A stretch of DNA of 64,000 bases from Cellulosimicrobium sp. ES-005 (lineage in GTDB: Bacteria > Actinomycetota > Actinomycetes > Actinomycetales > Cellulomonadaceae), in NCBI RefSeq assembly GCF_040448685.1, contig NZ_CP159290.1, positions 4,774,001 through 4,838,000 on the forward strand, in the 5' to 3' direction. Of the stretch, positions 1 to 64,000 are shown one piece after another (the first letter of the stretch is position 1; each line of letters begins with the position of its first letter). The translations under genes and the position numbers were made by a program. Under the pieces are notes generated by a model. It ran no database searches. It saw only the letters and a list, made by a program, of their open reading frames with translations, and was not told the DNA's origin.

Positions 1-12
1 GACCCTGCAACG

Positions 13-46
13 CCGTCCACGAGACGGTCGTCCGGCCCGTGGACGG
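13..46. repeat. Inverted repeat, possible hairpin at window edge
   Basis: A 9-bp perfect inverted repeat (13-21 with 38-46) encloses 16 nt. It may be the terminator of a gene lying to the left of the window, which cannot be seen. No gene is visible in 1-146. Confidence 0.35.
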
Positions 47-64
47 TCGTGTGCGGGCGAGACG

Positions 65-103
65 ACGACGGGCGCCCCGCCGGCCTGGCGGGACGCCCGT
101 CGT
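65..103 (-). terminator. Probable intrinsic terminator of tRNA-Gly
   Basis: A 17-bp stem (65-81 with 87-103, one C-A mismatch) has a 5-nt loop. It lies 44 nt beyond the 3' end of the minus-strand tRNA-Gly. There is no U-run, as is common in high-GC actinobacteria. It could equally serve a plus-strand gene outside the window. Confidence 0.55.
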
Positions 104-146
104 GACGTGCGGGAGCGACGGTCGGGACGGAGCCCGAGCAGTCCGG

Positions 147-217
147 AGCGGGCGACGGGAATCGAACCCGCGTAGCCAGTTTGGAAGACTGGGGCTCTAC
201 CATTGAGCTACGCCCGC
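147..217 (-). tRNA. tRNA-Gly (anticodon TCC)
   Basis: Read on the minus strand, the 7-bp acceptor stem GCGGGCG/CGCCCGC, the D-arm AGCTCAATGGTAGAG, the anticodon loop CTTCCAA and the T-arm GGTTCGATTCC form a complete 71-nt cloverleaf including the discriminator base. The anticodon TCC reads GGA/GGG glycine codons. CCA is not encoded. A TAAGGT -10-like box on the minus strand near 292-297 could drive it. Confidence 0.97.
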
Positions 218-376
218 GCGGGCCGTGGAACCGCGGCCCGGGCTCCTCGGCAGGAGGAGCGAGGGCCGGCGCGGCGCCGACCTGCGGCCGCAACCTTAGC
301 AAACGTCGGTGGCGCGGACGTGCCGCCCACCTGCGGAAGCGGTCGCGCGCCGACGAGGACGACCCGCTCCCGCCAG

Positions 377-382
377 TACACT
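377..382 (+). promoter_or_regulatory. -10 box of tRNA-Pro
   Basis: TACACT lies 28 nt before the mature 5' end of tRNA-Pro, which suits a short precursor leader. No clear -35 is visible 17 nt upstream. The rest of 218-410 holds no gene that I can support. Confidence 0.4.
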
Positions 383-410
383 TGCCCTGGCCCGCCGCCG
401 CAGCGGGCGA

Positions 411-486
<76 letters not shown>

Positions 487-569
487 TTCGCGCGGCGCCC
501 CTCCGGGGGCGTCGTGGGGCGTCGACGACGTCCGGGCCGCGTCGACGGCCTCGTCCTCGAGAGGTGCCC

Positions 570-1526
570 GTGACCTTGTCCACGCCCGCGGCCGGACCCG
601 CGACCCGCGTCACCCTCGCGGCGCTGGTCGCCGCGGGCAGCGGCGCCGTGCTGTCGCTCCAGGGGCGCCTCAACGGCGACCTCGCCGCGGCGGGGACCGG
701 CCCCGTCGTCGCCGCCTGGCTCTCCTACGTCGGGACCCTCCTCGCGACCGTGCTCGTCGTGCTCGTCCGCCGGCGCGCCCGGTCCACGCTCGACGTCCTG
801 CGCGCCTCCGCGTCCTGGTGGTGGTTCGCGGTCGGGCTGTGCAGCGTCCCGATCGTCGTCGCCATGGCCGCCGGGGTCCCGCTCGTCGGCGTCGCCGTCG
901 CGTCGGTGTGCTCGGTCGCGGGCCAGACGGTCGCCGGTCTCGCGCTCGACGCGCGCGGCGTCGGCCTCCCCGCGCCGCTGCGGCTCACGCCGCGCCGGGC
1001 CGCCGCCGGCGTCGCGGCGCTCGTGGGTCTGGGTGTCGCGGTGCTCGGCGGCGCGACGACCGACGCGGGGTGGGGCGCCGTCCTCGCTGGGGTCGCGCTC
1101 TTCGTCGGCGGCGCGGTCCTGTGCGGGCAGCAGGCCGGGAACGGCCGGGTCGCGCAGCTCACCGGCGACCCGGTCGTCGCGACGCTCACCTCGGTCACGG
1201 GCGGGCTCGTGGGCATCTCCGTCGTCTGCGCGCTGGCCGCCGTCCTCGGCGGGCTCGACGGCGTCGCGCTCCCCGGGCGGTGGTGGCTCTACCTCGGCGG
1301 CCCGTTGGGGACGCTCGTCACCGTGGCGGCCGCGTACGCGGTGCGCCACCTCGGCACGTTCGTCCTCACGCTGACGGTCGTCGGCGGCCAGATGGTCATG
1401 GCCGTGCTGCTCGACGTGCTCGGCGTCGTCGGGCTGCGGTGGCAGACCGTCGTCGCGACCGCCGTCGTCGGGCTCGCGGTCCTGCTGGTGGTCCAGCGTC
1501 GCCCGGGCGCTCGCTCATCGGCCTGA
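570..1526 (+). CDS. DMT-type permease (DUF606/YdcZ-like, two repeats)
   Basis: This 318-residue hydrophobic protein has about ten membrane segments and two similar halves. The segment GAVLSLQGRLNGDLA near residue 30 resembles the N-terminal motif of DUF606/YdcZ members of the drug/metabolite transporter superfamily, here as a two-domain fusion. The substrate cannot be inferred. The GTG at 570 is chosen because GAGAGG lies 6 nt upstream and the preceding sequence is tRNA-Pro; the open frame running back through the tRNA is not coding. It stands alone, and trigger factor follows 110 nt later. It is probably an exporter of a small metabolite in the cytoplasmic membrane, but the direction of transport is unknown. 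Confidence 0.8.
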   Translation: MTLSTPAAGPATRVTLAALVAAGSGAVLSLQGRLNGDLAAAGTGPVVAAWLSYVGTLLATVLVVLVRRRARSTLDVLRASASWWWFAVGLCSVPIVVAMAAGVPLVGVAVASVCSVAGQTVAGLALDARGVGLPAPLRLTPRRAAAGVAALVGLGVAVLGGATTDAGWGAVLAGVALFVGGAVLCGQQAGNGRVAQLTGDPVVATLTSVTGGLVGISVVCALAAVLGGLDGVALPGRWWLYLGGPLGTLVTVAAAYAVRHLGTFVLTLTVVGGQMVMAVLLDVLGVVGLRWQTVVATAVVGLAVLLVVQRRPGARSSA

Positions 1527-1635
1527 CCACGACGCTTGACCGCTCGCGTACGATAGGACGGTTGCCCGTACGTCCGCGTGCGGAGCCGTCCCCGGCCGCA
1601 CGCCGGCCCGCCCCGATCAGTTGGAGACCATCGAA

Positions 1636-3045
1636 GTGAAGAGCGCCGTCGAGACCCTGGACCCCACCAAGGTCAAGCTGACCGTCGAGGTGGAGTACGA
1701 CGAGCTCAAGCCGAGCATCGAGCACGCCTACAAGCACATCGCGGAGCAGGTGAACATCCCCGGCTTCCGCAAGGGCAAGGTCCCGCCGCGCGTGATCGAC
1801 CAGCGCGTCGGCTGGGGCGCCGTCATCGAGCACGCCGTCAACGACGGCCTCTCGGGCTTCTACCGCCAGGCCGCCAGCGAGGAGAGCCTGCGCCCGCTCG
1901 GCCAGCCCGAGGTCGAGGTCACCGAGATCCCGGCGAAGGCCGGCGAGGGCCAGCTGGTCTTCACCGCCGAGGTCGAGGTGCGCCCCGAGATCACGCTGCC
2001 CGCCCTCGACTCGCTCGCCATCACGGTGGAGCCCGCCGAGGTCACGGACGAGGACGTCACCGAGCGCCTCGACGCGCTCCGCGAGCGCTTCGGCACCCTC
2101 GTCGGCGTCGACCGCCCCGCGGCCGAGGGCGACTTCGTCGTGCTCGACCTCAAGGCCGAGATCGACGGCGAGGAGGTCGACTCCGTCTCCGGCGTCAGCT
2201 ACCAGATCGGCTCGGGCAACATGCTCGAGGGTCTGGACGAGGCGCTCACCGGCCTCTCGGCCGACGAGACGACCACGTTCACCGCGCCCCTGGCCGGTGG
2301 CGAGCACGAGGGCAAGGAGGCGTCGGTCACCGTCACGGCCACCTCGGTCAAGCAGCGCGACCTGCCCGAGGCGGACGACGACTTCGCCCAGCTCGCGTCC
2401 GAGTTCGACACGCTCGAGGAGCTCACCGCGGACCTGCGCGAGCAGGTCGCGAGCATCAAGACCTCGAACCAGGCCGTCGCCGCCCGTGACGAGCTCCTCA
2501 AGGCGCTCAACGACGCCGTCGAGATCCCCGTGCCGTCGGGCGTCGTCGAGGCCGAGGTGCACCGCCACCTCGAGTCCGAGGGCCGGCTGGAGGACGAGAC
2601 GCACCGCGCCGAGGTCACCGTCGAGGCGACCGACGCCATCCGCAACCAGATCCTGCTCGACACCCTCGCCGAGCAGCTCGAGATCAAGGTCGCGCAGAAC
2701 GAGCTCCTCGAGTACCTCGTGAGCGCGTCGCGCCAGTACGGGATGGACCCGAACCAGTTCATCCAGTCGCTCGACCAGGGCGGGCAGATCCCCGCGATGG
2801 TCGGCGAGGTCGCGCGCTCCAAGTCGCTCGCCGTCGCGCTGCGCCAGATCGAGGTCAAGGACTCGGCCGGCGCCGTCGTCGACCTCACCGAGTTCATCGG
2901 CTCGGACGACGAGGACGCCGCCGCGGACGAGTCGGTCGAGGACGTCGCCGCCGAGCCCGTCGAGGAGGCGCTCGTCGACGACTCCGCCGACGCCGCCGCC
3001 GAGGCGCCGGTCGCGGACGACGAGAAGGACGCGACGAAGGCCTGA
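1636..3045 (+). CDS. tig: Trigger factor, ribosome-associated chaperone
   Basis: Trigger factor binds nascent chains at the ribosome exit tunnel and has peptidyl-prolyl isomerase activity. The N-terminal ribosome-binding signature GFRKGKVPP lies near residue 43. A central FKBP-like domain (about 160-240) and a C-terminal chaperone domain follow. The 469-residue length suits actinobacterial members, and the last 50 or so residues are an acidic Ala/Asp/Glu-rich tail. The GTG at 1636 (reading [12 protein letters not shown]) is preferred over the in-frame TTG at 1621: it has GGAGA 8 nt upstream and matches the usual family start. A TTGACC hexamer at 1536 may belong to the promoter. It precedes clpP1, clpP2 and clpX, a common actinobacterial order linking folding and proteolysis. 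Confidence 0.97.
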
Positions 3046-3078
3046 CACGTCGCCGGCCGGTCGGCCGGAGCAGGTCCC

Positions 3079-3118
3079 ACGACGGCCCGCACCCTCCGCG
3101 CGAGGGGCGGGCCGTCGT
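3079..3118 (+). terminator. Intrinsic terminator after tig
   Basis: A 12-bp outer stem (3079-3090 with 3107-3118) continues as a 5-bp inner stem (3092-3096 with 3102-3106) with one bulged A and a CGCGC loop. It lies 34 nt past the tig stop and separates tig from clpP1P2. Confidence 0.7.
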
Positions 3119-3163
3119 CGTGCCCGTGCCGTGCCGGCGCGCGTCGGCCACCTGGTGCGCCGT

Positions 3164-3216
3164 CAGCGAAAACGCGCGCTGTCGGGACGAACGCCGGGCA
3201 CCGACCGCGTTAGGGT
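3164..3216 (+). promoter_or_regulatory. clpP1P2 promoter region with inverted repeat
   Basis: A TAGGGT -10-like box (3211-3216) lies about 90 nt before clpP1. Upstream is an inverted repeat CAGCG-N8-CGCTG (3164-3168 and 3177-3181). In actinobacteria clp genes are usually activated by ClgR, but I could not match this repeat to the ClgR consensus, so the regulator is left open. Confidence 0.35.
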
Positions 3217-3308
3217 CACTGCAGCACGGCCGGACCGGGACACGCTCCCGGCGCCGGCCAGGGCAGCGCAGGCGGGGGCGACCCGCGGGAGCGACGAAGG
3301 AGATGGAA

Positions 3309-3950
3309 GTGAACGAGCTGTACCTGCCGTCCGACGCGACGGCCCCGGTCAACCGCGCCGAGGGTCCGGGCTTCGGACTCAACGACTCCATCTACAACCG
3401 GCTCCTCAAGGAGCGCATCATCTGGCTCGGCTCGGAGGTGCGCGACGAGAACGCGAACGCCATCTGCGCCCAGATGATGCTGCTCGCCGCGGAGGACCCG
3501 GAGAAGGACATCTGGCTCTACATCAACTCGCCCGGCGGGTCGATCACGGCCGGCATGGCGATCTACGACACCATGCAGTACATCCAGCCCGACGTCGCGA
3601 CGATCGCGATGGGCATGGCGGCCTCGATGGGCCAGTTCCTGCTCTCGTCCGGCACCAAGGGCAAGCGGTACGCGACGCCGCACGCGCGCGTCATGATGCA
3701 CCAGCCCTCGGGCGGCATCGGCGGCACCGCGACCGACGTGCGCATCAACGCGCAGCTCATCATGCACATGAAGCAGGTGCTCTCCGAGCTGACGGCCGAG
3801 CAGACGGGCAAGCCGCTCGAGCAGATCCTCAAGGACAACGACCGCGACAGCTGGTTCACGGCCGAGGAGGCGCTGGAGTACGGCTTCATCGACCACGTCG
3901 TCACCAACGCGTCGTCCGTGACCGGCGGCGGCGGCACCACGGGTTCCTGA
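3309..3950 (+). CDS. clpP1: ATP-dependent Clp protease proteolytic subunit 1
   Basis: This is the serine protease subunit of the ClpP barrel, which works with ClpX or ClpC. The triad is visible: Ser106 in GMAASMGQ, His131 in MMHQP and Asp180 in DRDSWF. The oligomer motif YINSPGGS lies near residue 71. Length is 213 residues from GTG 3309, which has GAAGGAG 6 nt upstream; the ATG at 3303 abuts the Shine-Dalgarno sequence and is less likely. clpP2 starts 37 nt downstream, and actinobacteria normally assemble mixed ClpP1P2 14-mers from such a pair. A short Gly-rich tail ends the protein. Confidence 0.97.
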
Positions 3951-3987
3951 CCCCGCACCGGACACCAGACTTCACCGAGGAGAACCC

Positions 3988-4704
3988 GTGAGCTTCAGCG
4001 CCGAGTCCCAGTACCTGTCCACCGCGCAGCGCCTCGCCGGCGCGGGCGCGCGCCCCGGCGGCATCGCCCTGCCGGGCGGCGCGCCGTCGGCGCGGTACGT
4101 CCTCCCGCAGTTCGAGGAGCGCACCGCGTACGGCTTCAAGCGGCAGGACCCCTACACCAAGCTGTTCGAGGACCGCATCATCTTCCTGGGCGTCCAGGTC
4201 GATGACGCGTCCGCCGACGACGTCATGGCCCAGCTCCTCGTGCTCGAGAGCCAGGACCCCGACCGCGACATCATCCTCTACATCAACTCGCCGGGCGGGT
4301 CGTTCACCGCGATGACCGCGCTCTACGACACGATGCAGTACATCAAGCCGCAGATCCAGACGGTCTGCCTGGGCCAGGCGGCGTCGGCCGCAGCGGTCCT
4401 GCTCGCCGCCGGCCAGCCGGGCAAGCGCCTCGCGCTGCCGAACGCGCGCGTGCTCATCCACCAGCCCGCGATGGAGGGCGGCGGCTACGCGCAGGCGTCC
4501 GACATCGAGATCCACGCGAACGAGCTCATCCGCATGCGCGAGTGGCTCGAGGACACGCTGGCCCTGCACTCGGGCAAGTCGGTCGAGCAGGTCCGTCAGG
4601 ACATCGAGCGCGACAAGATCCTCACCGCCGAGCAGGCGAAGGAGTACGGCCTCGTGGACCAGGTCCTCGAGAGCCGCAAGGCCGTCGCGGTCAACAAGCC
4701 CTGA
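3988..4704 (+). CDS. clpP2: ATP-dependent Clp protease proteolytic subunit 2
   Basis: This second ClpP paralogue partners ClpP1 in a hetero-14-mer. Ser133 (GQAASA), His158 (LIHQP) and Asp209 (ERDKIL) form the triad, and YINSPGGS is present near residue 98. The N-terminus is about 25 residues longer than in ClpP1, with a Gly/Ala/Pro-rich stretch that may be a propeptide. The GTG at 3988 has CGAGGAGA upstream. It is co-transcribed with clpP1 (37-nt gap) and followed by a strong hairpin before clpX, so clpX probably also has its own promoter. Confidence 0.97.
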
Positions 4705-4735
4705 CCTGACCGCCCGGACCGCTCGACCCTCACGC

Positions 4736-4769
4736 CGCGCCGCCGTCCCCCGCCCGGGGCGGCGGCGCG
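4736..4769 (+). terminator. Intrinsic terminator after clpP2
   Basis: The left arm 4736-4750 pairs with 4756-4769, giving ten plus four GC pairs around one bulged T and a short loop. It lies 32 nt past clpP2. A TTGCAC hexamer at 4775-4780 just beyond could be a -35 for clpX, but no convincing -10 follows. Confidence 0.6.
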
Positions 4770-4917
4770 ACACGTTGCACCCCGTCCGGGGAGCCCACCT
4801 GACAACGGGGGCCCCGTGGTGTGGAATGGGGAGCAGGACTCGCTCGGCCGTGCTCGGGCCCCGCGCCGTCGATCCCGACGGCGGGAGGCCCCGGGCACCC
4901 GGACAAGGAGACGCGTA

Positions 4918-6204
4918 GTGGCTCGTATCTCAGACGGCGCCGACCTGCTGAAGTGCTCGTTCTGCGGCAAGTCGCAGAAGCAGGTCAAGAAGCTCATCGC
5001 GGGCCCCGGTGTGTACATCTGCGACGAGTGCATCGACCTGTGCAACGAGATCATCGAGGAGGAGCTCGCCGAGGCGACGGAGCTCGGCCTCACGGAGCTG
5101 CCCAAGCCCAAGGAGATCTTCGAGTTCCTCGAGCAGTACGTCATCGGCCAGGACGCCGCGAAGCGGGCCCTGGCCGTCGCCGTCTACAACCACTACAAGC
5201 GCGTCCAGGCGGGCGAGCAGTCCAAGCCGTCGAGCCCGGAGGACCCGGACTACGTGGAGCTGGCGAAGTCGAACATTCTGTTGATCGGTCCGACGGGGAC
5301 GGGTAAGACGTATCTGGCGCAGACGTTGGCGCGGATGTTGAACGTGCCGTTCGCGATCGCGGATGCGACGGCGCTCACCGAGGCGGGGTATGTCGGTGAG
5401 GACGTGGAGAACATTCTGTTGAAGCTGGTGCAGGCGGCGGACTTCGACGTGAAGAAGGCTGAGACGGGGATCATCTATATCGATGAGATCGACAAGGTGG
5501 CTCGCAAGGCGGAGAACCCGTCGATCACGCGTGATGTGTCGGGTGAGGGTGTGCAGCAGGCGTTGTTGAAGATCATCGAGGGTACGAGCGCGTCGGTGCC
5601 GCCGCAGGGTGGTCGTAAGCATCCGCATCAGGAGTTCATCCAGGTGGACACGTCGAACGTGTTGTTCATCGTGGCGGGGGCGTTTGCGGGGTTGGACGAC
5701 ATCGTGGCGGCGCGGGCGCGCAAGCGGGGGGTGGGGTTTGGTGCGTCGATCGAGACGGGTGCGGGGGAGGATCTGTTCGCGCAGGTGCGCCCGGAGGATC
5801 TGCATCGGTTCGGGTTGATCCCGGAGTTCATCGGGCGTCTTCCGGTGATCGCGTCGGTGTCGGCGTTGGACTCCGAGGCGTTGGTGCGGATTCTGACGCA
5901 GCCGCGCAATGCGTTGGTGAAGCAGTATCAGCGGATGTTCGCGATCGACGGGGTGGAGCTGGAGTTCACCGAGGGTGCGGTGGAGGCGGTCGCGGAGCAG
6001 GCGTTGTTGCGGGGGACGGGGGCGCGGGGGTTGCGGGCGATCATGGAGGAGGTGTTGCAGCAGGTGATGTTCGACGTGCCGTCGCGTGATGACGTGGAGC
6101 GGGTCGTGATCACGCGGGAGGTCGTGCTGGACAACGTGAACCCCACGATCGTGCCGCGCACCTCCACCGCGCGCAGCCGCACCCCGCGGGAGAAGTCCGC
6201 CTGA
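4918..6204 (+). CDS. clpX: ClpX, AAA+ unfoldase of the ClpXP protease
   Basis: ClpX recognises and unfolds substrates and feeds them to ClpP. The N-terminal zinc-binding domain has Cys13, Cys16, Cys35 and Cys38; the Walker A is GPTGTGKT (124-131), with Walker [10 protein letters not shown] further on. Length is 428 residues, the usual size. The GTG at 4918 has AAGGAG 7 nt upstream and reads [17 protein letters not shown], the normal family start. One feature stands out: up to about 5260 codons end mostly in C or G like the neighbouring genes, but from about 5265 to 6140 the gene uses TTG for leucine (at least 15 times) and many GGT, GGG, TAT and GAT codons, then reverts. The protein is intact and typical throughout. 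Confidence 0.98.
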
Positions 6205-6725
6205 CCGGCAACCCGCGGAGAGAGAACCCTGCTCGGCCGAGGTCGACGCTTGGTCGCGTCTCAGGCCCGCGTGGTCGGGTCCGCGGCGCGGGTGGCCTCG
6301 GTGCTCGGGGCTGCGGCGCCGTCACCCCGGTTCCTCGGCCGTGGGTTCGAGGAGCGCCGCTTTGACGCCCCTTCGCATCCGAGCCCACCCCCACCGCTCG
6401 GCGATCGTCTCGCCCGGGACGTCGGTCGCCGCTCGCGACCATCGGGTGCCCCGCCGGGGCGGGGCGGGTGCGCCCGTGCCGGCTCGGCATGTGCCCGACC
6501 AGGCCGTCCTGGTGGCTCGAGCAGGCGACAAGGACGGGTCCCGCGCGCCAGACGCGCCCGAACCACCTGCCCGACGTGACGGTCCCGCGACCGGCGACTG
6601 TCCCGGCGCGGCGGTGCGGCGATCCGGCCGGTCGCGCGGCCTGGCCGGCCGCGCGGCGCGGGCCGAGGCCCACTCCGCGGGGGGTCGCCCAAGGTGAGCA
6701 ACGACCAGGGTGAGACGACGTCGGG

Positions 6726-6819
6726 CGGGGTGGGTGGTGGTGCCGCGTCGTGGTCGGGCCTGGCGGGAGCCGCGAGGAACGAGCGGCGGATGGTAGACGC
6801 GGCACCACCACCCACCCCG
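6726..6819. repeat. Perfect 24-bp inverted repeat, 46-nt spacer
   Basis: Positions 6726-6749 are the exact reverse complement of 6796-6819. The arm core is GGGTGGGTGGTGGTGCCGCG and the spacer is 6750-6795. The arms are unusually G/T-rich on one strand. It lies about 100 nt beyond the 3' end of the minus-strand acyl-CoA ligase. It could be a cruciform, a transcript-end structure or the remnant of a mobile repeat; no transposase is present. Confidence 0.85.
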
Positions 6820-6855
6820 ACCACCCAGGCCGACCACGCGCCGTCGGGCACAAAG

Positions 6856-6893
6856 ACCACGGCTCTACCTCGCGCAACCACGGCTCTACCTCG
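6856..6893. repeat. 17-nt direct repeat, two copies
   Basis: ACCACGGCTCTACCTCG occurs at 6856-6872 and again at 6877-6893, 21 nt apart, just beyond the stop codon of the minus-strand acyl-CoA ligase. Its function is unknown. Confidence 0.8.
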
Positions 6894-6917
6894 GGGGGAC
6901 CGGGGCCGGGGGCTCGG

Positions 6918-8735
6918 TCAGGCGTCGGCGCCCACCTTGGCGCCGTAGAGGGTGTCGATCGTGTCGGCGAAGTCCTTGATGACGAGGCCGCGCTTCACCT
7001 TGAGGGACGGGGTGAGGTAGCCGTTCTGCTCGGTGAAGTCCGAGGTCAGCACGGTGATCTTCCGGATCGACTCGGCGCGGGAGACGGCCTCGTTCGCGTG
7101 CGCGACGGCGCGGTCGAGCGCGGCGAGGACGTCGGGGTTCGTGGCGGCGGCGTCGACGTCCATGGGCGGCAGGCCGTGGGTCGCGAGCCAGCCCGGGAGC
7201 ATCTCGGCGTCGAGCGTGACGAGGGCGCCGATGAAGGGGCGCTGGTCGCCCACGACGACGACCTGGCTCACGAGCGGGTGGGCGCGCAGGCGGTCCTCCA
7301 GCACCGCCGGGGCGACGTTCTTGCCGCCGGCGGTGACGATGATCTCCTTCTTGCGGCCGGTGATCCGCAGGTAGCCGTCGTCGTCGAACGCGCCGAGGTC
7401 GCCGGTGCGGAACCAGCCGTCCTGGAGCGCCTCGGCGGTGAGCTCGGGCTGGTTGCGGTAGCCGCGGAAGACGTGGTCGCCCTTGACGAGCAGCTCGCCG
7501 TCGTCGTCGATCCGCAGCGAGGTGCCGGGAAACGCGGGCCCGACGGTGCCGATCTTGGTGAGGCCGGGCAGGTTCACGGCGGTGGGGGCCGTCGTCTCGG
7601 TGAGGCCGTAGCCCTCGAGGATGCGCAGCCCGACGCCGCGGTAGAAGTGCCCGAGCCGCTCGCCGAGGGGCGCGCCGCCGGAGATCGAGTACGTGAGCTG
7701 CCCGCCCATCGCGGCCCGGAGCGTCGAGTAGACGAGCCGGTCGGCGACGGCGTGCTGCGCGCGCAGCCCGAACGACGGTCCGCCCGCGGTGTCGAGCGCG
7801 CGCGACCACGTGATCGCGACCTTCGCGGCCCAGTGGAAGACCTTGCGCTTGGCGCCCGTCCCGGTCTTCTGCTCGGCCGTGTTGTAGACCTTCTCGAAGA
7901 CGCGCGGCACGGCGAGCAGGAACGTGGGGCGGAACGTCCCGAGGTCGGCGACGAGGTTCTTGGTGTCCCACGAGTGCGCGAGCACGGCGTTCGACGCGAC
8001 GACGACGACCTGGATGAAGCGCGCGAAGACGTGGGCGAGCGGCAGGAACAGGAGGGTGCGCGCGCCGTCGGAGTCGAGGATCTCGGCGAGGCCGGCACGG
8101 CCGTTCAGCGCGAGGTGGACGAAGTTCCGGTGCGTGAGCTCGACGCCCTTGGGGCGCCCGGTCGAGCCGGAGGTGTAGATGACCGTCGCGAGGTCGTCGA
8201 CCCGCTGGGCGGCACGACGGCGGTCGACCTCCTCGGCGGGGACGTCAGCGCCTGCGGCGCGCAGGGCGTCCACGGCGCCGTCCTCGACGACGAGCACGTC
8301 CTCCAGGGCGGGCAGGCGGTCCCGCACGGACGCGACCTCGGCGGCGTGGGAGGCGGTCTCCACGACGGCGAGCCGCACGGCGGCGTCCGACAGGATCCAG
8401 TGCACCTGCTCGGCCGACGACGTCTCGTAGACGGGCACGGGGACGGCGCCCACGGCCCACGCCGCGAAGTCGAGGAGGGTCCACTCGTAGCGCGTGCGCG
8501 ACATGATCGCGACGTGGTCTCCCGGCTCGATGCCGCGGGCCACGAGGCCGCGCGCGACGGCGACGACGTCCGCCTCGAACTCCTGCGCGGTGACGGGCTC
8601 CCACGGGCCGTCCGCGGTGGTCCGGCGCTCGACGAGCGTCGCGTGGGGTCCACGGGCGACACGGTCGGTGAGGAGGGTGCTGATGGTCGCCGTGGGGGAG
8701 ACCTCGACGAGGCTCGGCGACGCGTGTTCCGTCAT
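6918..8735 (-). CDS. Long-chain acyl-CoA synthetase (AMP-binding, FadD-like)
   Basis: The enzyme activates a fatty acid to acyl-AMP and then to acyl-CoA, at the membrane or in the cytosol. The AMP-binding P-loop motif is YTSGSTGRPKG, followed by EGYGLTETT, GWFRTGDLG and the C-terminal GRKKEIIVTAGGKNV segment; the substrate-positioning Lys lies in SLKVKRG near the C-terminus. At 605 residues it matches the FadD15-like AMP-dependent synthetases of actinobacteria. The ATG at 8735 has GGAGAG upstream. It is transcribed away from chorismate mutase; the two genes are divergent with about 105 nt between starts. Chain-length preference cannot be read from sequence. Confidence 0.93.
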   Translation of the reverse strand: MTEHASPSLVEVSPTATISTLLTDRVARGPHATLVERRTTADGPWEPVTAQEFEADVVAVARGLVARGIEPGDHVAIMSRTRYEWTLLDFAAWAVGAVPVPVYETSSAEQVHWILSDAAVRLAVVETASHAAEVASVRDRLPALEDVLVVEDGAVDALRAAGADVPAEEVDRRRAAQRVDDLATVIYTSGSTGRPKGVELTHRNFVHLALNGRAGLAEILDSDGARTLLFLPLAHVFARFIQVVVVASNAVLAHSWDTKNLVADLGTFRPTFLLAVPRVFEKVYNTAEQKTGTGAKRKVFHWAAKVAITWSRALDTAGGPSFGLRAQHAVADRLVYSTLRAAMGGQLTYSISGGAPLGERLGHFYRGVGLRILEGYGLTETTAPTAVNLPGLTKIGTVGPAFPGTSLRIDDDGELLVKGDHVFRGYRNQPELTAEALQDGWFRTGDLGAFDDDGYLRITGRKKEIIVTAGGKNVAPAVLEDRLRAHPLVSQVVVVGDQRPFIGALVTLDAEMLPGWLATHGLPPMDVDAAATNPDVLAALDRAVAHANEAVSRAESIRKITVLTSDFTEQNGYLTPSLKVKRGLVIKDFADTIDTLYGAKVGADA

Positions 8736-8828
8736 GGGACTCTCCGCTGAGTGGGACGGCAGGTAGGGACGGCGTGACACTTTACTCCGTACTCCGAGTA
8801 TCGCGTTCCTCGGGTCGCCGGGCGCGCC

Positions 8829-8834
8829 TAGGAT
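8829..8834 (+). promoter_or_regulatory. -10 box for leaderless chorismate mutase mRNA
   Basis: TAGGAT lies 6 nt before the GTG at 8841, and no Shine-Dalgarno sequence is visible. Transcription would begin at or next to the start codon. Confidence 0.6.
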
Positions 8835-8840
8835 CAGTGG

Positions 8841-9191
8841 GTGACGAACCCGCCCGGCCCCGCTGCCGTCCCCGCCGAGATCCTCATGCTGCGCGACAGC
8901 ATCGACAACATCGACGCCGCGCTCATGCACCTGCTCGCGGAGCGGTTCAAGTTCACGCGCCGGGTCGGGGAGCTCAAGGCGCAGGGAGGGTTGCCGCCGG
9001 CCGACCCCGACCGGGACCGGCAGCAGATCGCGCGCCTCACCGGGATCGCCGACGCCGCGGGCCTCGACCCCCAGTTCGCGGAGCAGTTCCGCGAGTTCAT
9101 CGTCCGCGAGGTCATCCGCCACCACGAGCGGATCGCCGCGGAGCACGCCGCGTCGGGCGAGGGCACGCCCGTCCTCGACACCTACTCCTGA
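8841..9191 (+). CDS. Chorismate mutase, AroQ type
   Basis: Chorismate mutase converts chorismate to prephenate in phenylalanine and tyrosine synthesis. The 116-residue all-helical protein has the AroQ pattern: LRDSIDNIDAALMHLLAERF (helix 1), a Lys in GELKAQ and RQQIARL further on. It is free-standing and cytosolic, with no dehydratase or ACT domain. The GTG at 8841 lacks a ribosome-binding site but has TAGGAT 6 nt upstream, which suggests a leaderless transcript. Actinobacterial AroQ enzymes of this kind often depend on DAHP synthase for full activity; that partner is not in the window. Confidence 0.9.
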   Translation: MTNPPGPAAVPAEILMLRDSIDNIDAALMHLLAERFKFTRRVGELKAQGGLPPADPDRDRQQIARLTGIADAAGLDPQFAEQFREFIVREVIRHHERIAAEHAASGEGTPVLDTYS

Positions 9192-9261
9192 CGGCGTCCT
9201 GACCGTCGGCGTCCGCCGGGTCCTGCCCGACGCGCGGTGGCGACGCGGGTCGATCTGACCG

Positions 9262-9282
9262 ACCCTGGAGGGGTCCCAGGGT
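9262..9282 (+). terminator. Possible weak terminator after chorismate mutase
   Basis: A 7-bp stem ACCCTGG/CCAGGGT (9262-9268 with 9276-9282) has a 7-nt loop and lies 70 nt past the stop. It is short, so the assignment is tentative. Confidence 0.3.
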
Positions 9283-9355
9283 GGGCCCCGGCGTCGGCAC
9301 GACCTGCGCGCCGGGCGGCCTGCCCGCCACGCCGACGGACGCTAGAGGTGTTCGC

Positions 9356-10555
9356 ATGAAGATCGATTGGCTCAAGCCCCTCCTCGGCCACCCGGGCCCC
9401 TTCGCGACGGTGTACATCGACGCGACGCGGGCCAACGAGGCCGGGGACCGCGAGGTCGAGAACCGCTGGAAGGGCGTGCGGCGCACGCTGCGCCAGGAGG
9501 GCGCGCCCGACGCCGTCCTCGACGACCTCGAGGAGGTGGTGCTGCGGCCGACGCGGGTCGGGGGCACCCACGGGCGCGTGCTGATCGCGGACGACACGGG
9601 CGTGCTGGTCGACCGCGTCGTCAAGGACCCGCCGGCGCTCACGAAGGGGTCGTGGGGCCCCGTCCCCGCGCTGCTCCAGGCGGCGCGCGCCGCGGACGAG
9701 TCGGTCGACTACGTGCGGGTCGTCGTCGACCGCCAGGGCGCGGACCTCACGTGGTCCGTCGCGGGGGGACACCTGCCGTACGCGGAGCCGGAGTCGGTCG
9801 AGGGCGGCCACGACGTCATCAACAAGGTCCGGACCGGCGGCCTGTCCCACAAGCGCATCGAGTCGCGCGCGGAGGACTCGTGGGAGCGCAACGCCGAGGC
9901 GGTGGCCGCCGAGCTGGAGCGCCAGGCGGCGGAGTACCGCCCCGAGCTCGTGCTCCTCACCGGGGACGTGCGCGCCGTCCCTCTCGTGCGCGGGGCGCTC
10001 GGCCGTGCGACGGCCGAGCTCGTCGTCGAGGTCCCGGGCGGCGGTCGAGGCCCGGGCATCAACGAGGCCGCGTTCGAGGCGAACGTCGCCGACGCGCTCG
10101 ACAGCTTCCGCGAACGACGGCGCGAGAAGGTCCTCGCGGAGTTCCGTCAGGAGCAGGGGCGCGAGTCGGGTGCCGTGACGTCCGTCGAGGACGTCGTGGC
10201 GGTCCTCGCGCGCGGGCAGGTCAAGGAGCTCGTCCTGGCCGACGAGTACGGCCAGGACGCGGCGCTCGACGGCCGTTCGCTCTGGATCGGGCCGAGCCCG
10301 ATGCACATCGCCGCGTCCAAGGAGGAGATCCAGGACCTGGGCGTCACCGAGGGCCTCGAGAAGCTCCCCGCGACGGTCGCGCTCGTCCGTGCCGCGGTGG
10401 GCCAGGACGCCGGCCTGACGTTCGCGCCCGAGGGCAGCGTCGAGCTCATCGAGGGCGTCGGCGCGACCCTGCGGTGGGCCGACGAGGGCACGCCGCGCGA
10501 GGTCGCGGCGACGATGTCCGGCGACGACGCCAGGCTGCGCGGCGAGATCATCTGA
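9356..10555 (+). CDS. Rv2629/Balon-like aeRF1-family ribosome factor (baeRF)
   Basis: This 399-residue soluble protein resembles Mycobacterium Rv2629 along its length: an N-terminal segment with GPFATVYID (15-23), a middle part with VLIADDTGVLV, and the C-terminal ending VELIEGVGATLRWA. The family is related to the eukaryotic/archaeal release factor aeRF1. Its members Balon (Psychrobacter) and Msmeg1130 (Mycobacterium) bind idle ribosomes and act in hibernation. The role here is inferred by family membership. The ATG at 9356 has AGAGGTG 5 nt upstream. The gene is monocistronic, ends at the strong hairpin at 10572-10621 and converges on valS. No stress-type promoter was recognised upstream. 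Confidence 0.8.
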   Translation: MKIDWLKPLLGHPGPFATVYIDATRANEAGDREVENRWKGVRRTLRQEGAPDAVLDDLEEVVLRPTRVGGTHGRVLIADDTGVLVDRVVKDPPALTKGSWGPVPALLQAARAADESVDYVRVVVDRQGADLTWSVAGGHLPYAEPESVEGGHDVINKVRTGGLSHKRIESRAEDSWERNAEAVAAELERQAAEYRPELVLLTGDVRAVPLVRGALGRATAELVVEVPGGGRGPGINEAAFEANVADALDSFRERRREKVLAEFRQEQGRESGAVTSVEDVVAVLARGQVKELVLADEYGQDAALDGRSLWIGPSPMHIAASKEEIQDLGVTEGLEKLPATVALVRAAVGQDAGLTFAPEGSVELIEGVGATLRWADEGTPREVAATMSGDDARLRGEII

Positions 10556-10571
10556 CCCGCCGGCCGCTGAA

Positions 10572-10621
10572 GGCATGGAACGGGCCCGGTTCTGACCGCA
10601 GAACCGGGCCCGTTCCATGCC
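10572..10621. terminator. Bidirectional terminator, perfect 23-bp stem
   Basis: Positions 10572-10594 pair perfectly with 10599-10621 around a 4-nt ACCG loop. It lies between the convergent genes for the Rv2629-like protein (stop 10555) and valS (stop 10639), so it probably ends both. There is no U-tract on either side. Confidence 0.85.
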
Positions 10622-10638
10622 CACGACAGGTGGGGGAG

Positions 10639-13446
10639 TCAGGACTTCTTGCGGGCCTCGGGCTCGCCGAGCTCGGAGGAGACGACGACGATCCCGCCCT
10701 GGACGGCCGGGTCGCCCTGGCCCGCCGTGGCCGCGACGAGGTCGAGCCTGCCGGTGACGCGCCCGCCGTTGCGGACGTCGACGACCGACGCCTCGACGCC
10801 GGCGAGCGACGCGGCCGGGACGGCGACCTGCGCCGCGAGGATCGGCGTGCGCATCGAGACCTTCGCCTCGGACTTGACCTTGCGCAGCGCGGCGAGCGCG
10901 TGGCCCGCGGCCGTGAGCACGGCCGGGTCTGCGTCGCCGGCCGCCGAGCGCGCGACGTCGGACGTCGGCCACGGCGCGCGGTGGATCGATCCCTCCGACG
11001 CGCGCCACCACGACCAGACCTCCTCGGTCGCGAACGGCACGAACGGCGCGAAGAGACGCAGGAGCGTGTCGAGCGCGATCGCGAGCGCGACGCGCGCGGA
11101 CCGGGTCTCGGCCGAGACGTCGGACGCCGCGGCGCCGGCGCCGTACGCGCGGTCCTTGACGAGCTCGAGGTAGTCGTCGCAGAACGTCCAGAAGAACGTC
11201 TCCGTGGTCTCGAGGGCGCGCGTGTGGTCGTACGCCTCGAACGCCTCGGTCGCCTTCTCGACGACGGACGCGAGGCCGGCGAGCATCGCGCGGTCGAGCG
11301 TCTCGGTGACGAGCGCGGGGTCGAGGACGATCTCGCCCGTCCCGGTCTCGGCGTCCACGCCGAACGACAGCGCGAACTTCGACGCGTTGAGGATCTTGAT
11401 GGCGAGGCGGCGACCGATCTTCATCTGCCCGACCTCGAACGCCGCGTCGGTGCCCAGGCGGGCCGAGGCGGCCCAGTACCGCACCGCGTCGGAGCCGTGC
11501 TCCTCCAGCAGGCCCATGGGCGTGACGACGTTGCCCTTGGACTTCGACATCTTCTTGCGGTCGGGGTCGAGGATCCAGCCCGAGATCGCGGCGTTCTTCC
11601 ACGGCAGCGAGCCGAACTCGAGGTGCGAGCGCACGACGGTCGAGAAGAGCCAGGTCCGGATGATGTCCTGGCCCTGCGGGCGCAGGTCCATGGGGAACAC
11701 GCGCTCGAACAGGTCGGGGTCGACCTCCCAGCCACCGGCGATCTGCGGCGTGAGCGACGACGTCGCCCAGGTGTCCATGATGTCGTTCTCGCCGACGAAC
11801 CCGCCCGGCACGCCACGCTGGTCCTCCGTGTACCCGGCGGGCACGTCGGACGACGGGTCGACGGGCAGGACGTCCTCGGACGGGACGATGGGGTGGTCGT
11901 GGTCGACCTCGCCCGACTCCAGCACCGGGTACCACAGCGGGATCGCGACGCCGAAGAAGCGCTGGCGCGAGATGAGCCAGTCGCCGTTGAGGCCGCCGAC
12001 CCAGTTCTCGTAGCGCACGCGCATGAAGTCGGGGTGGAACGCCAGCTCCTTGCCGCGGGTCAGCAGCTCCTGGCGCAGGTCGCGCGTCGTGCCGTCGGCC
12101 GTCGTCCAGTCGCGGCCGCCGTTGCGGATGTACCACTGGCGCGACGTGACGATCTCGAGGGGCTTGTCGCCCTTCTCGAAGAAGTTCGCCTTGCGCTGGG
12201 TCGGCACGGGCTCGCCGTCGAGGTCGCCCGCGTCGCGCAGCGCGTCGACGACGACCTGGCGCGCCGAGAACGTCGTCTTGCCCGCGAGCTCGGCGAACAC
12301 GCCCTGGCCGGCGTGCGACGTGATCCAGTCCGGCGTCTCGCGCGTGATGCGGCCGTCGCGCGTGATGATCGACCGCGTCGGGAGCTGCAGCTCGCGCCAC
12401 CACTGCACGTCGGTGAGGTCGCCGAACGTGCAGCACATCGCGATGCCCGCGCCCTTGTCGCGCTCGGCGGCGGGGTGGGCGAGGACGGGCAGCTCGACGT
12501 CGAACAGCGGCGAGCGCACCGTCGTGCCGAACAGGTGCTGGTACCGCTCGTCGTCCGGGTGCGCGACGAGCGCCACGCACGCCGCGAGGAGCTCGGGGCG
12601 CGTCGTCTCGATGTGGACCGGAGCGCCGTCGTCGGGCGTGCCGGGCGCGACGCGGTGGAACGCGACCTTGTGGAAGTGCCCGGGGTAGTCGCGCGCCTCG
12701 AGCTCGGCCTGCGCGACCGCCGTCTGGAACGTCACGTCCCACAGCCCGGGGGCCTCCGCCTGGTACGCCTCGCCGCGTGCGAGGTTGCGCAGGAACGCGC
12801 GCTGCGCCGCGGTGCGGGACCGCGCGTCGATCGTCTGGTAGTGCTGCGCCCAGTCGACCGAGAGCCCGAGCCGGCGCCACAGCGCCTCGAACTGCTTCTC
12901 GTCCTCGGCGGTCAGTCGCTCGCACAGCTCGATGAAGTTGCGGCGGCTCACCGGCACCTGGTCGGCGGCCTTGACCGACTTGCCCTCGCCGCCCTCGTGC
13001 GGGGGCTCGAAGCCCTCGACGTAGGGGAGCGTCGGGTCGCAGCGCACGCCGTAGTAGTTCTGCACGCGGCGCTCGGTGGGCAGGCCGTTGTCGTCCCAGC
13101 CCATCGGGTAGAACACCTCGAGGCCGCGCATGCGCTGGAAGCGCGCGACGACGTCGGTGTGGGTGTAGGAGAAGACGTGGCCCACGTGCAGGGAGCCGGA
13201 GACCGTCGGCGGCGGGGTGTCGATGGAGAAGACCTGCTCGCGGGTCCTGGAGCGGTCGAACGCGTACGTCCCCTGCTCGGCCCAGCGGGCGTCGTAGGTC
13301 TCCTCGAGCCCGTCGAGGCTCACCCGGTCGGGTACTCCCGCGACCACCGCGCGGACGACGTCGCCGGCTACGTGGCCGGCGGAGGAGGTCGTTGCTGCCG
13401 TGGCATCGGCCGCGCCCGTCGGCGCGTTCGTCGGGAAGTCGCTCAT
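10639..13446 (-). CDS. valS: Valine--tRNA ligase
   Basis: This class I synthetase charges tRNA-Val with valine. The HIGH-type motif is GSLHVGH (84-90) and the KMSKS loop is KKMSKSKGN near residue 632. The editing (CP1) insertion lies between, with THIETTRPE-type sequence VHIETTRPELLAACVALVAHP. The 935-residue length suits actinobacterial ValRS. The ATG at 13446 lies 11 nt after GGGAG. The C-terminal coiled-coil arm is short or absent, and the protein ends in a mixed-charge tail. Its mRNA probably ends at the shared hairpin 10572-10621. No T-box was seen upstream. Confidence 0.97.
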   Translation of the reverse strand: MSDFPTNAPTGAADATAATTSSAGHVAGDVVRAVVAGVPDRVSLDGLEETYDARWAEQGTYAFDRSRTREQVFSIDTPPPTVSGSLHVGHVFSYTHTDVVARFQRMRGLEVFYPMGWDDNGLPTERRVQNYYGVRCDPTLPYVEGFEPPHEGGEGKSVKAADQVPVSRRNFIELCERLTAEDEKQFEALWRRLGLSVDWAQHYQTIDARSRTAAQRAFLRNLARGEAYQAEAPGLWDVTFQTAVAQAELEARDYPGHFHKVAFHRVAPGTPDDGAPVHIETTRPELLAACVALVAHPDDERYQHLFGTTVRSPLFDVELPVLAHPAAERDKGAGIAMCCTFGDLTDVQWWRELQLPTRSIITRDGRITRETPDWITSHAGQGVFAELAGKTTFSARQVVVDALRDAGDLDGEPVPTQRKANFFEKGDKPLEIVTSRQWYIRNGGRDWTTADGTTRDLRQELLTRGKELAFHPDFMRVRYENWVGGLNGDWLISRQRFFGVAIPLWYPVLESGEVDHDHPIVPSEDVLPVDPSSDVPAGYTEDQRGVPGGFVGENDIMDTWATSSLTPQIAGGWEVDPDLFERVFPMDLRPQGQDIIRTWLFSTVVRSHLEFGSLPWKNAAISGWILDPDRKKMSKSKGNVVTPMGLLEEHGSDAVRYWAASARLGTDAAFEVGQMKIGRRLAIKILNASKFALSFGVDAETGTGEIVLDPALVTETLDRAMLAGLASVVEKATEAFEAYDHTRALETTETFFWTFCDDYLELVKDRAYGAGAAASDVSAETRSARVALAIALDTLLRLFAPFVPFATEEVWSWWRASEGSIHRAPWPTSDVARSAAGDADPAVLTAAGHALAALRKVKSEAKVSMRTPILAAQVAVPAASLAGVEASVVDVRNGGRVTGRLDLVAATAGQGDPAVQGGIVVVSSELGEPEARKKS

Positions 13447-13510
13447 GGTCGCCCATTCTCCCAGATCTCGGGGCCGCTCCCGACGGCGTCTCGCGTCCCG
13501 GCCGCCGTCG

Positions 13511-14491
13511 TCACCGGGTGCGGGAGGCGGCGCCCGGGGCGCCGGTCCCGTCCGCGCCGGACAGGCGTGCGGCCAGGTCCGTGGCCGTCCCCAGGAGGCG
13601 TTCCCAGACCGCCGGGTCGAGGAGGTCGAGCGGGCGTTCGCTGTACAGGAAGAGCCGGTCGCCGGACACCTCCGCCGCGAGCGGCAGGGGTCCGCGGACG
13701 AGCGTCTCGACGACCTCCGAGGTGAAGACGGCGCGCGCGGTGCCCGTCGGGGACCGCACGGGCCCGTAGGCGCGGTGGCGGTCGCCGAACGGGCCGTCGA
13801 CCGGCAGCTCCCACACGCGCTCGACGCCCCGCGGAGCCCGGGCGCCCCGCAGGCCCCGGGCGGGTGCCGTCTCCACGACGACGTGGGGGAGGGCGCGGTC
13901 GAGGCCGACCATGGCATAGGTGAACTCGAACGGCTCGCCGTTGCGGTAGCCGGCGCTGTAGGTGTAGGTCGCGACCTCGACGGGGTGGTGACCGCGGGTG
14001 CGGACGACGTTCCAGGCGACGCGGAGGATGCCCAGCCGGAACGCCCCGCTGGGCAGCTCCGGATCGTCGACCCGCGCCTCGAGGTCGAACCCGTTCGCCG
14101 CGGCGAACCGGCTCAGGCGGTAGGCCCGCTCGTGGTCCCGGGCGGACGAGCGCCGCACGCCCCGGGCGACGAGGAGCCCGACGGCGACGAGGCCGACCGC
14201 CACGAGCCCGACGGCGATCCCGGCGGCGACTCCGGCGGCGACGAGCCCGACCACGACGAGGGCGAGGACGGCGCCGACGACGAACACCGCGAGGGCGAGG
14301 AGGAGAGCGAGGAAGGCGGTTCCGAGCACCCTGGCGAGCACCCGGGACGTCACCGAGGATCGCGTGAGCGCTCGCGCCGCGCGCGCCCGGCGCCGGACCT
14401 CCCGGTGGTGCGCGCGCACCGCCGCGCGGTCCACGGGCTCCACGAGGGCTCGCGTGTCGAGGGTCGCGCGGGGCGGGGGAGAGGTGCTCAC
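13511..14491 (-). CDS. Membrane-anchored protein of unknown function
   Basis: I do not recognise this 326-residue protein. It begins with an Arg-rich cytoplasmic stretch (about 1-55), has two hydrophobic segments (about 60-110, rich in Val/Ala/Leu/Gly) and ends in a soluble domain of about 200 residues with no catalytic motif that I can name. The GTG at 14491 is chosen because TAGCCT (plus-strand 14499-14504) lies 7 nt upstream, a leaderless arrangement. It is downstream of nothing and upstream of valS on the same strand, 64 nt from the valS start, so the two may be co-transcribed. Confidence 0.7.
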   Translation of the reverse strand: MSTSPPPRATLDTRALVEPVDRAAVRAHHREVRRRARAARALTRSSVTSRVLARVLGTAFLALLLALAVFVVGAVLALVVVGLVAAGVAAGIAVGLVAVGLVAVGLLVARGVRRSSARDHERAYRLSRFAAANGFDLEARVDDPELPSGAFRLGILRVAWNVVRTRGHHPVEVATYTYSAGYRNGEPFEFTYAMVGLDRALPHVVVETAPARGLRGARAPRGVERVWELPVDGPFGDRHRAYGPVRSPTGTARAVFTSEVVETLVRGPLPLAAEVSGDRLFLYSERPLDLLDPAVWERLLGTATDLAARLSGADGTGAPGAASRTR

Positions 14492-14498
14492 CGGCGAG

Positions 14499-14504
14499 AG
14501 GCTA
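14499..14504 (-). promoter_or_regulatory. -10 box for leaderless membrane-protein mRNA
   Basis: TAGCCT on the minus strand lies 7 nt before the GTG start at 14491, and there is no Shine-Dalgarno sequence. Confidence 0.5.
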
Positions 14505-14674
14505 TCGGGGGTCCGCGCGGCGCGGGGGGCCGCGGCCGGATCGGCGGGGCACGTCACAACGGGTCCAAGGTCCCTGGGGGTGATTGGTCATCGGCTCGTA
14601 ACCTGCACGCAAAGACACGGGTGCTCGTGGGCGCACCTCGATCTCGTCCCTCGCGCCGACCACCGGGAGCAACC

Positions 14675-16603
14675 ATGACCCTCACGACCACCGACCGCGC
14701 GCGCACGACCGGCGCCCTGCCACCGGGCGTCGTCCTCCCACCCGCGCTCGAGGGGGCGCTCGCGGCGTGCCCGGACCTCGTCGTGCCGTCCTCGCGCGAG
14801 GAGCTCTACCGCCTCGCGCTCGGCCCTGACGGCGGTCCGCGGTTCGTCGTGGAGTACGACGCCGACGGCACCCTCGTCCCCGAGGCCGAGGTGGTGCGCT
14901 GCCGGAACGGCGTCGCGGTGAACTACCCCGAGGACTACATGCGCCGTCGCGACCCGGACTGCATGCGCATCGCCGACGACCTGCCCACCGACAAGCCGCG
15001 CTACCGCGACGTCTTCGGTGCGGAGTTCGCCCCGGTCAAGGACGAGACGCTCGCGTGGCTCGCGACCCAGGAGCTGGTGGTCGTGCCGTTCCGCGCGGGG
15101 GGACGCACCCACGGCTACCCGTCCCTCGCCGTCTGCCCGGCCAACGCGGCGTTCTTCGCCCTCGCGCTCGTCGACCTGCAGGGCTGGACCACGTTCGACG
15201 AGCTCGGGCCGTTCGAGCCGCGCTCGATCCTCTACGTCGCCCCGCCGTTCCGCCACACGCGGTTCGGCGGGCGCCAGGTCGTCGTGCACGACCGCTCCGA
15301 GACGCTGCACGAGGTGTTCGCCTACAACCTGTACCCCGGTCCGAGCGCGAAGAAGGGCGTGTTCTCGGTGCTGCTCGACGTGGGCGAGCGCGAGGGCTGG
15401 GTCACCGCGCACGCGTCGTCGGTCCGCGTCACCACGCCGTACGAGAACGAGACCGTCGTCATGCACGAGGGCGCGTCGGGCGGCGGCAAGTCCGAGATGT
15501 GCCAGGAGATCCGGCGTCAGGAGGACGGCCGGATCCTGCTGGGCACGAACGTCGTGACCGACGAGCCGTACGTCATCACGCTCGGGGAGACGAGCGCGCT
15601 CGACCCCGTCACCGACGACATGACCCTGTGCCACGCCGGGCTCCAGACCGGCGACGGTCGCCTCGTCGTCACGGACGCGGAGGAGGGGTGGTTCGTGCGG
15701 GTCGACAACCTCACCGGCTACGGCCAGGACGCCCACCTGGAGCGTGCGTGCATCCACCCGGACGTCCCGCTCGTGTTCTTCAACATCGACGGCGTCCCCG
15801 ACGCCACGGTGCTGCCCTGGGAGCACACGCTCGACTCGGACGGCCGGCGCTGCCCCAACCCGCGCGTCGTCGTGCCCCGCCACCTGCTCACCGGCGTCGC
15901 CGGGCCGGCCGAGGTCGACGTCCGCACGTTCGGCGCCCGCATGCCGGCCTGCACCCGGGACCACCCGACCTACGGGATCATGGGCATGACCCACGTCGTC
16001 CCCGCCTCCCTCGCGTGGATCTGGCGGCTCGTCGCGCCGCGCGGGGACAAGAACCCGTCGATCGGCGAGTCGCGCTCGGCGACGGAGGCGCTGGCCCACG
16101 GCGGCATGGTCGCGGAGGGCGTCGGGTCGTACTGGCCGTTCGCGACCGGGACCAAGGTCGCGGCCGCGAACCTCCTGCTGCGCCAGCTCGTGGAGACGGA
16201 CCGGACCCGGTACGTCCTGACGCCCAACCAGCACATCGGCGCGTACAAGGTCGACTTCGCCGCGGAGTGGCTGACCCGCGAGTACCTCGCCCGTCGCGGG
16301 GGCGGGCGCCTGCGCCCCGAGGAGCTCACCCCGGCCCGCTGCCCGCTGTTCGGGTACACGCTCACCGAGATGAAGATCGACGGCCAGCTCGTGCGGCCGA
16401 CGTTCCTGCGGCCCGAGCTGCAGTCCCAGGTGGGGATCGAGGCCTACGACACCGGGGCGCGGATCATCACCGACTTCTTCGCGAGCGAGCTCCGGCAGTT
16501 CCTCACCGACGGCCTCGACCCGCTGGGACGGCAGATCATCGAGGTGTGCCTGCGCAACGGCTCCGTCGAGGAGTACGAGGCGCTGACCCCGCTGTACGTC
16601 TGA
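14675..16603 (+). CDS. PEP-carboxykinase-like P-loop protein, probably DUF4914
   Basis: This 642-residue soluble protein carries a P-loop GASGGGKS (266-273) in the context VVMHEGASGGGKSEM, like the kinase-1a loop of PEP carboxykinases but with GGGKSE replacing the usual GTGKTT. It lacks the sequence of true GTP- or ATP-type PEPCK. Length and features such as FFNIDGVPDATVLPWEHT fit my recollection of the uncharacterised DUF4914 family; that assignment needs a profile search. The ATG at 14675 has GGGAG 5 nt upstream. The last residues, EEYEALTPLYV, are well formed, so the gene is intact. It is monocistronic: valS and the membrane protein diverge from it, and an F420 oxidoreductase with its own promoter follows. 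It probably phosphorylates or decarboxylates a small acid, but the substrate is unknown. Confidence 0.7.
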   Translation: MTLTTTDRARTTGALPPGVVLPPALEGALAACPDLVVPSSREELYRLALGPDGGPRFVVEYDADGTLVPEAEVVRCRNGVAVNYPEDYMRRRDPDCMRIADDLPTDKPRYRDVFGAEFAPVKDETLAWLATQELVVVPFRAGGRTHGYPSLAVCPANAAFFALALVDLQGWTTFDELGPFEPRSILYVAPPFRHTRFGGRQVVVHDRSETLHEVFAYNLYPGPSAKKGVFSVLLDVGEREGWVTAHASSVRVTTPYENETVVMHEGASGGGKSEMCQEIRRQEDGRILLGTNVVTDEPYVITLGETSALDPVTDDMTLCHAGLQTGDGRLVVTDAEEGWFVRVDNLTGYGQDAHLERACIHPDVPLVFFNIDGVPDATVLPWEHTLDSDGRRCPNPRVVVPRHLLTGVAGPAEVDVRTFGARMPACTRDHPTYGIMGMTHVVPASLAWIWRLVAPRGDKNPSIGESRSATEALAHGGMVAEGVGSYWPFATGTKVAAANLLLRQLVETDRTRYVLTPNQHIGAYKVDFAAEWLTREYLARRGGGRLRPEELTPARCPLFGYTLTEMKIDGQLVRPTFLRPELQSQVGIEAYDTGARIITDFFASELRQFLTDGLDPLGRQIIEVCLRNGSVEEYEALTPLYV

Positions 16604-16706
16604 CCCGGGCGCTCCGGAGGGCCGTGGGAGCGCCGGGCGCGGACGTCGTCGTGAGGCGGCGGCCGCGCCCGGCGCGACCGGCGGCCCGGGCGGGCTCGAG
16701 GGGGGT

Positions 16707-16712
16707 TAGGGT
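16707..16712 (+). promoter_or_regulatory. -10 box for leaderless LLM-cofE mRNA
   Basis: TAGGGT lies 6 nt before the ATG at 16719, and no Shine-Dalgarno sequence is present. Confidence 0.55.
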
Positions 16713-16718
16713 CGGCTC

Positions 16719-17717
16719 ATGGGTCTGACGATCGGCTATGCCGCGATGCTGGAGCAGTTCCACCCGACCGAGGCCGTCGCGCTCTCGGCCTACGCGGAGG
16801 AGCACGGCTTCTCCGGCACCATGGCGGCCGACCACTTCCAGCCGTGGGTCCCCGCGCAGGGCGAGTCGTCGTTCGTCTGGAACGTGCTCACCGCGCTCGG
16901 CGAGCGCACGAGGGGCGACCTCGGCCCGGGCGTCACGGCGCCGACGTTCCGCTGGCACCCCGCGATGGTGGCCCAGGCGTCGGCGACGCTCGCCGCGATG
17001 TACCCCGGGCGGCACTGGCTCGGCCTGGGCTCGGGCGAGGCGCTCAACGAGCACGTGGTCGCGGGCTACTGGCCGGAGGCGCCCGAGCGCATCAACCGCA
17101 TGTTCGAGGCGATCGACGTCATCAAGAAGCTGTTCCAGTCCGGGCTCGACAACAAGGACGTCAAGCACTCCGGGCAGTTCTACAAGATGGAGTCCACGCG
17201 GCTGTGGACCATGCCCGAGGTCCCGCCGGAGATCCTCGTGGCCACGGCGGGCCCGGTGACGGCGAAGCGCGCCGGGCGGCACGCGGACGGCCTCATCACG
17301 GTCGGTGCGCCGCTGGAGAAGATCTCCATGCTGTTCGGCAAGTTCGACGACGGCGTCCGTGAGTCCGGCCGGGACCCGCAGGCGATGCCCAAGGTGCTGC
17401 AGCTCCACCTGTCCTGGGCGGCGACCGACGAGGAGGCGCTCGCGAACGCGATGACCGAGTGGCCCAACGGCGGCATGAAGTTCCCCAAGGCCGACATCCG
17501 CTCGCCGCACGACTTCGAGCAGATGGCCAAGCTCGTGCGCCCCGAGGACTTCGAGGGCCGCATGGTCATCTCGGCCGACCCCGACGAGCACCGCGCGTAC
17601 ATCCAGAAGTTCGTCGACCTCGGCTTCGACCGGATCTACCTCCACAACGTGGGCCGCAACCAGCGGGAGTGGATCGAGGTCTTCGGTCGCGAGGTCCTTC
17701 CGAAGCTGGCGCGATGA
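16719..17717 (+). CDS. LLM-class F420-dependent oxidoreductase (G6PDH-like family)
   Basis: This 332-residue TIM-barrel protein belongs to the luciferase-like flavin/deazaflavin family, which uses F420. The N-terminus [12 protein letters not shown] and the segments [20 protein letters not shown] and [20 protein letters not shown] resemble the F420-dependent glucose-6-phosphate dehydrogenase-like subgroup. The actual substrate may be a sugar phosphate or another alcohol, and sequence cannot decide. Its stop overlaps the cofE start (ATGA), so both are translated from one mRNA; cofE makes the polyglutamate tail of F420. Promoter TAGGGT lies 6 nt from the ATG. Confidence 0.88.
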
Positions 17718-18589
17718 CCTCCGGCGGAACGGGCGCGGTCGTGCCCGACGGCGGCGCGCGCGAGGGCGACGACGCGCGCCTGTCCGTGTGGGCGCCCTCG
17801 GGCCTGGGCGAGGTGCGCCCGGGCGACGACCTCGCCGCGCTCGTCGGCGACCTGCTCGCCGGGGCGCCGCCGGGCGACGCGCTCGCCGAGGGCGACGTCG
17901 TCGTGGTGACGAGCAAGGTCGTGTCCAAGGCAGAGGGCCGCGTGGTCGCCGCCGCCGACCGCGAGCAGGCGATCACCGACGAGACGGTGCGCGTGGTCGC
18001 GACGCGCGAGCGCCCGGGCCAGCCTCCGCTGCGCATCGTCGAGAACCACCTGGGCCTGGTCATGGCCGCGGCCGGGGTCGACGCCTCCAACACCCCCGAC
18101 GGGACGGTGCTCCTGCTCCCGCTCGACCCGGACGCCTCGGCCCGGGCGCTGCGGGCCGCGCTGCGCGACCGGTTCGGGCTCGACCGTCTGGGCGTCGTCG
18201 TCACCGACACCGCGGGTCGTGCGTGGCGCGACGGGCTGGTCGACGTCGCGATCGGTGCGGCGGGGATCGTCGTGGCCGAGGACCTGCGCGGCGGGACGGA
18301 CGCGCACGGCCGTCCCCTCTCCGTGACGGTCACGGCCGTCGCCGACGAGGTGGCCTCCGCGAGCGAGCTGGTGCGCGGCAAGACGGCGGGCCGTCCGGTC
18401 GCCGTCGTGCGAGGGCTGGGCCGGTACGTGGGCGACGACGACGGCCCGGGTGCGCGCGCGCTCGTCCGGCCCTCCGCCGACGACCTCTTCCGGGAGGGGA
18501 GCGCCGAGGCCTACGACCGCGGCTATCGCGACGGGTTCGGCGAGGGCTTCCGCGAGGGGTCGGGGAACGAGCCCCTCCCCGCCCGCTGA
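17714..18589 (+). CDS. cofE: Coenzyme F420-0:L-glutamate ligase
   Basis: CofE adds glutamate residues to F420-0 using GTP, the last step of F420 synthesis. The signature runs through [14 protein letters not shown] (about 58-71), [20 protein letters not shown] (about 158-177) and the conserved [21 protein letters not shown]. The 291-residue length equals a free-standing CofE; the nitroreductase-like FbiB C-terminal domain is missing, replaced by a charged tail ending [14 protein letters not shown]. It overlaps the LLM oxidoreductase by 4 nt. The upstream biosynthetic genes cofC, cofD and fbiC are not in the window. Confidence 0.92.
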
Positions 18590-18641
18590 GCGGCGGCACC
18601 CGGAGGGCGGCAATGTGCTGGCTCGCGGACGGCCGGCGGGC

Positions 18642-18647
18642 TAGCCT
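18642..18647 (+). promoter_or_regulatory. -10 box for leaderless small-protein mRNA
   Basis: TAGCCT lies 6 nt before the ATG at 18654, with no Shine-Dalgarno sequence. Confidence 0.55.
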
Positions 18648-18653
18648 GCCGGG

Positions 18654-19037
18654 ATGCTGCCCGCCGAGTGGATCCCGCACCGCCGCCCCGACGACCGCGA
18701 GCACGTGGGCTGGATCCGTCCCGAGGGCGATGCCTGGGTCGCGGTGTCGCTCCTCGGGCGCGAGCTGACCGGCCCGGTGGGCTGGCTCGAGGCGGAGGAG
18801 GCGCTGGACGGGCTCAGCCTCGCGTGGCTGGCCGACGTGTGGATGCTCGAGCGGGAGGACGCGCCGCCCCTGCGCGTCCGGCTCGTGGAGGTCACGCCGG
18901 ACGGCGTGGTCGTGCAGACCGACGACTTCGGCGCGATCGACGTCCCCGTGGAGCGCTACGACCTCCCGTGGCCGCCCCCGCCCACGCTCCGGCCCCGACG
19001 GCCGGGCGACCCGGACGGTCGCGTGCTGTCGCTCTGA
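18654..19037 (+). CDS. Small hypothetical protein, 127 residues
   Basis: I cannot assign a family. The protein has no signal peptide or membrane segment and looks like a compact beta-rich domain: WIRPEGDAWVAVSLLGRELTG, then VRLVEVTPDGVVVQTDDFGAIDVPVERYDLPWP. The C-terminal third is Pro/Arg-rich. Codon use is like that of its neighbours, so I take it as real. A TAGCCT -10 box 6 nt from the ATG supports the start. It stands between cofE and a convergent glyoxalase-like gene. Confidence 0.65.
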   Translation: MLPAEWIPHRRPDDREHVGWIRPEGDAWVAVSLLGRELTGPVGWLEAEEALDGLSLAWLADVWMLEREDAPPLRVRLVEVTPDGVVVQTDDFGAIDVPVERYDLPWPPPPTLRPRRPGDPDGRVLSL

Positions 19038-19073
19038 CCGCGACGACCGCCCGGGTGGGGACGCCCGGCGTGG

Positions 19074-19439
19074 TCAGCCCGCGTCCGTCGTGCCCTCGTA
19101 GAGGCCGATCTGGTTCCCGTCGGCGTCCTCGAACGCCGCCCACCACGACGTCGGGCTGATCTCGGACTTCTCCAGGACCACACGGCCCCCGAGCTCGCGC
19201 ACCTTCGCGAGCGTGTCCTCGATCGAGTCGACCTCGACGTAGCTGCGCGGGGTGGTGAACCCCTCGGACCGCGGGGCGAGACCGCCGCCGCTGATCTTGT
19301 TCGGCGCCTGCCACATGGGGTAGCCCTCGAAGCCCGGGACCTCCGCGATCTGCCAGCCGAAGAGCTCGCCGTAGAACTGCGTGGCCCGGCCGCTGTCGCT
19401 CACCGGGATGTCGATGTGCGTGATGTCTCCGTGCGCCAT
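19074..19439 (-). CDS. VOC/glyoxalase-family protein
   Basis: This 121-residue protein has the vicinal-oxygen-chelate fold: ITHIDIPVSDSGRATQFYGELFGWQI at the N-terminus and WWAAFEDADGNQIGLYEG at the C-terminus, the two beta-alpha-beta-beta-beta units of a single chain. His and Glu metal ligands are present (HIDIP; GLYEG). Such proteins cover isomerases, dioxygenases and resistance proteins; the reaction is unknown. The ATG at 19439 has GGGAGGA upstream. It converges on the 18654 gene with 36 nt between stops, and stands 85 nt from the AI-2E gene on the same strand. Confidence 0.8.
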   Translation of the reverse strand: MAHGDITHIDIPVSDSGRATQFYGELFGWQIAEVPGFEGYPMWQAPNKISGGGLAPRSEGFTTPRSYVEVDSIEDTLAKVRELGGRVVLEKSEISPTSWWAAFEDADGNQIGLYEGTTDAG

Positions 19440-19523
19440 GGTTCCTCCCCGTGCCGGTGACGGGCGGACACCCGCCGTCTGCCAGCCTAGGGACCGTGGA
19501 CGGGGTCGCAACAGGGTGCGCGG

Positions 19524-20738
19524 CTACGCCGTCTCCGGGGCAGGCGCGTCGTCCGCCGCCGAACCCTCAGGCTGGACCTGAGGGTCACGCTCGGTCTCCG
19601 CGTCCCGGGGCGAGGGCGCCTCGACACGCTCCGCCGCGGTCGGACCGTCGATTTCCGCCGCGCCGGGCGCCGGGTCCGTCCCACGGGCGCGGGACACGTC
19701 GTCGCCGGAGAGCCAGCGCAGCCAGCCCGAGCCGGGGTCGGGCTCCAGGACGAGCGCGCGCACGAGGAGCGTGAGCGGGATCGCGAGGATCGCGCCGAGC
19801 GGACCGATGACGAACGTCCAGAACACGACGGAGACGAAGCTGAGGGTCAGGCTGAGGTTCACGGCGTCCGCCACGAACTTGGGCTGAACGAGCACCTGGA
19901 GCACGACGTTCACGACGCAGTAGACCGCGACGACGGCGAGCGCGAGCTGCCACCCCCCGACGACGAACGCCATGATCGCGGGCGGCACGAGGCCGAGCAC
20001 GAAGCCGATGTTGGGGATGAAGTTCGTGACGAACGCGAGGATCGCCCACACCGTCGGCGCGGGGACGGAGAGCAGCCAGAGCGCGACGCCGTCGACGATC
20101 GCGACGACCGCGCCGAACGACGCGTTGACGACGAAGTAGCGCCGCACGCCGCCGCTGAACCGGGCCGCGCGGTCGATCGTCGCGGCGCGCTCGGTGCCGA
20201 ACACCGTGGTCGCGGTCGAGTACCGCGCTGCGTCCGCCGCCATGAAGATCGCGTAGGCGAGCACGAAGAAGAAGGCCGTCGCGATGCCGAGCGCCATGCC
20301 CGACACGTTCCCGGCGAGGCTGAGGACCCGGGCGGGCTCCAGCCACGACGTCGCCGCCTCCGCGACGTCCGTGTCGATCCCGACGGCGGAGAGCTGGTCG
20401 ACGACGTCCTCGACCGAGCGCACGAGCGCCGGCAGGTACTCGCGCACCAGGTCGGCGAACCGGAAGCCCGCGAACACCAGCATCGCGACGAGCACGGCGA
20501 GGATGAGGTAGGCGACCACGACGACCGCCGTCGTCGCGGCCCACCGCGGCCAGCCCCGGCGCTCGAGCGGGAACCGCACGGGGTGGCAGATGATGACGAT
20601 CACGGCCGCGAGGAGCAGCGGCGCGAGCACCTCCCGCGCCGTGTGGACGCCGGCGAGCACGACGACGCCCGCCGCGAGAGCCAGCAGCGTGCGGGTGGAG
20701 GGTGGCAGCGCCGGGGCGCGCGACGTCGTCGTGGTCAC
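19524..20738 (-). CDS. AI-2E family transporter (PerM-like)
   Basis: This 404-residue membrane protein has about eight transmembrane segments. The family pattern is clear: the N-terminal pair of helices, the large extracellular helix between helices 3 and 4, and NFIPNIGFVLGLVPPAIMAF, followed by PLGAILAIPLTLLVRALV. Family members include the AI-2 exporter TqsA and Na+/H+ antiporters, so the substrate is unknown. The last 60 or so residues are a cytoplasmic acidic, Pro-rich tail. The GTG at 20738 has TATCGT 6 nt upstream (plus-strand 20745-20750) and no Shine-Dalgarno sequence, suggesting a leaderless mRNA. Confidence 0.88.
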   Translation of the reverse strand: MTTTTSRAPALPPSTRTLLALAAGVVVLAGVHTAREVLAPLLLAAVIVIICHPVRFPLERRGWPRWAATTAVVVVAYLILAVLVAMLVFAGFRFADLVREYLPALVRSVEDVVDQLSAVGIDTDVAEAATSWLEPARVLSLAGNVSGMALGIATAFFFVLAYAIFMAADAARYSTATTVFGTERAATIDRAARFSGGVRRYFVVNASFGAVVAIVDGVALWLLSVPAPTVWAILAFVTNFIPNIGFVLGLVPPAIMAFVVGGWQLALAVVAVYCVVNVVLQVLVQPKFVADAVNLSLTLSFVSVVFWTFVIGPLGAILAIPLTLLVRALVLEPDPGSGWLRWLSGDDVSRARGTDPAPGAAEIDGPTAAERVEAPSPRDAETERDPQVQPEGSAADDAPAPETA

Positions 20739-20744
20739 GCGCCG

Positions 20745-20750
20745 ACGATA
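20745..20750 (-). promoter_or_regulatory. -10 box for leaderless AI-2E transporter mRNA
   Basis: TATCGT on the minus strand lies 6 nt before the GTG at 20738. Confidence 0.55.
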
Positions 20751-20827
20751 GCGGCCGGGCGTCGCCGCGCACGCGGGCGTCCGTCGCGGTGCTGCCGGTG
20801 GTGGGGCCCGCGAACGTGCCCGCCGGG

Positions 20828-21433
20828 TCAGGCCTTCGCGGCCTTCGCCGCGGCCTTCTGCGCCTTCTTGAACGTGCGGACCTCCGCGAGCGACTCCGCG
20901 CTCGTGACGTCGGCGATGGACCGGCGCGACCCCTCGTCGCCGTAGTGGCCCGCCGCCTCCCGCCATCCCGCCGGCTGCACGCCGCGCTGCTTGCCGAGCA
21001 GCGCGAGGAAGATCCGGGCCTTCTGGTCGCCGTACCCGGGCAGCGCGCGCAGCCGGGCGAGGACCTCCGCGCCGGTCGGCGCCGCCGTGCCGTCGTCGCC
21101 GGCGCCGGGCGCGGTCCAGATCCGGGTCGCGTCGCCGTCGTACTCGTCGACGACGACGCGCGCCAGGTCCTGCACCCGGGCCGCCATGGAGCGCCCGTAC
21201 CGGTGGATGGCCGGGGGCGTCGTCGCGAGCGTGACGAACGCGTCGGGGTCCGCCTCCGCGACGGCGCGCGGGTCGATGGAGCCGAGGCGGTCGCGGATCT
21301 TGCGCGGTCCCGCGAACGCGTGCTCCATGGGGTACTGCTGGTCGAGGAGCATGCCGACGAGGAGGGCGAAGGCGTCGTCGCTGAGGAGCGCGTCCGCGTC
21401 GGGGTCGCCGGTGATCCAGAGCTGGTCGGTCAT
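20828..21433 (-). CDS. HhH-GPD family base-excision repair protein
   Basis: This 201-residue protein looks like the small actinobacterial HhH-GPD DNA glycosylase group: FALLVGMLLDQQYPMEHAFAGP near the N-terminus, then the helix-hairpin-helix LRALPGYGDQKARIFLALLGK (about 130-150). The C-terminus is a Lys/Ala-rich tail (KKAQKAAAKAAKA) that could bind DNA. No iron-sulfur Cys cluster is present, unlike MutY or Nth. The lesion it repairs is unknown. The start at 21433 (MTDQLW) is chosen; in-frame ATGs at 21442 and 21445 are possible alternatives. Upstream, the chitinase gene is divergent. Confidence 0.75.
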   Translation of the reverse strand: MTDQLWITGDPDADALLSDDAFALLVGMLLDQQYPMEHAFAGPRKIRDRLGSIDPRAVAEADPDAFVTLATTPPAIHRYGRSMAARVQDLARVVVDEYDGDATRIWTAPGAGDDGTAAPTGAEVLARLRALPGYGDQKARIFLALLGKQRGVQPAGWREAAGHYGDEGSRRSIADVTSAESLAEVRTFKKAQKAAAKAAKA

Positions 21434-21676
21434 GCCGTCCATCATGGCAGGACGGCGGCGCCTCCGTCCGGTCGCGGGTCCCGCGGAGCCGCGCAGGGTC
21501 GTCGCCCGGGGCATCCGTATACGGGGTGCTACGGACGCGTAGATCGCGAAAGATACGCAATCGCACCGATGGGCGCGGGTCGCGGACGCCGTAGCGTCGA
21601 TCCGTCGGTCGCCCGCTGCGCCGACGTCTCCCGCACCCGGCGCCACGGACGACGCCGGCCTGGACCGGAGGTTCCC

Positions 21677-22945
21677 ATGTTCCGAAGGAAGCTGCTCACG
21701 CTCGCGACCACGACGGCGCTCGCCGTCGGCGCGGCCGTCGGCCTCGCCGCGCAGCCGGCGTCCGCCGCGACGCCGATCCCCGACCACGTGTTCTCGCCGT
21801 ACTACGAGATGTGGCTGGGCGACGACATCAGCGCGGTGTCCCAGCAGGCCGGCGCCGACCACATCACGCTGGCGTTCGCCCAGACCGAGCGGCAGGGGTC
21901 GTGCACGCTCTACTGGAACGGCGACACGTCGCTGCCGATCGCGCCGTCGAGCTTCGGCGCCCAGGTGGACGCGATCCAGGCGCGCGGCGGCAACGTGATC
22001 CCGTCCCTCGGCGGCTGGACCGCGGACGACGCGACCGAGGACGGGCAGCTCACGGAGCTGGCGGACTCGTGCACGGACGTCAACGCGATCGCGGCGCAGA
22101 TCCAGAAGCTGATCACGACCTACGACGTCGAGCGCATCGACTTCGACATCGAGGCGGACTCGATCAACAGCAGCGCCGGGGTGGACCGTCGCAACAAGGC
22201 GCTGAAGATCGTCCAGGACTGGGCCAAGGCCAACGGCCGGACGTTCGAGGTGCAGTACACGCTGCCGACCACGACGCAGGGCCTGGCCGCGTCGGGCAAG
22301 AACCTGCTGCGCAACGCCGTGACGAACGGCGTCGAGGTCTCGGTCGTCAACGTCATGACGTTCGACTACTGGGAGGGCGACCGCGCGAACATGGCGCAGG
22401 ACACCGTCACCGCGACGACCGGCCTGGTGAGCTTCCTCAAGACGATCTACCCGTCGAAGACGGACGCGCAGCTCTGGAACATGGTCGGCATCACGGAGAT
22501 GATCGGCGTCTCCGACTGGGGCGTGGGGGAGACGTTCTCCCTCGCGAACGCGGACTCGGTGCTCGCCTTCGCGCGGCAGAAGGGCGTCGCCTACCTGTCG
22601 TTCTGGGCACTGCACCGCGACACCGGCGGCTGTGCCGGCGCGCAGACGACGCAGGACGACTGCTCCGGGCTGGCGCAGCAGAAGTTCGAGTTCTCGAAGA
22701 AGTTCGCGCCGTTCACCTCCGGCGCGACGGACCCGACAGACCCGACGGACCCCACCGACCCGACGGACCCCACCGACCCGACCGACCCGACCTGCACGGC
22801 GGCGCCGTGGAGCGCGTCGCAGGTGTACGTGGCCGGGACGACGGCGTCCTTCGAGGGGCACACGTGGAAGGCCAAGTGGTGGACGCTCGGGGAGAAGCCC
22901 GGCGCCGCGACCTGGGGCCCGTGGGCCGACCTCGGCGCGTGCTGA
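21677..22945 (+). CDS. Secreted GH18 chitinase with CBM5/12 domain
   Basis: The enzyme hydrolyses chitin outside the cell. A Sec signal peptide (1-30, MFRRKLLTLATTTALAVGAAVG... cleaved after ASA) precedes a GH18 barrel. The catalytic segment reads IDFDIEADS, with Asp155, Asp157 and the acid Glu159; the first Asp of the usual DxxDxDxE is a Glu. A Thr-Asp-Pro tandem linker (about 354-374, also a DNA repeat near 22730-22793) leads to a C-terminal CBM5/12 chitin-binding domain with the WSASQVYVAG and HTWKAKWWT signatures. Length is 422 residues. The ATG at 21677 has GGAGG 5 nt upstream. The 243-nt upstream gap has no CebR-type TGGGAGCGCTCCCA operator that I can see. Confidence 0.93.
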   Translation: MFRRKLLTLATTTALAVGAAVGLAAQPASAATPIPDHVFSPYYEMWLGDDISAVSQQAGADHITLAFAQTERQGSCTLYWNGDTSLPIAPSSFGAQVDAIQARGGNVIPSLGGWTADDATEDGQLTELADSCTDVNAIAAQIQKLITTYDVERIDFDIEADSINSSAGVDRRNKALKIVQDWAKANGRTFEVQYTLPTTTQGLAASGKNLLRNAVTNGVEVSVVNVMTFDYWEGDRANMAQDTVTATTGLVSFLKTIYPSKTDAQLWNMVGITEMIGVSDWGVGETFSLANADSVLAFARQKGVAYLSFWALHRDTGGCAGAQTTQDDCSGLAQQKFEFSKKFAPFTSGATDPTDPTDPTDPTDPTDPTDPTCTAAPWSASQVYVAGTTASFEGHTWKAKWWTLGEKPGAATWGPWADLGAC

Positions 22946-23044
22946 TCCGCTGGCGCTCGCGGACGCCCGGCCGGACGTCCGGCCGGGCGTCCGCCGTCTC
23001 GTGGTGCACGAGCGTCGACCGCGGGACGCGGCACGGGCGCGGTG

Positions 23045-23467
23045 CTAGGCGGACGTCGCGGTCGACGCCCGCAGCAGTCTCCCGGTCCGGAACTCGTCCA
23101 CCCCTGTGCGGCGCAGGACGGCGCTCGTCCAGCCGGGCAGGAGCCGCAGCCCGTCCTCGCCCGTGACGCGGCGCAGGTCCTCGACGCGGAACTCCTCGCC
23201 CCGCCGCTCCAGCACGAACCCGCCCGCGGCGTCGACGTTGCGCACCCAGTCGACGTCCGGCCCGTACGTGAGCGCGAGGACGACGCGGACCGGCTCTCCC
23301 GGCGCGTCGCGGTACGCGAACGCGAAGACGGGCGTGCGGTAGACGCGGCCGCTGCGTCGGCCCACGTGGCGCGCGACCGCCATCGGCCCGACGCCGGTCG
23401 CGACGCGCAGCATCACGGGGTTGAGGAAGCGCTTGTTGCTGCGGGTCACCCAGCGAGGGATCGGCAT
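23045..23467 (-). CDS. DUF385-type deazaflavin-dependent nitroreductase-like protein
   Basis: This 140-residue split-barrel protein resembles the Ddn/DUF385 family of F420H2-dependent reductases, such as mycobacterial Ddn: ATGVGPMAVARHVGRRSGRVYRTPVFAFAYR and VVLALTYGPDVDWVRNV are family hallmarks. Typical substrates are quinones or nitro compounds; the native one here is unknown. The ATG at 23467 sits 50 nt from the divergent phosphoesterase start. It adds to the F420-linked genes in this window (16719, 17714, 27024, 28075-31108). Confidence 0.82.
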   Translation of the reverse strand: MPIPRWVTRSNKRFLNPVMLRVATGVGPMAVARHVGRRSGRVYRTPVFAFAYRDAPGEPVRVVLALTYGPDVDWVRNVDAAGGFVLERRGEEFRVEDLRRVTGEDGLRLLPGWTSAVLRRTGVDEFRTGRLLRASTATSA

Positions 23468-23504
23468 GCCCCATCGTGGCCCGGCGCGGACCGTCCGCGC
23501 GACC

Positions 23505-23510
23505 TATCGT
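23505..23510 (+). promoter_or_regulatory. -10 box for leaderless phosphoesterase mRNA
   Basis: TATCGT lies 7 nt before the GTG at 23518. No Shine-Dalgarno sequence is present. Confidence 0.6.
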
Positions 23511-23517
23511 GAGACCC

Positions 23518-24021
23518 GTGCCGACCCGCCTGCTCCTGCTGAGCGACACCCACGTCCCCGTCCGGGCGCGGGCGCTCCCGGACCAGGTGTGGCGCGCGGT
23601 CGACGACGCCGACGTCGTGGTGCACGCGGGCGACTGGGTGAGCGCCGACCTGCTGGACGCGCTGGAGGCGCGGGCGTCCCGGCTGGTCGGGGTCGCCGGC
23701 AACAACGACGGCCCCGCGCTGCACGCGCGTCTGCCCGAGGTGGCGCGCGCGACGATCGACGGGCTGCGGCTCGTCGTCGTGCACGAGACGGGGACGAAGC
23801 AGGGGCGCGAGCGGCGCGCCGACGCCGCGTTCCCGGGCGCGGACCTCCTGGTCTTCGGGCACAGCCACGTCCCGTGGGACACGACCTCGCCGGGCGGGCT
23901 GCGGCTCCTCAACCCCGGGTCGCCGACGGACCGCCGTCGTCAGCCGGTCGGGACGTACCTCACGGCCGTCGTCGACGACGGCGTGCTCCGGGACGTCGCG
24001 CTCGTGCCGGTGCCGCGGTGA
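23518..24021 (+). CDS. YfcE/MJ0936-type metallophosphoesterase
   Basis: This 167-residue calcineurin-like phosphoesterase has the dimetal motifs in order: LLSDTHV (about 7-13), VHAGDWV (about 39-45), AGNNDG (about 60-65), VVHETG and FGHSHVP with the final HxH. The His replaced by Glu in the VVHE-G motif is a deviation from the usual HG(H/N). Members hydrolyse small phosphodiesters; the substrate is unknown. The GTG at 23518 has the TATCGT box 7 nt upstream. It is convergent with the AraC gene (6-nt gap). Confidence 0.88.
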   Translation: MPTRLLLLSDTHVPVRARALPDQVWRAVDDADVVVHAGDWVSADLLDALEARASRLVGVAGNNDGPALHARLPEVARATIDGLRLVVVHETGTKQGRERRADAAFPGADLLVFGHSHVPWDTTSPGGLRLLNPGSPTDRRRQPVGTYLTAVVDDGVLRDVALVPVPR

Positions 24022-24027
24022 GCCGCC

Positions 24028-24978
24028 TCAGGCGGCGCCCGCGCGCGCCCGGTGCGCGGCGGGGCTCACGCCGCGCACGCGCTTGAAGGCGGCGCTCAGC
24101 GCGAACGGCGTCGCGTACCCGACCGCGCGTGCGACCGACGTCAGGGTGGCGTCGGGCTCCAGCAGGAGGTCCGCCGCGAGGTCGAGGCGCCAGCCGGTGA
24201 GGTAGCTCATCGGCGGCTCGCCGACGAGCGTGGTGAAGCGCCGCGAGAACGCCGCGCGCGACAGCCCGACCTCGCGCGCGAGCGCGTCCACGGTCCAGGC
24301 GCGGGCCGGGTCGTGGTGGATGAGGCGCAGCGCCGCGCCGACCACCGGATCCGCGTCGGCGCGGTACCAGCCGGGTGCGTCGTCGCGCGAGAGCCACGTG
24401 CGCAGGCACGAGATGAGGAGGAGGTCGAGCAGGCGGTCGAGCACCGCCTCCTGCCCGGGCAGGTCCTGGACGACCTCGCGCGCGAGCATCTCCACGAGCG
24501 TCCCGTCGACGTCGCCGCTGCGCAGCACCACGCGCTGCGGCAGGACGCGCAGGACGCGACGGCCCACCTCGCCGTCGAGCGGGTAGGTGCCCGTGATGAT
24601 GACGGTCTCGCCACCGGGGTCGTTGCCCCACGACCGCACGCCGAGCACCGTCATGGGGGAGGGCCCGCCGTCGACCGCACGGCACATGTCGGACTCGGGC
24701 CCGATGACCACCTGGGGCGCGGTCGTCGGCGCGTCCGCCACGACGTAGTGGTCGGGGCCGCGCAGCAGGACGACGTCCCCCGCCCCGACGTGCTCGCCCG
24801 GGTCCGCGCCGTCGTCGCCCACGACCGGCCCGACCCAGCCCGAGCCGCGCAGCACGGGCACGATCGTCAGCGGCGCCTCGTCCTCGATGCGCATGCCCCA
24901 CGGGGCCCGGAGGTGGCTGCGCAGGAGGAAGGCGCCGCGGGCGCGCGGCCCGTCGAGGAGCCCGGCGACGACGTCCAT
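24028..24978 (-). CDS. AraC-family regulator with cupin_6-type N-terminus
   Basis: This 316-residue transcription factor has an N-terminal sensing domain beginning MDVVAGLLDGPRARGAF (AraC cupin_6-like, 1-185) and two C-terminal HTH motifs: VDALAREVGLSRAAFSRRFTTLVGEPPMSYLTGWRLDLA and ATLTSVARAVGYATPFALSAAFKRVRGVSP. The start at 24978 has TACCCT 6 nt upstream (plus-strand 24985-24990), a leaderless arrangement. It is divergent from the NmrA-DUF1772 pair with 164 nt between, so it probably controls that pair; members of this subfamily often sit next to NAD(P)-binding genes. The inducer is unknown. Confidence 0.88.
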   Translation of the reverse strand: MDVVAGLLDGPRARGAFLLRSHLRAPWGMRIEDEAPLTIVPVLRGSGWVGPVVGDDGADPGEHVGAGDVVLLRGPDHYVVADAPTTAPQVVIGPESDMCRAVDGGPSPMTVLGVRSWGNDPGGETVIITGTYPLDGEVGRRVLRVLPQRVVLRSGDVDGTLVEMLAREVVQDLPGQEAVLDRLLDLLLISCLRTWLSRDDAPGWYRADADPVVGAALRLIHHDPARAWTVDALAREVGLSRAAFSRRFTTLVGEPPMSYLTGWRLDLAADLLLEPDATLTSVARAVGYATPFALSAAFKRVRGVSPAAHRARAGAA

Positions 24979-24984
24979 CCGGTC

Positions 24985-24990
24985 AGGGTA
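24985..24990 (-). promoter_or_regulatory. -10 box for leaderless araC-like mRNA
   Basis: TACCCT on the minus strand lies 6 nt before the ATG at 24978. Confidence 0.55.
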
Positions 24991-25142
24991 CGCACCGTCC
25001 CGGAGCCGCGGCCAGGGGTCGAGGCGCCGCGGGGACGTGAGACGGTCGCGTATGGAGACGAGCGTCAGGGCCATGTCACGTCTCGCCGGTGCCCGGTTGA
25101 CTGGCATTCGTCCCCGCACCGACGCTCGACAGGAGAGACGCC

Positions 25143-26048
25143 ATGAGCGCTACGACACCGAACCCGGTTCCCGCCTCGACCGACACCCCGACCGCTGCCC
25201 CGGCCCCCGGTCCGGTCCTGGTCCTCGGCGCGACGGGCAAGACCGGCCGCCGGGTCGCCGACCGCCTCGACGCCCTCGGGCTCCCCGTGCGGCGCGCGTC
25301 CCGCTCCGGGGCCGTCCGCTTCGACTGGGAGGACGAGACCACGTGGCGCCCCGCGGTCGCCGGGGCCGAGGCGGTGTACGCGGTCTACGTGCCCGACCTC
25401 GCGATCCCGGGCTCCCCGGAGACCGTCGCCCGGTTCGCGGCGCTCGCCCGGGAGGCGGGGGTGCGCCGCCTCGTCCTGCTCTCCGGTCGCGGCGAGGTCG
25501 AGGCACAGCGCGCGGAGGTGCTGGTCGCCGAGGCGTTCCCCGGCCGCACCGTGGTCCGGTGCGCGTTCTTCGACCAGAACTTCAGCGAGAGCTTCCTGCT
25601 CGATCCCGTGCTCGACGGCGTCCTCGCGCTCCCGGTGGACCGGGTCGCCGAGCCGTTCGTCGACCTCGAGGACGTCGCCGACGTCGCGGTCGCTGCTCTC
25701 GTCGACGACGCGCACGCCGGCCGGGTCTACGAGCTCACCGGGCCGCGTGCGATCACGTTCGCCGAGGCGGTGGCGGAGATCGCGAGGGCGAGCGGGCACG
25801 ACGTGCGGTTCGCGCCGATCACCATGGACGAGTTCGTCGCGGGGCTGCGGGCGATCGGGCTGCCCGACGACGTCGTGGGCCTCATGCGCTACCTCTTCAC
25901 CGAGGTGCTCGACGGCCGCGGGACCCCGGTCGCCGACGGCGTCCGGCAGGCGTTGGGCCGCGAGCCGCGCGACTTCCGCGAGTTCGCGGTGCGCGAGGCC
26001 GCGACCTGGCCGGCGACGGTCACGTCGACGTCCGGGCAGCCCTCGTGA
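25143..26048 (+). CDS. NmrA-family NAD(P)-binding protein
   Basis: This 301-residue atypical short-chain dehydrogenase has the nucleotide-binding motif VLVLGATGKTGRRVADRL (about 27-44) after a Pro/Thr-rich N-terminal tail of 24 residues. FFDQNFSESFLLDPVLDGVLALPVD and FVDLEDVADVAVAALVDDAHAGRVYELTGP match NmrA/SDR5-like proteins. Members sense NADP redox state or reduce quinones (QorB-like); catalytic use is uncertain as no YxxxK is evident. AGGAGAGA lies upstream of the ATG. The stop overlaps the next start (GTGA). The AraC gene is divergent. Confidence 0.85.
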   Translation: MSATTPNPVPASTDTPTAAPAPGPVLVLGATGKTGRRVADRLDALGLPVRRASRSGAVRFDWEDETTWRPAVAGAEAVYAVYVPDLAIPGSPETVARFAALAREAGVRRLVLLSGRGEVEAQRAEVLVAEAFPGRTVVRCAFFDQNFSESFLLDPVLDGVLALPVDRVAEPFVDLEDVADVAVAALVDDAHAGRVYELTGPRAITFAEAVAEIARASGHDVRFAPITMDEFVAGLRAIGLPDDVVGLMRYLFTEVLDGRGTPVADGVRQALGREPRDFREFAVREAATWPATVTSTSGQPS

Positions 26049-26515
26049 GCGCCTTCGCGGTGCTCGTCGTCGCGGGTGCGGTCGCGACGGGGCTCGCGGG
26101 CGGGGTGCTCTTCGCGTTCTCCACGTTCGTGATGGGCGGGCTGCGCCGCCTCCCCGCCGCCGACGGGGCCGCGGCCATGGTCGCGATCAACGAGGACGCG
26201 CTGCGCCCGCCGCTGATGCTCCTGCTCGCGGCCAGCGTGCTCGTGCCCGCCGCGGCGGCCGTCGTCGGCCTGGTCGGCGGGTCGCCCGGCGCGGTGCGGG
26301 CGCTCGCGGGCGCGGTGGTCTCCGCTGTCGGGATCCTCGGCGTCACGGCCGTGGGCAACGTCCCGCTCAACGAGCGTCTCGACGCGGCGGCGGAGCGGCC
26401 CGCGGACCTCGCCGCCGCGTGGGCCGCGTTCCTCCCGCGCTGGCTCGCGTGGAACCACGTGCGGACCGTCGCCGGCGCGGTGGCGACCGCGCTGCTGGCG
26501 GTCGCGCTCGTCTGA
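26045..26515 (+). CDS. DUF1772 (anthrone oxygenase-like) membrane protein
   Basis: This 156-residue protein has four hydrophobic helices. GGVLFAFSTFVMGGLRRLP near the N-terminus and VGNVPLNERLDA and WNHVRTVAGAVATALL near the C-terminus are typical of DUF1772, a family that includes fungal anthrone oxygenases such as AflX/HypC relatives. Its GTG overlaps the NmrA stop, so they are co-translated and probably work in the same redox pathway. A biochemical role is not known for bacterial members. Confidence 0.8.
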   Translation: MSAFAVLVVAGAVATGLAGGVLFAFSTFVMGGLRRLPAADGAAAMVAINEDALRPPLMLLLAASVLVPAAAAVVGLVGGSPGAVRALAGAVVSAVGILGVTAVGNVPLNERLDAAAERPADLAAAWAAFLPRWLAWNHVRTVAGAVATALLAVALV

Positions 26516-26577
26516 GGTGCCCGCGCGCCGGGCCTCCGTCGCGGAATAGCCACGGCGGGGGGCCGGTTGCGCACGAC

Positions 26578-27027
26578 ATGAGCGACGTCGCAGCGGCCGC
26601 GCCGGCCGACGAGCAGGAGACCATCCGTCGGGTGCTCGAGGGCACCGAGACCTGGGCCGTCGTCGGCCTGTCGAACAACACGTCGCGCGCTGCGTACGGC
26701 GTGGCGCGCGTGCTCCAGCAGCACGGCAAGCGCATCGTCCCCGTCCACCCGTCCGCGGAGACCGTGCACGACGAGCAGGGCTACGCCACGCTCGCGGACG
26801 TCCCGTTCCCGGTCGACGTCGTCGACGTGTTCGTGCGCTCCGAGCTCGCGGGCGACGTCGCCGACCAGGCCGTCGCGATCGGCGCGAAGGCGGTCTGGTT
26901 CCAGCTCGACGTGATCGACGAGGACGCCGCGCAGCGCGTGCGCGACGCCGGGCTCGACATGGTCATGGACCGCTGCCCCGCGATCGAGCTGCCGCGCCTG
27001 GCCGCGACCACCACGAAGGAGGCGTGA
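26578..27027 (+). CDS. CoA-binding (YccU-type Rossmann) protein
   Basis: This 149-residue single-domain protein matches the CoA_binding_2/YccU family: TWAVVGLSNNTSRAAYGVARVLQQHGKRIVPVHP (about 22-55), then VFVRSELAGDVADQAVAIGAKAVWFQLDVIDEDAAQR and MDRCPAIELPRL. The family binds CoA or a related nucleotide; its physiological role is unclear. The ATG at 26578 lacks a clear Shine-Dalgarno sequence. Its stop overlaps the start of the F420-type reductase (GTGA), so it may share its mRNA. Confidence 0.85.
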   Translation: MSDVAAAAPADEQETIRRVLEGTETWAVVGLSNNTSRAAYGVARVLQQHGKRIVPVHPSAETVHDEQGYATLADVPFPVDVVDVFVRSELAGDVADQAVAIGAKAVWFQLDVIDEDAAQRVRDAGLDMVMDRCPAIELPRLAATTTKEA

Positions 27028-27455
27028 CCGTGCCCGCGATCGACACCACGTCCGACCTGGGCTCGCGCGCCGCGACCCGTCTCGCCGCCGAGCCGGTCCT
27101 GTGGTTCGTGACCGTCGACCCGCACGACGCCCCCCAGCCGACCCCCGTGTGGTTCGTGTGGGACGGTGCGGACGAGGTCGTGGTCAAGTCCCAGCCCCGC
27201 ACCGCGAAGCTGCGCAACGTCCGCGGGAACCACCGCGTCGCGGTGCACCTCAACAGCACCCGGTCGGGGGACGACGTCGTCGTCCTCACCGGCACCGCCG
27301 CGATCGACGACGCCGGCCTCTCACCCGACGAGCGCGTCGCGTACGACGCGAAGTACGGCGAGGGGATCCGCGGCCTCGGCATGACTCCCGACGGCTTCCA
27401 CGAGGACTACTCCGTCACCGTGCGCGTCCGTCTGGAGCGCCTCCGCGGCTACTGA
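27024..27455 (+). CDS. Rv3369-type F420-dependent reductase (TIGR03667-like)
   Basis: This 143-residue split beta-barrel protein belongs to the pyridoxamine-5'-phosphate-oxidase-like group that in actinobacteria binds F420. LAAEPVLWFVTVDPHDAPQPTPVWFVWDG and VVKSQPRTAKLRNVRGNHRVAVHLN resemble Rv3369. The substrate is unknown. An AGGAGGC Shine-Dalgarno sequence at 27016-27022 precedes GTG 27024; GTG 27030 is an alternative. It overlaps the CoA-binding gene by 4 nt. It is another F420-linked gene near the proposed importer. Confidence 0.82.
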   Translation: MTVPAIDTTSDLGSRAATRLAAEPVLWFVTVDPHDAPQPTPVWFVWDGADEVVVKSQPRTAKLRNVRGNHRVAVHLNSTRSGDDVVVLTGTAAIDDAGLSPDERVAYDAKYGEGIRGLGMTPDGFHEDYSVTVRVRLERLRGY

Positions 27456-27514
27456 GCGAGCACCGCGCCTCGGCCCGGCCGGTCAAGGTGAAGACACGAC
27501 CCGGAAGGCCGCGG

Positions 27515-28048
27515 TCAGCGGTCGAGGCGGGCGACCGCCAGCTCGAGCGCCGTGTCGAGCTCGTCCTTCGGGACGTGCACCTCGCCGATCGACATCGAGA
27601 AGGGAGGCTCGTCCAGTCCGAGGGCACGGGCCGCGGGCTCGAGGTCGAGGCCCGCGCCGTCCTCGGAGACCCCGGTCCTGACGTACACGGGCATGCCCGA
27701 CTCCTCGGGCAGCACGACCACGAGCACCGCGGCCAGCGCGTCCGGGTGCAGGTCGGGGCGTGGCGCGTCCTCGGCCGGCAGCAGGCTCACCCCGACACCC
27801 AGGTCGCACGCGCCCTCGCAGTTGCTCGAACCGGTGTACAGGCTCACCTCGACGGGGAGGTCCGCCTCGTCCAGCGCGTCCTGGACCCCGGGCAGGGCCC
27901 GTTCGACGTCCGCGTACGAGACGTTCGAGCTGTCGAACGGGGACCGCCCGTCGAGCACCGCGCAGCCGGAGAGAGACACGGCGCAGGCCACGGCGAGCCC
28001 GGCCGCGGCGAGCATCGGCGCACGACGGGGAACCAGCGAGAGACGCAC
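27515..28048 (-). CDS. Predicted lipoprotein, unknown function
   Basis: This 177-residue protein has an Arg-rich start, a hydrophobic core and the lipobox LSGC at Cys29, so it is probably lipid-anchored on the outer face of the membrane. The mature part is acidic with no named domain; a Cys-x5-type pair (CEGAC) could form a disulfide. The GTG at 28048 has TACCCT 6 nt upstream (plus-strand 28055-28060). It lies just downstream of the importer ATPase on the same strand, 26 nt from that stop, but has its own promoter. Confidence 0.75.
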   Translation of the reverse strand: MRLSLVPRRAPMLAAAGLAVACAVSLSGCAVLDGRSPFDSSNVSYADVERALPGVQDALDEADLPVEVSLYTGSSNCEGACDLGVGVSLLPAEDAPRPDLHPDALAAVLVVVLPEESGMPVYVRTGVSEDGAGLDLEPAARALGLDEPPFSMSIGEVHVPKDELDTALELAVARLDR

Positions 28049-28054
28049 CCGCCG

Positions 28055-28060
28055 AGGGTA
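28055..28060 (-). promoter_or_regulatory. -10 box for leaderless lipoprotein mRNA
   Basis: TACCCT on the minus strand lies 6 nt before the GTG at 28048, between the importer ATPase and the lipoprotein. Confidence 0.5.
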
Positions 28061-28074
28061 CGCGAGCGGGTCGT

Positions 28075-28974
28075 TCAGTCCCGCGGCGCGAACGTGAGGA
28101 CGGGTCGGCCCGTCCGGGGGTGGGTGAGCACCTCGCACCGCACGCCGTAGACCGGGTCGAGCACCTCGGGGACCAGGACCTCGCGCACGTCGCCCGCGGC
28201 GACGACCCGCCCGTCCGCCAGCACGACGACGTGGTCGCACGTCTGCGCCGCGAGGTTGAGGTCGTGGAGCGCGGCGAGGACGGTCACCCCGTCGTCGGCG
28301 AGGTCGCGCAGGACGCGCATCGTGTCGAGCTGCGCGGCGATGTCGAGGTGGTTGGTCGGCTCGTCGAGCAGGAGCAGCGCGGGCTCCTGCGCGAGCGCGC
28401 GCGCCAGGTGCACGCGCTGGCGCTCGCCGCCGGAGAGGGTCGCGACCTCCCGCTCGGCGAAGCCGGACATCCCGGCGCGGGCGAGCGCCGCGGCGGCCAC
28501 CTCCCGGTCGTGCGCGGAGTCGCCCGCCAGGAGCGATCGGTGGGGGATGCGGCCCAGCAGGACGGCGTCGAGCACGGAGAGCGGGAGGTCGGTCGTCGCG
28601 TCCTGCTCGACGAGCGCGAGCACGCGCGCGCGTCGCCGCCGCGGCATCGTGAGCAGGTCCGCGCCGTCGAAGCGCGCCCGCGCGGCGTCGTCGGGCCCCG
28701 TGGACGGGGCGCGCACCCCCGCGAGCACGCGCAGGAGGGTCGACTTGCCGGAGCCGTTGGGCCCGAGCAGCCCGCTCACCGCGCCGGCCGGAGCGGTGCA
28801 GTCGACGCCGTCGAGGATCAGGCGACCGTCGACGGACCAGGACACGCGTGTGGCGTCGAGCCCGTCCGTGCCGTCGCGACCGGACGGGCTGGTCCCGTCG
28901 CCGAGGCGGTCCGGCACGGCGTCGGCGCCGACCGGGGGAGCCGCGTGCGCCGTCGTGCGCGTCGTCCCGCTCAT
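28075..28974 (-). CDS. ABC importer ATPase, proposed F420-0 transporter
   Basis: This 299-residue nucleotide-binding subunit powers the FecCD-type permease encoded just before it. It has Walker A GPNGSGKST, Q-loop EQDATTDLP, signature LSGGERQRVHLARAL, Walker B LLLLDEPTNHLD and the H-switch ALHDLNLA. The first 40 or so residues are an Ala/Pro/Gly-rich extension before the domain. It overlaps the permease gene (ATGA). In general form it is a siderophore/cobalamin-type ATPase; the F420-0 assignment rests on the binding protein and the presence of cofE and F420 enzymes nearby, as proposed for such three-gene cassettes in actinobacteria (TIGR03873). Confidence 0.82.
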   Translation of the reverse strand: MSGTTRTTAHAAPPVGADAVPDRLGDGTSPSGRDGTDGLDATRVSWSVDGRLILDGVDCTAPAGAVSGLLGPNGSGKSTLLRVLAGVRAPSTGPDDAARARFDGADLLTMPRRRRARVLALVEQDATTDLPLSVLDAVLLGRIPHRSLLAGDSAHDREVAAAALARAGMSGFAEREVATLSGGERQRVHLARALAQEPALLLLDEPTNHLDIAAQLDTMRVLRDLADDGVTVLAALHDLNLAAQTCDHVVVLADGRVVAAGDVREVLVPEVLDPVYGVRCEVLTHPRTGRPVLTFAPRD

Positions 28975-30056
28975 GCGGCCTTCCTCCCTCGCCACAGGAG
29001 CAGCGCGAACACCGGCGCGCCGATCGCGGCCGTAACGATCCCGACAGGCAGCTCGCGAGGCGCGAACACCGTGCGCGCGAGCGTGTCCGCCCAGACGAGG
29101 AACGTCGCCCCGAACAGCGCGGAGAGCGGCAGGAGCAGCCGGTGCCGCGCGCCCGTGAGGAGCCGCACGGCGTGCGGCAGGATCAGGCCGACGAACCCGA
29201 TGGACCCCGACTGGGAGACGAGCGCCCCGGTGAGCAGCGCGACGCCCACGAGCAGCGTCCAGCGCACGCGCGCGACGTCGACCCCGAGCGTGGACGCGGC
29301 GGTGTCGCCGAACGTGAAGGCGTCCAGCACGGAACCGGTCGACGCGAGCAGGGTCCCGAGCACGAGGGTCGCGCCGCCCGCGACCGCGACGGAGGTCCAC
29401 GTCGCTCCGGCGACGGACCCCATGAGCCACGAGAGGATCTCGCGGTAGGAGTCGCCGGTCGCGGACCAGAAGATGACGAAGCTCGTCGCGGCCGCCGCGA
29501 GCTGGCTCACCGCGAGGCCCGCGAGCACGGTCCGCGTCGGCGTGAGCGCGCCGAGCGCGCCGGCGAGGCCGAGCGCCGCGACGAGCGCGAGCACGGCGCC
29601 CCCGAACGCCGCGACCGGCAGGAGCACGGTCAACCCGGCGACGAGCACGAGCACCGCGCCGAGCGACGCTCCCGAGGACAGCCCGAGGAGGTACGGGTCC
29701 GCGAGGGGGTTGCGCGTGAGCGACTGCATGACGACGCCGCACACGGCGAGACCCGCGCCCACGGCCGCCGCGGTGAGCACGCGGGGGAGGCGAAGCTGCC
29801 ACACCATGCCGTCCTGGAGGGCCCCGAGCGGCTCGAGGCCGAGCAGCCCGCCGAGCCCGAGGTGCGTCGCGACGGAGCGCCACACGTCCCCGACCGCGAG
29901 GTCCGCCGGGCCGATCGTCACCGTGACGAGCACCGTCACGACGAGGGCGCCGACGCCGACCGGCACCCACCAGCCCGCGCCCCGGCGCGCGCCGGTCCCC
30001 GCGCCGTCCCGTCGGGCGGGCGGCGCGGGGGCGGGCCGGGTGCGCAGCGTGGTCAC
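28971..30056 (-). CDS. ABC importer permease (FecCD family), proposed F420-0 transporter
   Basis: This 361-residue membrane protein has about ten helices and the BtuC/FecCD landmarks: RLPRVLTAAAVGAGLAVCGVVMQSLTRNPLADPYLLGLSSGASLGAV, GSIGFVGLILPHAVRLLTGARHR and RELPVGIVTAAIGAPVFALLL. It starts at GTG 30056, overlapping the binding-protein stop, and its own stop overlaps the ATPase start, so the three are translated as a unit. It would carry the ligand released by the lipoprotein across the membrane. Substrate choice (F420-0 or Fo versus an iron chelate) cannot be told from the permease alone. Confidence 0.85.
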   Translation of the reverse strand: MTTLRTRPAPAPPARRDGAGTGARRGAGWWVPVGVGALVVTVLVTVTIGPADLAVGDVWRSVATHLGLGGLLGLEPLGALQDGMVWQLRLPRVLTAAAVGAGLAVCGVVMQSLTRNPLADPYLLGLSSGASLGAVLVLVAGLTVLLPVAAFGGAVLALVAALGLAGALGALTPTRTVLAGLAVSQLAAAATSFVIFWSATGDSYREILSWLMGSVAGATWTSVAVAGGATLVLGTLLASTGSVLDAFTFGDTAASTLGVDVARVRWTLLVGVALLTGALVSQSGSIGFVGLILPHAVRLLTGARHRLLLPLSALFGATFLVWADTLARTVFAPRELPVGIVTAAIGAPVFALLLWRGRKAA

Positions 30057-31108
30057 AGGCCGAGCGCCTCCAGCTGTGCCGCGAGGTCCACGACGGCGTC
30101 GACGTTGCGCACGCCGGCCTCGGTCGCCGGGAACGGGACCGTCAGGTAGCGGCCCTCGCGCACGGCCGCCATCTCGGCCGTCGCCGGGTTGGACTCGAGC
30201 CGCTCGATCTTCGCCTCGGCGGTGTTCCACGCCGCGTCGACCAGGACGAGGACGTCGGGGTCGGCGGCGATCGCCTCCTCCCACGCGAACGCGGTCCAGG
30301 TGTCGTGCACGTCGCCCGCGACGTTCTCCAGGCCGACGGCGTCCATGATCATCTGCGGCGCGCCGATGCCTGCGCCGACGTACGGGATGTCGTCGCCGGA
30401 CGAGTACCACAGGGCCGTGAGCCCGCGCTCGTCCCGGGCGACGCCGTCGAGCGTCGCGCGCTGCTCCGCGACGAGGTCGGCGGCCGCGTCCTGCGCGTCG
30501 AAGATCGTGCCGACCTCGGTGATCTCGGCGAAAACGTCGTCGAACGTCAGCGGGTCGGGCATGTACTCGGGCGCCTTGCACGCGGCGGGGGAGACGTAGG
30601 TCGCGACGCCGAGCTGCGCGAGCGTCTCGCGGTCGCCTGCGCCCTCCGCCGTGAGGTTGGACTCCCAGCCCGCGTAGACGAGGTCGGGCTCGGTCTCCAG
30701 GACCGCCTCCGCACCGGGCACCTTGTCCGAGAGCGGCTCGGCGACGGCGGGGACGTCCGCCGCGGCGTCGGCGAGCGACTCGGGGACCGGGCCGTCGGCG
30801 AACGCGCTCGCGACGATCCGGTCGCCCAGCCCGAGCGCGAGCAGCATCTCCGTCGTGCTCGACTTGATCGTCACCACGCGCTCCGGCGCCGCGTCGAACG
30901 TCACCTCGAACCCGCAGTCGTCGAGCGTGAGGGGGTAGGTGGTCGCCCTCGCGTCGCCCGACGGCGTGGCGTCGACGCCCGCGGTCGGCTCGTCGCCAGG
31001 TGCGGTGCCCGACGAGCAGGCGGCGAGCAGCAGGGCGAGCGTGGCGGTCGGGAGCACGAGGACGGCGCGGCGGACGGGCTGGCGGTGCACGGTGCGGGAC
31101 GAGGGCAC
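30053..31108 (-). CDS. Binding lipoprotein of proposed F420-0 ABC importer
   Basis: This 351-residue lipoprotein (lipobox LAAC, Cys31) has the two-lobed TroA/BtuF-type fold. Its N-terminal segment FDAAPERVVTIKSSTTEML, followed by the acidic AGWESNLTAEGAGDRETLAQLGV, resembles the clade described as the proposed F420-0 binding protein (TIGR03868) more than ordinary siderophore proteins; this is from memory of the family. The gene leads the three-gene operon. GTG 31108 is the start. About 180 nt separate it from a TAGGCT -10 box at 31298-31303, and this leader contains a strong hairpin. Neighbouring F420 genes support the assignment; an iron-siderophore ligand is the main alternative. Confidence 0.72.
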   Translation of the reverse strand: MPSSRTVHRQPVRRAVLVLPTATLALLLAACSSGTAPGDEPTAGVDATPSGDARATTYPLTLDDCGFEVTFDAAPERVVTIKSSTTEMLLALGLGDRIVASAFADGPVPESLADAAADVPAVAEPLSDKVPGAEAVLETEPDLVYAGWESNLTAEGAGDRETLAQLGVATYVSPAACKAPEYMPDPLTFDDVFAEITEVGTIFDAQDAAADLVAEQRATLDGVARDERGLTALWYSSGDDIPYVGAGIGAPQMIMDAVGLENVAGDVHDTWTAFAWEEAIAADPDVLVLVDAAWNTAEAKIERLESNPATAEMAAVREGRYLTVPFPATEAGVRNVDAVVDLAAQLEALGL

Positions 31109-31187
31109 GGGCGAGGTCTCCGGGGGGGTCGGGTGCGGCGCGGCGAACCCTCGACGGGCACGCCGCTGCGGCGGTGCGTTCTCGATG

Positions 31188-31209
31188 CCGGCCGGCGAGA
31201 GCCGGCCGG
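31188..31209 (-). other. Hairpin in leader of F420-0 importer mRNA
   Basis: CCGGCCGGC (31188-31196) pairs perfectly with 31201-31209 around a 4-nt loop. It lies about 80 nt before the binding-protein start inside the long 5' leader. No known riboswitch consensus (for example cobalamin) was found. Confidence 0.5.
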
Positions 31210-31297
31210 GACCGACGCGTCATCTCGCGTCGCGCGGACCCGCGGCACAGATCCGTGCCGCCCGGACGGGCCAGTACGGGGCCCGTGGTCCTCCGCC

Positions 31298-31303
31298 AGC
31301 CTA
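31298..31303 (-). promoter_or_regulatory. -10 box of F420-0 importer operon
   Basis: TAGGCT on the minus strand would start transcription near 31291 and leave a leader of about 180 nt. The SDR gene starts on the other strand 37 nt away, so the region is a divergent promoter. Confidence 0.4.
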
Positions 31304-31339
31304 GTCCCTCCGGCGGTCCGTCGTGGCAGAGTGTCCGTC

Positions 31340-32155
31340 GTGACGGAGCCATCGAACCTGCCTGCCCAGAGCCCCTCGACCGCACCGCTGCGCGCGGTGG
31401 TGACCGGCGCGTCGTCGGGCATCGGCGAGGCGTGCGTGCGGTTCCTGCGCGCCCGCGGCTGGGACGTCGTCGCGTTCGCGCGGCGCGCGGACCGGCTCAC
31501 GGAGGTCGCGGAGCGCACGGGCGCCCACCCGGTCGTCGGCGACGTCACGTCCGACGACGACGTCGCGCGCCTCGTCGCGGAGGCGGGCGCGCGCGGGCCG
31601 GTGCACGCGCTGCTCAACATCGCCGGGTTCGGGCTCGGCGTCGACCACGTGGACGAGGCGAAGATCGACGAGTGGCGCGCGATGTACGAGACGAACGTGC
31701 TCGGCACCGTGCGCGTGACGAAGGCGTTCCTGCCTCTCCTGCGCGCGTCGCGCCGGGGCGACATCGTGCTCATGACGTCGACCGCCGGCCACGACACGTA
31801 CGTCGGCGGGTCCGGCTACGTCGCGTCCAAGCACGCGCTGCTCGGTGTCGCCAAGACGCTCCGCCTGGAGCTGGTCGGCGAGCCGATCCGCGTCATCGAG
31901 ATCGCGCCCGGCCTCGTGCACACGCCGGAGTTCTCGCTCAACCGCTACCACGGGGACCAGGCCGGCGCCGACGCCGTGTACGCCGGGGTCGTGGACCCGC
32001 TCACCGCCGACGACGTCGCCGACGTCGTGACCTTCGCCGTCACGCGCCCGCACCACGTCAACATCGACTCGCTGGTCCTGCGCCCCGTCGCCCAGGCGTC
32101 GACGTACTCCCTGTGGCGCGCCCCGCTCGTCCCCAAGGGCGTCGAGACCGCCTGA
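31340..32155 (+). CDS. Short-chain dehydrogenase/reductase
   Basis: This 271-residue classical SDR has the cofactor motif TGASSGIGE (about 22-30), an NIAG-type motif (LLNIAGFG), catalytic Ser in MTSTAGH and YVASK with the Tyr-x3-Lys pair, then PGLVHTPEF. It is probably NADP-linked, as Arg residues follow the first beta strand (FARRADRL). Its substrate is unknown. GTG 31340 is chosen; GTG 31331 is in frame and possible. It is divergent from the importer operon. Confidence 0.88.
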   Translation: MTEPSNLPAQSPSTAPLRAVVTGASSGIGEACVRFLRARGWDVVAFARRADRLTEVAERTGAHPVVGDVTSDDDVARLVAEAGARGPVHALLNIAGFGLGVDHVDEAKIDEWRAMYETNVLGTVRVTKAFLPLLRASRRGDIVLMTSTAGHDTYVGGSGYVASKHALLGVAKTLRLELVGEPIRVIEIAPGLVHTPEFSLNRYHGDQAGADAVYAGVVDPLTADDVADVVTFAVTRPHHVNIDSLVLRPVAQASTYSLWRAPLVPKGVETA

Positions 32156-32242
32156 GCGACGACCCGCGGAGACGGCGCAGGGCCGAGGCCGTAGCGCGGA
32201 GCCCGTGACGGGCGTTCACTGGGAGCGACAGGAGGTCGGCGG

Positions 32243-33829
32243 ATGGGCGGCGGTCGGAACGGTCGGGCGGGAGCGTGGGCCGCGCTCGCGGGGGTCGTGT
32301 GCGCGGCCGTCGGGTTCGCGGTCGTCGAGCTCGTCGCGGCGCTCGTCGGGCCGGGGTCGAGCCCGCTCTTCGCCGCGGGCGCCGGGGTGGTCGACGCCGT
32401 CCCCGGGCCGGTCAAGGACTGGGCGGTCGCGACGTTCGGGACCGCCGACAAGGCGGTGCTGCTCGGCGGCATGGCGGTCGTCCTCGCCGCGGGCGCGGCG
32501 CTCGCGGGCTGGCTCGAGCTGCGCCGCCCGCCGTGGGGGTCCGTGCTGCTGGGCGCCGTCGGCGCCGTCGGAGCCGTCGTGGCCGCGGCCCGGCCGGGCG
32601 CGAGCGTCGCGTGGGCGCTGCCGTCGCTCGTCGGGGTCGGGGTCGCGGTCCTGCTGCTCCGGGCGTCCCTCGCGCCGCTGCGCGGCCCGTCGGACGCGGG
32701 GCTCCTCGCCGAGAGCGTCGCCGACGACGGCCGGGCGGTCACCGGGGTCCGTGGCCCGATGGACCGGCGCCGCTTCCTCCTCGTCACCGGCCTCGCCGCC
32801 GCGGCGGGCGTCGTCGCGCTCGCGACGTCCCGGGCGGTGTCGGCCGGGTCGCGCGCCGTCACGGCCGCGCGCGAGGCGCTGCGGCTGCCCTCCCCGGCGA
32901 CGCCCGCCCCGGCCGTCCCCGCCGGGGCGGACCTGCGGGTGCCAGGCCTCGCGCCGTACGTGACGCCCAACGGCGACTTCTACCGGATCGACACCGCGCT
33001 GCGCGTGCCCCAGGTCGACCCCACCTCGTGGACGCTGCGCGTGACCGGTCTCGTCGACGAGCCGTTCGAGCTCACGCTCGACGATCTGCTCGCGCTCCCG
33101 CTCACGGAGCACCACGTGACGCTCACGTGCGTGTCGAACGAGGTCGGCGGCGACCTCGTCGGCAACGCGCGGTGGCTCGGCTACCCCGTGCGCGAGCTGC
33201 TCGCGCGCGCCGGGGTGCGCGACGGCGCCGACATGGTCCTGTCCACGAGCGCCGACGGCTGGACCGCGAGCACCCCGCTCGACGTGCTCACCGACCCCGA
33301 CCGCGCGTGCCTGCTCGCCGTCGGGATGAACGGCGAGCCGCTGCCCGCGGAGCACGGGTTCCCCGCGCGGCTCGTCGTCCCGGGGCTCTACGGCTACGTG
33401 TCCGCGACCAAGTGGGTCACCGAGCTCAAGGTCACGACGTTCGCCGACGACGTCGCGTACTGGTCCACGCGCGGCTGGTCCGAGCGCGGCCCGATCAAGC
33501 TCGCGTCGCGCGTCGACACGCCGCGCGCGGGGGCGCCGGTCCCGGCGGGCGTCGTGACCGTCGCGGGCGTCGCGTGGGCGCAGCACACGGGGATCGCGGG
33601 CGTGGAGGTCCGGGTCGACGACGGCACGTGGCGCACCGCGACGCTCGCCGAGACGGTGGGCCCCGACACGTGGCGGCAGTGGTCGTACGCGTGGGACGCC
33701 ACGCCGGGCGAGCACCGCCTGACGGTCCGCGCGACCGACGCCGACGGCCGGACGCAGACCGCCGACGTCGCCCCGCCCGCGCCCGACGGCGCGTCGGGGT
33801 GGCACGAGGTCACGGTCCGCGTCGACTGA
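32243..33829 (+). CDS. Membrane-anchored molybdopterin oxidoreductase (sulfite-oxidase fold)
   Basis: This 528-residue protein has an N-terminal part with about four or five membrane helices (20-155), then a twin-arginine-type segment MDRRRFLLVTG (173-183) followed by a hydrophobic stretch, and an outer domain with the sulfite-oxidase molybdopterin fold. The molybdenum ligand is Cys296 in TLTCVSNEVGG. A C-terminal Mo-co dimer/Ig-like domain (about 430-528) ends it. YedY-like members reduce methionine sulfoxide or sulfoxides; the substrate here is unknown. The ATG at 32243 has AGGAGG upstream. It ends 65 nt before a small cysteine-ending ORF. Confidence 0.85.
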   Translation: MGGGRNGRAGAWAALAGVVCAAVGFAVVELVAALVGPGSSPLFAAGAGVVDAVPGPVKDWAVATFGTADKAVLLGGMAVVLAAGAALAGWLELRRPPWGSVLLGAVGAVGAVVAAARPGASVAWALPSLVGVGVAVLLLRASLAPLRGPSDAGLLAESVADDGRAVTGVRGPMDRRRFLLVTGLAAAAGVVALATSRAVSAGSRAVTAAREALRLPSPATPAPAVPAGADLRVPGLAPYVTPNGDFYRIDTALRVPQVDPTSWTLRVTGLVDEPFELTLDDLLALPLTEHHVTLTCVSNEVGGDLVGNARWLGYPVRELLARAGVRDGADMVLSTSADGWTASTPLDVLTDPDRACLLAVGMNGEPLPAEHGFPARLVVPGLYGYVSATKWVTELKVTTFADDVAYWSTRGWSERGPIKLASRVDTPRAGAPVPAGVVTVAGVAWAQHTGIAGVEVRVDDGTWRTATLAETVGPDTWRQWSYAWDATPGEHRLTVRATDADGRTQTADVAPPAPDGASGWHEVTVRVD

Positions 33830-33859
33830 CGGGACCGCGTCCGGCCCGTGGACGCGGGG

Positions 33860-33888
33860 TTGTCCGCCCGGGTCCGCCCTGGCACCAT
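33860..33888 (+). promoter_or_regulatory. Promoter of Cys-Cys small ORF
   Basis: TTGTCC (33860-33865), a 17-nt spacer and CACCAT (33883-33888) lie 6 nt before the GTG at 33895. This is a good sigma-70-type promoter for a leaderless small ORF. Confidence 0.55.
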
Positions 33889-33894
33889 GTCCGC

Positions 33895-33969
33895 GTGACC
33901 TCCCCGCGCCCCACGAGCCGCACGCTCGTCGACGCGCGCCCGCAGGTCTCCTCCGCCACCTGTTGTTGA
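33895..33969 (+). CDS. 24-residue small ORF ending Cys-Cys, possible leader peptide
   Basis: This short frame starts at GTG and ends ...VSSATCC before TGA. A promoter with a 17-nt spacer places the start codon at or next to the transcription start, so it would be a leaderless peptide gene. Actinobacterial cysteine-responsive leader peptides end in runs of Cys codons and attenuate downstream genes when Cys-tRNA is scarce; here two TGT codons stand directly before the stop. The codons are TGT, rare beside TGC in this GC-rich genome. After the stop, an 8-bp hairpin (33972-33979 with 34006-34013) follows. The target would be the 34150 gene or ileS; no sulfur gene is downstream, which weakens the case. 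Confidence 0.5.
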   Translation: MTSPRPTSRTLVDARPQVSSATCC

Positions 33970-34149
33970 GGGCTCGCGGCGCCCTGCGCAGCCTCGACCT
34001 GGTGTCCGCGAGCAGCTTCCCGCCCCTCCCTCCTGACGAAGGGGCGTGACGGTCGCCGGTCTCGTGCCACGGGCTCATCGATGAGTCCCGCGCGACGCCC
34101 GGGTCTGCACCTCCGGACGCCCGCCGAGCACAGGACGCGAGACCACACC

Positions 34150-34416
34150 ATGTACGTTCCCCGGAGCTTTCCCCGCTACCGCCCGACGACGTCGCTCGCC
34201 GCGCCGTCGCGCGAGCCCGCCCGCCCGCCCGCCGCGACGACCGCCGTCGGGCACGACGCCCGCCCGCCGCTCACGCTCGAGTGGCTCGTCGCGCGGGACA
34301 TCGACGCCTACACCGCGCGCCGCCGCGCGGCGGCTACCATGGACGCACAGGCGTCGACCCGGCCATCACCGGCGAGCCTCCGGAAGAACGGGACCCGCGC
34401 CGTCGGGCAGGCCTGA
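34150..34416 (+). CDS. Small hypothetical protein, 88 residues
   Basis: I do not recognise this protein. It starts [19 protein letters not shown], has a Pro/Ala-rich middle and then [19 protein letters not shown], a plausible amphipathic helix. The third codon positions are strongly GC up to about 34335. The last 26 residues fall inside the start of the ileS T-box RNA, including its -10 box, and look less protein-like, so the gene may be real with a 3' end that also serves regulation, or the frame may be chance. The ATG has only a weak Shine-Dalgarno sequence. It lies downstream of the cysteine-ending small ORF. Confidence 0.4.
34335..34340 (+). promoter_or_regulatory. -10 box of ileS T-box transcript
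   Basis: TACCAT lies just before the T-box stem I; transcription would begin near 34347, leaving a leader of about 310 nt before ileS. Confidence 0.5.
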
Positions 34417-34655
34417 CGGCCCCGCGGCCAGGTCCTCACTAGACCCGGACGGGTGGGCCCGTCACAGCCTGCGACGAGCGGTCGGCGACCGCCCGCCGCG
34501 CCCGACGACGTCGGGCGCGGGGGACGACGCCGGCAAGCGAGGTGGTACCGCGGCGAGCCCGCCCCTGGGTGGGGGAGTCGTCCTCGCAGGAGAGCACGAC
34601 CGACCCGTACCACCACGGCGGACACCCCGCCGGCCGCTACCCTCCGGAGTCCTCG
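34347..34655 (+). promoter_or_regulatory. T-box riboswitch of ileS
   Basis: The leader has the T-box core GAGGTGGTACCGCGG (34539-34553), including the TGGT that pairs with the tRNA acceptor end. In stem I an ATC isoleucine specifier codon (34365-34367) is followed by CCGGAAGAACGGGACC, as in actinobacterial ileS T-boxes. GGTGGTAC (34541-34548) is exactly complementary to GTACCACC (34607-34614) just before the ileS ribosome-binding region, which fits the translational type: uncharged tRNA-Ile would free the Shine-Dalgarno sequence. The exact ends are approximate. Confidence 0.88.
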
Positions 34656-34660
34656 AGACC

Positions 34661-37600
34661 ATGGCCTATCCGCTGCACCGCGCCCCCTCGTCCGCCGCCT
34701 CTGCCGCCGACTCGCACCCCGGAGCCGCGTTCGGCGTGCCTGCCTCTCCCGACCTGCCCGCGATCGAGCGCGAGGTCCTCGCCTACTGGGAGGCGGACGA
34801 CACGTTCCGCGCCTCGGTCGAGCGCAACTCCGCCGGCGAGAACGGCAGCAACGAGTTCGTCTTCTACGACGGCCCGCCGTTCGCCAACGGCCTGCCCCAC
34901 TACGGGCACCTGCTCACGGGGTACGCGAAGGACGTCGTGCCGCGCTACCAGACGATGCGCGGCAAGCACGTCGAGCGCCGTTTCGGGTGGGACACGCACG
35001 GCCTGCCCGCCGAGCTCGAGGCGATGGACCAGCTCGGGATCAAGACCAAGGAGGAGATCCTCGAGCTGGGGATCGAGCGGTTCAACGACGCGTGCCGCGC
35101 GTCGGTGCTGAAGTACACGAGCGAGTGGCAGGACTACGTGACCCGCCAGGCGCGCTGGGTCGACTTCGAGCACGACTACAAGACGCTCGACCCGACGTTC
35201 ATGGAGTCGGTCCTGTGGGCGTTCAAGCAGCTCTACGACAAGGGCCTCGTCTACGAGGGCTTCCGCGTGCTGCCCTACTGCTGGAACGACCAGACGCCGC
35301 TGTCCAACCACGAGCTGCGCATGGACGAGGACGTGTACCAGGTCCGCCAGGACCCGGCGGTCACCGTGGGCTTCCGGCTCGAGACGGGCGAGCTCGCGCT
35401 CATCTGGACGACGACGCCCTGGACCCTGCCGTCCAACCTGTTCGTCATGGTCGGGCCGGACGTCGAGTACGTCGTCGTGGAGTCGTCGTTCACGGGCGTC
35501 ACGGAGCGCTACGTGATCGCGGCCGAGCGCCTCGGGGCGTACGCGCGCGAGCTCGCCGACGAGGGCGTCGAGGACGTGACGACGCAGGTCGTCGAGCGCC
35601 TCACGGGCGCCGACCTCGTCGGGCGCTCCTACACGCCGCCGTTCTCCTACTTCGCCGGCCACCCCGGTGCGCACCGCGTCGTCGAGGCGGACTTCGTCAC
35701 GACGACGGACGGCACCGGCCTCGTGCACAACGCCGGCGCGTTCGGCGAGGAGGACAAGGTCGTCTCCGACCGCGAGGGGGTCGAGCCGGTCCTCCCGGTC
35801 GCGTCCGACGGCAAGTTCGTCTTCCCCGTCGTCGACTACGAGAGCCTGCAGGTCTTCGACGCGAACGCGCTCATCATCGACCACCTCAAGGGCCGGACGC
35901 GGCACGACGCCGCGGTGGCGGCGGGCGAGGCGGCTCCGGACCTCGCGCTCGGCGCCACCAGCGTCGGGACGGTGCTGCTGCGCCGCGAGTCGTACGCGCA
36001 CTCCTACCCGCACTGCTGGCGCTGCCGGCAGCCGCTCATCTACATGGGCGTGTCGTCGTGGTTCGTCGCGGTGTCGACGTTCAAGGACCGCATGGTCGAG
36101 CTCAACGAGCAGATCTCCTGGACGCCCGAGCACATCCAGCACGGCCAGTTCGGCAAGTGGCTCGAGAACGCGCGCGACTGGTCGATCACGCGCAACCGGT
36201 TCTGGGGGAGCCCGGTGCCGGTGTGGCGCTCCGACGACCCGCAGTACCCGCGCGTCGACGTCTACGGGTCGTTCGCCGAGCTCGAGCGCGACTTCGGCAC
36301 GCTGCCGCGCAACGAGAAGGGCGAGCCGGACCTGCACCGCCCGTTCGTCGACCGCCTCACCCGGCCCAACCCCGACGACCCGACGGGCCGCTCGACCATG
36401 CGCCGCGTCGAGGACGTCATGGACGTCTGGTTCGACTCGGGGTCCATGCCCTACGCGCAGGTGCACTACCCGTTCGAGAACACGGACTGGTTCGAGCACC
36501 ACAACCCGGGCGACTTCATCGTCGAGTACATCGGCCAGACGCGCGGCTGGTTCTACACGCTGCACGTGCTCGCGACCGCGCTGTTCGACCGCCCCGCGTT
36601 CCGCTCGGCCGTCTCGCACGGCATCGTGCTGGGCTCCGACGGCCGCAAGATGAGCAAGTCCCTGCGCAACTACCCGGACGTCAACGAGGTCTTCGACCGC
36701 GACGGCTCCGACGCGATGCGCTGGTTCCTCATGAGCTCGCCGATCCTGCGCGGCGGCAACCTCGTCGTCACCGAGGACGGGATCCGCGACGCGGTGCGCC
36801 AGGTGCTCCTCCCGCTGTGGAGCACGTACTACTTCTTCACCCTGTACGCGAACACGTCGAAGGCGCAGGCGCGCGCGGGCGAGCCGGGCGGCGCGGCGGG
36901 ATACGTCGCGCAGAAGGTCGCACCCGAGCGCGTGGCCGGGCTCCCGGCGCTCGACCGCTACCTGCTCGCGCGCACGCACGACCTCGTCGTGCGCGTCACC
37001 GAGCAGCTCGACGCCTACGACATCGCCGGCGCGTGCGAGACCGTGCGCGAGCACCTCGACGTCCTGACGAACTGGTACGTGCGCACCCAGCGCGACCGGT
37101 TCTGGGCCGAGGACGCCGACGCGTTCGACACGCTGTACACGGCGCTCGAGACGCTCACGCGCGTCATGGCGCCGCTCGCCCCGCTGCTCGCGGAGGAGGT
37201 GTGGCGCGGCCTGACGGGCGGGCGCTCGGTCCACCTCACCGACTGGCCGGCGTCCACCGAAGAGGTCGGCGAGCGGTTCGTCGGCGAGGACGGCTCGTCC
37301 GCCGTGGCCGTGCGCCACGTCCCGGACGCGTCCCTCGTCGCCGACCCGGCGCTCGTCGCCGCGATGGACGAGGTCCGCGCCGTCGCGTCGGCCGCGCTCG
37401 GCCTGCGCAAGGCGCACCAGCTCCGCGTGCGCCAGCCGCTCGCGCGCCTCACGGTCGTCGTGGACGACCCCGAGGCGCTCGCGCCGTACACGGACCTGCT
37501 GGCGCGCGAGCTCAACGTCAAGGCCGTCGAGCTCGAGTCGACCGACTCGGACGCCGCCGAGCGCTTCGGTATCACGCAGCGCCTCGCCGTGAACGCGCGC

Positions 37601-38131
37601 GCCGCGGGACCGCGCCTGGGCCGCGGGGTCCAGGCCGTCATCAAGGCCGCCAAGGCGGGTGCGTGGCGCGTGGACGACGCCGGGGAGGTCGTCGTGACGA
37701 CGGACGACGGCGACGTCGCGCTCCTGCCCGCGGAGTACGAGCTGACGACGGTGGTCGCCGCCACCCGGGCCGGCGGCCCGGAGCCCGACGCGGAGGCACC
37801 GAGCGTCGCCGCCGCGGTGCTCGCGAGCGGCGGGTTTGCCGTCCTCGACCTCGCGCTCGACGACGCGTTGCTCGCCGAGGGCTACGCACGCGACGTGATC
37901 CGCGACGTGCAGGACGCGCGCAAGGCCGCCGGCCTCGACGTGGCCGACCGCATCCGGCTGTCGCTCGACGTGCCCGGCGAGTGGCTCGTCGCGGTCGAGG
38001 AGCACCGCGACCTCGTCGCGCGCGAGACCCTCGCGGTCGAGGTCGTCCTCGAGACGTCGCCGACCGACGTGCGCTCCGTGCGCGTCGAGAAGGCCGACGG
38101 CACCGTTCCGGAGACGGCGGTGATCCTGTGA
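34661..38131 (+). CDS. ileS: Isoleucine--tRNA ligase
   Basis: This class I synthetase charges tRNA-Ile. The HIGH motif appears as PHYGH (79-83) in [18 protein letters not shown] and the KMSKS loop is [10 protein letters not shown] (663-667 for KMSKS). Between them lies the CP1 editing domain ([10 protein letters not shown]). The 1156 residues correspond to the long, eukaryote-like IleRS2 type, which tends to resist mupirocin; the type is inferred from length and from absence of the C-terminal zinc-finger segment. The ATG at 34661 has CGGAG 11 nt upstream and is governed by the T-box leader. Its stop overlaps the folC start (GTGA). Confidence 0.97.
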
Positions 38132-39549
38132 GCGCCGCCCGCAAGGACCCCGGCGCCGCACGCCGGCAGAGCGCGAAGGACGCCCGCGCGGCCGCGGAGG
38201 ACGTCGCCGCGCAGGCGGACCTGGAGCGTGTCTACCAGCACATCGTGTCCCGTGCTCCCGAGCACGACTTCGACCCGACGATCGACCGGGTGCGGCGCCT
38301 GTTCGAGCTGCTGGGCGACCCGCAGCACGCGTTCCGGACGATCCACCTCACCGGGACCAACGGCAAGACGAGCACCGCGCGCGTCGCGGAGCGCCTCGTG
38401 CGCGAGCACGGGCTGCGCACGGGGATGTTCACGAGCCCGCACCTGACGAGCGTCACCGAGCGGATCGTCGTCGACGGCGAGCCGCTCTCGGCGCGCCGGT
38501 TCGTCGAGGTCTGGGAGGACGTCTACCCGTACGTGCAGGTCGTCGACGCCGAGCTCGCCGAGGCCGGGCAGTCGCAGCTCAGCTTCTTCGAGGTGCTCAC
38601 GGGCGTGGCGTTCGCGGCGTTCGCCGACACGCCCGTCGACGTCGCGATCGTCGAGGTCGGCATGGGCGGCGAGTGGGACTCGACCAACGTGGTCGACGCC
38701 GAGGTCGCCGTCGTGACGCCCGTCGCGCTCGACCACGAGCGCTGGCTCGGCAGCACGCTCGAGGAGATCGCGACGGTCAAGTCGGGCATCGTCAAGGGTG
38801 GCGCGACCGTCGTCTCCGCCGCGCAGCGCCCGGAGGTCGAGGAGGTGCTGCGCGCCCGCGCCGAGCGCGTCGGTGCGCGCCTGCTGCGCGAGGGCGTCGA
38901 CCTCGACGTGGCGGCACGGCAGGTCGCGGTCGGGGGGCAGCTCCTCGACCTGCGCACGCCCGCCGCGCTCTACACCGAGGTGTTCCTCCCGCTGCACGGC
39001 GAGCACCAGGCGCACAACGCGCTGCTCGCGCTCGGCGCGGTGGAGGCGTTCCTCGGCGGCCGGGCGCTCGACGGCACGCTCGTCGAGGCGGCCTTCGCGG
39101 ACGTCACCTCGCCGGGCCGGCTCGAGGTCGTGCGGTCGAGCCCGACCGTCCTCGTCGACGCGGCGCACAACGCCGCGGGCGCGGAGGCGCTCGCGACCGC
39201 GCTCGGCGAGGCGTTCGACCTGCGCCACCTCGTCGGGGTCGTCGCGATCATGGCGGACAAGGACGCCGAGCCGCTGCTCGCGGCGCTCGAGCCGGTGCTG
39301 TCCGAGGTCGTCGTGACGCGCAACAGCTCCGAGCGGTCGGCCGATCCCGCCGACCTCGCCGAGCTCGCCGCGGACGTGTTCGGCGAGGACCGCGTGCACA
39401 GCACCGAGCGGCTCGACGAGGCGCTCCAGGTGGCCGTCGACCTCGCCGAGCGGGACGACGCGGTGGGCGTGGGGACCGGCTCGGGCGTGCTCGTCACGGG
39501 CTCGGTCGTCACGGTCGCCGACGCGCGCATCCTCCTCGGGCGCGGCTGA
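38128..39549 (+). CDS. folC: Bifunctional folylpolyglutamate/dihydrofolate synthase
   Basis: FolC joins glutamate to dihydropteroate and to folates with ATP. The Mur-ligase-type P-loop is [12 protein letters not shown] (about 74-85), followed by FTSPHL, an essential Glu/His region in [13 protein letters not shown] and the ADP-binding VDAAHN(A/P) segment. Length is 473 residues with a 25-residue Ala/Arg-rich N-terminal extension. The GTG at 38128 overlaps the ileS stop, so folC is read from the T-box-controlled mRNA. A hairpin at 39583-39613 ends the unit. Confidence 0.96.
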
Positions 39550-39582
39550 CGCCCCGTCCCGCGCGGCACTGCTCCTCCGCGC

Positions 39583-39613
39583 ACGAGGCGCGCCACCGGG
39601 TGGCGCGCCTCGT
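39583..39613 (+). terminator. Intrinsic terminator after folC
   Basis: A perfect 14-bp stem (39583-39596 with 39600-39613) has a 3-nt loop and lies 34 nt past the folC stop. Confidence 0.75.
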
Positions 39614-39742
39614 CGCGTCGGGGACGCCTCGCGGCCCGCCGCACCCGGGTGTTTGATGGAGGCGACGACGGCGACGGACACGCCGGGCGGGGGTCGTCGG
39701 CGTCCGGAGCACCGGGCGCACGGACCGATGGAGGGATGACCG

Positions 39743-40738
39743 GTGAAGAAGCTGCTCAACGATCCCCAGGACGCGGTGTCGGAGTCCCTGGAGGGGTTCG
39801 GCCAGGCGCACGCCGACCTCGTGGAGGTGCACCTCGCGCCGCCCTACGTCTCGCGGGCCGGGGGTGCGGTCCCCGGGAAGGTCGGGCTGGTCTCCGGCGG
39901 TGGGTCCGGGCACGAGCCGCTGCACGCGGGCTTCGTCGGCTTGGGGATGCTCGACGCCGCGGTCCCGGGCGCGGTCTTCACCTCGCCGACGCCGGACCAG
40001 ATCGTCCCGGCGATCCTCGGCGCCGACTCGGGCGCGGGCGTCCTCGCGATCGTGAAGAACTACACGGGCGACGTGCTGAACTTCGAGACGGCGGTCGAGC
40101 TCGTCGAGGCGGAGGGCACCCAGGTCACGAGCATCCTCGTCAACGACGACGTCGCGGTCGAGGACTCGCTCTACACCGCCGGCCGGCGCGGCGTCGCGGG
40201 GACGGTCGCGGTCGAGAAGATCGCGGGCGCCGCGGCCGAGCGCGGCGACGACCTCGGCGCGGTGACGGAGATCGCGGGCCGCGTCGTCGCGAACGTGCGC
40301 TCGATGGGCGTCGCGCTCACCGCCTGCACGGTCCCGCACGTCGGCAAGCCGAGCTTCGACCTCGGCGACGACGAGGTCGAGATCGGGATCGGCATCCACG
40401 GCGAGCCGGGCCGGCACCGCATCCCGCTGGCCTCGGCGGACGAGATCACGCAGCGGCTCGTGGACCCCGTCGCCGACGACCTGGGCCTGTCGGACGGCGA
40501 GGACGTGTTGCTGTTCGTTAACGGAATGGGCGGTACGCCGCTGTCCGAGCTGTACGTCGTCTATCGTCAGGCGAGGAGGCTGCTCGAGGGGCGCGGCGTA
40601 CGGGTGACGCGCTCGCTCGTCGGCAACTACGTCACGTCGCTGGAGATGCAGGGTGCGTCGGTCACCGTGCTGCGCCTGGACGACGAGCTCACCGCCCTGT
40701 GGGACGCTCCCGTCCACACGGCTGCGCTGCGCTGGTGA
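39743..40738 (+). CDS. dhaK: Dihydroxyacetone kinase subunit DhaK
   Basis: DhaK binds dihydroxyacetone covalently for PEP-dependent phosphorylation. It has GGGSGHEPLHAGFVG (about 53-67), GVLAIVKNYTGDVLNFETA and the hemiaminal-forming His219 in GIGIHGEPG. Length is 331 residues. The GTG at 39743 has GAGGG upstream. With dhaL and dhaM it forms the PTS-type kinase, which takes phosphate from PEP through EI and HPr. No DhaS/DhaR regulator gene is adjacent, so control is unknown. Confidence 0.95.
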   Translation: MKKLLNDPQDAVSESLEGFGQAHADLVEVHLAPPYVSRAGGAVPGKVGLVSGGGSGHEPLHAGFVGLGMLDAAVPGAVFTSPTPDQIVPAILGADSGAGVLAIVKNYTGDVLNFETAVELVEAEGTQVTSILVNDDVAVEDSLYTAGRRGVAGTVAVEKIAGAAAERGDDLGAVTEIAGRVVANVRSMGVALTACTVPHVGKPSFDLGDDEVEIGIGIHGEPGRHRIPLASADEITQRLVDPVADDLGLSDGEDVLLFVNGMGGTPLSELYVVYRQARRLLEGRGVRVTRSLVGNYVTSLEMQGASVTVLRLDDELTALWDAPVHTAALRW

Positions 40739-40808
40739 GGCGGCGCCCGTGCGTGCAGTCTCCGAGGGGCCGGCGGACCGCCGGCTCGACGGCGAGGAGA
40801 GGTGGGGC

Positions 40809-41453
40809 ATGACGCTGGACGTGGCCTGGGCGGACCGGTGGACGCGGCTGAGCGCGGAGCGCATCGCGGCGGCACGGGACGAGCTGACCGAGCTGGACCG
40901 CCAGATCGGTGACGGCGACCACGGGGAGAACCTCGACCGGGGGTTCCGCGCGGTGGTCGCCAAGCTCGACGGGACGGCCGCCGGGGACCAGCCGCCGGGT
41001 CAGATCGGCGACGTGCTCAAGCTCGTGGCCACGACCCTCATGTCGTCCGTCGGCGGCGCCTCGGGGCCGCTCTACGGCACCGCCTACCTGCGTGCGGCGA
41101 AGGTGACGGGCCTGTCCGAGCTCGACGCCCACGGCGTGGTGGCCCTCCTCGAGGGCGCGCTGGAGGGCATCACCGCCCGTGGCAAGGCGCAGGTCGGGGA
41201 GAAGACGATGGTGGACGCCTGGCAGCCGGCGGTGGACGCCGCGGAGGCCGCCGCGGACGCCGGGGCGTCGACCGGCGACGTCCTCGCCGCCGCCGCGCAG
41301 GCGGCGCGCGCGGGCGCCGAGGCGACGGTCCCGCTCGTCGCGACGAAGGGCCGCGCGAGCTACCTGGGTGAGCGCAGCGCCGGGCACCAGGACCCGGGGG
41401 CGACCTCGACCGCGATCCTCCTCGAGGCCGCGCGCGACGCGGCGACGGCGTGA
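40809..41453 (+). CDS. dhaL: Dihydroxyacetone kinase ADP-binding subunit DhaL
   Basis: DhaL carries a bound ADP as coenzyme and passes phosphate to dihydroxyacetone on DhaK. The Mg-ADP motif is IGDGDHGENLDRG (about 32-44), with SSVGGASGPLYG (about 79-90) and the C-terminal GHQDPGATSTA. Length is 214 residues. The ATG at 40809 lies 71 nt after dhaK. Its stop overlaps the dhaM start by 4 nt. Confidence 0.95.
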   Translation: MTLDVAWADRWTRLSAERIAAARDELTELDRQIGDGDHGENLDRGFRAVVAKLDGTAAGDQPPGQIGDVLKLVATTLMSSVGGASGPLYGTAYLRAAKVTGLSELDAHGVVALLEGALEGITARGKAQVGEKTMVDAWQPAVDAAEAAADAGASTGDVLAAAAQAARAGAEATVPLVATKGRASYLGERSAGHQDPGATSTAILLEAARDAATA

Positions 41454-42187
41454 GCGGCGCCGCCGGGCCGGTCGGGGCGCGAGCGCGCGTCGCGCTCGTC
41501 CTCGTCTCGCACTCGCAGCGGCTCGCCGAGGGTGCCGTCGAGCTGTCCGCGCAGATGGCTCCCGGTGTGCTGCTGCTCGCCGCGGGAGGGACCGACGACG
41601 GCGGGCTCGGCACGAGCTACGACCGGGTGTCCGCGGCGCTCGACGAGGCGCTGGCCGTCGCGGAGGGCGTGGTCGTACTCGCCGACCTGGGCTCCGCCGT
41701 CATGACCGTCGAGTCGGTGCTGGACATGGAGGACGGGTTCGACGGGAGGGTCCGGCTCGCCGACGCCCCGTTCGTCGAGGGCGCGGTGGCGGCGGCGGTG
41801 ACCGCGCACGGTGGGGGCGACGTCGCGGAGGTGCTCGCGTCGGCCGAGCACGCGGGCGGCACGTTCGCGGTCGCTGGCGGAGCTCCCGCCGAGGAGGCGT
41901 CGGCGACCCGGGCGGAGCCTCCCGCGGACGGTGCGACGCGCGCCGTCGTCGCGCTGCGCAACCCGCTCGGCCTGCACGCGCGCCCCGCCGCGGTGCTCGC
42001 GCGGCTCGTCGCCGGTTTCGACGCGACGGTGGCGATCGACGGGGTCAACGGCGCGAGCGTCCTCGAGCTCATGAAGCTGGGGGCCACGGGCGGGCAGGAC
42101 CTCACCGTGACGGGGGAGGGACCCCAGGCCGCCGACGCCGTGCGCGCGGTCGTCGAGGCCGTGGAGGGCGGATTCGGGGAGGTCTGA
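41450..42187 (+). CDS. dhaM: PTS-dependent DHA kinase phosphotransferase DhaM (EIIA-HPr)
   Basis: DhaM relays phosphate from the PTS to ADP on DhaL. The N-terminal EIIA-Man-like domain has its active His in VLVSHSQRLAEGAVEL (about 17-32). A linker leads to an HPr domain (about 155-245) with active His in GLHARPAAVLARL and the regulatory-type Ser region GASVLELMKLGA. No EI-like domain is present, so it is the two-domain form of 245 residues. Its GTG overlaps the dhaL stop. Confidence 0.93.
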   Translation: MSGAAGPVGARARVALVLVSHSQRLAEGAVELSAQMAPGVLLLAAGGTDDGGLGTSYDRVSAALDEALAVAEGVVVLADLGSAVMTVESVLDMEDGFDGRVRLADAPFVEGAVAAAVTAHGGGDVAEVLASAEHAGGTFAVAGGAPAEEASATRAEPPADGATRAVVALRNPLGLHARPAAVLARLVAGFDATVAIDGVNGASVLELMKLGATGGQDLTVTGEGPQAADAVRAVVEAVEGGFGEV

Positions 42188-42220
42188 CCGGCACCCCGGT
42201 GTGACGGGCGTCACGCCATA

Positions 42221-42252
42221 TTGCAGTTGATGCAAAATTGCAGAGGGTGCAA
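42221..42252 (+). promoter_or_regulatory. Tandem TetR-type operators over the tetR promoter
   Basis: Two 15-bp inverted repeats of the form TTGCA-N5-TGCAA occur at 42221-42235 (TTGCAGTTGATGCAA) and 42238-42252 (TTGCAGAGGGTGCAA), 17 nt apart. They overlap a promoter with TTGATG (42227-42232), an 18-nt spacer and AAGAAT (42251-42256), 6 nt before the GTG at 42263. Autoregulation of the tetR-MFS pair is the likely purpose. Confidence 0.75.
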
Positions 42253-42262
42253 GAATACACGG

Positions 42263-42952
42263 GTGCCCCTGACTCTCCCTGACGTGCCCGCTCGCCCCTC
42301 GTTGGTCGAGCGGGCCGCGACGTGCCTCGCGCCGTCTCCCGGCGGTCTGCGAGAGCGCAAGAAGCGCGCCCGACGGGAAGCGCTCGTCGAGGCCGCGCAG
42401 ACGCTCGTGCTGGAGCGCGGCTTCGACGCGGTGACGGTCGAGGACATCTGTGCCGAGGTCGGGGTCTCGCCGCGCACGTTCTTCAACTACTTCCCCTCCA
42501 AGGACGACGCCGTGCTCGGCCTGGAGGACTTCTCCGTGCGCCCGGAGGTCGTCGCGGCCTTCGTCGAGGGCGGCCCGACGGGCGCCCTGCTCGACGACCT
42601 CGAGGTGGTCGTCGCCGACGTGCTCGGGCACCAGGTCGTCACGCCCGAGCGCATGGCGCGCACGCTCGAGCTCGTCCAGCGCGAGCCGCAGCTCGTCGCG
42701 CGGCACGTCGCGTGGGTCGACGGCCATCGCGCGGAGCTCGTCGACATGTTCGTCGCACGCCGGGCCGCCCGGCCCTTCGTCCCCGATCCCGAGCTCCTGG
42801 CCCTCGTGGTCATGAGCCTGCTGCGCGCGAGCACCCTCGAGTGGCAGCAGCGCGACCGCGAGGGCGAGCCGGTGGACCACCTGCCGACCGTCGTCGCCCA
42901 GCTCCGCGCGCTCCTGGCGGACACGCGCGCCCCTGATCCCGTGGCCCGCTAG
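42263..42952 (+). CDS. TetR/AcrR-family repressor
   Basis: This 229-residue regulator has an N-terminal HTH: LRERKKRARREALVEAAQTLVLERGFDAVTVEDICAEVGVSPRTFFNYFPSKDDAV (about 29-84). The C-terminal ligand domain is helical with no obvious match. The GTG at 42263 is preferred over the in-frame TTG/ATG codons at 42221 and 42230, because those fall inside the operator. The MFS exporter gene follows 117 nt later in the same direction with no visible promoter of its own. It probably represses both in the absence of an exported compound. Confidence 0.88.
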   Translation: MPLTLPDVPARPSLVERAATCLAPSPGGLRERKKRARREALVEAAQTLVLERGFDAVTVEDICAEVGVSPRTFFNYFPSKDDAVLGLEDFSVRPEVVAAFVEGGPTGALLDDLEVVVADVLGHQVVTPERMARTLELVQREPQLVARHVAWVDGHRAELVDMFVARRAARPFVPDPELLALVVMSLLRASTLEWQQRDREGEPVDHLPTVVAQLRALLADTRAPDPVAR

Positions 42953-43069
42953 CCGCACGCCCTGCGGGCCACCGCACCACCACCGCTCCACCGCCTCACC
43001 AGCTCCCCACCCGACGACGGGCCGCGCCCGTCGGCGCGCGCCCGCCCGTCCTGACCGAACCGGATCCTC

Positions 43070-44797
43070 ATGGCCTCCTCCACCGCAGCACCCCCCGTCG
43101 ACGGCGCCAAGCCGCTCGTCGTGCTCACCCCGCGCACCGTGTGGGTGATCTTCGGCGCGCTCATGGCGTCGATGTTCCTGTCCTCCCTCGACCAGTCGAT
43201 CGTCGGCACCGCGATGCCGACCATCGTCGGCGAGCTCCACGGCGTCGAGCACCAGGGCTGGGTCATCACGGCCTACATCCTGGCCATCGCGATCGTCATG
43301 CCCCTGTACGGCAAGTTCGGCGACCTCTGGGGTCGTCGGTGGCCGTTCCTCGTCGCGATCGGGCTCTTCACCATCGCGTCGGCCGGTGCCGGGTTCGCGC
43401 AGTCGTTCCCCGAGCTCGTCGCCTGGCGCGGCGTGCAGGGCCTCGGCGGCGGCGGTCTGATGATCCTGTCGCAGGCGATCATCGCGGACATCGTGCCCGC
43501 GAAGGACCGCGGCAAGTACATGGGTCCCATGGGCGCCCTGTTCGGCATCGCGGCCGTGATCGGGCCGCTCCTGGGCGGCTGGTTCACCGAGGGGCCGGGC
43601 TGGCGCTGGGCGTTCTGGATCAACGTGCCGATCGGCGTCGCGGCCTTCGTCGTCGCGTGGGTCGCGCTCAAGCTCCCGTCGCACCGCTCGGGCCGCAAGA
43701 TCGACGTCGCCGGGATCTTCCTCATGGTCGTCGCCACGTCCGGCATCGTGCTCGTCACGAGCTGGGAGTCCCTCACCAGCTCGCGCGGCTACGACTGGTC
43801 GGACCCGTGGCTCCTGGGCCTCGTCACGGTCGTGATCGTGTCGATCGCCGCGTTCGTCGTGGTGGAGAACCGTGCCGAGGAGCCGCTGCTCCCGCTGCAC
43901 CTCTTCAAGAACCGGACGTTCACGATCGCGACGCTCATCGGCCTCGTGCTGGGCATGGGCATGTTCTCGGCGCTCGCGTTCCTGCCGACGTTCCTCCAGA
44001 TGTCGACCGGCGCCGGGGTCACCGAGTCCGGCTTCCTCCTGCTGCCCATGATGGCGGGCGTCATGCTCACGGCGATCGGGTCCGGTATCGCGATCACCAA
44101 GACCGGCCGCTACAAGGTGTTCCCGGTCGTCGGGCTCGCGATCACCGCCGCGGGCATGATCTGGCTCACGCGCATCACCGGGGACATGTCGATGTGGCTC
44201 TTCGGCGCCATGATCTTCGTCATGGGCGCCGGCATGGGCCTCGTCATGCAGACGATCGTCCTCGCGGTCCAGAACGCCGTCGACCCGCACGAGCTGGGGA
44301 CCGCGACGAGCGCGAACAACTTCTTCCGCGAGATCGGCGCGGCCGTCGGCACGGCGCTGTTCAGCACGATCTTCACGTCGCGCCTCGCGGACAACCTCGA
44401 GGGCGTCTTCGCGGGCCTGCCCGCGGGCTCGGCCCCCGCCGGTGCCGAGGGGGCCTCGCTCACGCCCGAGATGGTGCAGCAGCTCCCCGAGCCGATCCAC
44501 ACGGGCGTCGTCGACGCGTTCACGGACGCGCTCGCCCCGGCCTTCTGGTACCTCGTCCCGCTCGTGCTCGTCGGGTTCGTCCTCGCGCTCTTCCTGCGCG
44601 AGGTCAAGCTCTCCGACGTCGCGGGGATGGTCGCGCGCGGCGAGGCCGTCGCGGACCACGGCGACCTCGTCGAGGACGCCCCGGTGCCGGTCGAGGACGG
44701 CGCGGGCGAGGCCCCGGCCGTCGTGACCGCGGGAGCCGCGGGGGCGGGCGGCGACCACCCGGAGGACCGGGGCCGCGACGCCACGCCGGTATCCTGA
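43070..44797 (+). CDS. MFS multidrug exporter, DHA2 (EmrB/QacA) type
   Basis: This 575-residue membrane protein has about 14 helices. Motif A appears as GKFGDLWGRRWPF and motif C-type sequence as GIAAVIGPLLGGWF; LDQSIVGTAMPTI in helix 1 is the DHA2 signature. After the last helix there is a 75-residue cytoplasmic acidic tail rich in Ala/Gly/Glu. It probably expels drugs or toxic amphiphiles by proton antiport. It is downstream of tetR and its last codons overlap the -10 box of the next gene (TATCCT at 44790-44795). Confidence 0.92.
   Translation: MASSTAAPPVDGAKPLVVLTPRTVWVIFGALMASMFLSSLDQSIVGTAMPTIVGELHGVEHQGWVITAYILAIAIVMPLYGKFGDLWGRRWPFLVAIGLFTIASAGAGFAQSFPELVAWRGVQGLGGGGLMILSQAIIADIVPAKDRGKYMGPMGALFGIAAVIGPLLGGWFTEGPGWRWAFWINVPIGVAAFVVAWVALKLPSHRSGRKIDVAGIFLMVVATSGIVLVTSWESLTSSRGYDWSDPWLLGLVTVVIVSIAAFVVVENRAEEPLLPLHLFKNRTFTIATLIGLVLGMGMFSALAFLPTFLQMSTGAGVTESGFLLLPMMAGVMLTAIGSGIAITKTGRYKVFPVVGLAITAAGMIWLTRITGDMSMWLFGAMIFVMGAGMGLVMQTIVLAVQNAVDPHELGTATSANNFFREIGAAVGTALFSTIFTSRLADNLEGVFAGLPAGSAPAGAEGASLTPEMVQQLPEPIHTGVVDAFTDALAPAFWYLVPLVLVGFVLALFLREVKLSDVAGMVARGEAVADHGDLVEDAPVPVEDGAGEAPAVVTAGAAGAGGDHPEDRGRDATPVS
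44790..44795 (+). promoter_or_regulatory. -10 box of DUF4233 gene, inside the MFS stop region
   Basis: TATCCT overlaps the last codons of the MFS gene and lies 6 nt before the GTG at 44802, so the transcript would be leaderless. Confidence 0.6.
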
Positions 44798-44801
44798 CCG
44801 G

Positions 44802-45296
44802 GTGAGCACCTCGCCGTCGCAGCCCGCCGCGCAGCCGTCCCGCTACGGCCGCGCGGCGGGCCCGGTGCGCCCCTCGCCGGGCGACCGGATCAAGCCCAAG
44901 AAGCCCGCGAAGGTCCAGTTCGCGTCCACCACGCTGCTGCTCGAGGCGTTCCTCGTGGTGTTCGCCACGCTCGTCGCCTACGGGCTGCGGGACGTGCCGT
45001 ACTCGCGCGGGCCGCTCGAGCTGCCGAGCGCGACGTCGATCTGGCTCGTGGGCGGCGCCCTCGCGGTCGTGCTCGTCGTCCTCTCGCGCATGGTCGGCAC
45101 GCCGGGCGGCTACGTCGCCGGGTCGGTCGTCCAGGTGCCGGTCCTGGCGTTCGGCCTCGTCGTGCCGATGATGTTCGTCGTCGGCGGGCTCTTCGTCGTG
45201 CTGTGGGTCGTCTCGATCCGGCTCGGCGGGCGCATCGACCGGGAGCGCGCCGCGTACGACGCCGAGCACCCCGAGACCGCGCCCAACGCCGACTGA
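44802..45296 (+). CDS. DUF4233 membrane protein
   Basis: This 164-residue protein has an N-terminal Pro/Ser-rich cytoplasmic tail (1-38) and four hydrophobic helices, with FASTTLLLEAFLVVFATLVAYGL as the first. DUF4233 genes in actinobacteria usually stand directly after folC and before ndk; here folC is 5.2 kb away with dhaKLM and tetR-MFS between. Its function is unknown. TATCCT 6 nt before the GTG supports a separate leaderless promoter. Confidence 0.82.
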   Translation: MSTSPSQPAAQPSRYGRAAGPVRPSPGDRIKPKKPAKVQFASTTLLLEAFLVVFATLVAYGLRDVPYSRGPLELPSATSIWLVGGALAVVLVVLSRMVGTPGGYVAGSVVQVPVLAFGLVVPMMFVVGGLFVVLWVVSIRLGGRIDRERAAYDAEHPETAPNAD

Positions 45297-45363
45297 GGCG
45301 CGCCTCACGGGCCCGGTGGTCACGGCGTCCCGCACGCCCGCGCGGCCGGTAGGCTCGGCGACC

Positions 45364-45816
45364 ATGACCGACGTCGCACCCGCACTGACCGAGACCATCG
45401 AGCGCACCCTCATCCTCGTCAAGCCCGACGGCGTCCGCCGCGGCCTGTCCGGCGAGATCCTGCGGCGCGTCGAGGCCAAGGGCTACACGCTCGCCGCCGT
45501 GCGCCTGCTCGACGCGACGCCCGAGCTGCTCGCCGCGCACTACGCCGAGCACGAGGGCAAGCCGTTCTACCAGCCGCTCGTCGACTTCATGCTCTCGGGC
45601 AAGATCCTCGCGGTCGTGGCCGAGGGCCAGGGCGTCATCCCCGGCTTCCGCTCCCTCGCGGGCGCGACGAACCCGACCGAGGCCCTGCCCGGCACCGTCC
45701 GCGGCGACCTCGGCCGCGACTGGGGCCTCAAGGTCCAGCAGAACCTCGTCCACGGCTCCGACTCGCCCGAGTCCGCCGCGCGCGAGATCGCGCTCTGGTT
45801 CCCCGAGCTCGGCTGA
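45364..45816 (+). CDS. ndk: Nucleoside-diphosphate kinase
   Basis: Ndk balances nucleoside triphosphates by moving phosphate through a His. The substrate motif is ERTLILVKPDGVRRGL (14-29) and the active His lies in NLVHGSDSPESAAREI. Length is 150 residues, about 13 more than common, due to an N-terminal extension MTDVAPALTETIE. TAGGCT (45350-45355) lies 8 nt before the ATG, so the leader is very short or absent. A strong hairpin follows at 45837-45871. Confidence 0.97.
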   Translation: MTDVAPALTETIERTLILVKPDGVRRGLSGEILRRVEAKGYTLAAVRLLDATPELLAAHYAEHEGKPFYQPLVDFMLSGKILAVVAEGQGVIPGFRSLAGATNPTEALPGTVRGDLGRDWGLKVQQNLVHGSDSPESAAREIALWFPELG

Positions 45817-45836
45817 CGCACCGTCACGCGGCACCG

Positions 45837-45871
45837 CGCCCCGTCCCGGCCGCACCGGCCGGGGCGGGGCG
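45837..45871 (+). terminator. Intrinsic terminator after ndk
   Basis: A 16-bp stem (45837-45852 with 45856-45871, one wobble pair) has a 3-nt loop. It lies 20 nt past the ndk stop and before the smc promoter. Confidence 0.75.
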
Positions 45872-45947
45872 TCTCGCGTCCCGGCGCCCCGCCGACGGCG
45901 TCCGGCCGCGCGGGGCGCAGATCCGCGGGTTCGTCGGGGGCCGCCAC

Positions 45948-45953
45948 TAGGCT
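45948..45953 (+). promoter_or_regulatory. -10 box for leaderless smc mRNA
   Basis: TAGGCT lies 7 nt before the GTG at 45961 and there is no Shine-Dalgarno sequence. Confidence 0.6.
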
Positions 45954-45960
45954 CGGGTCC

Positions 45961-48900
45961 GTGCACCTCAAGACCCTGACGCTGCGCGGCTTCAAGTCGT
46001 TCGCGTCCGCGACGACGCTGAGCTTCGAGCCCGGGGTCACGTGCGTCGTCGGGCCGAACGGCTCGGGCAAGTCCAACGTCGTCGACGCGCTCGCGTGGGT
46101 CATGGGTGAGCAGGGCGCCAAGACGCTGCGCGGCGGCAAGATGGAGGACGTCATCTTCGCCGGGACGTCCGGGCGGCCGCCGCTCGGGCGCGCCGAGGTC
46201 TCCCTGACGATCGACAACACCGACGGCGCGCTGCCGATCGACTACACCGAGGTGACGATCTCCCGCACGCTGTTCCGCAGCGGCGGCTCCGAGTACGCGA
46301 TCAACGGCGCCGCGTGCCGCCTCCTCGACATCCAGGACCTCCTCTCGGACTCCGGCCTCGGCCGGGAGATGCACGTGATCGTCGGGCAGGGACAGCTCGA
46401 CGCGGTCCTGCGCGCGACCCCCGAGGACCGCCGCGGCTTCGTCGAGGAGGCCGCGGGCGTCCTCAAGCACCGCAAGCGCAAGGAGAAGGCGCTCCGCAAG
46501 CTCGACGCGATGCAGGCCAACCTCACCCGCCTCGCCGACCTCACGACCGAGATCCGCCGCCAGCTCGGCCCGCTGGGACGCCAGGCCGAGATCGCCCGCA
46601 AGGCGGCGACGATCCAGGCGGACCTGCGCGACGCCAAGGCCCGCCTGCTCGCGGACGACCTCGCGCAGCTCACCGCGACCCTGGAGCAGGAGATCGCGGA
46701 CGAGGCGGCGCTGCGCGCGCAGCAGGCGGAGGTCGAGCGGGCGCTCGCCACGGCCCGCGACGGGCTCGGCCGGCTCGAGCGCGAGGCCGCGGAGGCGGCG
46801 CCCGCGCTCGGTGCCGCGACCGACGTCTGGTTCCGGCTGTCGTCCCTGCGCGAGCGCCTGCGCGGCACGCAGACGCTCGCGGAGGAGCGGGTCCGCCTGC
46901 TCGGTCGCCCGGAGCCCGCCCAGCGGGGCCAGGACCCCGACGAGCTCGAGGCCCAGGCGGAGCGCGTGCGCGCGACCGAGGCCGAGCTCGAGGCGGAGGT
47001 CGTCCGGGCGCGCGACGCGCTCGCGGCGGCCGTCGCGGACCGCGAGGACGCCGAGCGGTCGGCGGGCGAGGCCGAGCGCGCGGTCGCGACGCTGCTCCGC
47101 GGTGCCGCCGACCGGCGGGAGGGCCTCGCGCGCCTCGCGGGCCAGGTCGCCGCGCAGCGCACGCGGGTCGAGGCCGCGGAGGCGGAGATCGGGCGCCTCC
47201 GCGAGTCGCTGGCGGAGGCCGAGCACCGGGGCACCCAGGCGCGCACGGACTTCGCGGTGCTGGAGACCCAGGTGGTCGGCGCCGAGGAGGGCGAGGAAGG
47301 CCTCGACGCCGAGCACGAGGCCGCAGCGGACGAGGTCGAGCGGACGACGACGGTCGTGCGGGAGCTCGAGGACGAGGCGTCCGTGGCGGACCAGGAGCGC
47401 GCCACGTGGAGCGCGCGGATCGAGGCCCTGGAGCTGAGCCTGGACCGCAAGGACGGCGCCGGCGCGCTGCTCGCGGCCGACGGCGTCGGGGTGGTGGGGT
47501 CTCTCGCGGCGCTGCTCGGCGTCGAGGCCGGGTACGAGGACGCCGTGGCTGCGGCGCTCGGCCCCGCCGCGGACGCCGTCGCCGTCGAGTCGGTCGACGC
47601 CGCCGTCGACGCGCTGCGCTACCTGCGCACCGAGGACGCCGGACGGGCGGGCCTGGTCGTGGCGGCCGACGGGGCGGACGGGAGCGTGCACGGCGACGTC
47701 GCCCTGCCGGACGGCGCGCGCTGGGTCGTCGACGTCGTGACGGCCGGCGGGGGCGTCGGCGGCGCCGTGCGCGCGCTGCTCTCCGACGTCGCGGTCGTCG
47801 AGGACCTCGCGGACGCGCGCGCCCTCGTGGCGCGGCACCCGGGCATCTCCGTCGTGACGCGCGGCGGCGATCTCCTCGCGACGACCCGCGCGTGGGGCGG
47901 GTCGGCCTCCGCTCCGAGCGTGCTGCACCTGCAGGCCGCCCTCGACGAGGCGCGCGCCGCCCACGACGACGCCGCGGCCCGGGGGGAGCGCGCGCGGTTC
48001 GCCCTCGTGGGCGCGCGCGACGCCGCGCAGGAGGCCCGCGCTCGGTACGACGACACCCTCGACCGGCTCAACGAGTCGGACGCCCAGCTCGCGGCCGTCG
48101 CGGAACAGCTCGGACACCTCGGCGCGACGGCGCGGTCGGCCGCGGCGGAGGCGGAGCGCGTGCGTACCTCGCTCGAGCGCGCGTCGCAGGGGCTCGACGA
48201 CGCGCGCGAGGTGCTCGCGGACCTCGTGGCGCGGCTCGACGTCGCGGAGGCGGCCCCGGAGCAGTCCGAGGAGGCGGTCGCCGACGCGACGACCGAGCGC
48301 GACCGTCTCCTCGCGCTCGCGTCGGCGGCGCGCACCACCGAGACCGAGGCGCGTCTCGCGCTGCGGACCAGCGAGGAACGTGCGCGCGCCGTGGCCGGCC
48401 GGGCGCAGTCGCTCGCCCGGGCCGCCGCGGCGGAGCGCGAGGCGCGCGAGCGGGCCGCGCGGCGCGAGGCCGCCCGGGTGCGCCAGGCCGAGCGCGCGTC
48501 GGCCGTGCGCGACGGCGCGGCGCGCGCCCTCGGCGCGGTCGACCGGTCCCTCGCCCGCGCGGGCGAGGAGCGCGCGGCCGCCGAGGCGGCGCGCGCGGAG
48601 CGCGACGCCGCCGTGACCGCTGCCCGGCGCGAGGTCGACGACCTCGCCTCCCGCCTGCGCGAGCTGACCGACGTCGCGCACCGCGACGAGGTGGCGCGCG
48701 CGCAGCAGCAGCTGCGCATCGAGCAGCTCCAGGCGCGCAGCGTCGACGAGCTCGGCCTCGACCCGGCGGTCCTCGTCGAGGAGCTCGGCCCGCACCGCGA
48801 CGTCCCGGTCGCGTCGGACGACGACGAGCCGCGCACCGTGCCCTACGACCGCGCGGCCCAGGAGAAGCGGCTCCGGGCCGCCGAGCGGGACCTCGGTCGG

Positions 48901-49518
48901 CTCGGCAAGGTGAACCCGCTCGCGCTCGAGGAGTTCGCGGCGCTCGAGGAACGGCACAAGTTCCTCGCGGACCAGCTCGCCGACCTCAAGAAGTCGCGTG
49001 CCGACCTCCTGGAGATCGTCAAGGAGATCGACGAGCGCGTCGAGCGCGTGTTCGCCGACGCGTACCGCGACACCGCCGAGCAGTTCGAGCGGGTGTTCGC
49101 GCGCATGTTCCCCGGCGGCGAGGGACGGCTGGTACTCACGGACCCGGACGACATGCTCACGACCGGGATCGAGGTCGAGGCGCGGCCGGCGGGCAAGAAG
49201 GTCAAGCGGCTCTCGCTCCTGTCCGGGGGCGAGCGCTCGCTCACCGCGGTCGCGCTGCTCGTCGCGATCTTCAAGGCCCGGCCCTCGCCGTTCTACGTCA
49301 TGGACGAGGTCGAGGCCGCGCTGGACGACGTCAACCTCGGCCGGCTCCTCGAGATCTTCCGGGAACTCCAGGAGGACTCGCAGCTCATCGTCATCACGCA
49401 CCAGAAGCGCACGATGGAGATCGCCGACGCCCTCTACGGGGTGACGATGCGCGGCGACGGCGTGACGACCGTCATCAGCCAGCGGATGAACGAGACGCGC
49501 GAGGAGGTCCCCGTGTGA
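45961..49518 (+). CDS. smc: Chromosome segregation SMC protein
   Basis: SMC with ScpA/ScpB organises and separates chromosomes. The N-terminal ATPase half has Walker A GPNGSGKS (31-38); two long coiled coils (about 165-500 and 650-1010) flank a Gly-rich hinge (about 500-640); the C-terminal half has the signature LSLLSGGERSLTA and Walker B FYVMDEVEAALDD. Length is 1185 residues, typical. The GTG at 45961 has the TAGGCT -10 box 7 nt upstream. scpA/scpB are not in the window. ftsY lies downstream after one small gene, the usual actinobacterial order. Confidence 0.97.
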   Translation: MHLKTLTLRGFKSFASATTLSFEPGVTCVVGPNGSGKSNVVDALAWVMGEQGAKTLRGGKMEDVIFAGTSGRPPLGRAEVSLTIDNTDGALPIDYTEVTISRTLFRSGGSEYAINGAACRLLDIQDLLSDSGLGREMHVIVGQGQLDAVLRATPEDRRGFVEEAAGVLKHRKRKEKALRKLDAMQANLTRLADLTTEIRRQLGPLGRQAEIARKAATIQADLRDAKARLLADDLAQLTATLEQEIADEAALRAQQAEVERALATARDGLGRLEREAAEAAPALGAATDVWFRLSSLRERLRGTQTLAEERVRLLGRPEPAQRGQDPDELEAQAERVRATEAELEAEVVRARDALAAAVADREDAERSAGEAERAVATLLRGAADRREGLARLAGQVAAQRTRVEAAEAEIGRLRESLAEAEHRGTQARTDFAVLETQVVGAEEGEEGLDAEHEAAADEVERTTTVVRELEDEASVADQERATWSARIEALELSLDRKDGAGALLAADGVGVVGSLAALLGVEAGYEDAVAAALGPAADAVAVESVDAAVDALRYLRTEDAGRAGLVVAADGADGSVHGDVALPDGARWVVDVVTAGGGVGGAVRALLSDVAVVEDLADARALVARHPGISVVTRGGDLLATTRAWGGSASAPSVLHLQAALDEARAAHDDAAARGERARFALVGARDAAQEARARYDDTLDRLNESDAQLAAVAEQLGHLGATARSAAAEAERVRTSLERASQGLDDAREVLADLVARLDVAEAAPEQSEEAVADATTERDRLLALASAARTTETEARLALRTSEERARAVAGRAQSLARAAAAEREARERAARREAARVRQAERASAVRDGAARALGAVDRSLARAGEERAAAEAARAERDAAVTAARREVDDLASRLRELTDVAHRDEVARAQQQLRIEQLQARSVDELGLDPAVLVEELGPHRDVPVASDDDEPRTVPYDRAAQEKRLRAAERDLGRLGKVNPLALEEFAALEERHKFLADQLADLKKSRADLLEIVKEIDERVERVFADAYRDTAEQFERVFARMFPGGEGRLVLTDPDDMLTTGIEVEARPAGKKVKRLSLLSGGERSLTAVALLVAIFKARPSPFYVMDEVEAALDDVNLGRLLEIFRELQEDSQLIVITHQKRTMEIADALYGVTMRGDGVTTVISQRMNETREEVPV

Positions 49519-49668
49519 GCGGGCTCACGCCGCCGCACGGCACGTGCGCGACCTGGGCGGACGCTGGAGAAACGTTGGAATTCCGGGCCTTGTGAAGATG
49601 TGGTGCCGATCGGACGGCACGGCGTGGCACGGGTCGCGCCGCGTGCGTCGACCCGGATACTGGACCTC

Positions 49669-50049
49669 ATGGTCTGGATGTTCGTGTGGCTGGGGCTCAC
49701 GCTCGGCGTCGCCGCCGTCGTGTTCCTGTTCGCGAGCGTCGTCGCGCGCTCGGAGGCCCAGGCCACGGGCGCGGCGGGGGACCGGTCCGGTGAGCAGGGG
49801 ATGCGCGCGTTCTGGCGCGACTTCCGCTCGGGGCTGCGTCGGCGGCGTCGCCGCGGGAACCTGGACGCCCACCACGTCGGGACCGTGCGCATGCCTCGGC
49901 CGGTCGACACGAGCATCGACGACTTCTTCACCGCGACCGAGGTGACGTCGAACGCGTACGTCGACGCGGAGGAGCTCACCGACGTCCTGCACCGCGCGCG
50001 GGAGCGCGTGCGGCCGCTGCACACGGGAGAGCGTCCCCCTCAGGCGTGA
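49669..50049 (+). CDS. Small membrane-anchored protein, unknown function
   Basis: This 126-residue protein starts with one hydrophobic helix (MVWMFVWLGLTLGVAAVVFLF, about 1-25), then a very basic stretch (GLRRRRRRG near residue 60) and a soluble C-terminal region. I do not recognise it. GATACT (49656-49661) lies 7 nt before the ATG at 49669; an in-frame ATG at 49678 is possible. It stands between smc and ftsY. The 150 nt upstream hold no other gene. Confidence 0.65.
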   Translation: MVWMFVWLGLTLGVAAVVFLFASVVARSEAQATGAAGDRSGEQGMRAFWRDFRSGLRRRRRRGNLDAHHVGTVRMPRPVDTSIDDFFTATEVTSNAYVDAEELTDVLHRARERVRPLHTGERPPQA

Positions 50050-50112
50050 CCACCGCGGGACCACGGGCGTGACCGCCGCGTGGCCTCCGCCCTCGTCTGA
50101 GAGACTTCCGGG

Positions 50113-51285
50113 GTGAACGACCTCCTCCCGCTCTGGATCGTCCTCGGCGTCCTGCTTCTCGTCGGCCTCGTCACCTTCGGGACCGTGTCGGTCCGTCGGC
50201 GTCGCCGCGACGTCGTCGAGCCCCCGCCCACCGCACCCGCCGAGCCGCCGGCGACCCGCGAGCCCGTGACGGCGCCCCCGGGCGCCGAGGTGCAGGCCCC
50301 GCCCGTGGAGGAGGCGCCTCCCGCGCCGACGGTCGAGCGGCCCGAGCCCGTCGGCGGTCGCCTCGTCCGGCTCCGTGAGCGCCTCGCGCGCTCCGGCTCG
50401 CCGCTCGGCGCCCGGCTCCTCTCCGTGCTCTCGCGCGACCACCTCGCGGAGGACGACTGGGACGAGCTCGAGGAGACGCTCCTGCTCGCGGACGTGGGCG
50501 CCGGTCCTGCCGGCGAGCTCATCGACGCGCTGCGCACCAAGGTCCGCGTCCTCGGCGTCCGGGACGCCGCGAGCGTGCGCGACCTGCTCCGCACGGAGCT
50601 CGTCGCGCTCGTCGACCCGTCGCTCGACCGGTCGCTCGCGACGTCGCCCCACGCCGGCGAGGACGGGAACCCGGTGCCGGCCGTGGTGCTCGTCGTCGGC
50701 GTGAACGGCACGGGGAAGACGACGACGGTCGGCAAGCTCGCGCGCGTGCTCGTCGCGGAGGACCGCAGCGTCGTGCTCGGCGCGGCGGACACGTTCCGGG
50801 CCGCGGCGGCGGACCAGCTCGAGACCTGGGGCTCGCGCGTCGGCGTCCCGACCGTGCGCTCGGACCGCGACGGCGCCGACCCCGCCGCCGTGGCGTTCGA
50901 CGCCGTGCGCCGGGGCCGCGCCGAGGGCGTGGACGTCGTGCTCGTCGACACCGCCGGCCGGCTCCAGAACAAGCAGGGCCTCATGGACGAGCTGGGCAAG
51001 ATCCGGCGCGTCATCACCAAGGAGGCGCCGCTCTCCGAGGTCCTCCTCGTCCTCGACGCGACCACGGGGCAGAACGGTCTCAACCAGGCGCGCGTGTTCG
51101 GCGAGGTCGCCGGTGTGACGGGCATCGTCCTGACGAAGCTCGACGGGACGGCACGAGGAGGCATCGTCGTCGCGGTGCAGCGCGAGCTGGGCGTCCCCGT
51201 GAAGCTCGTCGGGCTGGGGGAGGGACCCGACGACCTCGCCCCGTTCGACCCGGAGCAGTTCGTCGACGGGCTCCTCGGCGACTGA
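50113..51285 (+). CDS. ftsY: Signal recognition particle receptor FtsY
   Basis: FtsY docks ribosome-SRP complexes at the membrane through paired GTPases. An N-terminal transmembrane helix (about 5-25) is followed by an acidic Pro-rich linker, then the N domain (about 85-180) and the G domain with G1 GVNGTGKT (196-203), DTAGRLQNKQGLMDEL and TKLDGTARGG. Length is 390 residues. The membrane helix rather than a bare A domain is common in actinobacteria. GAGACT lies 6 nt before the GTG at 50113. The amt operon follows. Confidence 0.97.
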   Translation: MNDLLPLWIVLGVLLLVGLVTFGTVSVRRRRRDVVEPPPTAPAEPPATREPVTAPPGAEVQAPPVEEAPPAPTVERPEPVGGRLVRLRERLARSGSPLGARLLSVLSRDHLAEDDWDELEETLLLADVGAGPAGELIDALRTKVRVLGVRDAASVRDLLRTELVALVDPSLDRSLATSPHAGEDGNPVPAVVLVVGVNGTGKTTTVGKLARVLVAEDRSVVLGAADTFRAAAADQLETWGSRVGVPTVRSDRDGADPAAVAFDAVRRGRAEGVDVVLVDTAGRLQNKQGLMDELGKIRRVITKEAPLSEVLLVLDATTGQNGLNQARVFGEVAGVTGIVLTKLDGTARGGIVVAVQRELGVPVKLVGLGEGPDDLAPFDPEQFVDGLLGD

Positions 51286-51394
51286 CGGGGGACGTCCACG
51301 GGTCACGGTCGTGTCACGCTCCGATCACGAGCGTGTCGCGATCCGGACGCGGTGCGACGTCCCCGGAGGTGTGAAGGGGCGGTGAAACGGAACG

Positions 51395-51430
51395 TTTACG
51401 TCCGAGGAACGCTTGTCACACCCGCGTAAC
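51395..51430 (+). promoter_or_regulatory. Possible GlnR-type boxes upstream of amt
   Basis: TTTAC-N6-GGAAC (51395-51410) and GTCAC-N6-GTAAC (51415-51430) each resemble the actinobacterial GlnR consensus GTNAC-N6-GAAAC with two mismatches or fewer. They lie 80-116 nt before amt, where nitrogen control is expected. The match is by eye. Confidence 0.4.
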
Positions 51431-51506
51431 ACGGCGACACCGCGGGGGAAACCCGCCCGCACCACCGTAGTCCCCGACCGGCCGCCCGGCTGGCGAGGGG
51501 AGATGA

Positions 51507-53159
<1,653 letters not shown>

Positions 53160-53175
53160 GGCGACGGGCCATCGG

Positions 53176-55038
53176 ATGACCGACCACGCCGACACCCCGA
53201 CCACGGGCGGGGTCGCAGGGGGATCGGCGGGGCGCCTCGGGCAGCAGCCGGGCGAGAACGACGCGGAGGTCCCGCACCCCGTCGGGGTGCGGGACCTCCG
53301 CGCGCGGATGCTCGACGTCGCGCGGTCCAGGAGCGGCCCCGGCCGCAGCGGGGTCGCGCGCCGGGCCGCCGTCGTCGACCTCGTGACCTCGTCCCTGCAG
53401 GGCCTGTGGCGCGAGGCGACCGACGGCGTCGCGCCGGACGGCATCGCGCTCGCCGCGGTGGGCAGCCTGGGCCGGGGCGACATGGGGCCGGCGAGCGACC
53501 TCGACCTCGTCCTGGTCCACGACGGCCGCAGCCACACGGCGGACGACGTCGCCCGCGTCGCCGAGCGCCTGTGGTACCCGCTCTGGGACGCCGGGGTCGA
53601 CCTCGACCACTCCGTGCGCTCGCTCTCGCAGTGCCGCCAGGTGGCGTCCAAGGACGTGCCCGCGGCCGTCGGCTGGCTCGACGTGCGTGCCGTGGCCGGC
53701 GACGCGGTCGTCGTGCACCGAGCGTCGTCCGCCGTCCTCACCGACTGGCGCTCCGCGTCGCGCCGCCGCCTGCCCGACCTGCTCGCGTCCACGCGCGAGC
53801 GCGCCGAGCGGTCCGGCGAGCTGGCCTACCTCATCGAGCCCGACCTCAAGGAGTCGCGCGGAGGCATCCGGGACGCCGTCGTGCTCTCGGCCCTCGCCGC
53901 GACGTGGCTCACGGACCGCCCTCACGGGTCGGTCGACCGCGCGCACGCGCACCTGCTCGACGTACGGGACACCCTGCAGGTCGTCACGGGGCGGCACACG
54001 AGCCGGCTCCTGCTGGCCGACCTCGACGAGGTCGCCGCGCTGTCCGGCTTCGACGACCCCGACGAGCTGCTCGCGAGCCTCGCGGCGGCGGGCCGTGAGG
54101 TCTCCTACGCGCTCGACACCACGGTCCGGCGCGCCCGCCAGGCGCTCCAGCGGCCGTCGGTCACGCGGCGTCCGGTGCTCGTCCGGGGCCGTCGGACGGC
54201 ACCCCGCCTGCGGTCCGTCGGCGACGGGCTCGTCGAGCACGACGGCGAGCTCGTGCTCGCCGTGGACGCCCACCCCGCGTCCGACCCGCTCCTGTCCCTG
54301 CGCGCCGCCGCCACCGCCGCGCGGACGGGCCTCACGCTCTCGCCGGTCTCCGTCGCGAGCCTCGCCCAGTGCCCGCCCCTGCCCGAGCCGTGGCCGCGTG
54401 CCGCGCGCGCCGCGTTCCTCTCCCTCCTCGGGTCGGGGCAGGCCCAGGTGGCGGTGTGGGAGGCGCTCGACCTGGCCGGGGTCGTGACCACGTGGATCCC
54501 CGAGTGGGCGGGCGTGCGGAACCGCCCGCAGCGCGCCGCCGTGCACCGGCACACCGTCGACCGGCACCTCGTGGAGGTCGTCGCGCGTGCCGCGCGCGTC
54601 CGCAAGGACGTCGAGCGGCCGGAGCTGCTCCTGCTGTCCGCGGTGCTGCACGACATCGGCAAGCGTGCGGGAGCCGTCGACCACTCGGTCGAGGGTGCGC
54701 GCCTCGTGCCCGCGATCCTCGGCCGGATGGGGTTCGAGCCGGACGTCGTGTCCGACGTCGAGCGGCTCGTGCGCCACCACCTGACGCTGTCCCGCCTCGC
54801 CGTGAGCGAGGACCCCGACGACCCGGCGACGGTGGCCGAGCTCGCCGCCGCCGTCGACCACCGCGCCGACCTGCTCGAGGTGCTGCGGGCGCTCACCGAG
54901 GCCGACGCGTCCTCGCTCGGCCCGAGCGCGTGGACCGCCTGGCGTGCTCGCCTCGTCGACGACCTCGTGGGGGAGACGCTCCGGGTGCTGCGGGCTGCGC
55001 CGAGAGACGTGCCGGGAGAACCGGACGCCGCCGGGTAG
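53176..55038 (+). CDS. glnD: PII nucleotidylyltransferase GlnD lacking ACT domains
   Basis: GlnD modifies and demodifies PII. The nucleotidyltransferase motif is [17 protein letters not shown] (Asp108 and Asp110), then the NTase-linked helices and the HD domain with VLHDIGK (His492, Asp493). The 620 residues stop right after the HD domain, whereas usual GlnD is roughly 750-890 and ends in two ACT domains that sense glutamine. The space to the ffh start is 112 nt, so the ACT part is not hidden in another frame. The start is ATG 53176. The downstream TAGGCT box overlaps its stop codon. Confidence 0.9.
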
Positions 55039-55041
55039 GCT
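55036..55041 (+). promoter_or_regulatory. -10 box of ffh overlapping the glnD stop
   Basis: TAGGCT contains the glnD stop codon TAG. Transcription would begin near 55048 and leave about 100 nt of leader before ffh. Confidence 0.45.
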
Positions 55042-55150
55042 GGTCCCTCGCGGACGGCGCGTCCTCTGCCAGCCCGCGCCCGACCTCGGGCGACGGCGGG
55101 CGGGAGCGCCGACGCGGACGAGACTTCCGACGACTGGTGAGGATGACGCG

Positions 55151-56761
55151 GTGTTCAACACGCTGTCGGACCGACTGACTTCGACCTTCAAGAACCTGCG
55201 TGCGAAGGGCCGGCTGTCCGAGGCGGACATCGACGCGACGATCCGGGAGATCCGGCGCGCGCTGCTCGACGCCGACGTCGCGGTCCCCGTCGTGCGCGAG
55301 TTCAGCGCGACCGTGCGCGAGCGCGCGCTCTCGGCCGAGGTCTCGGGCGCGCTCAACCCGGCGCAGCAGGTCGTCAAGATCGTCAACGAGGAGCTCGTCG
55401 GCATCCTCGGCGGTGAGAGCCGCGGGCTGCGCTTCTCCAAGACGCCCCCGACCGTCATCATGCTCGCGGGCCTCCAGGGCGCGGGAAAGACGACCCTGGC
55501 CGGGAAGCTGGCCCTGCACCTGCGCGAGCAGGGGCACACGCCGCTCCTCGTCGCCGCCGACCTCCAGCGCCCGAACGCCGTCACCCAGCTCTCGGTCGTC
55601 GCCGAGCGCGCGGGGGTGCCCGTGTTCGCGCCGCACCCCGGCAACCAGAGCGGCGTCGAGGTCGACGACGTGATCGGCGACCCGGTCGCCGTCGCGCGCG
55701 AGGGCGTCGAGACGGCGCGGCAGCGTCAGCACGACGTCGTCATCGTCGACACCGCGGGCCGCCTCGGCCTGGACGCCGTGCTCATGCAGCAGGCGTCGGA
55801 CATCCGCGACGCCGTGCAGCCCGACGAGGTCCTGTTCGTCATCGACGCGATGATCGGTCAGGACGCCGTCGCGACCGCGAAGGCGTTCGAGGAGGGCGTC
55901 GACTTCACGGGCGTCGTGCTCACCAAGCTCGACGGCGACGCGCGCGGCGGTGCCGCGCTGTCCGTGCGCGGCGTCACCGGGCGCCCGATCCTCTTCGCCT
56001 CGACCGGCGAGAAGCTCACCGACTTCGAGGCGTTCCACCCGGACCGCATGGCGTCGCGCATCCTCGACATGGGCGACGTCCTCACGCTCATCGAGCAGGC
56101 CGAGAAGGCGTTCGACGCCGAGCAGGCCGCGAAGATGGCGGAGAAGGTCGCCACGGGGCAGGACTTCACGCTCGCGGACTTCCTGGTGCAGATGCAGCAG
56201 ATGAAGAACATGGGCTCGATGAAGAAGATGCTCGGGATGCTCCCGGGCATGGGCCAGATGCGCGAGGCGCTCGACAACTTCGACGAGCGCGAGGTCGACC
56301 GCATCGAGGCGATCATCCGCTCGATGACCCCCGCGGAGCGCGACAACCCGAAGATCATCAACGGGTCGCGCCGCGCGCGCATCGCGCGCGGGTCCGGCGT
56401 GACGACCAGCGACGTCAACCAGCTCCTCGAGCGGTTCGCCGGGGCGCAGAAGATGATGCGGCAGATGAGCCGGGGCGGCGGCATGCCGGGGATGCCGGGC
56501 ATGGGCAACTTGCCGGGCATGGGCGGCAAGAAGGCTCGCGGGCGCCAGGCGCCGCAGCGCAAGGTCAAGGGCAAGTCGGGCAACCCGGCGAAGCGCGCCG
56601 CGCAGGAGCGCGCGGCCGCCGCCCGCGCGGCGGGGGAGACCCCCGGACCGTCCGCGCCCGCCGGGTCGGCGTTCGGTGTCGGCAGCCCCGCCGAGCCGGC
56701 CCGGACGACGCCCGACGACCTCCAGCTCCCGCCCGGGTTCGAGAAGCTGCTCGGCCGCTGA
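55151..56761 (+). CDS. ffh: Signal recognition particle protein Ffh
   Basis: Ffh binds 4.5S RNA and signal peptides at the ribosome and hands them to FtsY. The G domain has GLQGAGKT (107-114), DTAGRL and TKLDGDARGG. The Met-rich M domain (about 325-440) contains QMQQMKNMGSMKKMLGMLPGMG and the RNA-binding GSRRARIARGSG. After it comes a long basic Gly/Met-, Lys/Arg- and Ala-rich tail to residue 536, longer than in E. coli Ffh (453). The GTG at 55151 has GAGGA upstream. The SRP RNA gene is not in the window. Confidence 0.97.
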   Translation: MFNTLSDRLTSTFKNLRAKGRLSEADIDATIREIRRALLDADVAVPVVREFSATVRERALSAEVSGALNPAQQVVKIVNEELVGILGGESRGLRFSKTPPTVIMLAGLQGAGKTTLAGKLALHLREQGHTPLLVAADLQRPNAVTQLSVVAERAGVPVFAPHPGNQSGVEVDDVIGDPVAVAREGVETARQRQHDVVIVDTAGRLGLDAVLMQQASDIRDAVQPDEVLFVIDAMIGQDAVATAKAFEEGVDFTGVVLTKLDGDARGGAALSVRGVTGRPILFASTGEKLTDFEAFHPDRMASRILDMGDVLTLIEQAEKAFDAEQAAKMAEKVATGQDFTLADFLVQMQQMKNMGSMKKMLGMLPGMGQMREALDNFDEREVDRIEAIIRSMTPAERDNPKIINGSRRARIARGSGVTTSDVNQLLERFAGAQKMMRQMSRGGGMPGMPGMGNLPGMGGKKARGRQAPQRKVKGKSGNPAKRAAQERAAAARAAGETPGPSAPAGSAFGVGSPAEPARTTPDDLQLPPGFEKLLGR

Positions 56762-56917
56762 CCGACCGCCGCCCGCGGGCGCCGCGTCGTGTCCCGGGTG
56801 CGTCCCGCAGCCGCCTGGTCGCCAGGTGGCGCTAGGTTATGTCCGTGGCACCCGTCCGGTGCCTCCCGGGCCCGCGAACCGGGCCGACCGTCCTGACCGT
56901 CCTCACCCAGGAGCCGC

Positions 56918-58042
56918 ATGTCCGCGCTGGAAGGCCCCACGCTGCACGTCCGCGGCCACGTCATCGTCGGCGACGACCGCGAGGTGGGCGACCTGTGGGT
57001 CAAGGACGGACGGATCAGCCTCACGCGGCCGTCCGCCCAGGGCACCAACATGGTGGAGCTCGAGGGCTGGGCCCTGCCCGGCCTCGTCGACGTGCACTGC
57101 CACGTCGGCCTGGGGGCTCAGGGCGCGGTCGACGCGGCGACGGCCCAGGACCAGGCCGTCACGGACCGCGACAGCGGCGTCCTCCTCGTGCGCGACGCCG
57201 GCTCGCCGCTCGACACGCGGTGGGTCCACGGGCGGCGCGACCTGCCGCGGCTCGTGCGGGCCGGGCGTCACCTCGCGCGTCCCAAGCGCTACCTGCGGCA
57301 CTACGGGCTCGAGCTCGACGACGTCGCGCAGCTCCCCGAGGCCGTCCGCCGCGAGGCGCGCCAGGGCGACGGCTGGGTGAAGATCGTCGGTGACTGGATC
57401 GACCGCGACCTCGGGTCCGAGGGCGACCTGCGACCGCTGTGGCCCGACGACGTCCTCGCGGAGGCCGTCGCGGCCGCGCACGCCGAGGCCGCGCGCGTCA
57501 CCGTGCACGCGTTCTCCGAGGAGGTGATCCCGTCGCTGCTCGCCGCCGGCGTCGACGGGATCGAGCACGGCACGGGGATCGACCCGGACCTGATGTACGA
57601 GATCTCCGAGCGGGGGATCGCCGTCACGCCGACGCTGCTGCAGGTCGGGCAGTTCGAGGCGATCGCCCGGCAGGCCGACGGGAAGTACCCGGTGTTCGCG
57701 GCGCGCATGCGACGGCTCCACGAGCGACGGTACGAGCAGGCCCGGGCGCTGTACGAGGCGGGCATCCAGATCCTCGTGGGGACCGACGCGGGCGGGACGA
57801 TCGGGCACGGTCGCCTCGCGGACGAGTGCGCCGAGCTCGTGGCCGCCGGCATCCCCGACGCGGCGGTCGTCGCGGCGGCGAGCTGGCAGGGCCGGGAGTA
57901 CCTCGGCTACACGTCGCTCGTCGAGGGCGCGTCGGCGGACTTCGTCGTGTACCCGCAGGACCCGCGCGAGGACGTCGGCGTCCTGCGCGCCCCGACCGCC
58001 GTCGTGCTGCGCGGCGAGATCGTCGCCCCGCACGCCGGCTGA
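56918..58042 (+). CDS. Amidohydrolase-family protein
   Basis: This 374-residue metal-dependent hydrolase has the amidohydrolase barrel: VDVHCHVGLG (metal His pair, about 58-67), VTVHAFSEE, GIEHGTGI and the catalytic Asp in LVGTDAGGT. It is like imidazolonepropionase-type or prolidase-type members; the substrate is unknown. GGAGCC lies before the ATG at 56918. TAGGTT (56833-56838) is a likely -10 box with a leader of about 75 nt. In actinobacteria a similar gene often stands between ffh and rpsP. Confidence 0.85.
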   Translation: MSALEGPTLHVRGHVIVGDDREVGDLWVKDGRISLTRPSAQGTNMVELEGWALPGLVDVHCHVGLGAQGAVDAATAQDQAVTDRDSGVLLVRDAGSPLDTRWVHGRRDLPRLVRAGRHLARPKRYLRHYGLELDDVAQLPEAVRREARQGDGWVKIVGDWIDRDLGSEGDLRPLWPDDVLAEAVAAAHAEAARVTVHAFSEEVIPSLLAAGVDGIEHGTGIDPDLMYEISERGIAVTPTLLQVGQFEAIARQADGKYPVFAARMRRLHERRYEQARALYEAGIQILVGTDAGGTIGHGRLADECAELVAAGIPDAAVVAAASWQGREYLGYTSLVEGASADFVVYPQDPREDVGVLRAPTAVVLRGEIVAPHAG

Positions 58043-58058
58043 GAGGTTCGCGCGCAGG

Positions 58059-58088
58059 TTGGTCCCGGCCGGTCCGGTCTGGCACAAT
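58059..58088 (+). promoter_or_regulatory. rpsP promoter
   Basis: TTGGTC (58059-58064), an 18-nt spacer and CACAAT (58083-58088) give a transcription start near 58095 and a leader of about 120 nt before rpsP. Confidence 0.6.
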
Positions 58089-58214
58089 GTCCCGGTACTC
58101 GGCGTGCCCCGGCCCCTCTCTCCGGCGCGTGCCGTGTCCTGAACCCCTTCCTCGTCCTGTCCCCACGGGACGGGTCCGGGTTCGCCCGAACCAGAACCAG
58201 GAGAGACCACCACT

Positions 58215-58652
58215 GTGGCCGTCAAGATTCGTCTGAAGCGTCTCGGCAAGATCCGTGCGCCGTACTACCGTGTCGTCGTCGCGGACTCGCGCACCAAGCG
58301 CGACGGTCGCGTGATCGAGGAGATCGGCAAGTACCACCCGACCGAGGAGCCCTCGTTCATCGAGATCACCTCGGACCGCGCCCAGTACTGGCTCGGCGTC
58401 GGCGCGCAGCCGACCGAGCAGGTGCTCGCGCTCCTCAAGATCACGGGCGACTGGCAGAAGTTCAAGGGCCTGCCCGGGGCCGAGGGCACGCTCAAGGTCA
58501 AGGGCGAGAAGGTCGACCCCGCCGCCGCGATCGAGGCCGCCGCCGCCGACGCGGAGAAGGTCAAGGCCAAGGCCGCCGAGAAGAAGGCCGAGGCTCCGGC
58601 CGAGGAGCCCGCCGACGCGGCCGACGAGGCCGCTGCCGACGAGCAGGCCTGA
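58215..58652 (+). CDS. rpsP: 30S ribosomal protein S16
   Basis: S16 helps assemble the 30S subunit body. The family domain covers residues 1-85, beginning [31 protein letters not shown]. The remaining 60 residues are an Ala/Glu/Lys-rich acidic extension (A-E-K-A repeats), common in actinobacterial S16. The GTG at 58215 follows the Shine-Dalgarno AGGAGAG with a longer spacer. Its stop overlaps the next ATG (TGATG). Confidence 0.97.
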
Positions 58653-58891
58653 TGATCGCCGAGGCGCTCGAGCACCTCGTGCGCGGCATCGTGGACAACC
58701 CGGACGACGTCCGGGTGAACGCGAAGACGCTGCGTCGCGGTGACCTGCTCGAGGTCCGGGTGCACCCGGACGACCTCGGCCGCGTGATCGGTCGTGGCGG
58801 GCGCACCGCCCGTGCCCTGCGCACGGTGATCGGCGCGCTCGCGACCGACGGGCCGGTCCGCGTCGACGTCGTGGACGTCGACCGCCGCTGA
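58652..58891 (+). CDS. khpA: KH-domain RNA-binding protein KhpA
   Basis: This 79-residue protein is a single KH domain with the GxxG loop IGRGGRTARALRTVI (about 46-60). KhpA works with KhpB/Jag in RNA binding linked to cell-wall growth in other bacteria. It overlaps rpsP by 1 nt and so is co-translated. A hairpin at 58929-58960 follows before rimM. Confidence 0.93.
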   Translation: MIAEALEHLVRGIVDNPDDVRVNAKTLRRGDLLEVRVHPDDLGRVIGRGGRTARALRTVIGALATDGPVRVDVVDVDRR

Positions 58892-58928
58892 GGCCCGCAC
58901 CATCGTGCCCCGTGAGGGGCCACGGGCT

Positions 58929-58960
58929 AGGCCCGGCCCGCCGACCGGCGGGCCGGGCCT
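58929..58960 (+). terminator. Hairpin between khpA and rimM
   Basis: AGGCCCGGCCCGCCG (58929-58943) is the exact complement of 58946-58960; with a realistic loop the stem has 13-14 GC pairs. It lies 37 nt past khpA inside the rpsP-trmD cluster and may end or attenuate the operon. Confidence 0.65.
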
Positions 58961-59032
58961 TCCTGTACCCGCTGCGAGACCCGGTGCCGACCCGGCACCA
59001 CCCCGACCAGGACCACCGGAGGAGTGACGACC

Positions 59033-59626
59033 ATGGAGCTGACCGTCGCGCGCGTCGGCAAGGCGCACGGACTGCGTGGCGAGGTCGTGCTCGACCTGCG
59101 CACCGACGAGCCCGAGGAGCGCCTCGCGGTGGGCGAGCGCCTGGTGACGCGTCCCGCTGCGGCGGGCCCGCTGATCGTGGCGACCGTGCGGGTGCACCAG
59201 GGGCGCTGGCTCGTCGGGTTCGAGGGGGTCCGCGACCGCACCGCCGCGGAGGCCCTCCGCGGCGTCGAGCTCGTCGTCGAGGTCGAGGCGTCCGACGAGG
59301 AGGACGCGTGGTACCCGCACGAGCTCGTCGGGCTCCGTGCGGAGGACCCGGACGGCCGGACGCTCGGACGCATCGACGGCCTCGAGCACCTGCCCGCGCA
59401 CGACGTCCTCGTGCTCCGCGAGACGGGAGGGGCCCGCACGCTCGTCCCGTTCGTCCGGCAGATCGTCCCGCTCGTCGACGTGGCGGGCGGGCGGGTCGTG
59501 CTCGACCCGCCGGGTGGGCTGCTCGCGTCGGACGCGGACCGGCTCGAGGTCGCGGCGCCGGACGGCGCCGACACGTCGGGCTCCGGCGCGAGCGAGACCG
59601 ACGACCAGCACGACGGCGAGGCCTGA
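59033..59626 (+). CDS. rimM: Ribosome maturation factor RimM
   Basis: RimM binds S19 and helps 30S head maturation. The N-terminal RimM domain has [29 protein letters not shown] (3-31), and the C-terminal PRC-barrel has [10 protein letters not shown] and [28 protein letters not shown]. The 197 residues include a Ser/Asp-rich tail of about 25. The ATG at 59033 lies 9 nt after GGAGGA; the GTG at 59024 abuts that site and is less likely. It is followed by trmD (1-nt gap). Confidence 0.95.
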
Positions 59627-59627
59627 C

Positions 59628-60443
59628 GTGCGGATCGACGTCGTCACGATCTTCCCCGACTACCTCGCGGCGCTCGACCTGTCGCTCGTCGGCAAGGCGC
59701 GCGCCGCGGGGATCCTCGACCTGCGCGTGCACGACCTGCGGGACTGGACGACCGACCGGCACCGCACCGTCGACGACACGCCGTTCGGCGGCGGGGCGGG
59801 CATGGTCATGCGCCCCGACGTGTGGGGCCGCGCGATCGACGACGTGGCGGGCCTCTCGGCGGGGACGCCGGACGCGGCGGGCGCGGTGCACCTGGTCGTG
59901 CCGACGCCGTCGGGCGAGACCTTCACGCAGCGCACGGCGGAGGCGCTCGCGACCGAGGAGCACCTCGTCGTCGCCTGCGGACGCTACGAGGGGATCGACG
60001 CGCGCGTCGCCGAGCACTACCGGTCGGCCGGGATGCGGGTCAGCGAGCTGTCGATCGGCGACTACGTCCTCAACGGGGGAGAGGTCGCCGCGCTCGTCAT
60101 GGTCGAGGCGGTCGGGCGGCTGCTGCCGGGCGTCGTGGGCAACCCCGAGTCGCTGGTCGAGGAGTCGCACGGCGCCGCGGGCCTGCTCGAGTACCCCGTG
60201 TACACGAAGCCGCCCGCCTGGGGCGACCTCGAGGTGCCCGACGTGCTCCTGTCGGGTCATCACGCGCGGATCCATCGCTGGCGCCGCGACCAGGCCCTGC
60301 GCCGGACCGCCGCGCGACGGCCGGACATGGTGCGTGCGCTGGCCGTCGACGGGCTCGACCGGCAGGACCTGGAGGTCCTCGCGGAGGTGGGGTGGGCCGT
60401 CGTCGACGGTCGCCTCGTGCCCGCCGCGCACGGCGCTCCCTGA
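59628..60443 (+). CDS. trmD: tRNA (guanine37-N1)-methyltransferase TrmD
   Basis: TrmD methylates G37 of tRNAs ending a G at position 36, preventing frameshifts. The trefoil-knot SPOUT fold shows in [42 protein letters not shown] and the N-terminal [29 protein letters not shown] is the substrate loop. Length is 271 residues. GTG 59628 is the start. Confidence 0.96.
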
Positions 60444-60496
60444 GGTCGCGTCGACCCCGCGAGACGCCGGCTGCCGGCAACCCCCCCCGGGTGTGG

Positions 60497-60707
60497 CAGA
60501 ATGGTCGATCGGTGTGTGCCGCCCCGGAACCTCTGCCACAGGGGAGCCCGCGCCCGGATCCTCGGGCGGACTGGCACGACGGACGACGACCGCGAGGTGG
60601 TCGACCGTCCACGCGCAGCACGGCACACCCCAACCGACAGACGACGACGGCCCGGCGCGCCCGGGCCACGAGCACGCGTCCGACCTGTGGCGGACGAGGA
60701 GAAGCAC
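60497..60707 (+). promoter_or_regulatory. rplS promoter and structured leader
   Basis: CAGAAT (60497-60502) is a likely -10 box, starting RNA near 60509 and leaving about 200 nt before rplS. GTGTGCCG (60514-60521) is complementary to CGGCACAC near 60619-60626, and CGTCCG/CGGACG form a hairpin next to the GAGGAG Shine-Dalgarno sequence. This could be an L19-type autoregulatory leader. A run of eight C (60481-60488) lies upstream. Confidence 0.4.
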
Positions 60708-61067
60708 ATGCACACGCTGGACAGCGTCGACGCAGCATCGCTGCGCAGCGACGTCCCGGAGTTCCGCCCCGGCGACACGCTCAAGGTCAACGTCAAGGTC
60801 GTCGAGGGCACCCGCTCCCGCGTCCAGGCGTTCCAGGGCGTCGTGATCGCCCGTCAGGGCAGCGGGATCCGTGAGACGTTCACGGTCCGCAAGATCAGCT
60901 TCGGCGTGGGTGTCGAGCGCACGTTCCCCGTGCACTCGCCGTCCATCGACTCGGTCGAGGTCGTGACGCGCGGTGACGTGCGCCGCGCCAAGCTGTACTA
61001 CCTGCGCGCGCTCCGCGGCAAGAAGGCGAAGATCAAGGAGAAGCGCGACACCGCGCCTGCTCGCTGA
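60708..61067 (+). CDS. rplS: 50S ribosomal protein L19
   Basis: L19 sits at the subunit interface near bridge B8. The 119-residue protein has the family core [37 protein letters not shown] and [37 protein letters not shown]. The ATG at 60708 has GAGGAG upstream. It ends at a strong terminator (61135-61169). Confidence 0.97.
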
Positions 61068-61134
61068 TCGGCTGCCGGCAGGCCGTCGACGGACCGTCGA
61101 CAGACGGCCGACACGCGCTGCCGCTCCGCTCGTC

Positions 61135-61169
61135 CGACGGCGGCCGTCCCCTCGGGACGGCCGCCGTCG
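61135..61169 (+). terminator. Intrinsic terminator after rplS
   Basis: A perfect 16-bp stem (61135-61150 with 61154-61169) has a CTC loop, followed by TCGTCC. It lies 68 nt past rplS. Confidence 0.8.
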
Positions 61170-61240
61170 TCGTCCCCGGACCCGCGGTCCGAGGGCCGGT
61201 CCGTTTCTCGGAAGTCGCCGGAAGGTGGCATTGTGAACGC

Positions 61241-62068
61241 GTGACCGACAGCGCCCCGCCCCGCGGCCCGCAGCCCGACGCCGGCACCGAGCGCGCGGCG
61301 CTCGGTCCCGAGGACGACGGGCCGGGCCCGCACGGCCAGCACCTCGCCGCCGACGGGGCGGGCGGCTCGTCGCGCGGCTCGCGCGAGCGCCCGGCCCGGA
61401 AGTCGTCGTTGCTGCGCGAGACGGCCATCATCGTGGTCAGCGCGCTCGTGCTGTCGCTGCTCATCAAGACGTTCCTCGTGCAGGCGTTCTTCATCCCGAG
61501 CGCGTCCATGGAGGACACGCTGGTCGAGGGCGACCGGGTGATGGTGTCCCGGCTCGTGCCGGGTGCGTTCGACGTGCACCGCGGAGACATCGTGGTGTTC
61601 AAGGACCCGGGCGGGTGGCTGCCGCCGCCGGTGCCGCAGGCCGAGAGCCCGGTGTCGGAGGCGCTGCGCGCGGCGCTGACCTTCGTCGGCCTGCTGCCGC
61701 AGGACACGGGCGAGCACCTCATCAAGCGGGTGATCGGCACGCCGGGCGACCACGTGGTGTGCTGCGACGCCGAGGGGCGCGTGAGCGTCAACGGCGTCTC
61801 GATCGACGAGACGTACATCAAGCCCGGCTCGATCCCCAGCCAGGACCCGTTCGACCGGACCGTGCCCGAGGACATGCTGTTCGTCATGGGCGACAACCGG
61901 CAGAACTCGGCGGACTCGCGCTACAACACGGGCAAGCCCGGCGGCGGGTTCGTGCCGATGGGCAACGTGGTCGGGACGGCGTTCGTCAAGGTCTGGCCGC
62001 TCTCCCACCTCGGCCTGCTGCGCAACCCCGGTGACGTGTTCGCCGACGTGCCCGAGGTGGAGCCGTGA
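61241..62068 (+). CDS. lepB: Signal peptidase I
   Basis: This membrane protease cuts Sec and Tat signal peptides on the outer face. A 55-residue Gly/Ala/Arg-rich cytoplasmic region is followed by one helix (about 60-82), then the catalytic Ser89 in SASMEDTL and Lys162 in HLIKRVIG; MGDNRQNSADSR is the box E-type motif. Length is 275 residues. CATTGT lies 6 nt before the GTG at 61241. Its stop overlaps rnhB. Confidence 0.95.
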   Translation: MTDSAPPRGPQPDAGTERAALGPEDDGPGPHGQHLAADGAGGSSRGSRERPARKSSLLRETAIIVVSALVLSLLIKTFLVQAFFIPSASMEDTLVEGDRVMVSRLVPGAFDVHRGDIVVFKDPGGWLPPPVPQAESPVSEALRAALTFVGLLPQDTGEHLIKRVIGTPGDHVVCCDAEGRVSVNGVSIDETYIKPGSIPSQDPFDRTVPEDMLFVMGDNRQNSADSRYNTGKPGGGFVPMGNVVGTAFVKVWPLSHLGLLRNPGDVFADVPEVEP

Positions 62069-62934
62069 CGCTCGACGCCGTCGCGCCTCCCGCCGTTCCC
62101 GCGCCCGCCGCGGCGCCCGTCGCTCCGCCGCCGGCGGCACCCTCGCGCGGGCGCCGCGCGCCCGCGCGGCGTCGTCCGGACCTGCGCCAGGAGCGCGCGA
62201 TGCTGCGCGACGGCGCCCGGCTCGTCGCCGGCATGGACGAGGTCGGCCGCGGCGCGCTCGCGGGCCCGGTCTCGGTGGGCGTCGTGGTCGTCGACCTCGC
62301 CACGAAGCCGTGCCCGCCCGGTCTCACCGACTCCAAGCTCCTCACCGCGGCCGCGCGCGAGGCCCTCGTGCCGCTCGCGCGCTCGTGGTCGGTCGCGTGG
62401 GCCGTGGGCCACGCCGGTCCGGCCGAGATCGACGCGCACGGCATCGTCGGTGCGTTGCGCCTCGCGGGCCGCCGCGCGCTCGCCCAGGTGCGCCGCACGG
62501 TCGGCGACGTCGACGCGGTCCTCCTGGACGGCAAGCACGACTGGCTCAGCCGCCCCTCGGCGGTCGACCTCTTCGAGGCGTTCGACCTCGACCCGCACGA
62601 CGACGAGCGGATCGTCGACCCGCGCGTGCGCACGCTGGTCAAGGCCGACCTCCAGTGCGCCTCCGTCGCCGCGGCGAGCGTGCTCGCGAAGACCGAGCGC
62701 GACGGTCTCATGACCAGCCTCGCGCGGCAGTACCCGGCCTTCGGGTGGGACCAGAACAAGGGCTACGGCGCGGCGGCCCACGTCGAGGCTCTGCGCGAGC
62801 ACGGCCCGACGCCGCAGCACCGCCGGTCCTGGCGCCTGCCCGAGCGCGGGGACGAGGGTCTCGGCGCCCCCGCGTACGGCGAGCCCGTGGACGTCCTCGA
62901 GCTCGACCCCGACGCCGGGCTGCCCACGAGCTGA
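62065..62934 (+). CDS. rnhB: Ribonuclease HII
   Basis: RNase HII removes misincorporated ribonucleotides and RNA from RNA-DNA hybrids. AGMDEVGRGALAGPV (Asp58, Glu59) holds two catalytic acids; GLTDSKLL, LLDGKHDW (third Asp) and KADLQCASVAAASVLAKTERD follow. The first 40 residues are an Ala/Pro/Arg-rich extension, and the C-terminus is a 45-residue tail. The 289-residue length is above the usual 200-230 because of these. Its GTG overlaps the lepB stop. Confidence 0.95.
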   Translation: MTLDAVAPPAVPAPAAAPVAPPPAAPSRGRRAPARRRPDLRQERAMLRDGARLVAGMDEVGRGALAGPVSVGVVVVDLATKPCPPGLTDSKLLTAAAREALVPLARSWSVAWAVGHAGPAEIDAHGIVGALRLAGRRALAQVRRTVGDVDAVLLDGKHDWLSRPSAVDLFEAFDLDPHDDERIVDPRVRTLVKADLQCASVAAASVLAKTERDGLMTSLARQYPAFGWDQNKGYGAAAHVEALREHGPTPQHRRSWRLPERGDEGLGAPAYGEPVDVLELDPDAGLPTS

Positions 62935-62971
62935 GGCGGGCGCGGAGCGCTCGATGGTCCATGATGGAGGC

Positions 62972-63271
62972 GTGAGCGCCGAAGACCTCGAGAACTACGA
63001 GACCGAGATGGAGCTCGCGCTGTACCGCGAGTACCGCGACGTGGTGGGCCTGTTCTCGTACGTGGTGGAGACCGAACGCCGCTTCTACCTGGCGAACCAG
63101 GTGGACCTCCAGGTGCGTTCCGCCGCGGGCGAGGTGTACTTCGAGCTGCGGCTCGCGGACGCGTGGGTGTGGGACGTGTACCGGTCGGCGCGGTTCGTGA
63201 AGTCGGTCCGGGTGGTGACCTTCAAGGACGTCAACGTCGAGGAGCTCGCGAAGGCGGAGCTCCAGCTCTGA
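62972..63271 (+). CDS. DUF2469 family protein
   Basis: This 99-residue protein is a highly conserved actinobacterial protein of unknown function: MSAEDLENYETEMELALYRE, then VVGLFSYVVETERRFYLANQVDL and VWDVYRSARFVKSVRVVTFKDVNVEEL. It nearly always stands between rnhB and yraN, as here. The GTG at 62972 has TGGAGGC upstream. No signal or membrane segment is visible. Confidence 0.93.
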   Translation: MSAEDLENYETEMELALYREYRDVVGLFSYVVETERRFYLANQVDLQVRSAAGEVYFELRLADAWVWDVYRSARFVKSVRVVTFKDVNVEELAKAELQL

Positions 63272-63386
63272 CCACGGTCGTGGCCGTCCACACGGCCGCT
63301 TCCTGAGGGTCCCGTCCACAGGCGGTCGCGGGTCGCTGGCGCCGCGTCCTCCCCGTCGCCCACGGTGGGCGGCGGAGGTGAGCCCC

Positions 63387-63746
63387 ATGGGAGCGAAGGA
63401 CGCCGTCGGGCGGTACGGGGAGAGGGTGGCCGCGGCCCACTTGGTCGAGGCCGGCTGGACCGTGCTCGACCGCAACTGGCGCGGGACGCGCGGCGAGCTC
63501 GACGTCGTCGCGCTGGACGGTGACGTGCTGGTCGCCGTCGAGGTGAAGACGCGTCGCGGCACCGGGTTCGGGCACCCTGCCCAGGCCGTGACGCCCGCGA
63601 AGCTCGGTCGCCTGCGCCGGCTCACGGGGGAGTGGCTCGCGACCCACGACGTGCGCGCACGGTCGGTCCGCATCGACGTCGTCGCCGTGCTCGTGGCGCG
63701 CGCGGGCGCGGCGCAGGTGGAGCACCTCGTCGGGGTGAGCGCCTGA
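63387..63746 (+). CDS. YraN/UPF0102 family nuclease-like protein
   Basis: This 119-residue protein has the Holliday-junction-resolvase-like fold: GRYGERVAAAHLVEAGWTVLDRNWRGTRGELDVVALDGDVLVAVEVKTRRG, with the Glu, Asp and ExK nuclease-type acids. Activity has not been settled for the family. The ATG at 63387 lies 8 nt after GGAGG; the in-frame GTG at 63378 overlaps that site. Its stop overlaps the comM start (TGATG). Confidence 0.93.
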   Translation: MGAKDAVGRYGERVAAAHLVEAGWTVLDRNWRGTRGELDVVALDGDVLVAVEVKTRRGTGFGHPAQAVTPAKLGRLRRLTGEWLATHDVRARSVRIDVVAVLVARAGAAQVEHLVGVSA

Positions 63747-64000
63747 TGGGTCTGGGGACGACCCGCGCTGTCGCGCTCGTCGGGCTGTCGGGCCACGTCG
63801 TCGAGGTGCAGGCGCACCTGGCTGCCTCGGTGCCCGGCTTCGTGCTCGTCGGGCTCCCGGACGCGGCGCTCAGCGAGTCGCGCGACCGCGTGCGTGCGGC
63901 GGTCACCTCGTCGGGCATCCCGTGGCCCCAGCGCAAGGTCACGATCAACCTCTCGCCCGCGGCGCTCCCCAAGTCCGGCACGGGCTTCGACCTCGCGATC
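63746..64000 (+). CDS. comM: YifB/ComM Mg-chelatase-like AAA+ ATPase, partial
   Basis: Only the first 85 residues are present; the gene continues beyond the window. They match the N-terminal Lon-like/YifB domain: TTRAVALVGLSGHVVEVQAHLAASVPGFVLVGLPDAALSESRDRVRAAVTSSG, and KVTINLSPAALPKSGTGFDLAI. ComM is a helicase aiding branch migration in natural transformation in some bacteria. It overlaps yraN by 1 nt; dprA usually follows in this order. Confidence 0.92.
   Translation, partial: MGLGTTRAVALVGLSGHVVEVQAHLAASVPGFVLVGLPDAALSESRDRVRAAVTSSGIPWPQRKVTINLSPAALPKSGTGFDLAI

Follow-up and report, generated by a model that had tools for sequence, protein, structure and literature searches.

A predicted Fo importer in Cellulosimicrobium among the ABC transporters named for F420-0

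Background

The closest described relatives of the importer analysed here are the ABC transporters of families TIGR03868, TIGR03869 and TIGR03873, which Selengut and Haft reportedly proposed as a putative F420-0 transporter. The proposal is said to rest on hosts without cofC, cofD and Fo synthase, for which F420-0 would be the only usable precursor; Jonesia is presumably such a host with respect to cofC and cofD, to go by the family description. Among the literature matches listed, none deals with import of Fo or F420-0 in actinobacteria, and a FEMS review (PMC8498797) contains neither the word "salvage" nor the word "uptake".

Results and discussion

The importer cassette and nearby F420-type genes

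The window is a stretch of 64,000 nucleotides from the soil bacterium Cellulosimicrobium sp. ES-005. An earlier note on it had named a dispersed set of genes for F420 salvage, and of these the LLM oxidoreductase, cofE, the Rv3369-like gene and the ABC trio are real by profile, all being over curated cut-offs (Table 1). The DUF385 gene stands in part: the weak likeness to TIGR00026 is there, with a score just below the cut-off, and the strand had to be corrected to minus. The protein read from that strand matched no Pfam family, and the plus-strand open reading frame at the same locus matched no profile. The DUF385-like and Rv3369-like proteins are both possible users of F420.

Table 1. Features of the window, with bit scores against curated profile cut-offs where available
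Feature	Position	Strand	Remarks
LLM oxidoreductase, F420-type, TIGR03557 family	16719..17717	+	281.8 bits vs cut-off 210.4
cofE, F420-0:gamma-glutamyl ligase	17714..18589	+	TIGR01916 226.8 vs 180.65; Pfam F420_ligase
DUF385-like, nitroreductase family deazaflavin-dependent oxidoreductase (weak)	23045..23467	-	TIGR00026 41.9 bits vs cut-off 46.35
Rv3369-like PPOX-class F420-dependent oxidoreductase	27024..27455	+	TIGR03667 141.4 vs 125.3
Importer ATPase	28075..28974	-	TIGR03873 392.9 vs 372.4
Importer permease	28971..30056	-	TIGR03869 526.1 vs 437.35
Importer substrate-binding lipoprotein (SBP)	30053..31108	-	TIGR03868 483.8 vs 392.4
SBP residue 299 codon, Ala here	30212..30214	-	first turns of helix 297-306 in model
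SBP residue 292 codon, Ala here	30233..30235	-	last residue of strand 286-292 in model

The cofE gene overlaps the LLM gene by 4 nt, is the sole cofE match in the genome (E<=1e-15) and lies 9.5 kb from the importer ATPase gene. Its product is a single-domain CofE without the fused C-terminal reductase domain of FbiB, and its match to PRK13294 spans only positions 8-257 of the 449 in that profile. In profile searches the LLM protein is under the cut-offs for the F420-glucose-6-phosphate dehydrogenase model (213.6 vs 420) and for TIGR03885 (309.2 vs 398.7).

All three ABC genes are joined by stop-to-start overlaps, the ATPase start overlapping the permease stop (ATGA) and the GTG start of the permease overlapping the SBP stop. 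The resemblance of the binding protein to TIGR03868, proposed from its letters, was borne out by the profile search, and the permease and ATPase are likewise above the curated "F420-0 transporter" cut-offs; the cassette thus has the three subunits of the family in one gene block with cofE nearby. A search for promoter or terminator signals near the SBP start found none, and carriage on a plasmid is rejected, as a plasmid collection gave no match at E<=1e-50.

F420 genes outside the window

Elsewhere in the genome there are a gene for the 2-phospho-L-lactate transferase CofD (cofD, about 298.5-298.9 bits against the TIGR01819 cut-off of 257.45) and a cofC gene (about 111.4-111.8 bits against the TIGR03552 cut-off of 105), which adjoin with overlapping reading frames. 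The pair is on the same contig as the window, ~0.56 Mb off if the contig is circular, and is unlinked to the importer in this genome. This removes the premise from which import of F420-0 had been argued in the earlier note, namely a cofE without cofC and cofD. No cofH was found in this genome at E<=1e-30 and no cofG at E<=1e-5; a complete F420 route elsewhere, which the same note had named as the outcome fatal to salvage, is therefore not what the search returned. Fo synthase is also absent from the 16 other genomes searched within the genus, and cofD is present in 17 of 17 genomes of the genus and cofG in 0 of 17. As Fo synthase is absent while cofC, cofD and cofE are present, the missing molecule is Fo.

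The CofD of this genome falls in a separate CofD group and keeps both metal-binding aspartates (Asp45 and Asp57 in FbiA numbering), which are kept in 31/31 CofD examined. Because CofC and CofD are over their cut-offs and both of these aspartates are kept, the genome can be expected to use Fo. None of 80 genomes has an FbiB (TIGR03553) over the cut-off. The best match to the FbiB C-terminal model in this genome is the nitroreductase beside cofD-cofC (48.8 vs 249.55), which is almost as close to BluB as to that model; it is only a candidate FbiB-type reductase because it is so far below the cut-off and nearly as BluB-like.

Distribution of the importer and of Fo synthase

In a sample of 248 genomes of the order, with the SBP counted when over its curated cut-off, the importer SBP is present in 59, among which 58 have cofE, 33 have cofD, 25 have cofE without cofD and one has Fo synthase. 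Fo synthase is thus found in 1/59 SBP-bearing genomes vs 51/189 of those without the SBP, and within the cofD-bearing genomes of the order in 1/33 with SBP vs 49/63 without (p 4e-13). Read by eye, cofC is present in all 33 genomes of the order with both SBP and cofD (over the cut-off in 32) and is over the cut-off in 0 of the 26 with SBP and no cofD. In the class outside the order, cofG occurs in 0/16 importer genomes vs 124/162 without importer (p 9e-10). Importer and Fo synthase are almost mutually exclusive in order and class; the single genome with both is G197, and after collapse to genera the exclusion is weaker, with 2 of 28 importer genera also carrying Fo synthase (p 0.015). Fourteen of the 248 genomes have cofD and cofE and neither Fo synthase nor importer, and beside cofD-cofE in these fourteen no importer subunit match above 50 bits was found.

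Salvage by import, as the earlier note had it, is well supported by this near-exclusion and by the lack of Fo synthase in the genomes of the genus searched. That Fo is made here by an unrecognised, non-homologous enzyme, and that the importer is unrelated, seems exceedingly improbable to us: the searches covered the known CofG and CofH families only, which leaves room for such an enzyme, but importer genomes of the order show the same gap and, independently, so do those of the class, which points to replacement by the importer.

Genes adjoining the importer

In a comparison of 50 importer loci (49 from relatives and the window), 46 have a member of the cofE family and 42 one of the LLM family. 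The grouping of importer, cofE and LLM genes is not chance, and among the neighbours of the importer the LLM gene, joined to cofE, is the most constant. Beyond the order, LLM-family genes are in 16/16 importer loci; there they are the sole F420-type genes next to the importer, and the stretches compared hold no cof gene. Nothing general was found among conserved neighbours of the importer besides the ABC, cofE, LLM and cofD genes. Several recurrent open reading frames near the importer, perhaps shadow ORFs, have no match in Pfam.

The LLM-only loci beyond the order, and the SBP fold, shared with binding proteins for haem, siderophores and B12, are what might favour some other cargo: a siderophore, for instance, or a corrinoid, or the compound on which the neighbouring LLM enzyme acts. 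We consider this very unlikely, since the SBP is far below siderophore cut-offs (EitA 145.8 vs 640, enterobactin SBP 18.5 vs 205) and below that of BtuF (23.1 vs 234), a cobalamin riboswitch is absent from the window, and any such cargo would leave both the exclusion of Fo synthase and the co-occurrence with cofE in 58/59 genomes unexplained.

CofD uses Fo as its substrate. Of 20 loci with cofD as well as the permease gene, 13, from five families, have cofD on the strand of the importer ATPase gene, starting at -7 to 43 bp relative to the end of that gene.

Two positions in the binding protein

Positions 299 and 292 were chosen after ranking the SBP columns, in which they came first and second. 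Ser292 occurs in 26/29 cofD-less genomes, and residue 299 is His or Lys in 26/29 cofD-less genomes and basic in 2/33 cofD-bearing ones; Ser292 and a basic 299 occur together in 24/29 cofD-less genomes vs 0/33 cofD-bearing. The pattern is also seen within single families, where a basic 299 is found in 1/14 cofD-bearing vs 5/5 cofD-less genomes of family f1 and in 0/4 vs 12/14 of family f13. The exceptions at 299 are G060 and G084, which bear cofD and have Lys, and G091, G117 and G223, which are cofD-less and non-basic. Five extra check genomes all fit at 299 (the cofD-less G206 with His and G212, G234 and G062 with Lys, and the cofD-bearing G008 with Asp), and 3/5 fit at 292, where Ala is found in G206 and G062. 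The SBP of G062 has diverged far (294 bits, 35% identity), and this genome is not among the 29; G281 carries Fo synthase together with an SBP below the cut-off that has Ala292/Glu299, and it does not enter the counts. In importer genomes outside the order Ala292 is found in 16 of 16, a type that predicts cofC and cofD in those genomes. On well-supported branches, residue 299 gives 3 independent contrasts, of which on average 1.8 go the same way, 0.0 the opposite way and 1.2 show no difference, which is not significant. As read from its sequence, the SBP of the window (Ala292/Ala299) is of the residue type of cofD-bearing genomes.

The cofD label switches at least eight times on the SBP tree, and 38 positions are identical across all 78 SBP rows of three groups, which makes one core ligand plausible. 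Both observations would suit a broad deazaflavin importer, in which the SBP would hold on to the Fo head group that these compounds share and would transport Fo, F420-0 and perhaps F420 whatever the lineage, the downstream genes reflecting only the outside supply; BtuCD-F can reportedly take up cobinamide as well as cobalamin (PMC5269720). The two positions that track the cofD label suggest shifts of specificity instead, and we regard a broad importer as unlikely, though less so than the other alternatives weighed here.

Likely cargo

The three genes (28075-31108) probably encode an ABC importer of the BtuFCD type, and in this organism its main cargo would be Fo, the deazaflavin core of F420, and not F420-0. 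The F420-0 of the earlier note is disfavoured as ligand in this organism by the CofC and CofD encoded over cut-offs and by the residue type of the SBP. The host has what a predicted Fo importer calls for, CofC, CofD and CofE without Fo synthase; the operon link of importer and cofD, seen in relatives' loci, is absent here. For an F420-0 importer the host should be without cofC and cofD, and here Fo synthase alone is missing. The gap left by Fo synthase would be filled by Fo taken from outside through the importer, CofC and CofD would couple it to a phospho-acid, CofE would add the glutamate tail, and the finished cofactor would serve F420-type enzymes, with the LLM protein as their most constant partner.

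In favour of Fo as the precursor, Fo is reported to leak into spent medium and a Streptomyces fbiC mutant to regain fluorescence with wild-type spent medium (PMC12282290), and yeast with CofC, CofD and FbiB to make F420 when fed Fo (PMC10949242). On the other side, Fo is neutral and in these cases crosses membranes without the importer, so it may not need one, and the fourteen genomes with cofD and cofE but neither Fo synthase nor importer also speak against an Fo importer. The importer could then carry F420-0 (or F420) everywhere, with CofC and CofD here acting on Fo that enters by diffusion, which would agree with the NCBIfam family name and with the 25 genomes that have cofE without cofD. 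We think this improbable: a cofD directly behind the ATPase gene in 13 loci is hard to explain if the product of CofD is imported, cofC and cofD are retained throughout the genus (cofD counted), and the SBP here has neither the Ser292 nor the basic 299 seen in cofE-only hosts.

Those same 25 genomes mean that the family is not an Fo importer everywhere. In the cofE-only relatives F420-0 is the most likely cargo of this importer family, and Ser292 and the basic residue 299, in the presumed cleft, may hold its phosphate side chain, as the residue patterns suggest. We therefore propose, tentatively and with rather less confidence than Fo import in this organism, that the "F420-0 transporter" family is two importers, one for Fo and one for F420-0, and that the switch between them follows two cleft residues and occurred several times, in lineages that were losing either just Fo synthase or cofC and cofD along with it. 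On such a division a large part of the importer-bearing actinobacteria would live on the Fo or F420-0 of others, and these compounds would be shared vitamins of soil communities.

If Fo is the cargo here, Cellulosimicrobium and its relatives would be Fo auxotrophs, dependent on other microbes for a redox cofactor, and the family name used in public annotation would be mistaken about the ligand in roughly half of the genomes of the sampled order that carry the importer (33/59 have cofD). For supplying Fo to production strains, an Fo importer would be of use as well. The proposal of F420-precursor import would become directly testable, as there are two types of SBP, two ligands that fluoresce, a pair of residues to swap and a crystal structure of one type (4MLZ).

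Comparison with known systems

The cassette is like the TIGR03868/TIGR03869/TIGR03873 transporter in that all subunits are over cut-off in the same arrangement, with cofE and an F420-type LLM gene nearby, and unlike the proposed F420-0 transporter in that its host also has cofC and cofD, so that it is Fo which is missing. Its SBP, with alanine at both positions, differs from the SBPs of cofE-only hosts with their serine and basic pair; the periplasmic binding protein of Jonesia denitrificans (PDB 4MLZ) has Ser and Lys at these positions and is of the cofD-less type. The cassette also differs from BtuCD-F, as besides the low BtuF score and missing riboswitch noted above the BtuC scores are 224.2 vs 461 and 220.9 vs 334. 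The CofE, as a single-domain protein in a genome where no gene reaches the FbiB C-terminal cut-off, is unlike FbiB, and the CofD of this genome aligns over nearly its full length with the Methanosarcina mazei CofD (3C3D, 215.8 bits) and with FbiA (6UVX, 188.2).

F420 genes of the window and the genome

The LLM, cofE, Rv3369-like and ABC importer genes named in the earlier note are borne out by curated-family searches, and its DUF385-like gene falls just short. The importer genes overlap one another stop to start, and the substrate-binding protein (SBP) has a lipoprotein-like N-terminus, read off the sequence as a hydrophobic stretch followed by a cysteine; its closest named relatives are those of Cellulosimicrobium funkei and C. 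cellulans (96% identity). A contig titled Sphaerisporangium cinnabarinum (L110) encodes an SBP 92% identical to it, and this assembly looks like mislabelled or contaminated Cellulosimicrobium; one titled Blastococcus sp. MAG (L172) encodes an SBP 63% identical. Between cofE and the importer there are also genes without an evident F420 role (AI-2E transporter, chitinase-like, phosphoesterase, AraC-type, NmrA-like, anthrone-oxygenase-like and CoA-binding), and an Rfam scan of the window at gathering scores gave nothing besides two tRNA genes.

Features of the window and of the separate cofD-cofC region (C1, contig of the genome; L044, locus fetched from it)
Feature	Position	Strand	Remark
tRNA gene	147-217	minus	Rfam
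tRNA gene	411-484	plus	Rfam
LLM gene	16719-17717		exceeds curated family cut-off
cofE	17714-18589		exceeds curated family cut-off
cofE-to-importer interval	19524-27027		
AI-2E family transporter	within 19524-27027	minus	
GH18 chitinase-like, with CBM5/12	within 19524-27027	plus	
NmrA-like, anthrone-oxygenase-like and CoA-binding proteins	within 19524-27027		
DUF385-like gene	23045-23467	minus	slightly below family cut-off
Calcineurin-like phosphoesterase	23476-24021	plus	
AraC-type regulator	24028-25119	minus	
Rv3369-like gene	27024-27455		exceeds curated family cut-off
Three importer ABC genes	28075-31108	minus	each exceeds curated family cut-off
cofD and cofC	C1:506063-507788		adjacent, frames overlapping
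Nitroreductase	L044:4570-5187	plus	by cofD-cofC

The earlier note had taken cofE without cofC, cofD or fbiC nearby to fit import of a precursor, and had proposed an F420-0 importer. The absence of cofC and cofD holds for the neighbourhood and fails genome-wide: a search of the single 4.86 Mb contig, of which the window spans C1:4774001-4838000, found cofD (298.9 bits, cut-off 257.45) and cofC (111.4 bits, cut-off 105) as an adjacent pair. The CofD protein can be aligned to both M. mazei CofD and mycobacterial FbiA, and its two metal-binding aspartates are retained (numbering from PMC7253369). The same genome gave no cofH at E≤1e-30 and no cofG at E≤1e-20 or E≤1e-5. Because cofC and cofD are present and the Fo synthase is missing, what this organism lacks is Fo synthesis; the precursor it needs from outside, if F420 is made, is Fo and not F420-0. 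Among 17 genomes of the genus (two of them less than 90% complete), all have cofD above cut-off and none has cofG.

The window's CofE is single-domain, and the cut-off for the FbiB C-terminal reductase was reached by none of the 80 genomes searched. The top match in this genome is the nitroreductase by cofD-cofC, which at 48.8-55.8 bits is far below that cut-off and nearly equalled by BluB. The same nitroreductase lies near the cofD-cofC pair in the relatives G008, G027, G044, G074, G186 and G231.

Importer and Fo synthase in related genomes

Our sample of the order comprised 248 genomes, of which 233 combine a completeness of 90% or more with contamination of 5% or less. The SBP is above cut-off in 59 and cofD in 96, cofE has matches in 152, and cofH and cofG mark an identical set of 52. 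All importer genomes but one (G194, 69% complete) have cofE. Fo synthase occurs in 1 of the 59 importer genomes versus 51 of the 189 others; the corresponding counts are 1/58 versus 48/94 among cofE-bearing genomes (p 5e-12) and 1/33 versus 49/63 among cofD-bearing genomes (p 4e-13), p-values that ignore kinship. Counted by genus, 28 of 86 genera have the importer and 20 the Fo synthase, with two shared (p 0.015). In genus g38 the importer occurs without Fo synthase in G097, and Fo synthase without an SBP above cut-off in G069, G083, G167 and G205. In a class-wide sample of 193 genomes, 178 lie outside the order, and there cofG is found in none of 16 importer genomes (14 from one family, two from another) versus 124 of 162 others; eight sampled genomes of the genus to which the latter two belong have cofG. 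SBP homologues below the cut-off do coexist with cofG (e.g. G281, G306, G409 and G422), so the exclusion is limited to the curated family.

G197 (L006, L088) is the sole genome of the order set that combines importer, cofC, cofD, cofE and Fo synthase. Fourteen genomes (L211-L224) have cofD and cofE with neither Fo synthase nor importer, and diffusion or a different carrier may supply them with Fo; the cofD-cofE pair stands without an LLM match in 13 of these 14 stretches, and L218 has an LLM-cofE-cofC-cofD group without importer.

Two host types and the linkage of cofD

Of the 59 importer genomes, 32 have cofD and cofE, one has these plus Fo synthase, 25 have cofE but lack cofD, and one, a partial genome, lacks both. 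Compared by eye, cofC tracks cofD, being found in 33/33 cofD-bearing importer genomes (32 above cut-off) and above cut-off in 0/26 of those without cofD. Both aspartates are retained in all 31 CofD proteins examined from the 33. At 13 of 20 loci with cofD and the permease gene, from five families, cofD follows the ATPase gene on the same strand at a distance of -7 to 43 bp, counted to where the tblastn match begins.

In the present genome and nine others, from two families (L044, L093-L101), cofD-cofC is a remote, separate pair. Its CofD forms a distinct group, with at least 370 bits among its members and about 150-211 bits to importer-linked CofD, which hints at transfer or re-acquisition. 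We note that outside the order the LLM gene lies beside the importer in 16 of 16 stretches (L189-L204), behind the ATPase gene on the same strand in L193 and L203; no cofE, cofD or cofC was found within these stretches.

Two types of binding protein

On the SBP tree the presence or absence of cofD requires at least eight changes. Among SBP columns ranked by association with it, 299 (basic or not) ranks highest, followed by 292 (Ser or not); of the top six, five (280, 292, 299, 303 and 309, the other being 129) fall within 30 residues, as do 0.2% of random draws. Residue 299 is basic in 2/33 cofD-bearing versus 26/29 cofD-less genomes, Ser292 occurs in 5/33 versus 26/29, and the two jointly in 0/33 versus 24/29. 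By genus, basic 299 is found in 1/15 versus 15/18 (p 1.3e-5). The association is separately significant in families f1 (p 5e-4) and f13 (p 5e-3); f9 and f20 offer no contrast. Four genomes fetched after the positions were chosen (G206, G212 and G234 within the 29, G008 within the 33) all fit at 299. Well-supported branches alone give three independent contrasts, too few for significance. The 16 genomes outside the order all have Ala292, and two have basic 299. G117 (L055) is cofD-less with an SBP of the cofD type (Ala292/Asp299); the other four sampled importer genomes of its genus have cofD, and it looks like a recent cofD loss or an assembly gap.

Proposed route and relation to known systems

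The genome lacks Fo synthase and has cofC, cofD, cofE and the importer intact. In the most likely route, extracellular Fo would be captured by the SBP and moved inward by the permease and ATPase; CofC/CofD would then add the phospho-acid and CofE the glutamates, and the product would serve the F420-type enzymes. A reductase acting on dehydro-F420-0 may be required as well. Published work supports external supply and use of Fo: Fo leaks from Streptomyces and an fbiC mutant regains it (PMC12282290), Mycetohabitans supernatant contains Fo (PMC11104420), and yeast with CofC, CofD and FbiB converts supplied Fo to F420 (PMC10949242). In that work Fo entered without this importer, which calls for caution in assigning its uptake to the importer.

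The curated family carries the name "putative F420-0 ABC transporter", and none of the papers listed in literature searches deals with an Fo importer. The F420-0 argument, in a 2010 paper and the family description, reportedly came from founding genomes that mostly have cofE only. The SBP of Jonesia denitrificans (structure 4MLZ) has Ser and Lys at the equivalents of 292 and 299. Our comparison would therefore assign a different ligand to some members of a known, putative family, and describes no new kind of system.
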